From Setophaga petechia (taxonomy: Eukaryota > Chordata > Aves > Passeriformes > Parulidae), in NCBI GenBank assembly GCA_024362935.1, contig JANCRA010000040.1, positions 1,736,001 to 1,800,000 of the forward strand: 64,000 bases of DNA, given 5' to 3'. A program made the translations under genes and the position numbers. Positions 1-64,000 of this stretch are shown one piece after another. Each line of letters begins with the position of its first letter. Position 1 is the first letter of the stretch. The notes under the pieces are model-generated. The model made no database searches. It was not told where the DNA came from and was given only the letters and a program-made list of their open reading frames with translations.

Positions 1-927
1 TTCTCAGCGCATCAGAAGTAATCAATTCTATGATTTTTTTCCTTTTATCCCTCATAATCATTTTTCACCTCATTCCAGAAATGCATTTTCATCTGAAATT
101 TACACCCAAAGTTCTACTGGGCCCATCCACAGAGTACCAAGCTTGTAAAGACAGCACAATATTAGCTTTGATATTTTTCTTCATTGTAGGCAAAACTAAA
201 ATAACTGTTTAGTATTTTCCATTACTTGCATACCAATAGTGCATCGGTTCTTGTGCATTAACCCTTTGGTGTTTTTATCTGCCCTCTTTATTCACATTTC
301 TTCCCCGGCTTTTGGATTGTCTGATCATAATAGCTGTGCAGGCTGGGATCCCTCTATTCCAGGCCTCCCTGAGATGCACAGCCATTGGGAGATGCCTGCT
401 CTCAGGACACAGCCTGTTGCATACTCCTTTAGGCAACTCCTTAGCTCCTAACTACATCTTGTCTTCTCCAACAACTTGTGTTTATGAAGGAACTTCCATC
501 ATGTGTTTACCTCCATGATTTAAAGCTTAAAGAACATCAGCACCCTAACATTACTGGTGGGATAAATACTGCAATTGCCTTTCAGCTAGAAACAGTACCA
601 AGAAGAAAAGCTTAGGGAAGCTGGCAGAAAGGGAGATTACAAACCTCCTCAGGGCCAGGTCACAGTCTCATAGCACTTTCCTTCCACCAGTGTACAAGAA
701 AAAGACATTTTGGAGAGGAAGTGTCACTACTACTAGATACCTCCCTGATTTGGATCCCTTTCTTCCAATAGACAACCCTGTGCTTTTTTTTTAAACCATC
801 TTTAAGAAAGCACTCAGGAAAAGTTGGGACACAAGTTGTTTAGGTAAAAGTGGCGGTACTGAGCTGTTGCAGGACACCAGAGGAATGGCTGGCTGGCTCC
901 CAAAATCCAGGTGGGGAAGCCATGAGT

Positions 928-960
<33 letters not shown>

Positions 961-1173
961 CCCTCTGCCGTGTGGGTGTGGGTGTGGGTGTGTGTGGGTG
1001 TGTGTGTGTGCGGGTGTGTGTGGGTGTGTGTGGGTGTGGGTGTGTGCATGCAGGGCCACCCCTGGAGCCCACGCTGCCAGGAGCAGCCCAGCTCTGCTGG
1101 TAGTGCAGGAGCAAGATTCCAGGGCTGGAATTGGCATAGGCTTGCCTGACAGAGGACCACAGGCATAATGAAA
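1..1173. repeat. Left copy of a 1.15 kb long-range direct repeat
   Basis: This stretch matches 56817-57965 almost base for base. The match covers unique-looking sequence (for example the part around 240-460), a G homopolymer and a TG-rich tract. The left copy is cut by the window start, so the true repeat may be longer. Its right edge at 1173 is exactly where an LTR begins, whereas the right copy runs on into unrelated sequence. No gene is visible in it: its short ORFs differ between copies and have no recognisable domain. The copies differ mainly by a few substitutions and by the lengths of the simple repeats. Confidence 0.93.
928..1050. repeat. G28 homopolymer followed by a GGGTGT/TG microsatellite
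   Basis: A run of 28 G (928-955) is followed by a purine/T tract built from GTGGGTGT and TG units (about 970-1048). The matching tract in the right copy of the long repeat has 21 G (57741-57761) and a shorter TG part, so it is length-variable. It is G-quadruplex prone on this strand. ORFs that encode poly-Gly or poly-Pro here are artefacts of the repeat. Confidence 0.9.
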
Positions 1174-1846
1174 TGTCGCCGTGCAGAAGTTGAGCCCGGC
1201 TTGCTCCACAGGAAAGCACGCCGACAGCCTGGTGTGGAGGGGCGGCAGCGCAGCTGCAAGTCCCAGCTCTCCAGCAGGAGCTAAGGGAAGACAGCCACCC
1301 AGGAGCTCTCCTCACGGCAGGGGTGAGGATGGCAGCTCCACGAGGCAAGCGCATCAGTAGCAAACGACGAAGGGAGGCAGAATCAGCAGACGAGAGGCAG
1401 CAGTTCTCCACAGCGGGGGAGGGTTTATTGAAGGATGGAAGGTACAGAGTCGGAGGGAAGCTTGCTTTATTGCTCCCCTATTCTGTATTGTTCTCCCTAT
1501 ATGTTAAAATGGTTCTGCCCTCATACTCCCTTCCCGCCACAGACCTGCCTGTCATTTTGTATCCTTGGTTACTCCCGCCACCCTAATTGTCAGTTATATA
1601 GGTTATGTAATTCCTCCTCCCCTCCTCTCCCTTATATGTATATTTGTTCCCCTCCCCGGGCCCCGTCAATCACTCCCTGTTCCTTCCCAGCTCCCAGAAA
1701 GTTCTCGGTCTTGGGAGCAATGATTGGCTGTGGTCCCGGGGCCCCTCCCTTGCTATGTTTCAATTCGTTTCCCTATCATGTCAGTTATATTCAGTTCACT
1801 CCCCTGCTATTCCTCATTGGCTCCTTGTAAACCCCTCCCTATGTAA
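1174..1846 (-). mobile_element. LTR of an ERVK-type retrovirus related to the 46-54 kb provirus
   Basis: The first ~290 bp align clearly to the U5/R part of the proviral LTRs at 45793 and 53754: the same TGT...GTGCAG terminus, the shared GGGGCGGC and GAGGCAGCAG blocks, and the polyadenylation signal AATAAA read on the minus strand (1424-1429). The U3 part (about 1450-1846) differs and has several inverted CCAAT boxes. Length, about 673 bp, matches the family. A purine-rich tract on the minus strand (1847-1858) sits where a polypurine tract should be, so this looks like the 3' LTR of a 5'-degraded element. The left edge is confirmed by the uninterrupted copy of the flanking sequence at 57965. 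No target duplication is visible on the other side. Confidence 0.75.
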
Positions 1847-2150
1847 CCTCCCCCCTTCATAATCTTGTTTCACCCTCCCTTCGGGGTCACTCATTGGGGA
1901 GCCATTGGGGATATTCCCGGTTGTCATTCCCTGGGGTCACTCCCTGGCAGACACCTTGGGTTTCCCGAAAAACCTGCTTCGTCCCCAGTGAGTCTCCTGG
2001 CTCCTTCCTCGTCCGTGCTGCGGCGTTACCAGTCCGTGGTGGGGTCAGCCTGAGGCCAATCAATGCCAAAGGGACCCAAGGGGCAGCCTGAGTGTTGGCC
2101 ACTCTGAGCTGGCCGGACGCTCGACCTTTGGGCCGACACCGCTGCAGACA
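1847..2150 (-). mobile_element. Internal remnant adjoining the 1174-1846 LTR
   Basis: A GC-rich stretch with one minus-strand open frame of about 120 codons ends close to the LTR. It starts with a polypurine-like tract (minus-strand GGGGGGAGG) next to the LTR, so it is probably the 3' end of the internal region of the same element. I recognise no retroviral domain in it. Confidence 0.35.
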
Positions 2151-2454
2151 TATACCTAATCCCTGGGTTGATGAGGATGTACCTGAATATCCATGGTTGT
2201 TGAGGAAGCTAAACAACAAACCTATGCAAGACTGAGAGCTCTTTTCCCAAAGATAATACATACTCTTTTAAATTACCATTTCCTATCCCATGGCTTTCTC
2301 CTGAGATAGTTAGTTTGATACAGCATGCCTTAAATAATTTCATAAGGAATTAATAATAATTAATAATCTTTCTTTAGATCTGGGCTGTATTCTAATTCTT
2401 AATAAGGCCAAAGAAAAAGCCTGAGGCCATCTTAGTGAAGTTTCTTGACAAATC

Positions 2455-2735
2455 TTACTCATTTACCATCCTTTCTACTTTTCCACTGGACTGAGGTATT
2501 TCAGGAGGGTGGAGATTCCACGTAACTCCCAAGCACTTTGCATAAACTTTGAACTGTTTCAGCCACAGAATGAAATTCTCTGTCTGAAAGCAGACCCAGT
2601 GGTACCCCAAATCTGGGTATAATTTCCTTTAAGAAAGTTTCTCTTACTTCTAGAATTTTATTGGTGCGACAGACCAAAGGCTCCTGGCCATTCAGAATAG
2701 CTATCCACCAAGAACAGTAGAGATAACCATCTTCC
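2455..2735 (-). pseudogene. Gammaretrovirus-like integrase core fragment, degraded
   Basis: Read on the minus strand, this stretch has the layout of a class I (gammaretrovirus-like) integrase catalytic core. There is a W-rich segment, then a CRTNK block, then an IIPRFGVP block followed by the SDR that carries the second acidic residue, then a VAETVQ block, and a Q-SSG-like block before the expected Glu. At least one frame change and stop codons interrupt it, so it is dead. It is unrelated to the betaretrovirus-like integrase at 48 kb. Gag, RT and env of this element are not visible. The LTR at 3140-3490 has the orientation expected for its 5' LTR, but that link is inference. Confidence 0.7.
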
Positions 2736-2755
2736 CAGGGTAGTTCTAAAAAATA

Positions 2756-2960
2756 TGTCTTGGTTTAGGACAGTTTAAAGAGGTGAACACTCTAAAATGA
2801 GTTACCTCCCCTTAGTTCCATCCAGTTCCTTTCCACAAATAAGGAACAAACACAAGCAGATATAAAAGAATAGATAACAATTTATTGACAAGTGAAACAG
2901 CAACAGGCTGTTTAATAACAGTAAGTAATCACTAGATAGTGATCACTCTAACAGTAAGGA
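2756..2960. mobile_element. Avian LTR-like fragment starting TGTCTTGG
   Basis: The stretch opens with a TGTCTTGGTTTAGGACAG terminus and continues through an A-rich part with an inverted polyadenylation signal (tttatt near 2880), the pattern of avian ERVL-type LTRs read from the 3' end. The right boundary is not defined. 2151-2454 and 2961-3139 hold nothing I can name. Confidence 0.4.
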
Positions 2961-3139
2961 ATCGCTACATACAAAATTGCTAAATTTCGCAAATCTCATG
3001 GGAACAAAGAGACACATAAAATGGCAGAAACATCTGCAGAGTGATCCAGCCCCTGGGATTGGCTCACTTTGCGCACTTCACTCCAAAACAGTTTTTGATA
3101 GCATGTGGAAAATCACGGTGCCAAAAACTGGTGTACTGG

Positions 3140-3490
3140 TGTCCACAGAAGAGTCCTGCAAAAAATCAGCTTTATTTGAATAAAGGGAGAGTCTAGTGGG
3201 CCATATCCCTGTGGGGTCCCTTGGGTTTTTGGAGGATCCAGCCTCCTTTTATCTTAAACTCCCAACCGCATGTCGCCCTTCTCCTTTCCCCATTGGCTGG
3301 GGCACTAAGAATGTACCGACTTCCCAAACCACCAACTGCCTGTCTTCCTTCCAACATGTACCCCCACACCCATTCTTCTAGAATATGATTGGGTCTTTCA
3401 TAATATGGGTCTTTCAGGTTATCTAGTAATATGGTATGATCTCTCTTAGATTCCCTGTAGGAAAACCTGAAAATTTAAACATTTCCCACA
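3140..3490 (-). mobile_element. Putative solo or 5' LTR, about 351 bp, minus orientation
   Basis: The ends form an imperfect inverted repeat (TGTCCACA on the left, TCCCACA on the right), giving TG...CA. On the minus strand there is an AATAAA polyadenylation signal near 3169-3174 and an inverted CCAAT box (attgg, about 3291). A 4-bp target duplication is not evident. It begins 26 bp past the stop codon of the last recognisable host exon, so it may supply the poly(A) site of that transcript. Confidence 0.5.
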
Positions 3491-3515
3491 TGAATATGAA
3501 ATTAGGCTCTGTGGA

Positions 3516-3639
3516 TCATGAACAGGGAAGGCTCTGGTAGCTTACTGAGGTAAGAGATTGCTGGATTGTCTCTAAGACTTCAATAGTCTTGGCTTGTTGC
3601 TGGATTGTGGCTTCCAGCCTTGCTGTTTGCATTTGGAGC
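3516..3639 (-). CDS. Coiled-coil exon, probably terminal
   Basis: The acceptor is TTTTTTTCAG at 3640-3641, and the exon begins with one base that completes the Arg codon started at 3831. It encodes a heptad-like helix (TARLEATIQQQAKTIEVLE) typical of the ANKRD26-family C-terminal coiled coil. A donor (GTAAGC) lies after codon 31 (exon 3546-3639). If it is not used, the frame reads ten more codons to a TGA at 3516-3518. No downstream exon is seen, and an LTR with a polyadenylation signal follows at 3490, so I favour the terminal-exon reading. Confidence 0.6.
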
Positions 3640-6600
3640 CTGAAAAAAAGTACAGGCTTTTTCACAAAAGTCCACAAGAGAACAAATTCCAAAACAACAG
3701 CATGAAAGAACTTCATTTAAAACAAAAGCATCTTTGAGAATCATGTATTAGTATCTCACTGGGATGCAAGACAACAGTCCTGTTGTTTTCACAGAATCAC
3801 ACAAAGTGAAGCCTTGCTCTACTCTTTTACCGTTGAATGCGTTCTTCCAGCTGGGGGATAGCTGCAGCTGAAGAATCAAAAGCATCAACCAGGATGCCTT
3901 GCATGTTCCTCAAAATTGTTATTACCTTCTCCTTTTGGGCATTCTTCCCTGAGTCAACATAATATTCATTCTTGTTAAGAGGTTCTTTCAGGTCCTTGAG
4001 CTGTCAAACCACAAGAACAAACCCCAGTAGAAAGCTTTTATATATTAGAAAATAGTAGAGTGCTTTGATGTTTTAACTCTGATGTTAACTTTCAAAGTCT
4101 GTGTTACTTCTTCATCTTTTACAATAGGCCCTCTCCTACACTGATTTCCTGAAGTGTTTCCTAAAGACTGGCACAACACTTTTCTTCTCCTCTCCTCTCT
4201 CAAGGACTCTGAATACACTTTGTAGCCTGTTTGGGTGTCATGGTTTAGGAATGGTATTCCCCTAATTTGTGCTCCCACTGAGACCCTCCTAACCACACTG
4301 CTGTTCCCTTGCTCCCTCCTTCTCTTCCCCCTCACCCTGCAACAGAAAGGAGAGGAGAACTGCGGACACAAAAGGGAAAGGTCATGGGTTCAGTTAAGAA
4401 CAATTTCCTGGAAACAGAAATGAGATAAGAAAACAGTAACAGCAATAATATTCATAAGAAAAGTGTTCAAGAGAGAAGTAAGAGATTCATATGCAAAATG
4501 CTGAGAACAGATGTTACCCAACCACTCCCTCAGCCGCACTTATTTAACCACAAGGGAATAGACTCCCTTTCTATTCCCCTTCCCCATGCACCACATTCTC
4601 TCCTGGTCCTCCCACCCAACCCTGCTTCCTCCATCCTCTGTCCTCGGCCATGACCTGAGGTGGTATAGAATAAGCCCCCTCCTGGCTACTGCGATTAGAA
4701 ACTCCTCTTCTTCCTAAAGTGACTTCACAACTCCATAACAATGGTGATGGGGGGAAGAAATACTACAAAACATCAGTGCAATCCTCCAATAGGCCTACTC
4801 TTTCTCTGCCAACACACATTCCACTTTGCAAAACCATACAGAAGAGGCAAATACTGTGTGCTCCATGACGCTTGGGAAGCAGCTTTTTGAAAGGAATACA
4901 TGTCCTTCTCCCATTGAGGACAAAGTGACATCAGAGCTAATGTTTTTGTTAATTGTAGTCACCAGACTTATAAAATCAGTCGGGTCAGTGACGTGTCACT
5001 CAACTTACTCCTGTTGCAAAGTTGTGTAGTGTACTAAGACCACCTCGGTGCAGCCCTCCACTGTTACTTCAAGTGGTGCCAACAGGCAAACATCAAGGCA
5101 GCAGTGCTGCTCCCTCCCCTGACCAGCTCCATGTTACACAAAAGTCCTAAGGAATGATCAGTTCCCTGCTCTGTTTACTACAAAGAAGGCTTGGGACTCT
5201 GCCAAGAAACAGGCATTTTCCACACCCTAGTTTTACACCTCTCCAGTTTCTCCAACAGCAGTTTCTGTTCCTTCCTGCTGTTGATCTTCACAGTTCCAAG
5301 AGGAGCTCCTTCCAGGGAGTCCTTTCTGAGAATTTTGTCAAGTTTCTGCCTGGCCAATGGCTAAGGAAATGGTGCTTCATAAGCATGGCAAAATCAGGGT
5401 GAACATGACAAGAAAAGTGATGCTTTTACTGATGAAATTACATCATTGGATTGGTCTGCAGGTTGAGGGAGAGGTTGGCCAGCAGGTTGAGGGAGGCAAT
5501 TCTCCCTTTCTACTCTGCTCTTGTGAGACCCCACCTGAAGTGCTGTGTCACCCTCTGAGGCCCTCAGCACAAGGCAGACATGGACCTGATGAAAAGAGGC
5601 CAGAGGAGGGCCACAAAGACATTCATGGGCCTGGAACACCTCTCCCATGGAAAAAGGGTGAGGAACCTTGGATTTTCCAGTTTGGGGAAAAGCAGGCTCT
5701 GGGCAGATATTACTGCAGCCCCTTAACATAAAAAGAAGGAGAGATATTTTTACCAAGGATTGTAGTGACAGGTCAAGGGGCAACGGTTTAAAATGAAAAG
5801 ACAGTAGATCTGGATTAGATGTCAGGAGGAAAATTTTCCAAGTATTGTGATAGAACACTGGACCAAGCTGTCCAGAGGAGTTGTGCTCATCCCTGGACGT
5901 GTTTAAAATGAAGCTGAATGGGACCTCAAGCAGCCTCTTTTTGCAGCTCTTCTGCTTCAAATACTTATGAAATTAGATCCAAAAGACAGCTCAGGTCCAG
6001 ATTAATTACTTCCTCTCAGCACTATTTCAAAATATACTCAACAGCAAGAGTACATGTGTTTACACTGATAGGTTCTATTGAGGGATATTTGCCAGCCTTC
6101 TAGGACTTGAGAGGACTGTAACCAGAAGGAAGTTTTACTTATTTGCCCTGGAAATCCCACATGGACATCAGCTGTAAGGAGGCCCAGGACATTAGCTGGA
6201 CCTCACTTTGTCCCAGTCCTATCTGAACAGCTTGTCTGAAGCAGTAGCATGTCAAGATCCAAGTTATGAACATGTGGCAGAAGCAGCAGCAAAGGAAAAT
6301 GAGTCCTGAAGCAGGTCAGTCCAGAGGGACCCCCACTGTAAGGTACCTCAGAATCCCAGGGAGAATCATTGTATTCCTGTTTTGCTTCCCCCTCTGCTGG
6401 CTGCAAGACTCTCTCTTCCTTTTTCTCTTCACTCCATTCTTGTTTCAAGACTTCTAAGAAAAGATAAGCACACAACAGCTATGAGTGTTTCTTTTACTGT
6501 TCTTTTCTGCATCTGATTCACTCCAGAGAGGCTTACAAATGTAACCATTTAGTCCCTCTGAAACTACCTTTGCCAAGTTCCACTGCAGCAGAGCATGCCT

Positions 6601-9600
6601 CCAACCTGTAGCAGTTGGCAGCAGGAAGCTGGACAGCATCCGACACTTTGTCTTCACCTTCAGACTCAGTCTGTGCAATTTAAAAGGCACATATAAGAAC
6701 TGGCACAGGCTGCTTCTCCACCCACTTCCACACTCAAAGGCTGTGCTTCAGCCAAGAGGCCTAACAAGAGGGACCAGGTAAATGGAAAGAACAAAAAGGG
6801 CAAACACAGCAAGCACATTCAGCATCTCTGTTGAGCATTGGTTATAAAATGGGACCAAGCACACCACCCCATGCCACAGAGAATGTAGGCACAAGTAATT
6901 AATCTGTAGACTGTAGGTAATATGGGAACTCAGTTGATGTTAACTGCATGTACAGAAGAGAGATGTTTGATGGAAAAATGAATCCTCACAATGCCAGCCT
7001 TGCACAGTTTCCACAGGATTGTAACAAACATGGAGCTTTACTACATTATCCTTACTGGAAATCTACATTGGACATCAGCCGCAAGAATGCCCAGGACATT
7101 AGCTGGACCTCACTTTGTCCCAGTCCTATCTGAACAGTGTGTCTGCAGCAGCAGAATGCCATCAACGTCTAAGGTATGAGTGTGTGGCAGAAGTAACATA
7201 AAAGGAAAATGAGCCCAGAAAGCAGTTATTTAGAGGAACCTCACTGTCTCCCTCAGAAAAGGTACCTCAGAATCCCAAGAGTTATCGTATTTTCTTGATC
7301 TTCCTGCTACTTGCAAGATCCCTAAGAACAGATAAGAGACTTGTCACATCTCTGAGCACTTGTGTCGCTCCCCTTTTCCAAATCTGATTCTCTTCACTGA
7401 GGTTTACAAAGGTAACCATGTAGTCCTTTTGAAATTACCTTTGCTGCTCTCCGCTGGAGCAGAGAGCACAACCCCATCCTCTGTGGTCTGCAGCAGGATG
7501 CCACCCATCAGCAAACACTTTTTCCAGAAGTGCAGAAAAAGGCTGTGTGATTTAAAAAACACACATAAGAAGTGGCACAGGTGGTTTCTGCCCCCATTTC
7601 CATGCTCAAAGCTTCTGATTCAGCCAACACACCTAAGGAGAAGGATAAGATGATGAAAAGAACAAAAAGGGCAAACATAGCCAGTGTTGAGCCATTTACT
7701 GTTGAGCAGGATTTTTGAAATGAGATGAAGTCCCCTTGCCCAAGCAAGAGAGAGCATAGGCCCAAGAAATAAAACCCTAAATTGTGGGTCAGACACAACC
7801 ATTTGACACTGACAATTCACAAAAGAGATTTGAAAGGAGGGAAAAAGCAATTCTCACAATGCCAGCCTTCTAGAATTTCAGAGGACTGTAAGCAGAAGGA
7901 GGAGTTACTTCTTTGTCCTAGAAATCCAGCTCGGCAATCAGTCACAGTGAAGCCCCAGACTTTAGCTGGACCTCATTTTGTCCCAGTCCTAACTGAAAAG
8001 ATTCTCTGAAGCAGCAACTGGTTAAGGTCCAAGTAAGGAGGCTGTGGCAGAAGCAGCATCAGAGAAGAAGGAGTTCAGAAGCAGGTGAGCCAGAGGGACC
8101 CCACTACCTCCCTCAGTGAAGGTACCTTTGAACCCCAGGAGGAATCATCATCTTCCTTTTCAGCGTCTACTGATGCTGTGCCTGGCAAGACACCTAAGAA
8201 AGATAAGAGGTGTGTCATTTCTGTGGGTGCTTATTTCACTCTGCTTTTCTCCACCTGCTTCACTCCAGAGAGGCTTACACAGGTAACCATTTAGTCCCTC
8301 TGAAATTACCTTTGCCACGCTCCCCTGCGGCAGAGCGCGCACACGGCCTGGTGCTGGTTGCAGCAGGAAGCCGCTCACTGGCCCGCACTTTCCTTCGACC
8401 TTTAGGATCAGTCTGTGCAATTTAAAAGACTCACGTGAGAACTGGCACAGGCTGCTTCCACACCCGCTTCCCTGCTCAAAGACTCTCCTCCAGCCAGCAG
8501 GCCTAAGGTGCAGGATCAGGTGATGCAAAGGGCAAGCACAGCCAGTGCGTTTGGGTCACTGCTGTGCATTGCTTTCAAAACAGCATCCAGTCCACCTGCT
8601 CTGTCTGGAGACAACTTAGGCAGAAGAAATTAATCTCTCGACTGTAGATCATATGGGAACCAGCTGATACTGCATGTATCTAGGGAAGCGAGCTGTGTAA
8701 TGGAAAAACAGCAATCCTCACAATGCAAGCCTTTCAGTTTTCAGAGGACTGTAACCAACAGTGAGCTTCACTGCTCTGTGCTAGACTAGAAATCCTGCTT
8801 GAGAGCCAGCTGCCAGGAGGCCCAGGACATTAGCTGGACACCAGTTTGTCTCAGTCTCTACTGAACAGCTTGTCTGAAGCAGCAGCATGTCAAGGTCCAA
8901 GTTATGAGTGTGTGACAGAAGTAGCAAAGGAAAAAGTCCCAGAATCCAGGAAGTGAGAGAAAGTCCATTGCCTCCCCCAGAGAAGGTACCTCAGGATTGC
9001 AGAGAGTGCGTTTGTCTTCCTTTTTCTCTGCTCCTTCCGCTCTGTAGTCTCCTAACAAAAGATAAGAAGTGTCTCATTTCTGTGAGTGCTTATTTCACTC
9101 TGCTTCTCTCCATCTGCTTCACTCCATGGAAGCTTGCAAAGCTAACCATCTAGTCCCTCTGAAATTACCTCTGTAGGACTGCCCTCTAATAGAGTGCACA
9201 GACACTTTATTTTGGTCCATGGCAGCTGGACCATGGCCTTTCTTTTTAGCTGCTGCTTCTTTTGGCGCATCACCTAAGAAATAAGATAAAAAGCACGTTG
9301 TTGCCTTGAGTGTTTATTTTCCAGTCCTTTGGCCCATCCCTCCAGACCAGCTTCCCATTAATTGGGTATCATTCTGCTACAGGCCACAGTGATTTTCCTC
9401 ATCATCTCTTTGAAAGCAAAGTATCTTACATGACTCTGCCAATGCAGGTGTTTCCAAGGGAATGACAGGAGTTGTCTTATAGCAGGAGCTCCACATTTTT
9501 TCATTAGCAATACTAAAGACAGAAAGGAAAAAAATGCATTAGGTAAAATTGCCCCAGATTTCCATGCACTCTGCAGGAAGAGCAAAAGCCATGCCTGCTC

Positions 9601-12600
9601 CATTCTATCCATATTCATAGACAGCTGCTAAAGGGTCACACACACACCCAGAACTTACTGCGGTCCCAGAGAAATGGAGACTGGAATCCTCATTACAGGC
9701 ATGCTGACCGTACAGGTGCCTAGTCTTATCTGTGAAGTAACTCACCCCTGCTAGAGTCTGACTCATCTGATAAGTCCCCTCTCCATTTCAAGGGCCAATG
9801 CATTTAACCAGCCTCCTGGCTGCCATCACCAAAGCCTCTACTTCAGCTAGATGTTATGCTAATAGTGCAGCTACTCTCCACATCAAGATGGTTTAAAGTC
9901 TCTTCAGTCCTGGTCCTCACTTTGAAGGGCTTCAGAAATTCCCATGGTTAGCCTGAGGACCTCAGAGTTTAGAGAGCTCTCAAGTGGGTTATCAAGAGAC
10001 CAACAAATATTGTGCTTGCATTCCAAGACCTGTGCTGTCTTCTAACAACCCTGAGTTGACTGGGGCTTGGGCTTGTTTAATAAGCAGAAAAAAAACCAAA
10101 AACCAACCAAACAAAAACCCCCACCAATTAAACAAGAAAAGAAATTAAACATGTTCTCCAGATCAAGGCTGCTGTGCAGAATGGTGCATTATCACGACAT
10201 TTATACTGTGCCAGAAGCCCGGAGGGAGGAATGAGCACCACGTATTGGAAGAGCAATCTTCAAACATGTTTTATTCCTAAAGGGGTTTTTACACCACAGT
10301 TTACACAAGCTCCCTTCTCTCCTGCTTCCAATCAATACAGGTTGCCAGAAGGGGCAGAGGTAGAAGAAACGAAGTCAAGATCCAGAGGCATGAGTTCATG
10401 GACAATTGTTTATAGCTAGAAAAGGCATGCTTATAGGAATAATGCACTGCATTCACCCACCCCTTGGCTACCATCACTGTGAAAGAGGGCCCTTTTTTCC
10501 TCAGTCTAGTAAAGCACACAGGGAATATCAGTTAGATCCCCTCTGAAACAAAAGGCAAGTAGTTGCTGCCAACGTAATGGAACTTGGAAACACACAGGTG
10601 AATTCTCAGAGACAACTGGGGCAAAGGGACAAAGTTTTCCTCAACTTCTAAATCTACTATTGACATGGAAAGAGATACATCAGAAGACATCACTAAGCTT
10701 AGCTTCTACAAAGCTCTCAGCACCTCATTAAACCCTGCTGCTGTTACCAAAAAGGGAGGTACATCAGCACAGATATTAGGAGAATGCAGTTGTTCTAACA
10801 ATAATGTAAAAGACTTACACATCATCCTGAACCATTTTGGTGAAAGGCTGGCATGGGTTGAGTTCCTTGTCTGACTCAGGAGAAACAGCACCATGTTGAA
10901 GAAGAAGTTGTATTATTTTCTCATTTCCAGAAAAAGTAGCAACTGTAAGAGGGGTCCTAGGGCATCCAAGAGATTAGAGTAAATACATCAGCTTTTGAAA
11001 ACATTGCCTAGCCAAAACTTTAATTCCTCCTTGCTCCTTAAACAATTCATTTCCCCTCTCCTACAGGCAGAGTGAAGGCACAGCCAAATGCCTACAAATG
11101 TTAGAGAATTCAGGTATGTGGCACCTCAGGAAGCCTCCTGGACAACCACCTGCCCAGAGCAGACTCAGGGCCTGTGTGCCTGCATGTGCATGCACATGTG
11201 AACATTTTGCATGGCAAACAGTGCTTTCTTGCAGTCCTCAGTGTGGAAATCAGCCCCTGAAGAAAGCGACACCCAAGCCTGGGTCAGCTTTCACAAGTCA
11301 CACAGGAAATCCTTCTGGATGACTCCTGGTCCTTTTTCAAAGCTCATTCTTATGCCTCCCATCAATCCAACCCAAACAGTGCTAAGGAGCTCCACATGCA
11401 CTTTTGGCAAACCCGTTACCTAAAAACTTCATCCTGAGCATTCACGTCAGCTCCTTTTTCAAGAAGGAACTTGACCATTTCTTCATGGTTTTCAGTGATT
11501 GCCAGAGTAAGCGGAGTGTATCCCCACTGAAAGGAGAAATCATGTCTCTTAGAACAACAGAGAATTCGAGCAAGTTGACATGGGAAGAGCAGCTTTACCC
11601 AAAGTTCAAGCTTACCTTATTCTTAGCATCAATATCTGCACCGTACTCAAGTAACAGCTCCACTAGAGGTTTGCTAGAAACCCTGACAGCAAAGTGAAGG
11701 GCGGTGTTACCGTTTACACCTCTGTGGTCGTGGTTGGCACCATGTTCCAGCAGAATAGCTGCACAGTCCCTGTGCTGGCGCTCTCTTGCCGGGAAACAAG
11801 ACACAAAGGAGGAATACCTTCCAACATCTGTTTCTCACTGACAGAACTCCCGCACCTTTCCAAAACTGGAAAGTATGAATGCCATCCAAGATTAGAGAAC
11901 ATATGCCCCTTCTTGAACTTGACCATTTCTTCACGGTTTTCAGTGATTGCCAGAGTAAGCGGAGTGTATCCCCACTGAAAGGAGAAATCATGTCTCTTAG
12001 AACAACAGAGAATTCGAGCAAGTTGACATGGGAAGAGCAGCTTTACCCAAAGTTCAAGCTTACCTTATTCTTAGCATCAATATCTGCACCGTACTCAAGT
12101 AACAGCTCCACTAGAGGTTTGCTAGAAACCCTGACAGCAAAGTGAAGGGCGGTGTTACCGTTTACACCTCTGTGGTCGTGGTTGGCACCATGTTCCAGCA
12201 GAATAGCTGCACAGTCCCTGTGCTGGCGCTCTCTTGCCGGGAAACAAGACACAAAGGAGGAATACCTTCCAACATCTGTTTCTCACTGACAGAACTCCCG
12301 CACCTTTCCAAAACTGGAAAGTATGAATGCCATCCAAGATTAGAGAACATATGCCCCTTCTTGAACTTGACCATTTCTTCACGGTTTTCAGTGATTGCCA
12401 GAGTAAGCGGAGTGTATCCCCACTGAAAGGAGAAATCATGTCTCTTAGAACAACAGAGAATTCGAGCAAGTTGACATGGGAAGAGCAGCTTTACCCAAAG
12501 TTCAAGCTTACCTTATTCTTAGCATCAATATCTGCACCGTACTCAAGTAGCAGCTCCACTAGTGGTTTGCTGGAAACCCTGATGGCAAAGTGAAGGGCGG

Positions 12601-15600
12601 TGTTACCGTTGACCCCTCTGTGGTCGTGGTTGGCACCATGTTCCAGCAGAATAGCTGCACAGTCCCTGTGCTGGCGCTCTCTTGCCGGGAAACAAGACAC
12701 AAAGGAGGAATACCTTCCAACATCTGTTTCTCACTGACAGAACTCCCGCACCTTTCCAAAACTGGAAAGTATGAATGCCATCCAAGATTAGAGAACATAT
12801 GCCCCTTCTTGAACTTGACCATTTCTTCACGGTTTTCAGTGATTGCCAGAGTAAGCGGAGTGTATCCCCACTGAAAGGAGAAATCATGTCTCTTAGAACA
12901 ACAGAGAATTCGAGCAAGTTGACATGGGAAGAGCAGCTTTACCCAAAGTTCAAGCTTACCTTATTCTTAGCATCAATATCTGCACCGTACTCAAGCAACA
13001 GCTCCACTAGAGGTTTGCTAGAAACCCTGACAGCAAAGTGAAGGGCGGTGTTACCGTTTACACCTCTGTGGTCGTGGTTGGCACCATGTTCCAGCAGAAT
13101 AGCTGCACAGTCCCTGTGCTGGCGCTCTCTTGCCGGGAAACAAGACACAAAGGAGGAATACCTTCCAACATCTGTTTCTCACTGACAGAACTCCCGCACC
13201 TTTCCAAAACTGGAAAGTATGAATGCCATCCAAGATTAGAGAACATATGCCCCTTCTTGAACTTGACCATTTCTTCACGGTTTTCAGTGATTGCCAGAGT
13301 AAGCGGAGTGTATCCCCACTGAAAGGAGAAATCATGTCTCTTAGAACAACAGAGAATTCGAGCAAGTTGACATGGGAAGAGCAGCTTTACCCAAAGTTCA
13401 AGCTTACCTTATTCTTAGCATCAATATCTGCACCGTACTCAAGTAACAGCTCCACTAGAGGTTTGCTAGAAACCCTGACAGCAAAGTGAAGGGCGGTGTT
13501 ACCGTTTACACCTCTGTGGTCGTGGTTGGCACCATGTTCCAGCAGAATAGCTGCACAGTCCCTGTGCTGGCGCTCTCTTGCCGGGAAACAAGACACAAAG
13601 GAGGAATACCTTCCAACATCTGTTTCTCACTGACAGAACTCCCGCACCTTTCCAAAACTGGAAAGTATGAATGCCATCCAAGATTAGAGAACATATGCCC
13701 CTTCTTGAACTTGACCATTTCTTCACGGTTTTCAGTGATTGCCAGAGTAAGCGGAGTGTATCCCCACTGAAAGGAGAAATCATGTCTCTTAGAACAACAG
13801 AGAATTCGAGCAAGTTGACATGGGAAGAGCAGCTTTACCCAAAGTTCAAGCTTACCTTATTCTTAGCATCAATATCTGCACCGTACTCAAGTAACAGCTC
13901 CACTAGAGGTTTGCTAGAAACCCTGACAGCAAAGTGAAGGGCGGTGTTACCGTTTACACCTCTGTGGTCGTGGTTGGCACCATGTTCCAGCAGAATAGCT
14001 GCACAGTCCCTGTGCTGGCGCTCTCTTGCCGGGAAACAAGACACAAAGGAGGAATACCTTCCAACATCTGTTTCTCACTGACAGAACTCCCACACCTTTC
14101 CAAAACTGGAAAGTATGAATGCCATCCAAGATTAGAGAACATATGCCCCTTCTTGAACTTGACCATTTCTTCACGGTTTTCAGTGATTGCCAGAGTAAGC
14201 GGAGTGTATCCCCACTGAAAGGAGAAATCATGTCTCTTAGAACAACAGAGAATTCGAGCAAGTTGACATGGGAAGAGCAGCTTTACCCAAAGTTCAAGCT
14301 TACCTTATTCTTAGCATCAATATCTGCACCGTACTCAAGTAGCAGCTCCACTAGTGGTTTGCTGGAAACCCTGATGGCAAAGTGAAGGGCGGTGTTACCG
14401 TTGACCCCTCTGTGGTCGTGGTTGGCACCATGTTCCAGCAGAATAGCTGCACAGTCCCTGTGCTGGCGCTCTCTTGCCGGGAAACAAGACACAAAGGAGG
14501 AATACCTTCCAACATCTGTTTCTCACTGACAGAACTCCCGCACCTTTCCAAAACTGGAAAGTATGAATGCCATCCAAGATTAGAGAACATATGCCCCTTC
14601 TTGAACTTGACCATTTCTTCATGGTTTTCAGTGATTGCCAGAGTAAGCGGAGTGTATCCCCACTGAAAGGAGAAATCATGTCTCTTAGAACAACAGAGAA
14701 TTCGAGCAAGTTGACATGGGAAGAGCAGCTTTACCCAAAGTTCAAGCTTACCTTATTCTTAGCATCAATATCTGCACCGTACTCAAGTAGCAGCTCCACT
14801 AGTGGTTTGCTGGAAACCCTGATGGCAAAGTGAAGGGCGGTGTTACCGTTGACCCCTCTGTGGTCGTGGTTGGCACCATGTTCCAGCAGAATAGCTGCAC
14901 AGTCCCTGTGCTGGCGCTCTCTTGCCGGGAAACAAGACACAAAGGAGGAATACCTTCCAACATCTGTTTCTCACTGACAGAACTCCCGCACCTTTCCAAA
15001 ACTGGAAAGTATGAATGCCATCCAAGATTAGAGAACATATGCCCCTTCTTGAACTTGACCATTTCTTCACGGTTTTCAGTGATTGCCAGAGTAAGCGGAG
15101 TGTATCCCCACTGAAAGGAGAAATCATGTCTCTTAGAACAACAGAGAATTCGAGCAAGTTGACATGGGAAGAGCAGCTTTACCCAAAGTTCAAGCTTACC
15201 TTATTCTTAGCATCAATATCTGCACCGTACTCAAGTAGCAGCTCCACTAGTGGTTTGCTGGAAACCCTGATGGCAAAGTGAAGGGCGGTGTTACCGTTGA
15301 CCCCTCTGTGGTCGTGGTTGGCACCATGTTCCAGCAGAATAGCTGCACAGTCCCTGTGCTGGCGCTCTCTTGCCGGGAAACAAGACACAAAGGAGGAATA
15401 CCTTCCAACATCTGTTTCTCACTGACAGAACTCCCGCACCTTTCCAAAACTGGAAAGTATGAATGCCATCCAAGATTAGAGAACATATGCCCCTTCTTGA
15501 ACTTGACCATTTCTTCACGGTTTTCAGTGATTGCCAGAGTAAGCGGAGTGTATCCCCACTGAAAGGAGAAATCATGTCTCTTAGAACAACAGAGAATTCG

Positions 15601-18600
15601 AGCAAGTTGACATGGGAGAAGAGCAGCTTTACCCAAAGTTCAAGCTTACCTTATTCTTAGCATCAATATCTGCACCGTACTCAAGTAACAGCTCCACTAG
15701 AGGTTTGCTAGAAACCCTGACAGCAAAGTGAAGGGCGGTGTTACCGTTTACACCTCTGTGGTCGTGGTTGGCACCATGTTCCAGCAGAATAGCTGCACAG
15801 TCCCTGTGCTGGCGCTCTCTTGCCGGGAAACAAGACACAAAGGAGGAATACCTTCCAACATCTGTTTCTCACTGACAGAACTCCCGCACCTTTCCAAAAC
15901 TGGAAAGTATGAATGCCATCCAAGATTAGAGAACATATGCCCCTTCTTGAACTTGACCATTTCTTCACGGTTTTCAGTGATTGCCAGAGTAAGCGGAGTG
16001 TATCCCCACTGAAAGGAGAAATCATGTCTCTTAGAACAACAGAGAATTCGAGCAAGTTGACATGGGAAGAGCAGCTTTACCCAAAGTTCAAGCTTACCTT
16101 ATTCTTAGCATCAATATCTGCACCGTACTCAAGTAACAGCTCCACTAGAGGTTTGCTAGAAACCCTGACGGCAAAGTGAAGGGCGGTGTTACCGTTTACA
16201 CCTCTGTGGTCGTGGTTGGCACCATGTTCCAGCAGAATAGCTGCACAGTCCCTGTGCTGGCGCTCTCTTGCCGGGAAACAAGACACAAAGGAGGAATACC
16301 TTCCAACATCTGTTTCTCACTGACAGAACTCCCGCACCTTTCCAAAACTGGAAAGTATGAATGCCATCCAAGATTAGAGAACATATGCCCCTTCTTGAAC
16401 TTGACCATTTCTTCACGGTTTTCAGTGATTGCCAGAGTAAGCGGAGTGTATCCCCACTGAAAGGAGAAATCATGTCTCTTAGAACAACAGAGAATTCGAG
16501 CAAGTTGACATGGGAAGAGCAGCTTTACCCAAAGTTCAAGCTTACCTTATTCTTAGCATCAATATCTGCACCGTACTCAAGTAACAGCTCCACTAGAGGT
16601 TTGCTAGAAACCCTGACAGCAAAGTGAAGGGCGGTGTTACCGTTTACACCTCTGTGGTCGTGGTTGGCACCATGTTCCAGCAGAATAGCTGCACAGTCCC
16701 TGTGCTGGCGCTCTCTTGCCGGGAAACAAGACACAAAGGAGGAATACCTTCCAACATCTGTTTCTCACTGACAGAACTCCCGCACCTTTCCAAAACTGGA
16801 AAGTATGAATGCCATCCAAGATTAGAGAACATATGCCCCTTCTTGAACTTGACCATTTCTTCACGGTTTTCAGTGATTGCCAGAGTAAGCGGAGTGTATC
16901 CCCACTGAAAGGAGAAATCATGTCTCTTAGAACAACAGAGAATTCGAGCAAGTTGACATGGGAAGAGCAGCTTTACCCAAAGTTCAAGCTTACCTTATTC
17001 TTAGCATCAATATCTGCACCGTACTCAAGTAGCAGCTCCACTAGTGGTTTGCTGGAAACCCTGATGGCAAAGTGAAGGGCGGTGTTACCGTTGACCCCTC
17101 TGTGGTCGTGGTTGGCACCATGTTCCAGCAGAATAGCTGCACAGTCCCTGTGCTGGCGCTCTCTTGCCGGGAAACAAGACACAAAGGAGGAATACCTTCC
17201 AACATCTGTTTCTCACTGACAGAACTCCCGCACCTTTCCAAAACTGGAAAGTATGAATGCCATCCAAGATTAGAGAACATATGCCCCTTCTTGAACTTGA
17301 CCATTTCTTCACGGTTTTCAGTGATTGCCAGAGTAAGCGGAGTGTATCCCCACTGAAAGGAGAAATCATGTCTCTTAGAACAACAGAGAATTCGAGCAAG
17401 TTGACATGGGAAGAGCAGCTTTACCCAAAGTTCAAGCTTACCTTATTCTTAGCATCAATATCTGCACCGTACTCAAGTAACAGCTCCACTAGAGGTTTGC
17501 TAGAAACCCTGACAGCAAAGTGAAGGGCGGTGTTACCGTTTACACCTCTGTGGTCGTGGTTGGCACCATGTTCCAGCAGAATAGCTGCACAGTCCCTGTG
17601 CTGGCGCTCTCTTGCCGGGAAACAAGACACAAAGGAGGAATACCTTCCAACATCTGTTTCTCACTGACAGAACTCCCGCACCTTTCCAAAACTGGAAAGT
17701 ATGAATGCCATCCAAGATTAGAGAACATATGCCCCTTCTTGAACTTGACCATTTCTTCACGGTTTTCAGTGATTGCCAGAGTAAGCGGAGTGTATCCCCA
17801 CTGAAAGGAGAAATCATGTCTCTTAGAACAACAGAGAATTCGAGCAAGTTGACATGGGAAGAGCAGCTTTACCCAAAGTTCAAGCTTACCTTATTCTTAG
17901 CATCAATATCTGCACCGTACTCAAGTAGCAGCTCCACTAGTGGTTTGCTGGAAACCCTGATGGCAAAGTGAAGGGCGGTGTTACCGTTGACCCCTCTGTG
18001 GTCGTGGTTGGCACCATGTTCCAGCAGAATAGCTGCACAGTCCCTGTGCTGGCACTCTCTTGCCGGGAAACAAGACACAAAGGAGGAATACCTTCCAACA
18101 TCTGTTTCTCACTGACAGAACTCCCGCACCTTTCCAAAACTGGAAAGTATGAATGCCATCCAAGATTAGAGAACATATGCCCCTTCTTGAACTTGACCAT
18201 TTCTTCACGGTTTTCAGTGATTGCCAGAGTAAGCGGAGTGTATCCCCACTGAAAGGAGAAATCATGTCTCTTAGAACAACAGAGAATTCGAGCAAGTTGA
18301 CATGGGAAGAGCAGCTTTACCCAAAGTTCAAGCTTACCTTATTCTTAGCATCAATATCTGCACCGTACTCAAGTAACAGCTCCACTAGAGGTTTGCTAGA
18401 AACCCTGACAGCAAAGTGAAGGGCGGTGTTACCGTTTACACCTCTGTGGTCGTGGTTGGCACCATGTTCCAGCAGAATAGCTGCACAGTCCCTGTGCTGG
18501 CGCTCTCTTGCCGGGAAACAAGACACAAAGGAGGAATACCTTCCAACATCTGTTTCTCACTGACAGAACTCCCGCACCTTTCCAAAACTGGAAAGTATGA

Positions 18601-21600
18601 ATGCCATCCAAGATTAGAGAACATATGCCCCTTCTTGAACTTGACCATTTCTTCACGGTTTTCAGTGATTGCCAGAGTAAGCGGAGTGTATCCCCACTGA
18701 AAGGAGAAATCATGTCTCTTAGAACAACAGAGAATTCGAGCAAGTTGACATGGGAAGAGCAGCTTTACCCAAAGTTCAAGCTTACCTTATTCTTAGCATC
18801 AATATCTGCACCGTACTCAAGTAGCAGCTCCACTAGTGGTTTGCTGGAAACCCTGATGGCAAAGTGAAGGGCGGTGTTACCGTTGACCCCTCTGTGGTCG
18901 TGGTTGGCACCATGTTCCAGCAGAATAGCTGCACAGTCCCTGTGCTGGCGCTCTCTTGCCGGGAAACAAGACACAAAGGAGGAATACCTTCCAACATCTG
19001 TTTCTCACTGACAGAACTCCCGCACCTTTCCAAAACTGGAAAGTATGAATGCCATCCAAGATTAGAGAACATATGCCCCTTCTTGAACTTGACCATTTCT
19101 TCACGGTTTTCAGTGATTGCCAGAGTAAGCGGAGTGTATCCCCACTGAAAGGAGAAATCATGTCTCTTAGAACAACAGAGAATTCGAGCAAGTTGACATG
19201 GGAAGAGCAGCTTTACCCAAAGTTCAAGCTTACCTTATTCTTAGCATCAATATCTGCACCGTACTCAAGTAACAGCTCCACTAGAGGTTTGCTAGAAACC
19301 CTGACAGCAAAGTGAAGGGCGGTGTTACCGTTTACACCTCTGTGGTCGTGGTTGGCACCATGTTCCAGCAGAATAGCTGCACAGTCCCTGTGCTGGCGCT
19401 CTCTTGCCGGGAAACAAGACACAAAGGAGGAATACCTTCCAACATCTGTTTCTCACTGACAGAACTCCCGCACCTTTCCAAAACTGGAAAGTATGAATGC
19501 CATCCAAGATTAGAGAACATATGCCCCTTCTTGAACTTGACCATTTCTTCACGGTTTTCAGTGATTGCCAGAGTAAGCGGAGTGTATCCCCACTGAAAGG
19601 AGAAATCATGTCTCTTAGAACAACAGAGAATTCGAGCAAGTTGACATGGGAAGAGCAGCTTTACCCAAAGTTCAAGCTTACCTTATTCTTAGCATCAATA
19701 TCTGCACCGTACTCAAGTAGCAGCTCCACTAGTGGTTTGCTGGAAACCCTGATGGCAAAGTGAAGGGCGGTGTTACCGTTGACCCCTCTGTGGTCGTGGT
19801 TGGCACCATGTTCCAGCAGAATAGCTGCACAGTCCCTGTGCTGGCGCTCTCTTGCCGGGAAACAAGACACAAAGGAGGAATACCTTCCAACATCTGTTTC
19901 TCACTGACAGAACTCCCGCACCTTTCCAAAACTGGAAAGTATGAATGCCATCCAAGATTAGAGAACATATGCCCCTTCTTGAACTTGACCATTTCTTCAC
20001 GGTTTTCAGTGATTGCCAGAGTAAGCGGAGTGTATCCCCACTGAAAGGAGAAATCATGTCTCTTAGAACAACAGAGAATTCGAGCAAGTTGACATGGGAA
20101 GAGCAGCTTTACCCAAAGTTCAAGCTTACCTTATTCTTAGCATCAATATCTGCACCGTACTCAAGCAACAGCTCCACTAGAGGTTTGCTAGAAACCCTGA
20201 CGGCAAAGTGAAGGGCGGTGTTACCGTTTACACCTCTGTGGTCGTGGTTGGCACCATGTTCCAGCAGAATAGCTGCACAGTCCCTGTGCTGGCGCTCTCT
20301 TGCCGGGAAACAAGACACAAAGGAGGAATACCTTCCAACATCTGTTTCTCACTGACAGAACTCCCGCACCTTTCCAAAACTGGAAAGTATGAATGCCATC
20401 CAAGATTAGAGAACATATGCCCCTTCTTGAACTTGACCATTTCTTCACGGTTTTCAGTGATTGCCAGAGTAAGCGGAGTGTATCCCCACTGAAAGGAGAA
20501 ATCATGTCTCTTAGAACAACAGAGAATTCGAGCAAGTTGACATGGGAAGAGCAGCTTTACCCAAAGTTCAAGCTTACCTTATTCTTAGCATCAATATCTG
20601 CACCGTACTCAAGTAGCAGCTCCACTAGTGGTTTGCTGGAAACCCTGATGGCAAAGTGAAGGGCGGTGTTACCGTTGACCCCTCTGTGGTCGTGGTTGGC
20701 ACCATGTTCCAGCAGAATAGCTGCACAGTCCCTGTGCTGGCGCTCTCTTGCCGGGAAACAAGACACAAAGGAGGAATACCTTCCAACATCTGTTTCTCAC
20801 TGACAGAACTCCCGCACCTTTCCAAAACTGGAAAGTATGAATGCCATCCAAGATTAGAGAACATATGCCCCTTCTTGAACTTGACCATTTCTTCACGGTT
20901 TTCAGTGATTGCCAGAGTAAGCGGAGTGTATCCCCACTGAAAGGAGAAATCATGTCTCTTAGAACAACAGAGAATTCGAGCAAGTTGACATGGGAAGAGC
21001 AGCTTTACCCAAAGTTCAAGCTTACCTTATTCTTAGCATCAATATCTGCACCGTACTCAAGTAACAGCTCCACTAGAGGTTTGCTAGAAACCCTGACAGC
21101 AAAGTGAAGGGCGGTGTTACCGTTTACACCTCTGTGGTCGTGGTTGGCACCATGTTCCAGCAGAATAGCTGCACAGTCCCTGTGCTGGCGCTCTCTTGCC
21201 GGGAAACAAGACACAAAGGAGGAATACCTTCCAACATCTGTTTCTCACTGACAGAACTCCCGCACCTTTCCAAAACTGGAAAGTATGAATGCCATCCAAG
21301 ATTAGAGAACATATGCCCCTTCTTGAACTTGACCATTTCTTCACGGTTTTCAGTGATTGCCAGAGTAAGCGGAGTGTATCCCCACTGAAAGGAGAAATCA
21401 TGTCTCTTAGAACAACAGAGAATTCGAGCAAGTTGACATGGGAAGAGCAGCTTTACCCAAAGTTCAAGCTTACCTTATTCTTAGCATCAATATCTGCACC
21501 GTACTCAAGTAGCAGCTCCACTAGTGGTTTGCTGGAAACCCTGATGGCAAAGTGAAGGGCGGTGTTACCGTTGACCCCTCTGTGGTCGTGGTTGGCACCA

Positions 21601-24600
21601 TGTTCCAGCAGAATAGCTGCACAGTCCCTGTGCTGGCGCTCTCTTGCCGGGAAACAAGACACAAAGGAGGAATACCTTCCAACATCTGTTTCTCACTGAC
21701 AGAACTCCCGCACCTTTCCAAAACTGGAAAGTATGAATGCCATCCAAGATTAGAGAACATATGCCCCTTCTTGAACTTGACCATTTCTTCACGGTTTTCA
21801 GTGATTGCCAGAGTAAGCGGAGTGTATCCCCACTGAAAGGAGAAATCATGTCTCTTAGAACAACAGAGAATTCGAGCAAGTTGACATGGGAAGAGCAGCT
21901 TTACCCAAAGTTCAAGCTTACCTTATTCTTAGCATCAATATCTGCACCGTACTCAAGCAACAGCTCCACTAGAGGTTTGCTAGAAACCCTGACAGCAAAG
22001 TGAAGGGCGGTGTTACCGTTTACACCTCTGTGGTCGTGGTTGGCACCATGTTCCAGCAGAATAGCTGCACAGTCCCTGTGCTGGCGCTCTCTTGCCGGGA
22101 AACAAGACACAAAGGAGGAATACCTTCCAACATCTGTTTCTCACTGACAGAACTCCCGCACCTTTCCAAAACTGGAAAGTATGAATGCCATCCAAGATTA
22201 GAGAACATATGCCCCTTCTTGAACTTGACCATTTCTTCACGGTTTTCAGTGATTGCCAGAGTAAGCGGAGTGTATCCCCACTGAAAGGAGAAATCATGTC
22301 TCTTAGAACAACAGAGAATTCGAGCAAGTTGACATGGGAAGAGCAGCTTTACCCAAAGTTCAAGCTTACCTTATTCTTAGCATCAATATCTGCACCGTAC
22401 TCAAGTAACAGCTCCACTAGAGGTTTGCTAGAAACCCTGACAGCAAAGTGAAGGGCGGTGTTACCGTTTACACCTCTGTGGTCGTGGTTGGCACCATGTT
22501 CCAGCAGAATAGCTGCACAGTCCCTGTGCTGGCGCTCTCTTGCCGGGAAACAAGACACAAAGGAGGAATACCTTCCAACATCTGTTTCTCACTGACAGAA
22601 CTCCCGCACCTTTCCAAAACTGGAAAGTATGAATGCCATCCAAGATTAGAGAACATATGCCCCTTCTTGAACTTGACCATTTCTTCACGGTTTTCAGTGA
22701 TTGCCAGAGTAAGCGGAGTGTATCCCCACTGAAAGGAGAAATCATGTCTCTTAGAACAACAGAGAATTCGAGCAAGTTGACATGGGAAGAGCAGCTTTAC
22801 CCAAAGTTCAAGCTTACCTTATTCTTAGCATCAATATCTGCACCGTACTCAAGTAACAGCTCCACTAGAGGTTTGCTAGAAACCCTGACAGCAAAGTGAA
22901 GGGCGGTGTTACCGTTTACACCTCTGTGGTCGTGGTTGGCACCATGTTCCAGCAGAATAGCTGCACAGTCCCTGTGCTGGCGCTCTCTTGCCGGGAAACA
23001 AGACACAAAGGAGGAATACCTTCCAACATCTGTTTCTCACTGACAGAACTCCCGCACCTTTCCAAAACTGGAAAGTATGAATGCCATCCAAGATTAGAGA
23101 ACATATGCCCCTTCTTGAACTTGACCATTTCTTCACGGTTTTCAGTGATTGCCAGAGTAAGCGGAGTGTATCCCCACTGAAAGGAGAAATCATGTCTCTT
23201 AGAACAACAGAGAATTCGAGCAAGTTGACATGGGAAGAGCAGCTTTACCCAAAGTTCAAGCTTACCTTATTCTTAGCATCAATATCTGCACCGTACTCAA
23301 GTAGCAGCTCCACTAGTGGTTTGCTGGAAACCCTGATGGCAAAGTGAAGGGCGGTGTTACCGTTGACCCCTCTGTGGTCGTGGTTGGCACCATGTTCCAG
23401 CAGAATAGCTGCACAGTCCCTGTGCTGGCGCTCTCTTGCCGGGAAACAAGACACAAAGGAGGAATACCTTCCAACATCTGTTTCTCACTGACAGAACTCC
23501 CGCACCTTTCCAAAACTGGAAAGTATGAATGCCATCCAAGATTAGAGAACATATGCCCCTTCTTGAACTTGACCATTTCTTCACGGTTTTCAGTGATTGC
23601 CAGAGTAAGCGGAGTGTATCCCCACTGAAAGGAGAAATCATGTCTCTTAGAACAACAGAGAATTCGAGCAAGTTGACATGGGAAGAGCAGCTTTACCCAA
23701 AGTTCAAGCTTACCTTATTCTTAGCATCAATATCTGCACCGTACTCAAGTAGCAGCTCCACTAGTGGTTTGCTGGAAACCCTGACGGCAAAGTGAAGGGC
23801 GGTGTTACCGTTGACCCCTCTGTGGTCGTGGTTGGCACCATGTTCCAGCAGAATAGCTGCACAGTCCCTGTGCTGGCGCTCTCTTGCCGGGAAACAAGAC
23901 ACAAAGGAGGAATACCTTCCAACATCTGTTTCTCACTGACAGAACTCCCGCACCTTTCCAAAACTGGAAAGTATGAATGCCATCCAAGATTAGAGAACAT
24001 ATGCCCCTTCTTGAACTTGACCATTTCTTCACGGTTTTCAGTGATTGCCAGAGTAAGCGGAGTGTATCCCCACTGAAAGGAGAAATCATGTCTCTTAGAA
24101 CAACAGAGAATTCGAGCAAGTTGACATGGGAAGAGCAGCTTTACCCAAAGTTCAAGCTTACCTTATTCTTAGCATCAATATCTGCACCGTACTCAAGTAG
24201 CAGCTCCACTAGTGGTTTGCTGGAAACCCTGATGGCAAAGTGAAGGGCGGTGTTACCGTTGACCCCTCTGTGGTCGTGGTTGGCACCATGTTCCAGCAGA
24301 ATAGCTGCACAGTCCCTGTGCTGGCGCTCTCTTGCCGGGAAACAAGACACAAAGGAGGAATACCTTCCAACATCTGTTTCTCACTGACAGAACTCCCGCA
24401 CCTTTCCAAAACTGGAAAGTATGAATGCCATCCAAGATTAGAGAACATATGCCCCTTCTTGAACTTGACCATTTCTTCACGGTTTTCAGTGATTGCCAGA
24501 GTAAGCGGAGTGTATCCCCACTGAAAGGAGAAATCATGTCTCTTAGAACAACAGAGAATTCGAGCAAGTTGACATGGGAAGAGCAGCTTTACCCAAAGTT

Positions 24601-27600
24601 CAAGCTTACCTTATTCTTAGCATCAATATCTGCACCGTACTCAAGTAGCAGCTCCACTAGTGGTTTGCTGGAAACCCTGATGGCAAAGTGAAGGGCGGTG
24701 TTACCGTTGACCCCTCTGTGGTCGTGGTTGGCACCATGTTCCAGCAGAATAGCTGCACAGTCCCTGTGCTGGCGCTCTCTTGCCGGGAAACAAGACACAA
24801 AGGAGGAATACCTTCCAACATCTGTTTCTCACTGACAGAACTCCCGCACCTTTCCAAAACTGGAAAGTATGAATGCCATCCAAGATTAGAGAACATATGC
24901 CCCTTCTTGAACTTGACCATTTCTTCACGGTTTTCAGTGATTGCCAGAGTAAGCGGAGTGTATCCCCACTGAAAGGAGAAATCATGTCTCTTAGAACAAC
25001 AGAGAATTCGAGCAAGTTGACATGGGAGAAGAGCAGCTTTACCCAAAGTTCAAGCTTACCTTATTCTTAGCATCAATATCTGCACCGTACTCAAGTAACA
25101 GCTCCACTAGAGGTTTGCTAGAAACCCTGACAGCAAAGTGAAGGGCGGTGTTACCGTTTACACCTCTGTGGTCGTGGTTGGCACCATGTTCCAGCAGAAT
25201 AGCTGCACAGTCCCTGTGCTGGCGCTCTCTTGCCGGGAAACAAGACACAAAGGAGGAATACCTTCCAACATCTGTTTCTCACTGACAGAACTCCCGCACC
25301 TTTCCAAAACTGGAAAGTATGAATGCCATCCAAGATTAGAGAACATATGCCCCTTCTTGAACTTGACCATTTCTTCACGGTTTTCAGTGATTGCCAGAGT
25401 AAGCGGAGTGTATCCCCACTGAAAGGAGAAATCATGTCTCTTAGAACAACAGAGAATTCGAGCAAGTTGACATGGGAAGAGCAGCTTTACCCAAAGTTCA
25501 AGCTTACCTTATTCTTAGCATCAATATCTGCACCGTACTCAAGTAACAGCTCCACTAGAGGTTTGCTAGAAACCCTGACAGCAAAGTGAAGGGCGGTGTT
25601 ACCGTTTACACCTCTGTGGTCGTGGTTGGCACCATGTTCCAGCAGAATAGCTGCACAGTCCCTGTGCTGGCGCTCTCTTGCCGGGAAACAAGACACAAAG
25701 GAGGAATACCTTCCAACATCTGTTTCTCACTGACAGAACTCCCGCACCTTTCCAAAACTGGAAAGTATGAATGCCATCCAAGATTAGAGAACATATGCCC
25801 CTTCTTGAACTTGACCATTTCTTCACGGTTTTCAGTGATTGCCAGAGTAAGCGGAGTGTATCCCCACTGAAAGGAGAAATCATGTCTCTTAGAACAACAG
25901 AGAATTCGAGCAAGTTGACATGGGAAGAGCAGCTTTACCCAAAGTTCAAGCTTACCTTATTCTTAGCATCAATATCTGCACCGTACTCAAGTAACAGCTC
26001 CACTAGAGGTTTGCTAGAAACCCTGACAGCAAAGTGAAGGGCGGTGTTACCGTTTACACCTCTGTGGTCGTGGTTGGCACCATGTTCCAGCAGAATAGCT
26101 GCACAGTCCCTGTGCTGGCGCTCTCTTGCCGGGAAACAAGACACAAAGGAGGAATACCTTCCAACATCTGTTTCTCACTGACAGAACTCCCGCACCTTTC
26201 CAAAACTGGAAAGTATGAATGCCATCCAAGATTAGAGAACATATGCCCCTTCTTGAACTTGACCATTTCTTCACGGTTTTCAGTGATTGCCAGAGTAAGC
26301 GGAGTGTATCCCCACTGAAAGGAGAAATCATGTCTCTTAGAACAACAGAGAATTCGAGCAAGTTGACATGGGAAGAGCAGCTTTACCCAAAGTTCAAGCT
26401 TACCTTATTCTTAGCATCAATATCTGCACCGTACTCAAGTAGCAGCTCCACTAGTGGTTTGCTGGAAACCCTGATGGCAAAGTGAAGGGCGGTGTTACCG
26501 TTGACCCCTCTGTGGTCGTGGTTGGCACCATGTTCCAGCAGAATAGCTGCACAGTCCCTGTGCTGGCGCTCTCTTGCCGGGAAACAAGACACAAAGGAGG
26601 AATACCTTCCAACATCTGTTTCTCACTGACAGAACTCCCGCACCTTTCCAAAACTGGAAAGTATGAATGCCATCCAAGATTAGAGAACATATGCCCCTTC
26701 TTGAACTTGACCATTTCTTCACGGTTTTCAGTGATTGCCAGAGTAAGCGGAGTGTATCCCCACTGAAAGGAGAAATCATGTCTCTTAGAACAACAGAGAA
26801 TTCGAGCAAGTTGACATGGGAAGAGCAGCTTTACCCAAAGTTCAAGCTTACCTTATTCTTAGCATCAATATCTGCACCGTACTCAAGTAACAGCTCCACT
26901 AGAGGTTTGCTAGAAACCCTGACAGCAAAGTGAAGGGCGGTGTTACCGTTTACACCTCTGTGGTCGTGGTTGGCACCATGTTCCAGCAGAATAGCTGCAC
27001 AGTCCCTGTGCTGGCGCTCTCTTGCCGGGAAACAAGACACAAAGGAGGAATACCTTCCAACATCTGTTTCTCACTGACAGAACTCCCGCACCTTTCCAAA
27101 ACTGGAAAGTATGAATGCCATCCAAGATTAGAGAACATATGCCCCTTCTTGAACTTGACCATTTCTTCACGGTTTTCAGTGATTGCCAGAGTAAGCGGAG
27201 TGTATCCCCACTGAAAGGAGAAATCATGTCTCTTAGAACAACAGAGAATTCGAGCAAGTTGACATGGGAAGAGCAGCTTTACCCAAAGTTCAAGCTTACC
27301 TTATTCTTAGCATCAATATCTGCACCGTACTCAAGTAGCAGCTCCACTAGTGGTTTGCTGGAAACCCTGATGGCAAAGTGAAGGGCGGTGTTACCGTTGA
27401 CCCCTCTGTGGTCGTGGTTGGCACCATGTTCCAGCAGAATAGCTGCACAGTCCCTGTGCTGGCGCTCTCTTGCCGGGAAACAAGACACAAAGGAGGAATA
27501 CCTTCCAACATCTGTTTCTCACTGACAGAACTCCCGCACCTTTCCAAAACTGGAAAGTATGAATGCCATCCAAGATTAGAGAACATATGCCCCTTCTTGA

Positions 27601-30600
27601 ACTTGACCATTTCTTCACGGTTTTCAGTGATTGCCAGAGTAAGCGGAGTGTATCCCCACTGAAAGGAGAAATCATGTCTCTTAGAACAACAGAGAATTCG
27701 AGCAAGTTGACATGGGAAGAGCAGCTTTACCCAAAGTTCAAGCTTACCTTATTCTTAGCATCAATATCTGCACCGTACTCAAGCAACAGCTCCACTAGAG
27801 GTTTGCTAGAAACCCTGACGGCAAAGTGAAGGGCGGTGTTACCGTTTACACCTCTGTGGTCGTGGTTGGCACCATGTTCCAGCAGAATAGCTGCACAGTC
27901 CCTGTGCTGGCGCTCTCTTGCCGGGAAACAAGACACAAAGGAGGAATACCTTCCAACATCTGTTTCTCACTGACAGAACTCCCGCACCTTTCCAAAACTG
28001 GAAAGTATGAATGCCATCCAAGATTAGAGAACATATGCCCCTTCTTGAACTTGACCATTTCTTCACGGTTTTCAGTGATTGCCAGAGTAAGCGGAGTGTA
28101 TCCCCACTGAAAGGAGAAATCATGTCTCTTAGAACAACAGAGAATTCGAGCAAGTTGACATGGGAAGAGCAGCTTTACCCAAAGTTCAAGCTTACCTTAT
28201 TCTTAGCATCAATATCTGCACCGTACTCAAGTAGCAGCTCCACTAGTGGTTTGCTGGAAACCCTGATGGCAAAGTGAAGGGCGGTGTTACCGTTGACCCC
28301 TCTGTGGTCGTGGTTGGCACCATGTTCCAGCAGAATAGCTGCACAGTCCCTGTGCTGGCGCTCTCTTGCCGGGAAACAAGACACAAAGGAGGAATACCTT
28401 CCAACATCTGTTTCTCACTGACAGAACTCCCGCACCTTTCCAAAACTGGAAAGTATGAATGCCATCCAAGATTAGAGAACATATGCCCCTTCTTGAACTT
28501 GACCATTTCTTCACGGTTTTCAGTGATTGCCAGAGTAAGCGGAGTGTATCCCCACTGAAAGGAGAAATCATGTCTCTTAGAACAACAGAGAATTCGAGCA
28601 AGTTGACATGGGAAGAGCAGCTTTACCCAAAGTTCAAGCTTACCTTATTCTTAGCATCAATATCTGCACCGTACTCAAGTAACAGCTCCACTAGAGGTTT
28701 GCTAGAAACCCTGACAGCAAAGTGAAGGGCGGTGTTACCGTTTACACCTCTGTGGTCGTGGTTGGCACCATGTTCCAGCAGAATAGCTGCACAGTCCCTG
28801 TGCTGGCGCTCTCTTGCCGGGAAACAAGACACAAAGGAGGAATACCTTCCAACATCTGTTTCTCACTGACAGAACTCCCGCACCTTTCCAAAACTGGAAA
28901 GTATGAATGCCATCCAAGATTAGAGAACATATGCCCCTTCTTGAACTTGACCATTTCTTCACGGTTTTCAGTGATTGCCAGAGTAAGCGGAGTGTATCCC
29001 CACTGAAAGGAGAAATCATGTCTCTTAGAACAACAGAGAATTCGAGCAAGTTGACATGGGAAGAGCAGCTTTACCCAAAGTTCAAGCTTACCTTATTCTT
29101 AGCATCAATATCTGCACCGTACTCAAGTAGCAGCTCCACTAGTGGTTTGCTGGAAACCCTGATGGCAAAGTGAAGGGCGGTGTTACCGTTGACCCCTCTG
29201 TGGTCGTGGTTGGCACCATGTTCCAGCAGAATAGCTGCACAGTCCCTGTGCTGGCGCTCTCTTGCCGGGAAACAAGACACAAAGGAGGAATACCTTCCAA
29301 CATCTGTTTCTCACTGACAGAACTCCCGCACCTTTCCAAAACTGGAAAGTATGAATGCCATCCAAGATTAGAGAACATATGCCCCTTCTTGAACTTGACC
29401 ATTTCTTCACGGTTTTCAGTGATTGCCAGAGTAAGCGGAGTGTATCCCCACTGAAAGGAGAAATCATGTCTCTTAGAACAACAGAGAATTCGAGCAAGTT
29501 GACATGGGAAGAGCAGCTTTACCCAAAGTTCAAGCTTACCTTATTCTTAGCATCAATATCTGCACCGTACTCAAGCAACAGCTCCACTAGAGGTTTGCTA
29601 GAAACCCTGACAGCAAAGTGAAGGGCGGTGTTACCGTTTACACCTCTGTGGTCGTGGTTGGCACCATGTTCCAGCAGAATAGCTGCACAGTCCCTGTGCT
29701 GGCGCTCTCTTGCCGGGAAACAAGACACAAAGGAGGAATACCTTCCAACATCTGTTTCTCACTGACAGAACTCCCGCACCTTTCCAAAACTGGAAAGTAT
29801 GAATGCCATCCAAGATTAGAGAACATATGCCCCTTCTTGAACTTGACCATTTCTTCACGGTTTTCAGTGATTGCCAGAGTAAGCGGAGTGTATCCCCACT
29901 GAAAGGAGAAATCATGTCTCTTAGAACAACAGAGAATTCGAGCAAGTTGACATGGGAAGAGCAGCTTTACCCAAAGTTCAAGCTTACCTTATTCTTAGCA
30001 TCAATATCTGCACCGTACTCAAGTAACAGCTCCACTAGAGGTTTGCTAGAAACCCTGACAGCAAAGTGAAGGGCGGTGTTACCGTTTACACCTCTGTGGT
30101 CGTGGTTGGCACCATGTTCCAGCAGAATAGCTGCACAGTCCCTGTGCTGGCGCTCTCTTGCCGGGAAACAAGACACAAAGGAGGAATACCTTCCAACATC
30201 TGTTTCTCACTGACAGAACTCCCGCACCTTTCCAAAACTGGAAAGTATGAATGCCATCCAAGATTAGAGAACATATGCCCCTTCTTGAACTTGACCATTT
30301 CTTCACGGTTTTCAGTGATTGCCAGAGTAAGCGGAGTGTATCCCCACTGAAAGGAGAAATCATGTCTCTTAGAACAACAGAGAATTCGAGCAAGTTGACA
30401 TGGGAAGAGCAGCTTTACCCAAAGTTCAAGCTTACCTTATTCTTAGCATCAATATCTGCACCGTACTCAAGTAACAGCTCCACTAGAGGTTTGCTAGAAA
30501 CCCTGACAGCAAAGTGAAGGGCGGTGTTACCGTTTACACCTCTGTGGTCGTGGTTGGCACCATGTTCCAGCAGAATAGCTGCACAGTCCCTGTGCTGGCG

Positions 30601-33600
30601 CTCTCTTGCCGGGAAACAAGACACAAAGGAGGAATACCTTCCAACATCTGTTTCTCACTGACAGAACTCCCGCACCTTTCCAAAACTGGAAAGTATGAAT
30701 GCCATCCAAGATTAGAGAACATATGCCCCTTCTTGAACTTGACCATTTCTTCACGGTTTTCAGTGATTGCCAGAGTAAGCGGAGTGTATCCCCACTGAAA
30801 GGAGAAATCATGTCTCTTAGAACAACAGAGAATTCGAGCAAGTTGACATGGGAAGAGCAGCTTTACCCAAAGTTCAAGCTTACCTTATTCTTAGCATCAA
30901 TATCTGCACCGTACTCAAGTAGCAGCTCCACTAGTGGTTTGCTGGAAACCCTGATGGCAAAGTGAAGGGCGGTGTTACCGTTGACCCCTCTGTGGTCGTG
31001 GTTGGCACCATGTTCCAGCAGAATAGCTGCACAGTCCCTGTGCTGGCGCTCTCTTGCCGGGAAACAAGACACAAAGGAGGAATACCTTCCAACATCTGTT
31101 TCTCACTGACAGAACTCCCGCACCTTTCCAAAACTGGAAAGTATGAATGCCATCCAAGATTAGAGAACATATGCCCCTTCTTGAACTTGACCATTTCTTC
31201 ACGGTTTTCAGTGATTGCCAGAGTAAGCGGAGTGTATCCCCACTGAAAGGAGAAATCATGTCTCTTAGAACAACAGAGAATTCGAGCAAGTTGACATGGG
31301 AAGAGCAGCTTTACCCAAAGTTCAAGCTTACCTTATTCTTAGCATCAATATCTGCACCGTACTCAAGTAGCAGCTCCACTAGTGGTTTGCTGGAAACCCT
31401 GACGGCAAAGTGAAGGGCGGTGTTACCGTTGACCCCTCTGTGGTCGTGGTTGGCACCATGTTCCAGCAGAATAGCTGCACAGTCCCTGTGCTGGCGCTCT
31501 CTTGCCGGGAAACAAGACACAAAGGAGGAATACCTTCCAACATCTGTTTCTCACTGACAGAACTCCCGCACCTTTCCAAAACTGGAAAGTATGAATGCCA
31601 TCCAAGATTAGAGAACATATGCCCCTTCTTGAACTTGACCATTTCTTCACGGTTTTCAGTGATTGCCAGAGTAAGCGGAGTGTATCCCCACTGAAAGGAG
31701 AAATCATGTCTCTTAGAACAACAGAGAATTCGAGCAAGTTGACATGGGAAGAGCAGCTTTACCCAAAGTTCAAGCTTACCTTATTCTTAGCATCAATATC
31801 TGCACCGTACTCAAGTAGCAGCTCCACTAGTGGTTTGCTGGAAACCCTGATGGCAAAGTGAAGGGCGGTGTTACCGTTGACCCCTCTGTGGTCGTGGTTG
31901 GCACCATGTTCCAGCAGAATAGCTGCACAGTCCCTGTGCTGGCGCTCTCTTGCCGGGAAACAAGACACAAAGGAGGAATACCTTCCAACATCTGTTTCTC
32001 ACTGACAGAACTCCCGCACCTTTCCAAAACTGGAAAGTATGAATGCCATCCAAGATTAGAGAACATATGCCCCTTCTTGAACTTGACCATTTCTTCACGG
32101 TTTTCAGTGATTGCCAGAGTAAGCGGAGTGTATCCCCACTGAAAGGAGAAATCATGTCTCTTAGAACAACAGAGAATTCGAGCAAGTTGACATGGGAGAA
32201 GAGCAGCTTTACCCAAAGTTCAAGCTTACCTTATTCTTAGCATCAATATCTGCACCGTACTCAAGTAACAGCTCCACTAGAGGTTTGCTAGAAACCCTGA
32301 CAGCAAAGTGAAGGGCGGTGTTACCGTTTACACCTCTGTGGTCGTGGTTGGCACCATGTTCCAGCAGAATAGCTGCACAGTCCCTGTGCTGGCGCTCTCT
32401 TGCCGGGAAACAAGACACAAAGGAGGAATACCTTCCAACATCTGTTTCTCACTGACAGAACTCCCGCACCTTTCCAAAACTGGAAAGTATGAATGCCATC
32501 CAAGATTAGAGAACATATGCCCCTTCTTGAACTTGACCATTTCTTCACGGTTTTCAGTGATTGCCAGAGTAAGCGGAGTGTATCCCCACTGAAAGGAGAA
32601 ATCATGTCTCTTAGAACAACAGAGAATTCGAGCAAGTTGACATGGGAAGAGCAGCTTTACCCAAAGTTCAAGCTTACCTTATTCTTAGCATCAATATCTG
32701 CACCGTACTCAAGTAACAGCTCCACTAGAGGTTTGCTAGAAACCCTGACAGCAAAGTGAAGGGCGGTGTTACCGTTTACACCTCTGTGGTCGTGGTTGGC
32801 ACCATGTTCCAGCAGAATAGCTGCACAGTCCCTGTGCTGGCGCTCTCTTGCCGGGAAACAAGACACAAAGGAGGAATACCTTCCAACATCTGTTTCTCAC
32901 TGACAGAACTCCCGCACCTTTCCAAAACTGGAAAGTATGAATGCCATCCAAGATTAGAGAACATATGCCCCTTCTTGAACTTGACCATTTCTTCACGGTT
33001 TTCAGTGATTGCCAGAGTAAGCGGAGTGTATCCCCACTGAAAGGAGAAATCATGTCTCTTAGAACAACAGAGAATTCGAGCAAGTTGACATGGGAAGAGC
33101 AGCTTTACCCAAAGTTCAAGCTTACCTTATTCTTAGCATCAATATCTGCACCGTACTCAAGTAACAGCTCCACTAGAGGTTTGCTAGAAACCCTGACAGC
33201 AAAGTGAAGGGCGGTGTTACCGTTTACACCTCTGTGGTCGTGGTTGGCACCATGTTCCAGCAGAATAGCTGCACAGTCCCTGTGCTGGCGCTCTCTTGCC
33301 GGGAAACAAGACACAAAGGAGGAATACCTTCCAACATCTGTTTCTCACTGACAGAACTCCCGCACCTTTCCAAAACTGGAAAGTATGAATGCCATCCAAG
33401 ATTAGAGAACATATGCCCCTTCTTGAACTTGACCATTTCTTCACGGTTTTCAGTGATTGCCAGAGTAAGCGGAGTGTATCCCCACTGAAAGGAGAAATCA
33501 TGTCTCTTAGAACAACAGAGAATTCGAGCAAGTTGACATGGGAAGAGCAGCTTTACCCAAAGTTCAAGCTTACCTTATTCTTAGCATCAATATCTGCACC

Positions 33601-36600
33601 GTACTCAAGTAGCAGCTCCACTAGTGGTTTGCTGGAAACCCTGATGGCAAAGTGAAGGGCGGTGTTACCGTTGACCCCTCTGTGGTCGTGGTTGGCACCA
33701 TGTTCCAGCAGAATAGCTGCACAGTCCCTGTGCTGGCGCTCTCTTGCCGGGAAACAAGACACAAAGGAGGAATACCTTCCAACATCTGTTTCTCACTGAC
33801 AGAACTCCCGCACCTTTCCAAAACTGGAAAGTATGAATGCCATCCAAGATTAGAGAACATATGCCCCTTCTTGAACTTGACCATTTCTTCACGGTTTTCA
33901 GTGATTGCCAGAGTAAGCGGAGTGTATCCCCACTGAAAGGAGAAATCATGTCTCTTAGAACAACAGAGAATTCGAGCAAGTTGACATGGGAAGAGCAGCT
34001 TTACCCAAAGTTCAAGCTTACCTTATTCTTAGCATCAATATCTGCACCGTACTCAAGTAGCAGCTCCACTAGTGGTTTGCTGGAAACCCTGATGGCAAAG
34101 TGAAGGGCGGTGTTACCGTTGACCCCTCTGTGGTCGTGGTTGGCACCATGTTCCAGCAGAATAGCTGCACAGTCCCTGTGCTGGCGCTCTCTTGCCGGGA
34201 AACAAGACACAAAGGAGGAATACCTTCCAACATCTGTTTCTCACTGACAGAACTCCCGCACCTTTCCAAAACTGGAAAGTATGAATGCCATCCAAGATTA
34301 GAGAACATATGCCCCTTCTTGAACTTGACCATTTCTTCACGGTTTTCAGTGATTGCCAGAGTAAGCGGAGTGTATCCCCACTGAAAGGAGAAATCATGTC
34401 TCTTAGAACAACAGAGAATTCGAGCAAGTTGACATGGGAAGAGCAGCTTTACCCAAAGTTCAAGCTTACCTTATTCTTAGCATCAATATCTGCACCGTAC
34501 TCAAGTAACAGCTCCACTAGAGGTTTGCTAGAAACCCTGACAGCAAAGTGAAGGGCGGTGTTACCGTTTACACCTCTGTGGTCGTGGTTGGCACCATGTT
34601 CCAGCAGAATAGCTGCACAGTCCCTGTGCTGGCGCTCTCTTGCCGGGAAACAAGACACAAAGGAGGAATACCTTCCAACATCTGTTTCTCACTGACAGAA
34701 CTCCCGCACCTTTCCAAAACTGGAAAGTATGAATGCCATCCAAGATTAGAGAACATATGCCCCTTCTTGAACTTGACCATTTCTTCACGGTTTTCAGTGA
34801 TTGCCAGAGTAAGCGGAGTGTATCCCCACTGAAAGGAGAAATCATGTCTCTTAGAACAACAGAGAATTCGAGCAAGTTGACATGGGAAGAGCAGCTTTAC
34901 CCAAAGTTCAAGCTTACCTTATTCTTAGCATCAATATCTGCACCGTACTCAAGTAGCAGCTCCACTAGTGGTTTGCTGGATACCCTGACGGCAAAGTGAA
35001 GGGCGGTGTTACCGTTGACCCCTCTGTGGTCGTGGTTGGCACCATGTTCCAGCAGAATAGCTGCACAGTCCCTGTGCTGGCGCTCTCTTGCCGGGAAACA
35101 AGACACAAAGGAGGAATACCTTCCAACATCTGTTTCTCACTGACAGAACTCCCGCACCTTTCCAAAACTGGAAAGTATGAATGCCATCCAAGATTAGAGA
35201 ACATATGCCCCTTCTTGAACTTGACCATTTCTTCACGGTTTTCAGTGATTGCCAGAGTAAGCGGAGTGTATCCCCACTGAAAGGAGAAATCATGTCTCTT
35301 AGAACAACAGAGAATTCGAGCAAGTTGACATGGGAAGAGCAGCTTTACCCAAAGTTCAAGCTTACCTTATTCTTAGCATCAATATCTGCACCGTACTCAA
35401 GTAACAGCTCCACTAGAGGTTTGCTAGAAACCCTGACAGCAAAGTGAAGGGCGGTGTTACCGTTTACACCTCTGTGGTCGTGGTTGGCACCATGTTCCAG
35501 CAGAATAGCTGCACAGTCCCTGTGCTGGCGTTCTCTTGCCGGGAAACAAGACACAAAGGAGGAATACCTTCCAACATCTGTTTCTCACTGACAGAACTCC
35601 CGCACCTTTCCAAAACTGGAAAGTATGAATGCCATCCAAGATTAGAGAACATATGCCCCTTCTTGAACTTGACCATTTCTTCACGGTTTTCAGTGATTGC
35701 CAGAGTAAGCGGAGTGTATCCCCACTGAAAGGAGAAATCATGTCTCTTAGAACAACAGAGAATTCGAGCAAGTTGACATGGGAAGAGCAGCTTTACCCAA
35801 AGTTCAAGCTTACCTTATTCTTAGCATCAATATCTGCACCGTACTCAAGTAACAGCTCCACTAGAGGTTTGCTAGAAACCCTGACAGCAAAGTGAAGGGC
35901 GGTGTTACCGTTTACACCTCTGTGGTCGTGGTTGGCACCATGTTCCAGCAGAATAGCTGCACAGTCCCTGTGCTGGCGCTCTCTTGCCGGGAAACAAGAC
36001 ACAAAGGAGGAATACCTTCCAACATCTGTTTCTCACTGACAGAACTCCCGCACCTTTCCAAAACTGGAAAGTATGAATGCCATCCAAGATTAGAGAACAT
36101 ATGCCCCTTCTTGAACTTGACCATTTCTTCACGGTTTTCAGTGATTGCCAGAGTAAGCGGAGTGTATCCCCACTGAAAGGAGAAATCATGTCTCTTAGAA
36201 CAACAGAGAATTCGAGCAAGTTGACATGGGAAGAGCAGCTTTACCCAAAGTTCAAGCTTACCTTATTCTTAGCATCAATATCTGCACCGTACTCAAGTAA
36301 CAGCTCCACTAGAGGTTTGCTAGAAACCCTGACAGCAAAGTGAAGGGCGGTGTTACCGTTTACACCTCTGTGGTCGTGGTTGGCACCATGTTCCAGCAGA
36401 ATAGCTGCACAGTCCCTGTGCTGGCGCTCTCTTGCCGGGAAACAAGACACAAAGGAGGAATACCTTCCAACATCTGTTTCTCACTGACAGAACTCCCGCA
36501 CCTTTCCAAAACTGGAAAGTATGAATGCCATCCAAGATTAGAGAACATATGCCCCTTCTTGAACTTGACCATTTCTTCACGGTTTTCAGTGATTGCCAGA

Positions 36601-39600
36601 GTAAGCGGAGTGTATCCCCACTGAAAGGAGAAATCATGTCTCTTAGAACAACAGAGAATTCGAGCAAGTTGACATGGGAAGAGCAGCTTTACCCAAAGTT
36701 CAAGCTTACCTTATTCTTAGCATCAATATCTGCACCGTACTCAAGTAGCAGCTCCACTAGTGGTTTGCTGGAAACCCTGATGGCAAAGTGAAGGGCGGTG
36801 TTACCGTTGACCCCTCTGTGGTCGTGGTTGGCACCATGTTCCAGCAGAATAGCTGCACAGTCCCTGTTCTGGCGCTCTCTTGCCGGGAAACAAGACACAA
36901 AGGAGGAATACCTTCCAACATCTGTTTCTCACTGACAGAACTCCCGCACCTTTCCAAAACTGGAAAGTATGAATGCCATCCAAGATTAGAGAACATATGC
37001 CCCTTCTTGAACTTGACCATTTCTTCACGGTTTTCAGTGATTGCCAGAGTAAGCGGAGTGTATCCCCACTGAAAGGAGAAATCATGTCTCTTAGAACAAC
37101 AGAGAATTCGAGCAAGTTGACATGGGAAGAGCAGCTTTACCCAAAGTTCAAGCTTACCTTATTCTTAGCATCAATATCTGCACCGTACTCAAGTAACAGC
37201 TCCACTAGAGGTTTGCTAGAAACCCTGACAGCAAAGTGAAGGGCGGTGTTACCGTTTACACCTCTGTGGTCGTGGTTGGCACCATGTTCCAGCAGAATAG
37301 CTGCACAGTCCCTGTGCTGGCGCTCTCTTGCCGGGAAACAAGACACAAAGGAGGAATACCTTCCAACATCTGTTTCTCACTGACAGAACTCCCGCACCTT
37401 TCCAAAACTGGAAAGTATGAATGCCATCCAAGATTAGAGAACATATGCCCCTTCTTGAACTTGACCATTTCTTCACGGTTTTCAGTGATTGCCAGAGTAA
37501 GCGGAGTGTATCCCCACTGAAAGGAGAAATCATGTCTCTTAGAACAACAGAGAATTCGAGCAAGTTGACATGGGAAGAGCAGCTTTACCCAAAGTTCAAG
37601 CTTACCTTATTCTTAGCATCAATATCTGCACCGTACTCAAGTAACAGCTCCACTAGAGGTTTGCTAGAAACCCTGACAGCAAAGTGAAGGGCGGTGTTAC
37701 CGTTTACACCTCTGTGGTCGTGGTTGGCACCATGTTCCAGCAGAATAGCTGCACAGTCCCTGTGCTGGCGCTCTCTTGCCGGGAAACAAGACACAAAGGA
37801 GGAATACCTTCCAACATCTGTTTCTCACTGACAGAACTCCCGCACCTTTCCAAAACTGGAAAGTATGAATGCCATCCAAGATTAGAGAACATATGCCCCT
37901 TCTTGAACTTGACCATTTCTTCACGGTTTTCAGTGATTGCCAGAGTAAGCGGAGTGTATCCCCACTGAAAGGAGAAATCATGTCTCTTAGAACAACAGAG
38001 AATTCGAGCAAGTTGACATGGGAAGAGCAGCTTTACCCAAAGTTCAAGCTTACCTTATTCTTAGCATCAATATCTGCACCGTACTCAAGTAACAGCTCCA
38101 CTAGAGGTTTGCTAGAAACCCTGACAGCAAAGTGAAGGGCGGTGTTACCGTTTACACCTCTGTGGTCGTGGTTGGCACCATGTTCCAGCAGAATAGCTGC
38201 ACAGTCCCTGTGCTGGCGCTCTCTTGCCGGGAAACAAGACACAAAGGAGGAATACCTTCCAACATCTGTTTCTCACTGACAGAACTCCCGCACCTTTCCA
38301 AAACTGGAAAGTATGAATGCCATCAAAGATTAGAGAACATATGCCCCTTCTTGAACTTGACCATTTCTTCACGGTTTTCAGTGATTGCCAGAGTAAGCGG
38401 AGTGTATCCCCACTGAAAGGAGAAATCATGTCTCTTAGAACAACAGAGAATTCGAGCAAGTTGACATGGGAAGAGCAGCTTTACCCAAAGTTCAAGCTTA
38501 CCTTATTCTTAGCATCAATATCTGCACCGTACTCAAGCAACAGCTCCACTAGAGGTTTGCTAGAAACCCTGACAGCAAAGTGAAGGGCGGTGTTACCGTT
38601 TACACCTCTGTGGTCGTGGTTGGCACCATGTTCCAGCAGAATAGCTGCACAGTCCCTGTGCTGGCGCTCTCTTGCCGGGAAACAAGACACAAAGGAGGAA
38701 TACCTTCCAACATCTGTTTCTCACTGACAGAACTCCCGCACCTTTCCAAAACTGGAAAGTATGAATGCCATCCAAGATTAGAGAACATATGCCCCTTCTT
38801 GAACTTGACCATTTCTTCACGGTTTTCAGTGATTGCAAGAGTAAGCGGAGTGTATCCCCACTGAAAGGAGAAATCATGTCTCTTAGAACAACAGAGAATT
38901 CGAGCAAGTTGACATGGGAAGAGCAGCTTTACCCAAAGTTCAAGCTTACCTTATTCTTAGCATCAATATCTGCACCGTACTCAAGTAACAGCTCCACTAG
39001 AGGTTTGCTAGAAACCCTGACAGCAAAGTGAAGGGCGGTGTTACCGTTTACACCTCTGTGGTCGTGGTTGGCACCATGTTCCAGCAGAATAGCTGCACAG
39101 TCCCTGTGCTGGCGCTCTCTTGCCGGGAAACAAGACACAAAGGAGGAATACCTTCCAACATCTGTTTCTCACTGACAGAACTCCCGCACCTTTCCAAAAC
39201 TGGAAAGTATGAATGCCATCCAAGATTAGAGAACATATGCCCCTTCTTGAACTTGACCATTTCTTCACGGTTTTCAGTGATTGCCAGAGTAAGCGGAGTG
39301 TATCCCCACTGAAAGGAGAAATCATGTCTCTTAGAACAACAGAGAATTCGAGCAAGTTGACATGGGAAGAGCAGCTTTACCCAAAGTTCAAGCTTACCTT
39401 ATTCTTAGCATCAATATCTGCACCGTACTCAAGTAGCAGCTCCACTAGTGGTTTGCTGGAAACCCTGATGGCAAAGTGAAGGGCGGTGTTACCGTTGACC
39501 CCTCTGTGGTCGTGGTTGGCACCATGTTCCAGCAGAATAGCTGCACAGTCCCTGTTCTGGCGCTCTCTTGCCGGGAAACAAGACACAAAGGAGGAATACC

Positions 39601-42600
39601 TTCCAACATCTGTTTCTCACTGACAGAACTCCCGCACCTTTCCAAAACTGGAAAGTATGAATGCCATCCAAGATTAGAGAACATATGCCCCTTCTTGAAC
39701 TTGACCATTTCTTCACGGTTTTCAGTGATTGCCAGAGTAAGCGGAGTGTATCCCCACTGAAAGGAGAAATCATGTCTCTTAGAACAACAGAGAATTCGAG
39801 CAAGTTGACATGGGAAGAGCAGCTTTACCCAAAGTTCAAGCTTACCTTATTCTTAGCATCAATATCTGCACCGTACTCAAGCAACAGCTCCACTAGAGGT
39901 TTGCTAGAAACCCTGACAGCAAAGTGAAGGGCGGTGTTACCGTTTACACCTCTGTGGTCGTGGTTGGCACCATGTTCCAGCAGAATAGCTGCACAGTCCC
40001 TGTGCTGGCGCTCTCTTGCCGGGAAACAAGACACAAAGGAGGAATACCTTCCAACATCTGTTTCTCACTGACAGAACTCCCGCACCTTTCCAAAACTGGA
40101 AAGTATGAATGCCATCCAAGATTAGAGAACATATGCCCCTTCTTGAACTTGACCATTTCTTCACGGTTTTCAGTGATTGCAAGAGTAAGCGGAGTGTATC
40201 CCCACTGAAAGGAGAAATCATGTCTCTTAGAACAACAGAGAATTCGAGCAAGTTGACATGGGAAGAGCAGCTTTACCCAAAGTTCAAGCTTACCTTATTC
40301 TTAGCATCAATATCTGCACCGTACTCAAGTAACAGCTCCACTAGAGGTTTGCTAGAAACCCTGACAGCAAAGTGAAGGGCGGTGTTACCGTTTACACCTC
40401 TGTGGTCGTGGTTGGCACCATGTTCCAGCAGAATAGCTGCACAGTCCCTGTGCTGGCGCTCTCTTGCCGGGAAACAAGACACAAAGGAGGAATACCTTCC
40501 AACATCTGTTTCTCACTGACAGAACTCCCGCACCTTTCCAAAACTGGAAAGTATGAATGCCATCCAAGATTAGAGAACATATGCCCCTTCTTGAACTTGA
40601 CCATTTCTTCACGGTTTTCAGTGATTGCCAGAGTAAGCGGAGTGTATCCCCACTGAAAGGAGAAATCATGTCTCTTAGAACAACAGAGAATTCGAGCAAG
40701 TTGACATGGGAAGAGCAGCTTTACCCAAAGTTCAAGCTTACCTTATTCTTAGCATCAATATCTGCACCGTACTCAAGTAGCAGCTCCACTAGTGGTTTGC
40801 TGGATACCCTGACGGCAAAGTGAAGGGCGGTGTTACCGTTGACCCCTCTGTGGTCGTGGTTGGCACCATGTTCCAGCAGAATAGCTGCACAGTCCCTGTG
40901 CTGGCGCTCTCTTGCCGGGAAACAAGACACAAAGGAGGAATACCTTCCAACATCTGTTTCTCACTGACAGAACTCCCGCACCTTTCCAAAACTGGAAAGT
41001 ATGAATGCCATCCAAGATTAGAGAACATATGCCCCTTCTTGAACTTGACCATTTCTTCACGGTTTTCAGTGATTGCCAGAGTAAGCGGAGTGTATCCCCA
41101 CTGAAAGGAGAAATCATGTCTCTTAGAACAACAGAGAATTCGAGCAAGTTGACATGGGAAGAGCAGCTTTACCCAAAGTTCAAGCTTACCTTATTCTTAG
41201 CATCAATATCTGCACCGTACTCAAGTAACAGCTCCACTAGAGGTTTGCTAGAAACCCTGACAGCAAAGTGAAGGGCGGTGTTACCGTTTACACCTCTGTG
41301 GTCGTGGTTGGCACCATGTTCCAGCAGAATAGCTGCACAGTCCCTGTGCTGGCGTTCTCTTGCCGGGAAACAAGACACAAAGGAGGAATACCTTCCAACA
41401 TCTGTTTCTCACTGACAGAACTCCCGCACCTTTCCAAAACTGGAAAGTATGAATGCCATCCAAGATTAGAGAACATATGCCCCTTCTTGAACTTGACCAT
41501 TTCTTCACGGTTTTCAGTGATTGCCAGAGTAAGCGGAGTGTATCCCCACTGAAAGGAGAAATCATGTCTCTTAGAACAACAGAGAATTCGAGCAAGTTGA
41601 CATGGGAAGAGCAGCTTTACCCAAAGTTCAAGCTTACCTTATTCTTAGCATCAATATCTGCACCGTACTCAAGTAACAGCTCCACTAGAGGTTTGCTAGA
41701 AACCCTGACAGCAAAGTGAAGGGCGGTGTTACCGTTTACACCTCTGTGGTCGTGGTTGGCACCATGTTCCAGCAGAATAGCTGCACAGTCCCTGTGCTGG
41801 CGCTCTCTTGCCGGGAAACAAGACACAAAGGAGGAATACCTTCCAACATCTGTTTCTCACTGACAGAACTCCCGCACCTTTCCAAAACTGGAAAGTATGA
41901 ATGCCATCCAAGATTAGAGAACATATGCCCCTTCTTGAACTTGACCATTTCTTCACGGTTTTCAGTGATTGCCAGAGTAAGCGGAGTGTATCCCCACTGA
42001 AAGGAGAAATCATGTCTCTTAGAACAACAGAGAATTCGAGCAAGTTGACATGGGAAGAGCAGCTTTACCCAAAGTTCAAGCTTACCTTATTCTTAGCATC
42101 AATATCTGCACCGTACTCAAGTAACAGCTCCACTAGAGGTTTGCTAGAAACCCTGACAGCAAAGTGAAGGGCGGTGTTACCGTTTACACCTCTGTGGTCG
42201 TGGTTGGCACCATGTTCCAGCAGAATAGCTGCACAGTCCCTGTGCTGGCGCTCTCTTGCCGGGAAACAAGACACAAAGGAGGAATACCTTCCAACATCTG
42301 TTTCTCACTGACAGAACTCCCGCACCTTTCCAAAACTGGAAAGTATGAATGCCATCCAAGATTAGAGAACATATGCCCCTTCTTGAACTTGACCATTTCT
42401 TCACGGTTTTCAGTGATTGCCAGAGTAAGCGGAGTGTATCCCCACTGAAAGGAGAAATCATGTCTCTTAGAACAACAGAGAATTCGAGCAAGTTGACATG
42501 GGAAGAGCAGCTTTACCCAAAGTTCAAGCTTACCTTATTCTTAGCATCAATATCTGCACCGTACTCAAGTAGCAGCTCCACTAGTGGTTTGCTGGAAACC

Positions 42601-45192
42601 CTGATGGCAAAGTGAAGGGCGGTGTTACCGTTGACCCCTCTGTGGTCGTGGTTGGCACCATGTTCCAGCAGAATAGCTGCACAGTCCCTGTTCTGGCGCT
42701 CTCTTGCCGGGAAACAAGACACAAAGGAGGAATACCTTCCAACATCTGTTTCTCACTGACAGAACTCCCGCACCTTTCCAAAACTGGAAAGTATGAATGC
42801 CATCCAAGATTAGAGAACATATGCCCCTTCTTGAACTTGACCATTTCTTCACGGTTTTCAGTGATTGCCAGAGTAAGCGGAGTGTATCCCCACTGAAAGG
42901 AGAAATCATGTCTCTTAGAACAACAGAGAATTCGAGCAAGTTGACATGGGAAGAGCAGCTTTACCCAAAGTTCAAGCTTACCTTATTCTTAGCATCAATA
43001 TCTGCACCGTACTCAAGTAACAGCTCCACTAGAGGTTTGCTAGAAACCCTGACAGCAAAGTGAAGGGCGGTGTTACCGTTTACACCTCTGTGGTCGTGGT
43101 TGGCACCATGTTCCAGCAGAATAGCTGCACAGTCCCTGTGCTGGCGCTCTCTTGCCGGGAAACAAGACACAAAGGAGGAATACCTTCCAACATCTGTTTC
43201 TCACTGACAGAACTCCCGCACCTTTCCAAAACTGGAAAGTATGAATGCCATCCAAGATTAGAGAACATATGCCCCTTCTTGAACTTGACCATTTCTTCAC
43301 GGTTTTCAGTGATTGCCAGAGTAAGCGGAGTGTATCCCCACTGAAAGGAGAAATCATGTCTCTTAGAACAACAGAGAATTCGAGCAAGTTGACATGGGAA
43401 GAGCAGCTTTACCCAAAGTTCAAGCTTACCTTATTCTTAGCATCAATATCTGCACCGTACTCAAGTAACAGCTCCACTAGAGGTTTGCTAGAAACCCTGA
43501 CAGCAAAGTGAAGGGCGGTGTTACCGTTTACACCTCTGTGGTCGTGGTTGGCACCATGTTCCAGCAGAATAGCTGCACAGTCCCTGTGCTGGCGCTCTCT
43601 TGCCGGGAAACAAGACACAAAGGAGGAATACCTTCCAACATCTGTTTCTCACTGACAGAACTCCCGCACCTTTCCAAAACTGGAAAGTATGAATGCCATC
43701 CAAGATTAGAGAACATATGCCCCTTCTTGAACTTGACCATTTCTTCACGGTTTTCAGTGATTGCCAGAGTAAGCGGAGTGTATCCCCACTGAAAGGAGAA
43801 ATCATGTCTCTTAGAACAACAGAGAATTCGAGCAAGTTGACATGGGAAGAGCAGCTTTACCCAAAGTTCAAGCTTACCTTATTCTTAGCATCAATATCTG
43901 CACCGTACTCAAGTAACAGCTCCACTAGAGGTTTGCTAGAAACCCTGACAGCAAAGTGAAGGGCGGTGTTACCGTTTACACCTCTGTGGTCGTGGTTGGC
44001 ACCATGTTCCAGCAGAATAGCTGCACAGTCCCTGTGCTGGCGCTCTCTTGCCGGGAAACAAGACACAAAGGAGGAATACCTTCCAACATCTGTTTCTCAC
44101 TGACAGAACTCCCGCACCTTTCCAAAACTGGAAAGTATGAATGCCATCCAAGATTAGAGAACATATGCCCCTTCTTGAACTTGACCATTTCTTCACGGTT
44201 TTCAGTGATTGCCAGAGTAAGCGGAGTGTATCCCCACTGAAAGGAGAAATCATGTCTCTTAGAACAACAGAGAATTCGAGCAAGTTGACATGGGAAGAGC
44301 AGCTTTACCCAAAGTTCAAGCTTACCTTATTCTTAGCATCAATATCTGCACCGTACTCAAGTAACAGCTCCACTAGAGGTTTGCTAGAAACCCTGACAGC
44401 AAAGTGAAGGGCGGTGTTACCGTTTACACCTCTGTGGTCGTGGTTGGCACCATGTTCCAGCAGAATAGCTGCACAGTCCCTGTGCTGGCGCTCTCTTGCC
44501 GGGAAACAAGACACAAAGGAGGAATACCTTCCAACATCTGTTTCTCACTGACAGAACTCCCGCACCTTTCCAAAACTGGAAAGTATGAATGCCATCCAAG
44601 ATTAGAGAACATATGCCCCTTCTTGAACTTGACCATTTCTTCACGGTTTTCAGTGATTGCCAGAGTAAGCGGAGTGTATCCCCACTGAAAGGAGAAATCA
44701 TGTCTCTTAGAACAACAGAGAATTCGAGCAAGTTGACATGGGAAGAGCAGCTTTACCCAAAGTTCAAGCTTACCTTATTCTTAGCATCAATATCTGCACC
44801 GTACTCAAGTAACAGCTCCACTAGAGGTTTGCTAGAAACCCTGACAGCAAAGTGAAGGGCGGTGTTACCGTTTACACCTCTGTGGTCGTGGTTGGCACCA
44901 TGTTCCAGCAGAATAGCTGCACAGTCCCTGTGCTGGCGCTCTCTTGCCGGGAAACAAGACACAAAGGAGGAATACCTTCCAACATCTGTTTCTCACTGAC
45001 AGAACTCCCGCACCTTTCCAAAACTGGAAAGTATGAATGCCATCCAAGATTAGAGAACATATGCCCCTTCTGCATACCTTCATTAGTGGTGATTTTTTCA
45101 GTTTGTCACAAGGGTTTAGCTTGCACTTCTTTTCTACCAGAAACTGAACAACATCTGCATGGCCATTTATGCAAGCAAGATGCAGAGGAGTC
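3516..45192 (-). CDS. ANKRD26/POTE-like ankyrin-repeat and coiled-coil gene, 5' incomplete, span of recognised exons
   Basis: The exons listed separately join into one minus-strand gene. The N-terminal part is ankyrin repeats with the exon layout of the ANKRD26/POTE family: repeats ending GADIDAKNK, then a TPL..LA repeat, then another TPL repeat. The middle has repeated small exons ending in SWDSE or PWDSE, and the C-terminal part is predicted coiled coil. In this family the ankyrin part binds partner proteins and the coiled coil mediates assembly; the cellular role here is unknown. Phases agree at every junction tested except around 7439-7542. Exons before 45192 are missing from view: an LTR fragment begins 22 bp beyond the acceptor. 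The gene is extraordinary in containing a 75-unit array of one of its own exons. Whether it is expressed cannot be told from sequence. Confidence 0.7.
3831..4000 (-). CDS. Coiled-coil exon
   Basis: Exon of 170 bp with acceptor GACAG and donor GTAAAA, phase 0 in and phase 2 out. It encodes 56 residues starting LKDLKEPLNK and ending QLEERIQR across the junction, charged and helix-forming, in keeping with the family's C-terminal coiled coil. Its phase 2 end matches the one-base start of the exon at 3639. Confidence 0.65.
4236..4871. mobile_element. Avian ERVL-type solo LTR with a 5-bp target duplication
   Basis: The left end is TGTCATGG and the right end CCATGACGC, an imperfect terminal inverted repeat. 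TTGGG occurs immediately outside on both sides (4231-4235 and 4872-4876), the 5-bp duplication expected of ERVL integration. The last two bases are GC rather than CA, probably mutated. No internal genes are present, so this is a solo LTR in an intron of the ankyrin gene. Confidence 0.65.
5239..5345 (-). CDS. Candidate helical exon
   Basis: A minus-strand open stretch of 107 bp sits between GGCAG (acceptor) and GTGTAA (donor), phase 0 in and phase 2 out. It encodes a charged helix that contains INSRKEQKLLLEKLE. It would fit between the exon at 6347 and the one at 3639, but not in series with 3831-4000 unless a weaker donor (AGG/GTGTGG) is used, so the two may be alternatives. It could be a relic. 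4877-5238 shows no feature. Confidence 0.4.
5455..5935 (+). mobile_element. CR1 LINE 3' end
   Basis: This has the characteristic avian CR1 3' sequence: the CTCTGCTCTTGTGAGACCCC block, AGAGGAGGGCCACAAAGA, CTGGAACACCTCTCCCATGG, TAGTGACAGG(T)CAAGGGG and the CAAGCTGTCCAGAGGAG block in the expected order. It is 5' truncated, as most CR1 copies are, and diverged, with the terminal ATTCTATG repeats lost. It lies in an intron on the opposite strand to the ankyrin gene. Confidence 0.9.
6347..6453 (-). CDS. Module 1 exon x (PWDSE motif)
   Basis: Acceptor CTTTTCTTAG and donor GTACCT, 107 bp, phase 1 in and phase 0 out. The 35 codons are Glu/Lys-rich and end NDSPWDSE, a motif typical of the linker in ANKRD26/POTE proteins. 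Its phase 0 end joins the coiled-coil exon at 4000 in frame. Confidence 0.65.
6568..6670 (-). CDS. Module 1 exon y
   Basis: Acceptor TTGCACAG and donor GTAGTT, 103 bp, phase 0 in and phase 1 out. It starts TESEGEDKVSDAVQLPAA. It is homologous to the exons at 8310 and 7439. Confidence 0.6.
7266..7321 (-). CDS. Module 2 exon x (SWDSE motif)
   Basis: Acceptor TTCTTAG and donor GTACC, 56 bp, phase 1 in and phase 0 out, ending YDNSWDSE. It is shorter than its module 1 homologue because the Glu-rich middle is missing. Confidence 0.6.
7439..7542 (-). pseudogene. Module 2 exon y, frameshifted
   Basis: Same splice signals as the other y exons (CACACAG and GTAATT), but 104 bp long instead of 103. The extra base makes its phase 2 end incompatible with the following x exon. 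A transcript skipping both module 2 exons stays in frame (8126 joins 6670, both phase 0). Confidence 0.55.
8126..8193 (-). CDS. Module 3 exon x
   Basis: Acceptor TTTCTTAG and donor GTACCT, 68 bp, phase 1 in and phase 0 out. The 22 codons are acidic and end SSWGSK, a diverged form of SWDSE. Confidence 0.6.
8310..8412 (-). CDS. Module 3 exon y
   Basis: Acceptor TTGCACAG and donor GTAATT, 103 bp, phase 0 in and phase 1 out. It is Arg-rich, beginning TDPKGRRKVRAS, and follows the exon at 8990 in frame. Confidence 0.6.
8990..9051 (-). CDS. Module 4 exon x
   Basis: Acceptor TTTTGTTAG and donor GTACC, 62 bp, phase 1 in and phase 0 out. It is charged (AEGAEKKEDK) and ends CNPE where the others end WDSE. 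Confidence 0.6.
9169..9273 (-). CDS. Module 4 exon y, first of the series
   Basis: Acceptor TTTCTTAG and donor GTAATT, 105 bp, phase 1 at both ends. It is Lys/Ala-rich (APKEAAAKKKG). Unlike the other y exons it enters in phase 1, which matches the exon at 9430. Its 5' half differs from the other y exons, so it may be an x/y hybrid. Confidence 0.55.
9430..9512 (-). CDS. Linker exon after the ankyrin domain
   Basis: Acceptor CTGTCTTTAG and donor GTAAGA, 83 bp, phase 2 in and phase 1 out, encoding 27 whole codons beginning IANEKMWSSC. The phases match the exons on both sides. I see no domain. 9513-10818 contains an A/C-rich simple tract (10085-10140) and otherwise nothing recognisable. Confidence 0.55.
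10819..10956 (-). CDS. Ankyrin-repeat exon following exon B
   Basis: Acceptor CCCTAG and donor GTAAGT, 138 bp, phase 2 in and phase 2 out. Its first base completes the Arg codon begun at the end of exon B. It encodes one ankyrin repeat, TPLTVATFSGNEKIIQLLLQ followed by HGA, then a linker of about 20 residues. It is the last ankyrin repeat I can see before the linker exons. Confidence 0.8.
11420..11526 (-). CDS. Ankyrin exon B, the only complete copy
   Basis: Acceptor CCTTTCAG and donor GTAACG, 107 bp, phase 0 in and phase 2 out. It encodes WGYTPLTLAITENHEEMVKF, then LLEKGADVNAQDEVF: one ankyrin repeat that continues straight into the exon at 10956. The array begins inside it: bases 11467-11526 are repeated in each unit, while 11420-11466 (the last 15 codons and donor) occur only here. 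Most array copies read NREEM rather than NHEEM. Confidence 0.85.
11467..45071 (-). repeat. 75-unit, 448-bp tandem array of an ankyrin exon segment
   Basis: The array is 33,605 bp: 75 units of 448 bp with three 2-bp insertions (near 15617, 25027 and 32197), less one base. Each unit, in transcription order, holds about 130 bp of intron, exon A (165-174 bp), an intron of about 90 bp, then the first 60 bp of exon B. The unit junction joins exon B after its MVKF codons to a point six bases inside the intron that follows the exon at 45078, with one filler base. Outside the array both parent sequences are present once and intact (11420-11466 on the left, 45072 onward on the right). So the unit is a slice of the gene, amplified in place. 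Units are near-identical by eye. Confidence 0.97.
11616..44947 (-). CDS. Exon A, 75 open copies within the array
   Basis: Copy n counted from the left starts at 11616+448(n-1), plus 2 from copy 10, 4 from copy 31 and 6 from copy 47. The first transcribed copy is 44774-44938 (to 44947 if three more codons are included). Each encodes CAAILLEHGAN, then a full ankyrin repeat from GNTALHFAV to GADIDAKNK, and ends AAG at a GTAAGC donor. All 75 are free of stops. Phase is 0 at both ends and length divisible by three, so A-to-A splicing would keep the frame. Before the codon where the family's exon normally begins (Ala), the bases are CG rather than AG. The in-frame AG available is three codons further in (AGAGAG then CGC); nearer AGs would shift the frame. 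Confidence 0.85.
45078..45192 (-). CDS. Ankyrin exon upstream of the array
   Basis: Acceptor TTTCTAG and donor GTATGC, 115 bp, phase 2 in and phase 0 out. It encodes TPLHLACINGHADVVQFLVE followed by KKCKLNPCDKLKKSPLMK, an almost textbook ANKRD26/POTE-family repeat. The single copy lies just outside the array, whose edge is only six bases into its following intron. The preceding exon is not identifiable. An LTR terminus begins 22 bp upstream of the acceptor, leaving a short polypyrimidine tract. Confidence 0.88.
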
Positions 45193-45214
45193 CTAGAAAT
45201 TAAGCATATGCAGT

Positions 45215-45440
45215 TGTCCTGGTTTAAGTCCAGATGGCAAATAAGCACCATGCAGCCACTCGCTCACACCCTCTCCCTCCCCACACCATTGAAACAGGGA
45301 GGAGAATCAAAATTAAAACTTTAAATAACAATTAAACTTTAACAGATTGATAAATAAAAAAGGAAATAAAATAAATATTATAGTAATAATAAGAAATAAA
45401 AAATCCCAAGAAAAACCGGCAGGTTCACCAGCACCATGGC
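45215..45440. mobile_element. Avian ERVL-type LTR fragment
   Basis: It begins TGTCCTGGTTTAAGTCCAG and continues with the CACTCGCTCACACCCTCTCCC block and a long A-rich tract with TTTAAT-type motifs, the usual order of avian ERVL LTRs. The far end merges into GC-rich DNA and is not defined. Confidence 0.6.
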
Positions 45441-45639
45441 TTGGAGCTTGGCTCAGCACACACAGAGAGGCCTCGCTCGCCTCTGCCCAGCCCCGGGCCG
45501 GGAGGGGAGGCGGCCTTGGGCACGGGAATCGCGGATCCGAGATGCCAGGTCCGGGAGGCCGCTCGCAGCCCCAGCGCTGCCCAAGTCGCCGGCACGGAGC
45601 TGGCACTGGGAGCTGGACAGAGCCCGGCCCGGACAGTGA
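45441..45639. other. GC-rich, CpG-dense segment
   Basis: Base composition changes abruptly to GC-rich with many CpG. It continues, after the minisatellite and provirus, at 54440-54600. It resembles a CpG island and could be a promoter region for the minus-strand gene, but I find no first exon in it. It could equally be part of a GC-rich repeat. Confidence 0.35.
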
Positions 45640-45792
45640 CCCTGGGAGCCGGCACTGGGAACAGAGACCCCGGGAGCCGGCACTGGGAACAGCGACTCAA
45701 GGAGCCAGCACTTGGAACAGCGACTCTGGGAGCCAGCGCTGGGAACAGTGACCCTGGGAGACAGCACTGGGAACAGTGACTCTGGGAGCCAG
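45640..45792. repeat. 28-bp GC-rich minisatellite (left part)
   Basis: Five to six units of about 28 bp with consensus GGGAGCCAGCACTGGGAACA then GTGACTCT. The same unit resumes at 54399-54440 on the far side of the provirus, so the array was one block before the insertion. ORFs with a 9-10 residue periodicity (SRHWEQ) are shadows of it. Confidence 0.9.
45787..45792. repeat. Target-site duplication, left (AGCCAG)
   Basis: Identical to 54399-54404. Six bp fits alpha- and betaretroviral integration. Because the target is a minisatellite containing this hexamer, the match is slightly less telling than usual, but both copies abut the LTR ends exactly. Confidence 0.85.
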
Positions 45793-46450
45793 TGTCACTG
45801 TGCAGATACGCTGAGTCCGGCTAGTTCCACAGAAGGCACGCCGACAACCTGGTGTGAAGGGGCGGCTGTGCAGCTGCGAGCCTTGGCCTCCCGGCGGGAG
45901 CAACAAGGTATCAGCCACCCCAGGAGCTCTCCCCACGGCAGTGGTGGGGATGGCAGCTCCACAAGGTTGAGCGCAGCAGCAATAGCAGTGACGAAGCGAG
46001 GTGGACAGATGACGAGAGGCAGCAGTTCTCCACAGCAGGGGAGGGTTTATTGAAGGAAGGGAAGGTACAGAGTCGAGGGGAAGCTGCAGGGAACTGCCCC
46101 GAGGGCAGGGAGAACAACAGAGTATAAGGGAAACCAGGGGGGGGTGGAACCCCACCCTGCACCAATGATTCAGAAACAAAACATAAATGACATGGGGGGA
46201 TAACAAATAGGGAGACATTCAGGGTGGAACAACTTTTCCCTGTCCAATCACCTTCTGCCCAGGGGAGAAAGTTCTGGAAAAAAGGGCATGGGCAGAAGGT
46301 GACAGACAGGGTGATTGGCAGCCCTACCATCATGAAGGAAAGGGGGGAGGGAGACACGAGGCAAGCGCCATTTTAACTAATTGAACACAATTCACAATTA
46401 ATACAAGCAATCCAAAACTCGGGGAAGCGGCTGCGGAACGCACCGCAACA
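45793..46450 (-). mobile_element. 3' LTR of the ERVK provirus
   Basis: 658 bp, TG...CA on the minus strand (starts TGTTGCGG, ends CAGTGACA). The polyadenylation signal AATAAA is at 46046-46051 and a TTATAC box lies near 46115. It matches the 5' LTR at 53754-54398 with about seven substitutions by hand count, five or six of them in the first 50 bp of the plus strand. A 13-bp segment is absent from the other copy. Confidence 0.95.
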
Positions 46451-46462
46451 TCTCCCCCTACT
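46451..46462 (-). promoter_or_regulatory. Polypurine tract
   Basis: Minus-strand AGTAGGGGGAGA directly abuts the U3 start of the 3' LTR, as required for plus-strand DNA priming in reverse transcription. Confidence 0.85.
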
Positions 46463-46538
46463 TTACATAAAAAAAAACAAAGGGAGATTGGAAAGAATAC
46501 AACTGGGAAGAAATTTGAGGAAAAAAGTCCTTTGGGTG

Positions 46539-47886
46539 CTACACCTCTTCTTCGGAAAGTTCATCTTCTTGAGGCGGAGCCGTAGCCTGATGGTGTGGGG
46601 TGATTTGGAGGTATTCCAGATCAGCCTCCTCCGCGGGAAAGCTGACCATATTTACGCTGGGTGAAGCCAGCTTCGCGATCAGTCTTTTGGCTAAGGCCCA
46701 CACAACTGAACACCCAATGAAAATTGCTAACATGATTACAATTATAAACAAAATGTCCTTTACAATTGATCCTCCCCAGCCAGAGAGTCCAAGTCCTGAT
46801 AACAGGTTCCCCAGCCAGTCTTCAGTTTCTCTCGTAATATCATGGACCAGATCTCGCATCTTACTCAACGCCGCTTGCACATTTGGTGCCTTGGATGATA
46901 AATTGAAGCAGCAGAGACCCTCGAACTCCTCACATTGGTGGTGATGGAGGAGCAGCAGATAATCGAGCACAGCTGGATTCTGCAGCATTGCTTGCCTGGT
47001 GATTTTCTCGTCGTCTAGGAGGCCCGCGATGGCTGTCGAAGTCAGATTTGCTTGTTTTACTGACCAGCACTCAGGTTTTCCCAATTCGCCGATGGCCTTT
47101 CCAGCCGAAACCCACGGCAAGAACAACAAGACTGCAACCCTTTTGGCTTCGTTCCAATGAAAAATTTTTGAGTTGCAGTCCGGGTCAAATTCGGTCAAAT
47201 CTTTTTTCTGCCGGATTACCCTGACTTCTTTATTTTTGGAAAACCAATTCTCAAATTTGGGTGTGCTGGGAGTAAACAGCGAGACATGGCCTATTGTACA
47301 TGGTCCTCCGAACAGGCGAGAGGGGGTGCCATTCCACACTCGGTTCCTGCAAATAAAATAAAAACCTGAGGGCAGTTTTCAGGGCTGGAAGTCTGCAGCA
47401 GATGGACCACGAATGATGAAAGATCTTGAGCACCAGCGGTCGCCAGCGACCTCTTCGGGTCCACTGCGGGTCTTCGGGGTGAAGGGACTTGGCGAGGTCA
47501 TCAGGGATGGAAAATCTAACGCATTGGGAAGCGTTGGCAGACCCGAGCAGTTTGCATTCTAGGGGCTCCTCTGGCACGGCTGGGAGATGACTGAGGGTCT
47601 CCCCCCAGGCCCGCGTTGGATCTTGGCCTTCTCCCAGTCCGCCCAGAGAGCTTCCCCAGAGGGAGGGGCAATCATGGAAGGGAATAGGGATCCCCACCAG
47701 GCAAGATGAGAGAGGGTCTTCTGCTAACTCGGCGTTAAGGCAGATGCGGTCCTGTCCGAGAGAGTATGCTAAGGTCTTCCACAGGTTGTTTCTCGGCTGG
47801 GGAACGAGGTCTAGTAGTCCAGGAGCTACGCTGACCAGGATGATCCCGGTGATGGCACAGATCGCTGCTCCTGCTTTCAGGACCAT
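46539..47886 (-). pseudogene. env: env, alpharetrovirus-like, frameshifted
   Basis: The first frame (47886 to 47251) opens with a hydrophobic leader-like stretch (residues 5-25) and a Cys-containing surface-subunit part. The second frame (open from 47339, stop at 46539) holds the end of the surface subunit, a basic RQKK cleavage-like site near 47214, and the transmembrane subunit. That has a leucine-rich helix, a CX6CC motif (CEEFEGLCC), a membrane span (about residues 197-220 of that frame) and a tail with a YLQI sorting-type motif. The overlap of frames near 47250-47340 means at least one frameshift separates the two. The surface part is shorter than usual for alpharetroviruses. CX6CC marks the covalently linked, gamma/alpha-type Env rather than the classic betaretroviral type. 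Confidence 0.85.
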
Positions 47887-47961
47887 GGCTGGGACTCGGG
47901 GTACTAAAACATCAAAGAGAACATATAAAGTAATGAATTGCTTGCCTCGTGAAAAGGTAGT

Positions 47962-48830
47962 TTAAGGATCAGGGTTCAACAGAAAATCGAAAAGGGAGCA
48001 GGGGGGTTCCAGATCCCTCCTCCTCCGCTGCCAGCTAGCAACCTTTACTTGAGGCGTGATTGTTGTCGCCTTCCTTGTCCTGGGCCCAAACGGCCTGACC
48101 CAGCGAGAGGGAACCCACCTGGGGCCTATGGGAGTGGAAACACAGGCATACCCTCGACCCCAGGTGATGAGGTCGAAAGGTCCCTCCAATCGCCAGGTCT
48201 CTGGGTCTTTCACCAGAACCGGCGGCTTTTCCCTCAGGCCCAGACTTCCGTGCCGCACAATAGGCGGGTTTAAATTTTCCAAGGAACAATTTAAAAAGTT
48301 GATGGTGTATAGTGCCCTAGATAACTGGGAATGAGGGGATTCCACCTTCATCGCCGGGGTTAGATGGGAAAGAACCCTTTTTAGGCTCTGGTGGGTCCTC
48401 TCAATCACCCCTTGTCCCGTGGGAGAATAGGGGATGCCTGTCTTGTGCTCTATTATTCCCCTTTGCTGCAGGAAGCTCCTGAGCTCCCTGGACACGTGCA
48501 CAGGCCCGTTGTCTGTTTTTAGGACCTTAGGGATGCCCAGCACAGAGAAAGCCTGAAGCAGGTGTTTGATGACATCTTTGGCTTTCTCCCCTGTGTGGGC
48601 AGAAGCAAAGACGGCACTCGAGAAAGCGTCCACAGATACGTGGACATACTTGAGGCGGCCGAATTGGGGAACCTTGGTGACATCCATTTGCCACACCTCA
48701 CAGCTTGACAGCCCTCGGGGATTCGCGCCAGCGGGCAGCGAAGGTAGTTGATCCCGCTGACAGTGAGGACATGTGGCCACAATGGCCTTGGCCCGATCAC
48801 GCGATCAGCTGGAATTGGTGGACCAGGCCA
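47962..48830 (-). pseudogene. pol: pol, integrase part, frameshifted at its start
   Basis: The frame from 48780 to 47962 holds the CPHC end of the HHCC zinc domain, then the catalytic core with all three acidic residues (WQMDV, KTDNGP, and the Glu of GVIERTHQ), then the SH3-like C-terminal domain with WxxR-type residues. The His pair of the zinc domain (LVHQF) is in the upstream RT frame, which ends at a stop at 48797. A net single-base shift near 48800-48815 therefore splits the domain. Without it the core looks intact. It is class II (betaretrovirus-like) in character. Confidence 0.85.
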
Positions 48831-51050
48831 GGCGCATTCTGGTGGAACAACTGGTGGCTGATCTTAGCCTGACGGAACACATCTGGGGGCGGGGCCCATC
48901 GCACCGCGTGGGCAAATGCCCACTCGGCCGGGGAAGCGAGGCTATCAGCCATACGATTCCCCTCTGCAATGAACCCAGGCAAATCAGTGTGAGACCTTAC
49001 ATGCATGACATAAAAACTTTGCTCTCTGTGGGAGATGAGTCTAATTAATTTAGAGAGCAAATTGAAAAGGGCCAAATTGGAAACTTCTTGAAGGACAGCG
49101 TTCTCTGCCCTGGCTACTACACCGGCTACATAAGCCGAGACCGTAACCAAATTAAAAGGCTTATTTTTAAATTTTTCGAACGCCCTGACGACTGCGTCCA
49201 ACTCAGCAACTTGAGGAGAACCCTCAACAACAGCAACATCCATCTCCCACTGCTGAGTTTGAGGATCCTTCCAAGTCATGACTGACTTGTGGGACCCTCC
49301 GGACGCGTCTGTAAAAACTGTCAGAGCGTCGAGCAGGACTCGACTCTGAATCTTTTTTAAGGAAAATTTGAATTGCACGTACTGATTGAAAAGGGCATGC
49401 GGGGGATGACCAGCTTCAATTTTTCCGGTGTATTCAGCCAGAGCAAACTGTAATACTTCACTCTCCTCAAGAAGCTCATTAATAATTTTAGTTCTAAATT
49501 TGCCGGATCTGAGTTCAATTGGGATATGTATGCCTGCAAAGTCCACACCTGCCAGCTCCCTGATCCGCGATCTCGCTTTGCGGATCAGTTCCGCGACCAG
49601 TTCATGTGGCCGTGTAATTCTTTTGGACCGATGATGGCTGAGGAATACCCACTCTATAATCAAGAGGGGGTCACTCGAGCCTTGGTCCGTCCTTTTCCCC
49701 TTAGGTGGTTGGAGGGCTTTCCGGGACTTGTCCCATTGGAAAATCAAGCCGTGAAGGTGCGGCAGATTCCCTAGAATGATAAATTTGAAGGGCAGGCCCG
49801 GATGACAACGATGGGCCTGCCTTGCCTCGATAGAGCTCTTGATCTTCTCGAGCGCTGTCCTGGCCTCTGGGGTGAGTTCCCTTGGAGAACTTAGCTCCTC
49901 TCCCCCTTTCAACAAATTGAAAAGGGGGGCTAGGTCTTCGGTGGCAATACCTAGCCAGGGTCTCACCCAATTTAAAGCCCCACACAGCTGGTGGACGTCC
50001 GCTAAGGTTCTCACCTTAGGGTGAATAGCCAATTTCTGCAGAACAATGGTCCGCTTTGTGATCTCCAGGCCTAGGTACTTCCAGGGCGGCATCCGTTGAA
50101 TTTTCTTGCTCTGGAGCTCGAAACCTGCAGCAATTAAACAATCTGTTACGCGGGAAAGCGCATGGGCCAACAGATCGTCGTCGGGGGCACAGACCAGCAC
50201 GTCATCCATATAATGATAAATGATGACATTCCCACATTCTTGTCGAATGGGGTCAAGCAGAGAAGCAACATACCACTGACAGATAACAGGACTGCACTTC
50301 ATTCCTTGTGGCAGTACCCGCCAGTGATAGCGCTTCCCGGGAGCCTCACGGTTTAAGGTGGGCACCGTGAACGCAAAGCACGGGGCATCATCCGGATGCA
50401 GGCGAATTTGAAAAAAGCAATCCTTTATATCAATAATTGCCAAATTCCCATTTTGGGGGAGCATCGCGGGGGACGGCATCCCTGGTTGGAGGGTACCCAT
50501 ATCTTCGATGATTTCGTTGATTTTTTGGAGGTCAGTGAGGAGCCGCCATTTGCCAGATGACTTCTTGATGACAAACACTGGCGAGTTCCATTCTGACATG
50601 GTCTCCACCAGGTTGCCTTTTTTGACTTGCTCCTCAACGAGCTCCGAGAGCGCCTTTAATTTTTGTTTATTGAGCGGCCACTGCGCTACCTGTACTGGTT
50701 TGTCTGATTTCCAATTCAGCTTCCAGGTAGGGCGCTGTTCAGTGGCCGCTGCCCGAAAAACCTGGGGAGCTGGAAGGTCAATTTTGGCTCCCCACTGGGC
50801 AAGGGTATCTCTCCCCCAGAGAGGCTCTACATAATCTAAAACAAATGGGCAGACACTTGCCAATTGCCCATGCAGCCCCTTAACTTGTACGATGCCTTTG
50901 CTCTGTTTAGCCAATTGAGTGCCCCCAACACCCTGGATACGTCCATCCACGCTTTGCAACTCCCAGTGTGACGGCCATTCCCGAGTGGGAATGATCGTCA
51001 CATCTACTCCGGTGTCTAACATCCCCCGGATGGAAATCGTGTCCCCCCCC
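48797..51050 (-). pseudogene. pol: pro-pol: protease, reverse transcriptase and RNase H
   Basis: One long frame (51064 to 48797). The protease has LDTGVDVT with the catalytic Asp, a flap, and a LWGRDTL C-terminal motif. The reverse transcriptase follows without a frame change, with [19 protein letters not shown] and the YMDD active site (50201-50212). Next come the connection domain and RNase H, with FTDASG, the Glu of AELDAV and the [14 protein letters not shown] end. The third RNase H acid, normally Asp in a TDSAY motif, is Val here (TVSAY, codon 49139-49141). With the integrase shift, this makes the polyprotein non-functional as it stands. YMDD and motif order place it with betaretrovirus-like ERVK. 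Confidence 0.9.
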
Positions 51051-51290
51051 GAGACAGCTGGCAAGCCAGGCGAGGCTTAGCTCGCCCCACATGCTCGGCC
51101 CAGGCCATTGATGGTACTTCTGACTTTATTGGAATGGCCTGGGCCACTATCTCTCCAGCGGGGAGGAACAGTGGGGGATGCAGACACACACATGAGATGG
51201 TAAAATGTTGCTGGTCTGCTGACACCAAAGCCGGATAGATTTGCAAATCAAATGGGGTAACCTTGGTGTCTCCCACGACGACGAAACGAT
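51051..51290 (-). pseudogene. pro: pro N-terminal part, dUTPase-like
   Basis: In the frame 51468 to 51016 there is an LPAGEIVAQAIPI segment preceded by a beta-rich stretch, like the end of the dUTPase domain that precedes the protease in betaretroviruses. The motif set is incomplete. This frame meets the protease frame at a run of eight G (51043-51050, minus strand), and does not match the minus-one frame from gag either, so one or two indels lie here. Confidence 0.5.
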
Positions 51291-51292
51291 GG

Positions 51293-53286
51293 TCAGTTTC
51301 CCAGGAAAAACTCCTTGCGAAGTGGGCAGTCGGGCATCCAGTGGTCCTCGGAGCCGCACAGGGGGCATGCTGATGGGTTGCGGCGATTTCCTTGGGGGGT
51401 GCCAGGTCCCGGTCTTGGAGCCGACGGAGACGGTGCAGCAGCGGCGGTTGCCTCCTGGAGATCTGCAAAGGCCACCCGACAAGTAGATGGAGTCACTCTT
51501 CCGTCGGGTGCCTTCTGGGTGGCAGGGACTTTCGCGGCGCAAACCTCCAGGAGGTCTTGCAGCGTTGGACGAGGGTGCAGGGGCAGGCTGAGAATAGCTG
51601 TCCTGCATGGCGCATTAGCGTTGGCAGCCGCGATGGTGGTGACAAGTCACGTGCACGCCCCCTCGTCCGGTTCTTCCGTCTCCGCCGCCATCTGCAGTCG
51701 CACCACGAAGTCATCAAAGGACTCCGTCGGCCCCTGAAAAAGATGACACACCGGGACCGGCGGCACCCCCGATGCCACCTTATAAAACGCCTGCAATGCC
51801 ACCTGTGTGCCGCGGCTGAGTGCCTCTGTTGGTATTTTTGATGCCTGTTTTTGGCCTCTGCCCCAGTCGCCCAACCCACAGAGATGTTCAGTGGTGAGCC
51901 TCTCCCCATCCGTATCCTCTCCCGCCTCTGGGTCCTCCCAAGATGGGGCAGGATGTCGGCCACCCTCTTCTTCCACGCTCCTTCCCACCTAGAGAACTGA
52001 GCTACGTTCAATAAGCATTTAAAAATCTGCCGTAAATCAGCAGGAACGAGCTCAGTCTCTAGGAGGGAAGCTTCCAGTAGTCCCCTGAAATATTCACTTT
52101 GCCCCCCGAACTCCTTCTGAGCCTTAGCAAGTTCCTTGATGAGGGCTCGGGGGACCGGGGACCACTGGATGCGTGGATTTCCACCGCCCCTGTTGTGATG
52201 ATAGGTCACCAGAGCCGCTGTGATGGAATCAGCCATCTCCGGGCTGCCTTCCCTCCCCCCTCTCCCAGCCCCCGGCCCATGGGAAAATGTTGGACAAAAT
52301 GGCGGACCGTGGGAACCGGAAGCTAGGGGGTGTGAACAAGGGCAGGAAGGGGCGGGGACAGGGGTACCGTGGGAACCCGGGGTGGGGTCGGATGGGAGAG
52401 TGCCCGCCCAGTGGGATGGGCAAGGGGGCAAGGCCTGAGGTGGAGGCAGGACCTGGGGAGGAGCCATGGAAGAGAGTGGAGCGCAGTCCGGAGGAGGGGT
52501 CGAAGAGGTGGAGGCGGAATCCGGAGAACGGAAGGGGTTGGAACAGGGAAGGAAGAGGTTTTTTGGCGGGAAGCAGGAAGGGTTCGGGGAAAGATAAGGA
52601 GGGGGAGGGGGATTTTCCCGCCGTGGCACCACGCGGTCCCCGCCATCTTGTGCTCCATGGGAGCCATCTTGGGCAGGAACCTCGAAGCGAACTTTTGGTT
52701 TTAACCTGGGGGATTTTACAATTCGGGTCGGGGGCTTTGGGGAAGCTGGGGGAAAGGGAGAATCAGCCGGAGTCTGGCCAGGACTCCGCCTGAGGGGGGA
52801 TTGGCAATCCTGAGGGGGGCCAGGGAGATGGAGGGGCTCCTGCCCGCTGTGGTTGGGGGCTGCCCTCCTCAGGATCCCAAGTTTAGAGGGAGCAGAGGGA
52901 AGGGGCTGTGGGGTAGGGACACAAGAACAGGACGAACTAGGGGTAGACAACAAACTTCGGAGCTGAGGGCGTTCTCCCAGTTTTCTCGCTTCTTCATGTC
53001 TCAGCACCCGTAGGAGCTGAGTCACCCAATGTAGGTGCCGCGCCAATTTCAATTTTTTAGTAATTCCTAACTCCTCTGATCGAGCCAAATTCGATAATTT
53101 CCTTGAGACCTCTTCCCAAAACCGAAGATCTCTATGACGATCAGGGGTTGTTTCTTTAAACTGGGAGGAGACCCATTTAATCAAACTCCTTATTTGATTT
53201 TCTTTAACTTTAACTTCCCCTTTAAATAAAATCCCCCCAACAACAAAAACAGCCTCCCGCTGCTCTGCCGACAGCCTTGCACCCAT
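51293..53286 (-). pseudogene. gag: gag, frameshifted and with a premature stop
   Basis: It starts MGARLS, a myristoylation-type matrix N-terminus, and runs open to about 51.99 kb through a helical matrix, a long Pro-rich region and the start of capsid (the FSRWEGAWKK block). The capsid then continues in another frame (51988 to 51647), which has the major homology region (FQGPTESFDDF). The shift lies between about 51.99 and 51.90 kb. A TGA at 51645-51647 interrupts the capsid C-terminal domain; the same frame continues beyond it with ANANAPC, a typical betaretroviral block. Nucleocapsid has one CX2CX4HX4C knuckle (CPLCGSEDHWMPDC). The true end is TGA at 51293-51295. Uninterrupted it would be about 660 residues. 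Confidence 0.88.
51296..51302 (-). promoter_or_regulatory. Ribosomal frameshift heptamer at the gag end
   Basis: Minus-strand G GGA AAC in the gag frame lies immediately before the gag stop codon. It is the same heptamer type used for the gag-pro minus-one frameshift in betaretroviruses. I have not folded the downstream sequence to look for a pseudoknot. Confidence 0.7.
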
Positions 53287-53730
53287 GGCTGTGATGGTAT
53301 CTGGCAGAGCAAGCTCAACCCAGCAGCCACCAAATTAGAGCTGGAAAATAAAAAAAATAACTGAAATGGGGACAGGTGAAAAGGATCTTCCCAGGACCCC
53401 CCCGCCGGAAAGAAAAAGGGTGACCGTTACCCCACCGGCGAAAATCGGTGGGCTCCCGGGGGATAAAAATCACCACCGGGGGGTCGGGTTAAAAGGCGGA
53501 GGGGGTAAAGACAACTTACCAAATCCTGGGTAGACTAAGGGGTCCGGGTGCTGGGGAAGTCCACCTCCCTGGATCTATCCCGGGTGCGGGAGGGAAAAGA
53601 TCCGATCCCCCGGAGCGCCACCCCTAGTGCCCAGGGGTCTGCTACATGGAGGTGCTGCCGCGCCCAGAGAGGACGAATTCCTCGATCCGTGGGTCAGCCG
53701 TAATCCAAAGGGATCCGGAATAGAGCTTCT

Positions 53731-53748
53731 GCCCCACGTTGGGCACCA
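53731..53748 (-). promoter_or_regulatory. Primer-binding site, tRNA-Lys type
   Basis: Minus-strand TGGTGCCCAACGTGGGGC matches the 3' end complement of the tRNA-Lys(1,2) class with one mismatch (T for C at position 4). It lies five bases from the 5' LTR. This supports a class II 'K' assignment. 53287-53730 is the untranslated leader. Confidence 0.85.
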
Positions 53749-53753
53749 GCAGC

Positions 53754-54398
53754 TGTTGCCGTGCAGATACGCTGAGTCCAGCTAGCTCCACAGAAGGCAC
53801 ACCGACAACCTGGTGTGAAGGGGCGGCTGTGCAGCTGCGAGCCTTGGCCTCCCGGCGGGAGCAACAAGGTATCAGCCACCCCAGGAGCTCTCCCCACGGC
53901 AGTGGTGGGGATGGCAGCTCCACAAGGTTGAGCGCAGCAGCAATAGCAGTGACGAAGCGAGGTGGACAGATGACGAGAGGCAGCAGGGGAGGGTTTATTG
54001 AAGGAAGGGAAGGTACAGAGTCGAGGGGAAGCTGCAGGGAACTGCCCCGAGGGCAGGGAGAACAACAGAGTATAAGGGAAACCAGGGGGGGGTGGAACCC
54101 CACCCTGCACCAATGATTCAGAAACAAAACATAAATGACATGGGGGGATAACAAATAGGGAGACATTCAGGGTGGAACAACTTTTCCCTGTCCAATCACC
54201 TTCTGCCCAGGGGAGAAAGTTCTGGAAAAAAGGGCATGGGCAGAAGGTGACAGACAGGGTGATTGGCAGCCCTACCATCATGAAGGAAAGGGGGGAGGGA
54301 GACACGAGGCAAGCGCCATTTTAACTAATTGAACACAATTCACAATTAATACAAGCAATCCAAAACTCAGGGAAGCGGCTGCGGAACGCACCGCAACA
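53754..54398 (-). mobile_element. 5' LTR of the ERVK provirus
   Basis: 645 bp, same structure as the 3' LTR, with AATAAA at 53994-53999. It lacks 13 bp present at about 46026-46038; the deletion is bounded by CAGCAG direct repeats, suggesting slippage. Promoter for the proviral transcript. Confidence 0.95.
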
Positions 54399-54600
54399 AG
54401 CCAGCACTGGGAACAGTGACTCTGGGAGTCAGCGCTGGGGGTGGACAGCGCCCGGCGGGGACAGCGACCGTGGAACGGGCCGCGGCGTCACAGACGGGAC
54501 ACGCCCGCCCCGGGCATGGCCGGCTCGGCCCGGAAGGCGGCAGCTGGGACAACACGGCCTGTGGTGTCGAAATCGCAGCGTTTCAGTCAGCCTGAGACCG
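54399..54600. repeat. Target duplication, rest of the minisatellite and CpG-rich flank
   Basis: AGCCAG (54399-54404) is the right target duplication. The 28-bp minisatellite continues to about 54440, then a CpG-dense stretch runs to about 54600. Before the provirus inserted, it was continuous with 45441-45792. Confidence 0.8.
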
Positions 54601-56816
54601 CCTCTTCTTGAGAAAGAAGAAGTGCTCATATACACTCATTATAGATCATGAAGAAGTATGAGCGATAATAATGAAGGATGTTAGCCCAAAAGGAAAAAAA
54701 AAAAAAATAGAACTGACATATAGTGCTGGTTCCCAGGAGACTGAGTTTTCCCATCAGCAGACAGACTTCTGGAAATAATCTGTTCAAGCTTGCTCTAAGC
54801 CAAGGGCAGGCTTTTGAACAGGAAGCAGTCTTTTGAACAGGAAGCAGTCTGGAAGACTCCCATGGTTTACCATCTCCTAATCCCAGGGATCAATAGTTAA
54901 TTGTATTTCTATCCTCTTCAGTCCATTGATCGTTTTATGTTAAAGCATTAGCTAATTAATGACTACCTTTGAACACCAGAGTTAGATTCATTGAGTTCAT
55001 TTTGAATAAATCAGTAACTGAGATAAAATTCCTGATGGTTTGGGCAGCCTTTAAAAGGGGTAATTTAGAAAATGAGTTTTCAATGACTCCATTCTAGAAG
55101 TTGGCAAGAACTCAAAAAATAAACTGAGTCTCAACTGAGGCCATAAACACTTTTATAGAAACACTAAAGTCAGATTTTCAAGGGAATTCAGCACCCCAAA
55201 TTCCCAGCTTTTTTAAAAATCTGCCTCTTCTCCTGGCATTAAAATACATCAGAGGCAAAAACTCCGAGTCCTCTGTCATGAGCAGGAGCGGGGCTGTTCA
55301 CTACATATGCACAGAGAGAAAACAAATTATTTCCTGAAGAAAAAGACATTTTAAGGAATGATTTTGCATTTCCTCTTCTTTCTATTAGGAAAAAAAAAAC
55401 AAAACAAAAAAAAAAAAAAACAGTGGATGGCAGGTGGAAGAAAACTGCAAGGACAGAAAATATCTCTTTAGGGAAGCGCTAATACCCAACATATACACTA
55501 TTTTATTTTCTTTTTTTTTCCACCTAAAAGGTCATTGTAAGGATTGTAATAACATAAATGAAAGATTAAAGTCTTGATTGCTTTAATACCTAGCTGCTAA
55601 ATCCTGTTAATAGGGAAAATATGTCTCACTGCTTTTTCTAAACCTTTTCATGCCTAATTTTCAATTATATGGTAAAAATTCACCACAGCCAGATGCAAGG
55701 GTCCCCACTGAGGGACAGGAATGAGTTAGGCCACTGGTTGTTCATAAAATAATCCCCTAGTAACTTACCATCAATGAACAATTTGCATTCAGAAATAATC
55801 AGGAGCCAGATTTTGACTACCTAGATAAAAGTCAGAGCCCTTTAACAGGGAAGTATTCTTTTGAGCCTCAAAAGAATGCATGGACTTTGGATGCTAGCTT
55901 CTCAAAAACTTAAAGAGGCAAGACCACAGAGTCTTTTCCTTGCATGAATTAATCCTTGCATGGTGTAACCAGTTGCACCAGTAGAAGTTATTCTGGTGGA
56001 AGTGACAGAATTACTCTTGGTGATTGTACCAGCAAGCAGTATAGAGAAATACCCCCCACTGCAATGGCTGTTAATTCTGGGCCCCCTAGAGACACCCTGC
56101 CAGAGCTGAAGTGTCACCCACCTTGTTTCACTGAATGCCTTGGACAGTGCTGCAATAATTATCCAGACTGGAAGCAATTCCATTCATTCAATCTTGCATT
56201 TCATTCACACAGCCTAGCCCAAAGCACATCTTTGTAAATGTTATGTTTGATTCTGTCCCAGCACACTGTCCACCCAGCATTCAGAATTAAGCAGGCTAAC
56301 TGAAATAACAGGTGAAAACCCCAATTAATTTGTAATGCCTCCTCATGATTTCTGTGAGTCACATGGTGGTTCTCTGCTGCAAGTAATTGGTTTCTGGCAG
56401 GGAAATAGACACCTGAAGTGGCACAGGCCATTCCACCTGACTGTTGGCACACTGGTCATTACCATGTCTTGAAAGAATTTAGTTGTACAAGTAACAGGAT
56501 ACTGCTATCAAGCCTCCAGCATAGTCAATGGGTACTGTGTAAGAACATAGGAGATTTCATATTTAGCATGTGGCAAAAAAATCTGCTCTCACAAACCTGT
56601 TGTATGTAGGGTTCCCTGATTCTAACAGTGCATCCCTTCACCAGTGTTTGCCAGCCACTTTGTATTCATTGGTGTAGCTGAAAGAAAGCAGCAGGGTTTG
56701 CTCCCAGACATCACCTGAATCTCTTAGTGATTGTTAGGTTTCATCCTGCTTGATGAACAGATTAGTTCTGTGCATTGGACTCACTCTACACTTTTGCTCA
56801 GAGAATTTACTTATTA
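54601..56816. other. No gene recognised
   Basis: AT-rich, unique-looking sequence with A-rich simple tracts (54690-54708 and 55389-55421). No exon with convincing splice sites and no repeat family I can name. Confidence 0.5.
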
Positions 56817-57965
56817 TTCTCAGCGCATCAGAAGTAATCAATTCTATGATTTTTTTCCCTTTTATCCCTCATAATCCTTTTTCACCTCATTCCAGAAATG
56901 CATTTTCATCTGAAATTTACACCCAAAGTTCTACTGGGACCATCCACAGAGTACCAAGCTTGTAAAGACAGCACAATATTAGCTTTGATATTTTTCTTCA
57001 TTGTAGGCAAAACTAAAATGACTGTTTAGTATTTTCCATTACTTGCATACCAATAGTGCATCGGTTCTTGTGTATTAACCCTTTGGTGTTTTTATTTGCC
57101 CTCTTTATTCACATTTCTTCCCTGGCTTTTGGATTGTCTGATCATAATAGCTGTGCAGGCTGGGATCCCTCTATTCCAGGCCTCCCTGAGATGCACAGCC
57201 ATTGGGAGATGCCTGCTCTCAGGACACAGCCTGTTGCATACTCCTTTAGGCAACTCCTTAGCTCCTAACTACATCTTGTCTTCTCCAACAACTTCTGTTT
57301 ATGAAGGAACTTCCATCATGTGTTTACCTCCATGGTTTGAAGCTTAAAGAACATCAGCATTCTAACGTTAGTGGTGGGATAAATACTGCAATTGTCTTTC
57401 AGCCAGAAACAGTACCAAGAAGAAAAGCTTAGGGAAGCTGGCAGAAAGGGAGATTACAAACCTCCTCAGGGCCAGGTCACAGTCTCATAGCACTTTCCTT
57501 CCACCAGTGTACAAGAAAAAGACATTTTGGAGAGGAAGTGTCACTACTACTAGATACCTCCCTGATTTGGATCCCTTTCTTCCAATAGACAACCCTGTGC
57601 TTTTTTTTTAAACCATCTTTAAGAAAGCACTCAGGAAAAGTTAGGACGCAAGTTGTTTAGGTAAAAGTGGCAGTACTGAGCTGTTGCAGGACACCAGAGG
57701 AATGGCTGGCTGGCTCCCAACATCCAGGTGGGAAAGCCATGGGGGGGGGGGGGGGGGGGGGCAGTGCCCCCTGCCCTTTGTGGGTGTGTGTGTGTGGGTG
57801 TTTGTGTGTGTGTGGGGGTGTGTGGGTGTGTGGGTGTGCATGCAGGGCCAGCCCTGGAGCCCACGCTGCCAGGAGCCGCCCAGCTCTGCTGGTAGTGCAG
57901 GAGCAAGATTCCAGAGCTGGAATTGGCATAGGCTTGCCTGACAGAGGACCACAGGCATAATGAAA
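56817..57965. repeat. Right copy of the 1.15 kb long-range direct repeat
   Basis: Direct copy of 1-1173, 56,816 bp away at its start. It contains G21 (57741-57761) and a TG-rich tract. At 57966 it continues into unique sequence, representing the uninterrupted version of the site where the left copy meets an LTR. Confidence 0.93.
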
Positions 57966-60900
57966 TAATAAAACTCAGCATAATTTTACAGCTAAACTTG
58001 ACAATTTTTTTTCCAAACTAAACTATTCTATGAGAAACATTCTGCAATAAAGTTATGTTTAAGAGGGTTTATCACATAAATCCTGCTCAATACTCATAGG
58101 CCCTTTGTGAGCTGTGCTCGCTTTCATCTGCATTTTGCCTTTCCTCTTCTTTGGGTGGGTGGTTGAGATGAAGTGACTCACCACTGGACACCTTGAAATA
58201 CCTTCAACAGACAGAAAGAAAGCTAATTTAATTTAAAATGACAGGAACAGTAGGCTTACCTGTCTAATCTGATTTATTAGTGTTCCTCTGCCAACTAGTT
58301 CGGATAAGGTTCCAACCACATGAGCACCTTCATTTGCTTGGTCTCCTACAGATATTTAAGAAGATTGTCCTTTCTATGGATTTGGTCATATGTGACAAAC
58401 ACAGTAAATTCTCTTTCTTTCTTTCTTCTTTTCCAGTTGGTCCTGGAAAAGACAGAGCACACAGTTGCGAGATTTAAAGAACAAAGATAAAGACTGGCTT
58501 AAGTCCACTTTCTCTGAATGACTTTTTTTCTTCCCTGGAATTATGTCTGATACAAAGGTTTCTTACAAAGGAAATTCACTACAGGCCCACAGGGAGATAC
58601 TAAAAGGGTGGTCAGGATGTGCCTTCAAACATCCCTAATTCAACAACTGAATGCTGCACAAGGGAAATGGACTGCAGAAAATGGACAGGTTATTACCATG
58701 CAAACCTGTAATACACTATTGCCATTGTCATTAAGAAAACCAAAGCTTTGTACTGAGCTCTTTAAGCCTCAGAGGAAGGGCTTGCCCAAGACAAGCTTTC
58801 CTTGACCTGTACAACCTGCACAAGGTAGACAAGCAGAAGCCAGCCACATCTGGCTTTAAGGGTGATGGAGAGAACCAAGAGTGAATACTTCTAACATTGA
58901 TGTAAAAAGCATCACATATTGTATGTTCACATGTAATGTGGAGCTGCAGAGCAATCAAAAAAGAGTAAGGTGCAAATATATGTTAGCAAATACATAAATG
59001 TGGCCCCATGTGTGTCTTGAAATGGGGAGAGGAAAACACCACCATCTGCACTTCCAGATGCTGGTAGTGGGCTAAAGCTCCCCCTTTACCATCAAACACC
59101 AAAACAAAACCATCAGCCTGAGGACTCAGAGGAGCAGGGAAAGAGTGAGGCAGAAGGGGTCAAGAAACTAAACAGGGTGAGACTAATAATTGTAATTGTA
59201 TAGTTATCATTATTATATTATTATTGAAGTTTTTCTGCATTGAAGCATTTTTCTTTCTTATATAATTATTTGGTCTGAACTATTATTTGCTTCTTGGATT
59301 AGATTGTTAATATTTCAATCACACCAGCAATACATTCTTATTTTATATCAATTTCTTCTGAAATTCCCTCTGTCCTATGCACTCCCTATCCCTTCTTTAT
59401 CCTTTGCTCCTCCCATTACACCATCCAGAGTGGTGGCCACATTGAAACTGAACCAATGTGAAAGACAGGTTTTTTTCCAGTGATTTGTTCTGGGAGGGTT
59501 GATCAACTTTGCAAACACCATCAGAGTGAAGGGAAGATTACTACCTGCTTTAAAAATGCTGGAGCTCTACACAGTTTTACTATCTGAGCATCATTATAAT
59601 TTCAAAACTATCTCATTCCAACAGAATGTAAAATGCAATAATAACTACCTGTGAAATTTCTATGGCTATGTCCTGACAGCAGTACAGCAGCAGCGGTTTT
59701 TCCCTACTCTTATTTATTCCTTCTTATTATATATATGCATTTTCCTGATTATTTTAACTATAAAACCAGCCACATTCCAGGAAACAAGAATTTTAAAGCC
59801 GATTATATCTGGAGCAGGACAGTGATTGAAATGAAAATTGTATTTTCAATGTAGACTTTCTTAAAAATTACGATTCTTTGAGTTCTCATACCTCAGTGCT
59901 TAGGGCAGGATGGAGAGTGAATACCACATACACAGCAACACAGAATTAATTCTTAAATATTTTCCCTTATCTAAAGGGAATACAAGCTAATTCTAGCCCA
60001 AATATTCAGATATTCAGTACTATTTTTCTTGATGCATGTTCCCAGAAAGGAAAGCTGAAGGGTGTAGGAAATCTACCAAGATAAACTAATGTATGAGATG
60101 ATTTGCAATAGATTAGTCATTTAAGCAGAAAATTTAAGAGATGTCTGAAATACCTGTGCAGGGTAATTTTTAAAAACATCTACCTCAAAATAAGTAAAGA
60201 ATTAAAGGTATGCAAGGCAGCAGCTGTGCACACCTCTGGGAAGAGATAATATTTTTGTTCTTTGCTTATTCAGCAATTAAAGCGGTCTTAATCAATTAAA
60301 GCCTTCTTATAACCACAGTCACCACAGGACAAGGAAATATTTCATAGCTCTTTATGTTCTAAATCAGTCTTATCCTGAGCTTTTGGTTTATTCTGGGCTA
60401 AGGAAGGCTATAGCCTTGCACATGATGCCAGTGATTATCCCAAAGCATACGGTCATGCTGAAGCTTCACATCTCCGTAGTGTTCCAGTTCCAGTTGAGGC
60501 TACAGAAACCTGGATCCAGTGCAGATGAATGCTATACACAAGCCAAGATATTTATGTCCAAATTTCCTACAGCTTAAGGCATTAATTTCTTTCTTCTGTA
60601 ATATTTAGAACATTTTCGTCCTCAGTCTGGGATTACATTTTCTGGAAAAAATACAATCCTAAACCTGCAACCTCAATTTTGGCTGCCCTTTCCTTTTTAA
60701 TAACTTCTGTATTGGCAAAGTGTAGGAATTGGGCATTTAAAGCATTTTTTAAGGGTAGATGTGTGATTTTCAGAACCGGAGCAAGTAATCATTTGTCAAG
60801 GTCATATGTTTTTATAAATATGTTTTGTTTCTGGCTCTCAGTGTTGTATTTTCTATGGCTCGCCAGCATTTTATGCTTCTGAGCAACCCAAGTACTGCTC

Positions 60901-63900
60901 AAGACAGATGGAGTGCTGGGTTAGTGCAAATTCTTCATCTGACCCCAGTTCAATCTCATAGCAAAATTATCCATGGCCCTAGAGAAAAAGAAAATCCAAA
61001 CTGCTCCTCATATGTATTCTTTAAAAAATGCATCCTGCCACATCCTGGGAATACCTGAGCCTATCAAGGCAATTCATCTCTTCTCATCACTATGTCTGTT
61101 GGATTTTTCACCACGGGTCTGCCAAAGGTGTTATTCTGACAATTTTTCCAGAGCATCCACCCTGGGAGCAGGTAAGGATGTAGGCACAGGGCAGGCAAGG
61201 GATTAAACTCATCCTGTGGTCAGGAGCAGCTGTACACAGAACACAAGACACCCTAAAACTGTCAGGACTGTGGAACATAACCAAGATCATATCCAAGATC
61301 ACCTGAAGAGCCCTGGGCATGAGGGTTTTCTGTGACAAGGAGACATGGTTTGGCATATCACTCCTTTACACAAAGTTCCTAGGCTTAATCTGGGCTTTCA
61401 CTCTTTGTTTTAGGAACAAGTATATTCTTATATAGGACCTACTTCTGACACTGTGGTGAAGGCCATAATAGAGACGTCTCTATAAAATCACCTTCTCCAA
61501 ACAAGAAGTGACATAATTCCTTTAAACTGTTAAGTCAGGAACTGAATAAGTGTTTGTCATCTAATTTCAGCTCTCCCACACAGAGTGAAGTCAGTGAAAG
61601 CTTAGGCATCTAAAAGCTATTTTGGATTTACTTCAGTCTTCTAACCTGTCGAGAAGGACAAAATTCTGTACTTCTCCAGTAAGAAGTGATCTCATTGTAA
61701 TAACTTATTTCTGCAATTACCTGTAGCTCATTAGGAGTGAGTTATTTCACTTAGTTTTCATCTCTTACCCAGAAAACCCCACTAGGCAGCCAAAGGCAAG
61801 AATCAGCAAAGAGACAGGGAAAAATAACTCTTGCTATAATAAATAATTTGCTGTTTGCTGAGTTTAAAGTTAGTTACTAATCTTCAGACTTTCTATTGGC
61901 AAGACATCACCTAAACTTGTATTTTCATCCATTTAAGCATTCAGTAAAGTTTTTGGCAGTGTTGACACTCCAGAACTTGTTGATGTACTATTTTGGACTT
62001 GCTTTCAGCTTACTACTAATAAAACTACACTAACTCAACTCTGCTTTATAATTCTTGACCCACACCTGGTTGGCCTGTCAATGATATTGTGAAAGACAAT
62101 GACATTGTGAAATTATTGGTGAATCAATTCACAAAAGCCCTCCTTTGCAAACTATGAAGTCAGGAAAAATTGTGCACAAGAAATTGCCCTTAAATGGATT
62201 TTGTCATATCCAAAGGATGTTTTTACTACTCATGGCATGAAATGATGTGATGACTCCTTTACACAGGAGTAAGAATGTTTAAAATATTACCAAAATATTT
62301 ACTATGAATTAACGCAAGGAAAAGCCCATCCACTTCTTGCATGAGGCTGTGTATGACTTAATACTGTAAAATTTCTCAGCTCTCCTAATCAAGAACAGAT
62401 CAGTGTTTTAGCCTCTGACAATTCAAAGCCTACATGGGTATTACTGAAAGTTCATCTCAGTTTTGCTGCCTGCAGCCTCCTGAATCCAGAAACTAAGGCT
62501 CTGCCCTCCTTCAGCCCTGCACCCATGAGATCAAAATCCAGTCAGGATGTTAACTCCACTGCTTTGTCCCACCATCCTCAAAAATGTCTCCAGGATAATT
62601 CATTTTCCTTGTGACATACATGTTAAAAACTGCTATTATCTCAGTTTCATCTCTGCTTATCTTCTTTGTGCTCCTTTGTGCTGAATGAACCTCTGATCCA
62701 TGAAACCCTCTGGCTGCTCAGCACTGCTGCAGTCCTCACTTCCTCCTTCCTCTCCTTGGGCTTGGAACATTTGGCACTACAGTAATCTTATTGCCAACTC
62801 ACCTGAAGAACACGAATCACCCCTCTTTCTCCAAAATCACTGTTAAAATAACAAAGGGAGTGTGTTACGATTACAATAAGTAAATGTTGGTAGGTTTTTT
62901 TTTTAATGTGTAATTTCAATTTTCATCTCTGTCCCTGAAATGAAATTCTTACAAACAGTCATCTAGAAGGACCCTCCATTTTTCACTATGCAATATATTT
63001 TGTCCATTTAGTTTTTGTCCAAAACGAAATGCAGATTATTATTTATTTTCAGAAAAAGATGGGGTTTTTTAAAAGGCCTGAACAGAAAGAATACTGTGGG
63101 TATCACTGACAGATGGCCACAGCAAGCACAGTGAGTATTCAAAAGTGTTTCTGAGAGCAGGATAGGTCCCCATGCTTTCAGTGTTGAAAGCCAAATATCT
63201 GTCCCCTGTGATGTGCACAGTCAGCATCTGTTACAGAGAGGAGCATAACACAGAAAGATCTGAACAGTTTAGGGAAATTCTGTCATTTCCACATGTGGTT
63301 TATAAAAACAAGACAAAGTTACCCTCTCCTTTTTTGTCAGGTTTTTTTCTGTGTGTTTGTGTGTCAGAGTGTTGGGGGTTTTTTGTTTCTCACATTTGGA
63401 AATGTTGACTTTTTATTTGAAGGTGCATCCTCAAAATAAAAAATTATGAAATTCACAGTATTGGCATGTAAGTGTTTGTTTGTTTCATAGGGCACAGGTA
63501 AATAATTGTTAGAATGATTGTTAGAAGTCTTTCCAATTTTAATAACACTGGTCTTTCAGCTATCACAATGCATAAACAGTTCATCTGTCTTCATTGCCTT
63601 GCCTGACCATATTCTCTGGACTACTGTCAAAATATCCCCAGTGTCCTTGAAAAACCTCATAGACAGACAATAATCAACACATGATCTGTGAGTCTCCAGG
63701 GACCCATATGCAGAAGTAAACAAAACAGATCCCTGGTAACAGAGATCCCCAGAGGAAATGTGCTACAGAGAAATGCACTCCATTGTCTGTGATTCAAAAG
63801 TCAATGCTCCAGAGAACAATACTACTGTTTTTAGCCATTAGAAGGACATTTTAGCTAAAAGCAATCTGAAAAGAAATTTATTTTTATATCCTTTTGAAAA

Positions 63901-64000
63901 AAATTATATAAAAATTTAAGCTTTTTTTATTACAAACTTAAGGAGAAGAAATAACATGGTGATCTGAATCTTTTGACTATTTATATCAGAGGCCATGGAT
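57966..64000. other. No gene recognised
   Basis: Mostly AT-rich sequence without long ORFs, recognisable LTRs or LINE fragments. A plus-strand acceptor-like CT tract ending TTTTCCAG at 58436 precedes 17 open codons and a stop. I do not regard that as sufficient for a gene. Confidence 0.5.

Follow-up and report, generated by a model that had tools for sequence, protein, structure and literature searches.

A gene resembling ANKRD7 in the passerine Setophaga petechia contains, between its single-copy exons, 75 head-to-tail units of a slice of itself. The units occupy 11467-45071 of the window, as we call the whole 64,000-nucleotide stretch of DNA analysed here, and the gene lies on its minus strand. 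The amplified slice looks non-coding despite every exon copy being open: the acceptor of the amplified exon is lost, and the join between units fuses exon pieces into stop-carrying exons. We consider it probable that this passerine ANKRD7-like gene has acquired a non-coding intragenic satellite and is most likely a copy that recently became null or nearly so, an explanation that starts from features visible in the assembly itself, namely the array, its sites, frames and stops, and its unit types.

Results

The array is built from a slice of the gene

In the one assembly from which its length and copy number are taken, Tandem Repeats Finder reports a single array at 11467-45071 (period 448, 75.0 copies, 99% matches). 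A script located 75 unit anchors, spaced by 448 bp in 71 of the 74 intervals and by 450 bp in the other three, the longer spacing being due to a GA insertion in intron 2, which measures 91 bp in 3 of the 75 units and 89 bp elsewhere. Each unit comprises intron 1 except for its initial bases, the 174-nt exon A, intron 2 and 60 nt from the start of exon B. Internal units are joined as ...GTCAAGTTC|AAGAAGGGGC, with almost no homology to either single-copy sequence at the break. There are 17 distinct sequences among the 75 units, the two commonest being represented by 28 and 19 copies, and one of the 17 differs from the commonest solely in its last base, at the array end. Searching the rest of the window for the unit gave nothing beyond chance matches of 15-21 bp. 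Inside the array, no open frame reaches 150 codons.

The sequence-only reading of this DNA had described a slice of the gene (intron, exon A, intron, part of exon B) amplified in place to 75 near-identical copies. The copy number and similarity, the composition of the unit and the position within the gene are confirmed here in the sequence: the flanking exons lie where it had placed them, at 45078-45192 and 10819-10956, and the best-matching sparrow protein (P0001, see below) runs in frame through both.

Exons and identity of the gene

All the exons that we matched are on the minus strand. Exon 2, single-copy (45078-45192; RTPLHLAC...SPLMK), has the acceptor tttctag and the donor GTATGC, and corresponds to residues 51-89 of P0001 (92%). 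The array follows, from the rightmost exon A (44774-44947; 174 nt, 58 open codons) to the leftmost (11616-11789), in which 56 of 58 residues are the same as in P0001 (ARER for AVEH). The sole complete exon B (11420-11526, donor GTAACG) lies across the array end. Beyond it come the next single-copy ankyrin exon (10819-10956; P0001 residues 183-229, 94%) and a following exon (9430-9512, IANEKMWSSCYK...), placed by comparison with P0001 and by inspection of its boundaries. Farther downstream, a song sparrow protein (P0255) matches two open pieces around an intron at 6344-6673 (residues 253-324), an exon at 3830-4003 (residues 323-380, 90%) and a last stretch at 3505-3641, which reaches its C terminus (residues 380-425). 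The matched exons outside the array are all open, so this is no long-decayed gene. The junctions of exon 2, exon A and exon B are all in phase 0. The downstream exons are also spanned by direct repeats of about 0.9-1 kb, 68-71% alike (6090-9173), an old, earlier round of exon duplication in the same gene.

A 178-aa query of joined exons, in which exon A was read from GCA despite the missing AG in front of it, showed 95% identity to P0001, the ankyrin repeat domain-containing protein 7 of Zonotrichia albicollis; the next 22 matches were mostly passerine ANKR7 entries. On this evidence the locus is an ANKRD7-like gene whose ankyrin exons are homologous to those of ANKRD7 in order and frame. It had been assigned earlier to the ANKRD26/POTE family, an assignment that we do not retain: the best protein match is instead the sparrow ANKRD7 and, judged by names, the top named matches are ANKRD7, POTE-like names being attached in public annotation to some of the weaker bird matches.

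We take P0255, from Melospiza melodia maxima, as the product of what is probably the same locus. Its residues 2-20 match 54930-54874, upstream of a retrovirus, with 18 of 19 positions identical, the remaining one being a stop in the window, and beyond these residues it matches exon A, exon B and the 3' exons down to 3505. Against this reading, P0255 lacks exon 2 and the 10819-10956 exon, its residues 198-226 are unmatched and some of its middle matches are only about 50% identical. Zonotrichia albicollis and Melospiza melodia maxima both belong to the Passerellidae. In P0001 and P0255 exon A is single and intact, and its sole difference from the commonest array copy is AVEH versus ARER. The N terminus or exon 1 of P0001 and of a starling protein (P0241) gave chance matches only within the window with the array masked except for one unit; the first exon of ANKRD7 may lie beyond the window. 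In P0016 (Lanius ludovicianus ANKR7), a five-residue insert, CRRGI, is located at the exon 2/exon A join, and it resembles what would be translated if the beginning of this window's intron 1 were read through.

Splice sites of the amplified exons

Introns normally end in AG. In relatives, exon A starts with A-V right after exon 2, each of the two columns reaching 90% conservation or more when the window sequence is aligned with 30 of the 120 homologues listed. At the expected start in the window we read TTTCCCG|GCAAGAGAG in 73 copies and TTTCCCG|GCAAGAGAA in 2 (residues A-R), so that TTTCCCG stands where the AG is due, the rightmost copy included, and AG is present in 0 of 75. Exon A is open in all 75 copies and the donor AAG|GTAAGC is kept in all 75, just as the sequence-only reading had stated; what that description missed is the loss of the acceptor in every copy and the 74 internal exon B pieces devoid of a donor.

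AGs remain within exon A and ahead of it. Splice sites were scored on a rough scale with approximate weights. On this scale the acceptors of exon 2 and exon B score 6.9 and 7.8, those of two later exons 5.8 and 12.1, and the five in-frame open AGs within exon A -2.7, -5.5, -4.0, -4.4 and -2.8. The higher-scoring AGs are out of frame (45023, 6.1; 44942, 4.3; 44840, 9.0; 44831, 4.0), and one at 45013 (5.1) is in frame but leads to a stop.

The exon B acceptor is intact in 75 of 75 units, and the 74 internal pieces of exon B end before its donor. Since an internal exon B thus keeps an acceptor without a donor, and since exon A has the strongest of the downstream donors (score 11.2), the array should naturally yield a 359-nt chimeric exon made of 60 nt of exon B, the rest of intron 1 and exon A (for example 44326-44684). 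Read in phase 0, this chimeric exon contains a premature stop in 74 of 74 cases. Two weaker donors lie inside it: use of the one scoring 7.8 would shift the frame, and use of the other, a cryptic site at 44429 (3.2), would give a shorter in-frame chimera.

Variation among the units

Units differ from one another by 0.86% on average, and by 0.13% once seven linked sites are left out. These seven differences, all within 65 bp of exon A, separate the two main unit types, which are identical over the rest of their length; six are synonymous and one exchanges V and I. The probability that seven sites would be so tightly placed by chance is about 6e-05, and that of one or no amino-acid change about 0.005. 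We read the tract as probable gene conversion from a paralogue under constraint, the putative donor. Outside the seven linked sites, exon A varies at five sites only (three synonymous, two missense), and outside exon A, with the last base at the array end excluded, we counted four variable sites and one insertion.

We considered the openness of exon A as evidence of selection and rejected it. The copies are nearly identical, few sites vary and only 2.9% of single-base changes are nonsense, and therefore the open copies are weak evidence of selection. Open exon copies should not be taken as evidence of function.

A run of 14 types recurs at units 15 and 32 (numbered from 0 at the left), versus a longest repeated run of 9 (mean 4.6) in 2000 shuffles. 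The single-lag similarity of unit types was a less clear signal: its best value, 0.41 at lag 17, was not above all shuffles, which gave a mean maximum of 0.32 and a highest value of 0.45. Unequal exchange of blocks is expected to give a recurring run of this kind, and we read the 14-type run as a sign of such exchange.

Discussion

How could the array have formed, and what would become of the transcript? From the features described above we infer an order of events, the conversion, the splicing outcome and the loss of function. A 448-bp segment running from just after the donor of intron 1 through exon A and intron 2 to the first 60 nt of exon B would have been duplicated in tandem, the founding junction involving almost no homology. 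The array would then have expanded to about 75 copies and been homogenised by unequal exchange and gene conversion. Because the acceptor change is present in every copy, it either occurred in the founder unit or spread to all copies later. In the mechanism that we propose, the acceptor of exon A would already have been lost in the founder unit, for which reason the copies would not serve as coding exons.

Each internal unit would be seen by the splicing machinery as the 359-nt chimeric exon with its stop codon, and transcripts using the array sites would be mostly stop-carrying. Splicing of exon 2 to the last of the 75 identical exon B acceptors would keep the frame and omit the 58 exon A residues. 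Since the exon-A-skipped product still matches ankyrin profiles, some residual function is possible. In mouse, Ankrd7 knockout males are reported as fertile and the protein as located in Sertoli cell nuclei (PMC6735960); by analogy, loss of the gene may be tolerated.

The proposal that the array makes a giant or length-variable ankyrin protein, also put forward in the sequence-only reading, is not supported by this analysis. Exon A is open with its GTAAGC donor in 75 of 75 copies, its 174 nt are a multiple of three and it contains a few in-frame AGs, but in-frame splicing of many copies seems to us very improbable: the AG at the exon start is missing from all 75, AGs with better scores either lie out of frame or run into a stop, and 74 of 74 chimeric exons carry a premature stop. 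Moreover, if exon A copies were joined end to end, every 58 residues would include a single full 33-residue repeat (residues 26-58), making an uneven solenoid. Queries of ten and three exon A copies matched 4193 and 5650 proteins respectively, of which the best 120 of each were considered. Among the 338 proteins drawn from the listed best 120 of each of three protein database searches, at least two exon-A-like stretches occurred in 31, none at more than 54% identity, and no bird-labelled protein was among them. Given the loss of the usual splice site from the amplified exon, disruption of the gene or skipping of the array is more likely than the production of a giant protein. The other suggestion made earlier, that of an intronic satellite harmful to the gene, fits better, with splicing as the predicted mechanism. 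A more serious competitor, although still one that we judge unlikely, is a working gene in which the whole array is treated as one intron of about 33.6 kb, exon 2 being joined to the final exon B to give an in-frame protein without the exon A residues. The phase-0 meeting of exon 2, exon A and exon B, which lets skipping keep the frame, the open downstream exons and the ankyrin-profile matches of the skip product are what recommend it; it has to face 75 identical exon B acceptors in competition, of which the last alone leads to a real donor, and the exon 1 of relatives was not found within the window.

Two further possibilities appear to us about equally doubtful, and both less likely than the single-intron gene. 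The array might supply 74 poison exons, derived from exons of the gene itself, in a bank of variable length that sets gene dose; if so, more copies would mean more transcripts with a premature stop, and gene dose would differ between individual birds. Alternatively, the copy number could have arisen in assembly, through inflation or misjoining of an array that exists but is much shorter. A stretch of 33.6 kb of units at 0.86% average difference is hard to assemble, and a 14-unit block recurs exactly; against this, the 17 distinct units in irregular order, with the long recurring run interrupted by a one-unit difference, look more like block exchange than like a loop in the assembly graph. Least credible of all is retention of the unit for the sake of a small structured RNA encoded in its introns. 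Short repeated units sited in the introns of a gene do recall snoRNA host arrays, but Rfam gave 0 matches in the window at gathering scores and a single match within 11400-12500, whose 14.2 bits fall short of the cut-off of 50. A snoRNA-type host array was thus rejected, Rfam revealing no known structured RNA per unit. A scan of two units for sigma-70 promoters and terminators, which is not meant for a bird gene, found 0.

Exon arrays within genes are familiar mainly as coding length polymorphisms. The nearest described system documented for this array is the human LPA kringle IV type 2 (KIV-2), which is an intragenic coding VNTR with units of about 5550 bp, two translated exons per unit, and unit types marked by mostly synonymous exon differences plus more than 100 intronic sites (PMC7613587). 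As in KIV-2, near-identical exon-bearing units are arranged in tandem within one gene, and unit types are set by mostly synonymous differences in the exon. Unlike KIV-2 as described there, the present unit is 448 bp long, its exon is without a normal acceptor, exon B is cut and the introns are identical between the two main unit types. Each intragenic unit does include an exon, but in-frame working splice sites were not found, and since the KIV-2-like architecture comes without in-frame splicing, we do not file the locus as a coding VNTR. Nor did the open-licence papers listed by literature searches, judged by title and start of abstract, yield a description of this array.

The single-copy form of ANKRD7 (P0001, P0255) shares with the window the order and sequence of exons A and B, but has exon A once, starting with A-V, whereas here it is found in 75 copies without an acceptor. 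Intronic satellite and macrosatellite arrays are, as a general kind, tandem and homogenised. The present array resembles them in its homogenised tandem units, its block duplication and its want of long open frames, and departs from them in that its unit is itself a piece of the host gene, in which acceptor and donor signals are intact. Because it retains these signals, the unit could interfere directly with splicing, and the locus offers a natural setting in which to measure the number of competing splice sites that a gene tolerates.

Other features of the window

Upstream of exon 2, an endogenous retrovirus on the minus strand lies within 28-bp repeats (45793-54398). Its LTRs (45800-46450 and 53761-54398) are identical in 634 of 651 columns with 4 mismatches, and being so nearly identical they make the element look young. 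A direct repeat, 95% identical, links 1-1174 with 56817-57966; it reaches the window edge, its copies are about 56.8 kb apart, and it could reflect head-to-tail duplication of the entire locus, or else be an interspersed repeat. It is adjoined by a segment (1174-1462) that is 77-81% identical to one end of both retroviral LTRs. Finally, inspection by eye of the minus strand at 58260-58440 showed an open stretch between splice-like sites, perhaps part of another gene or of a relic.
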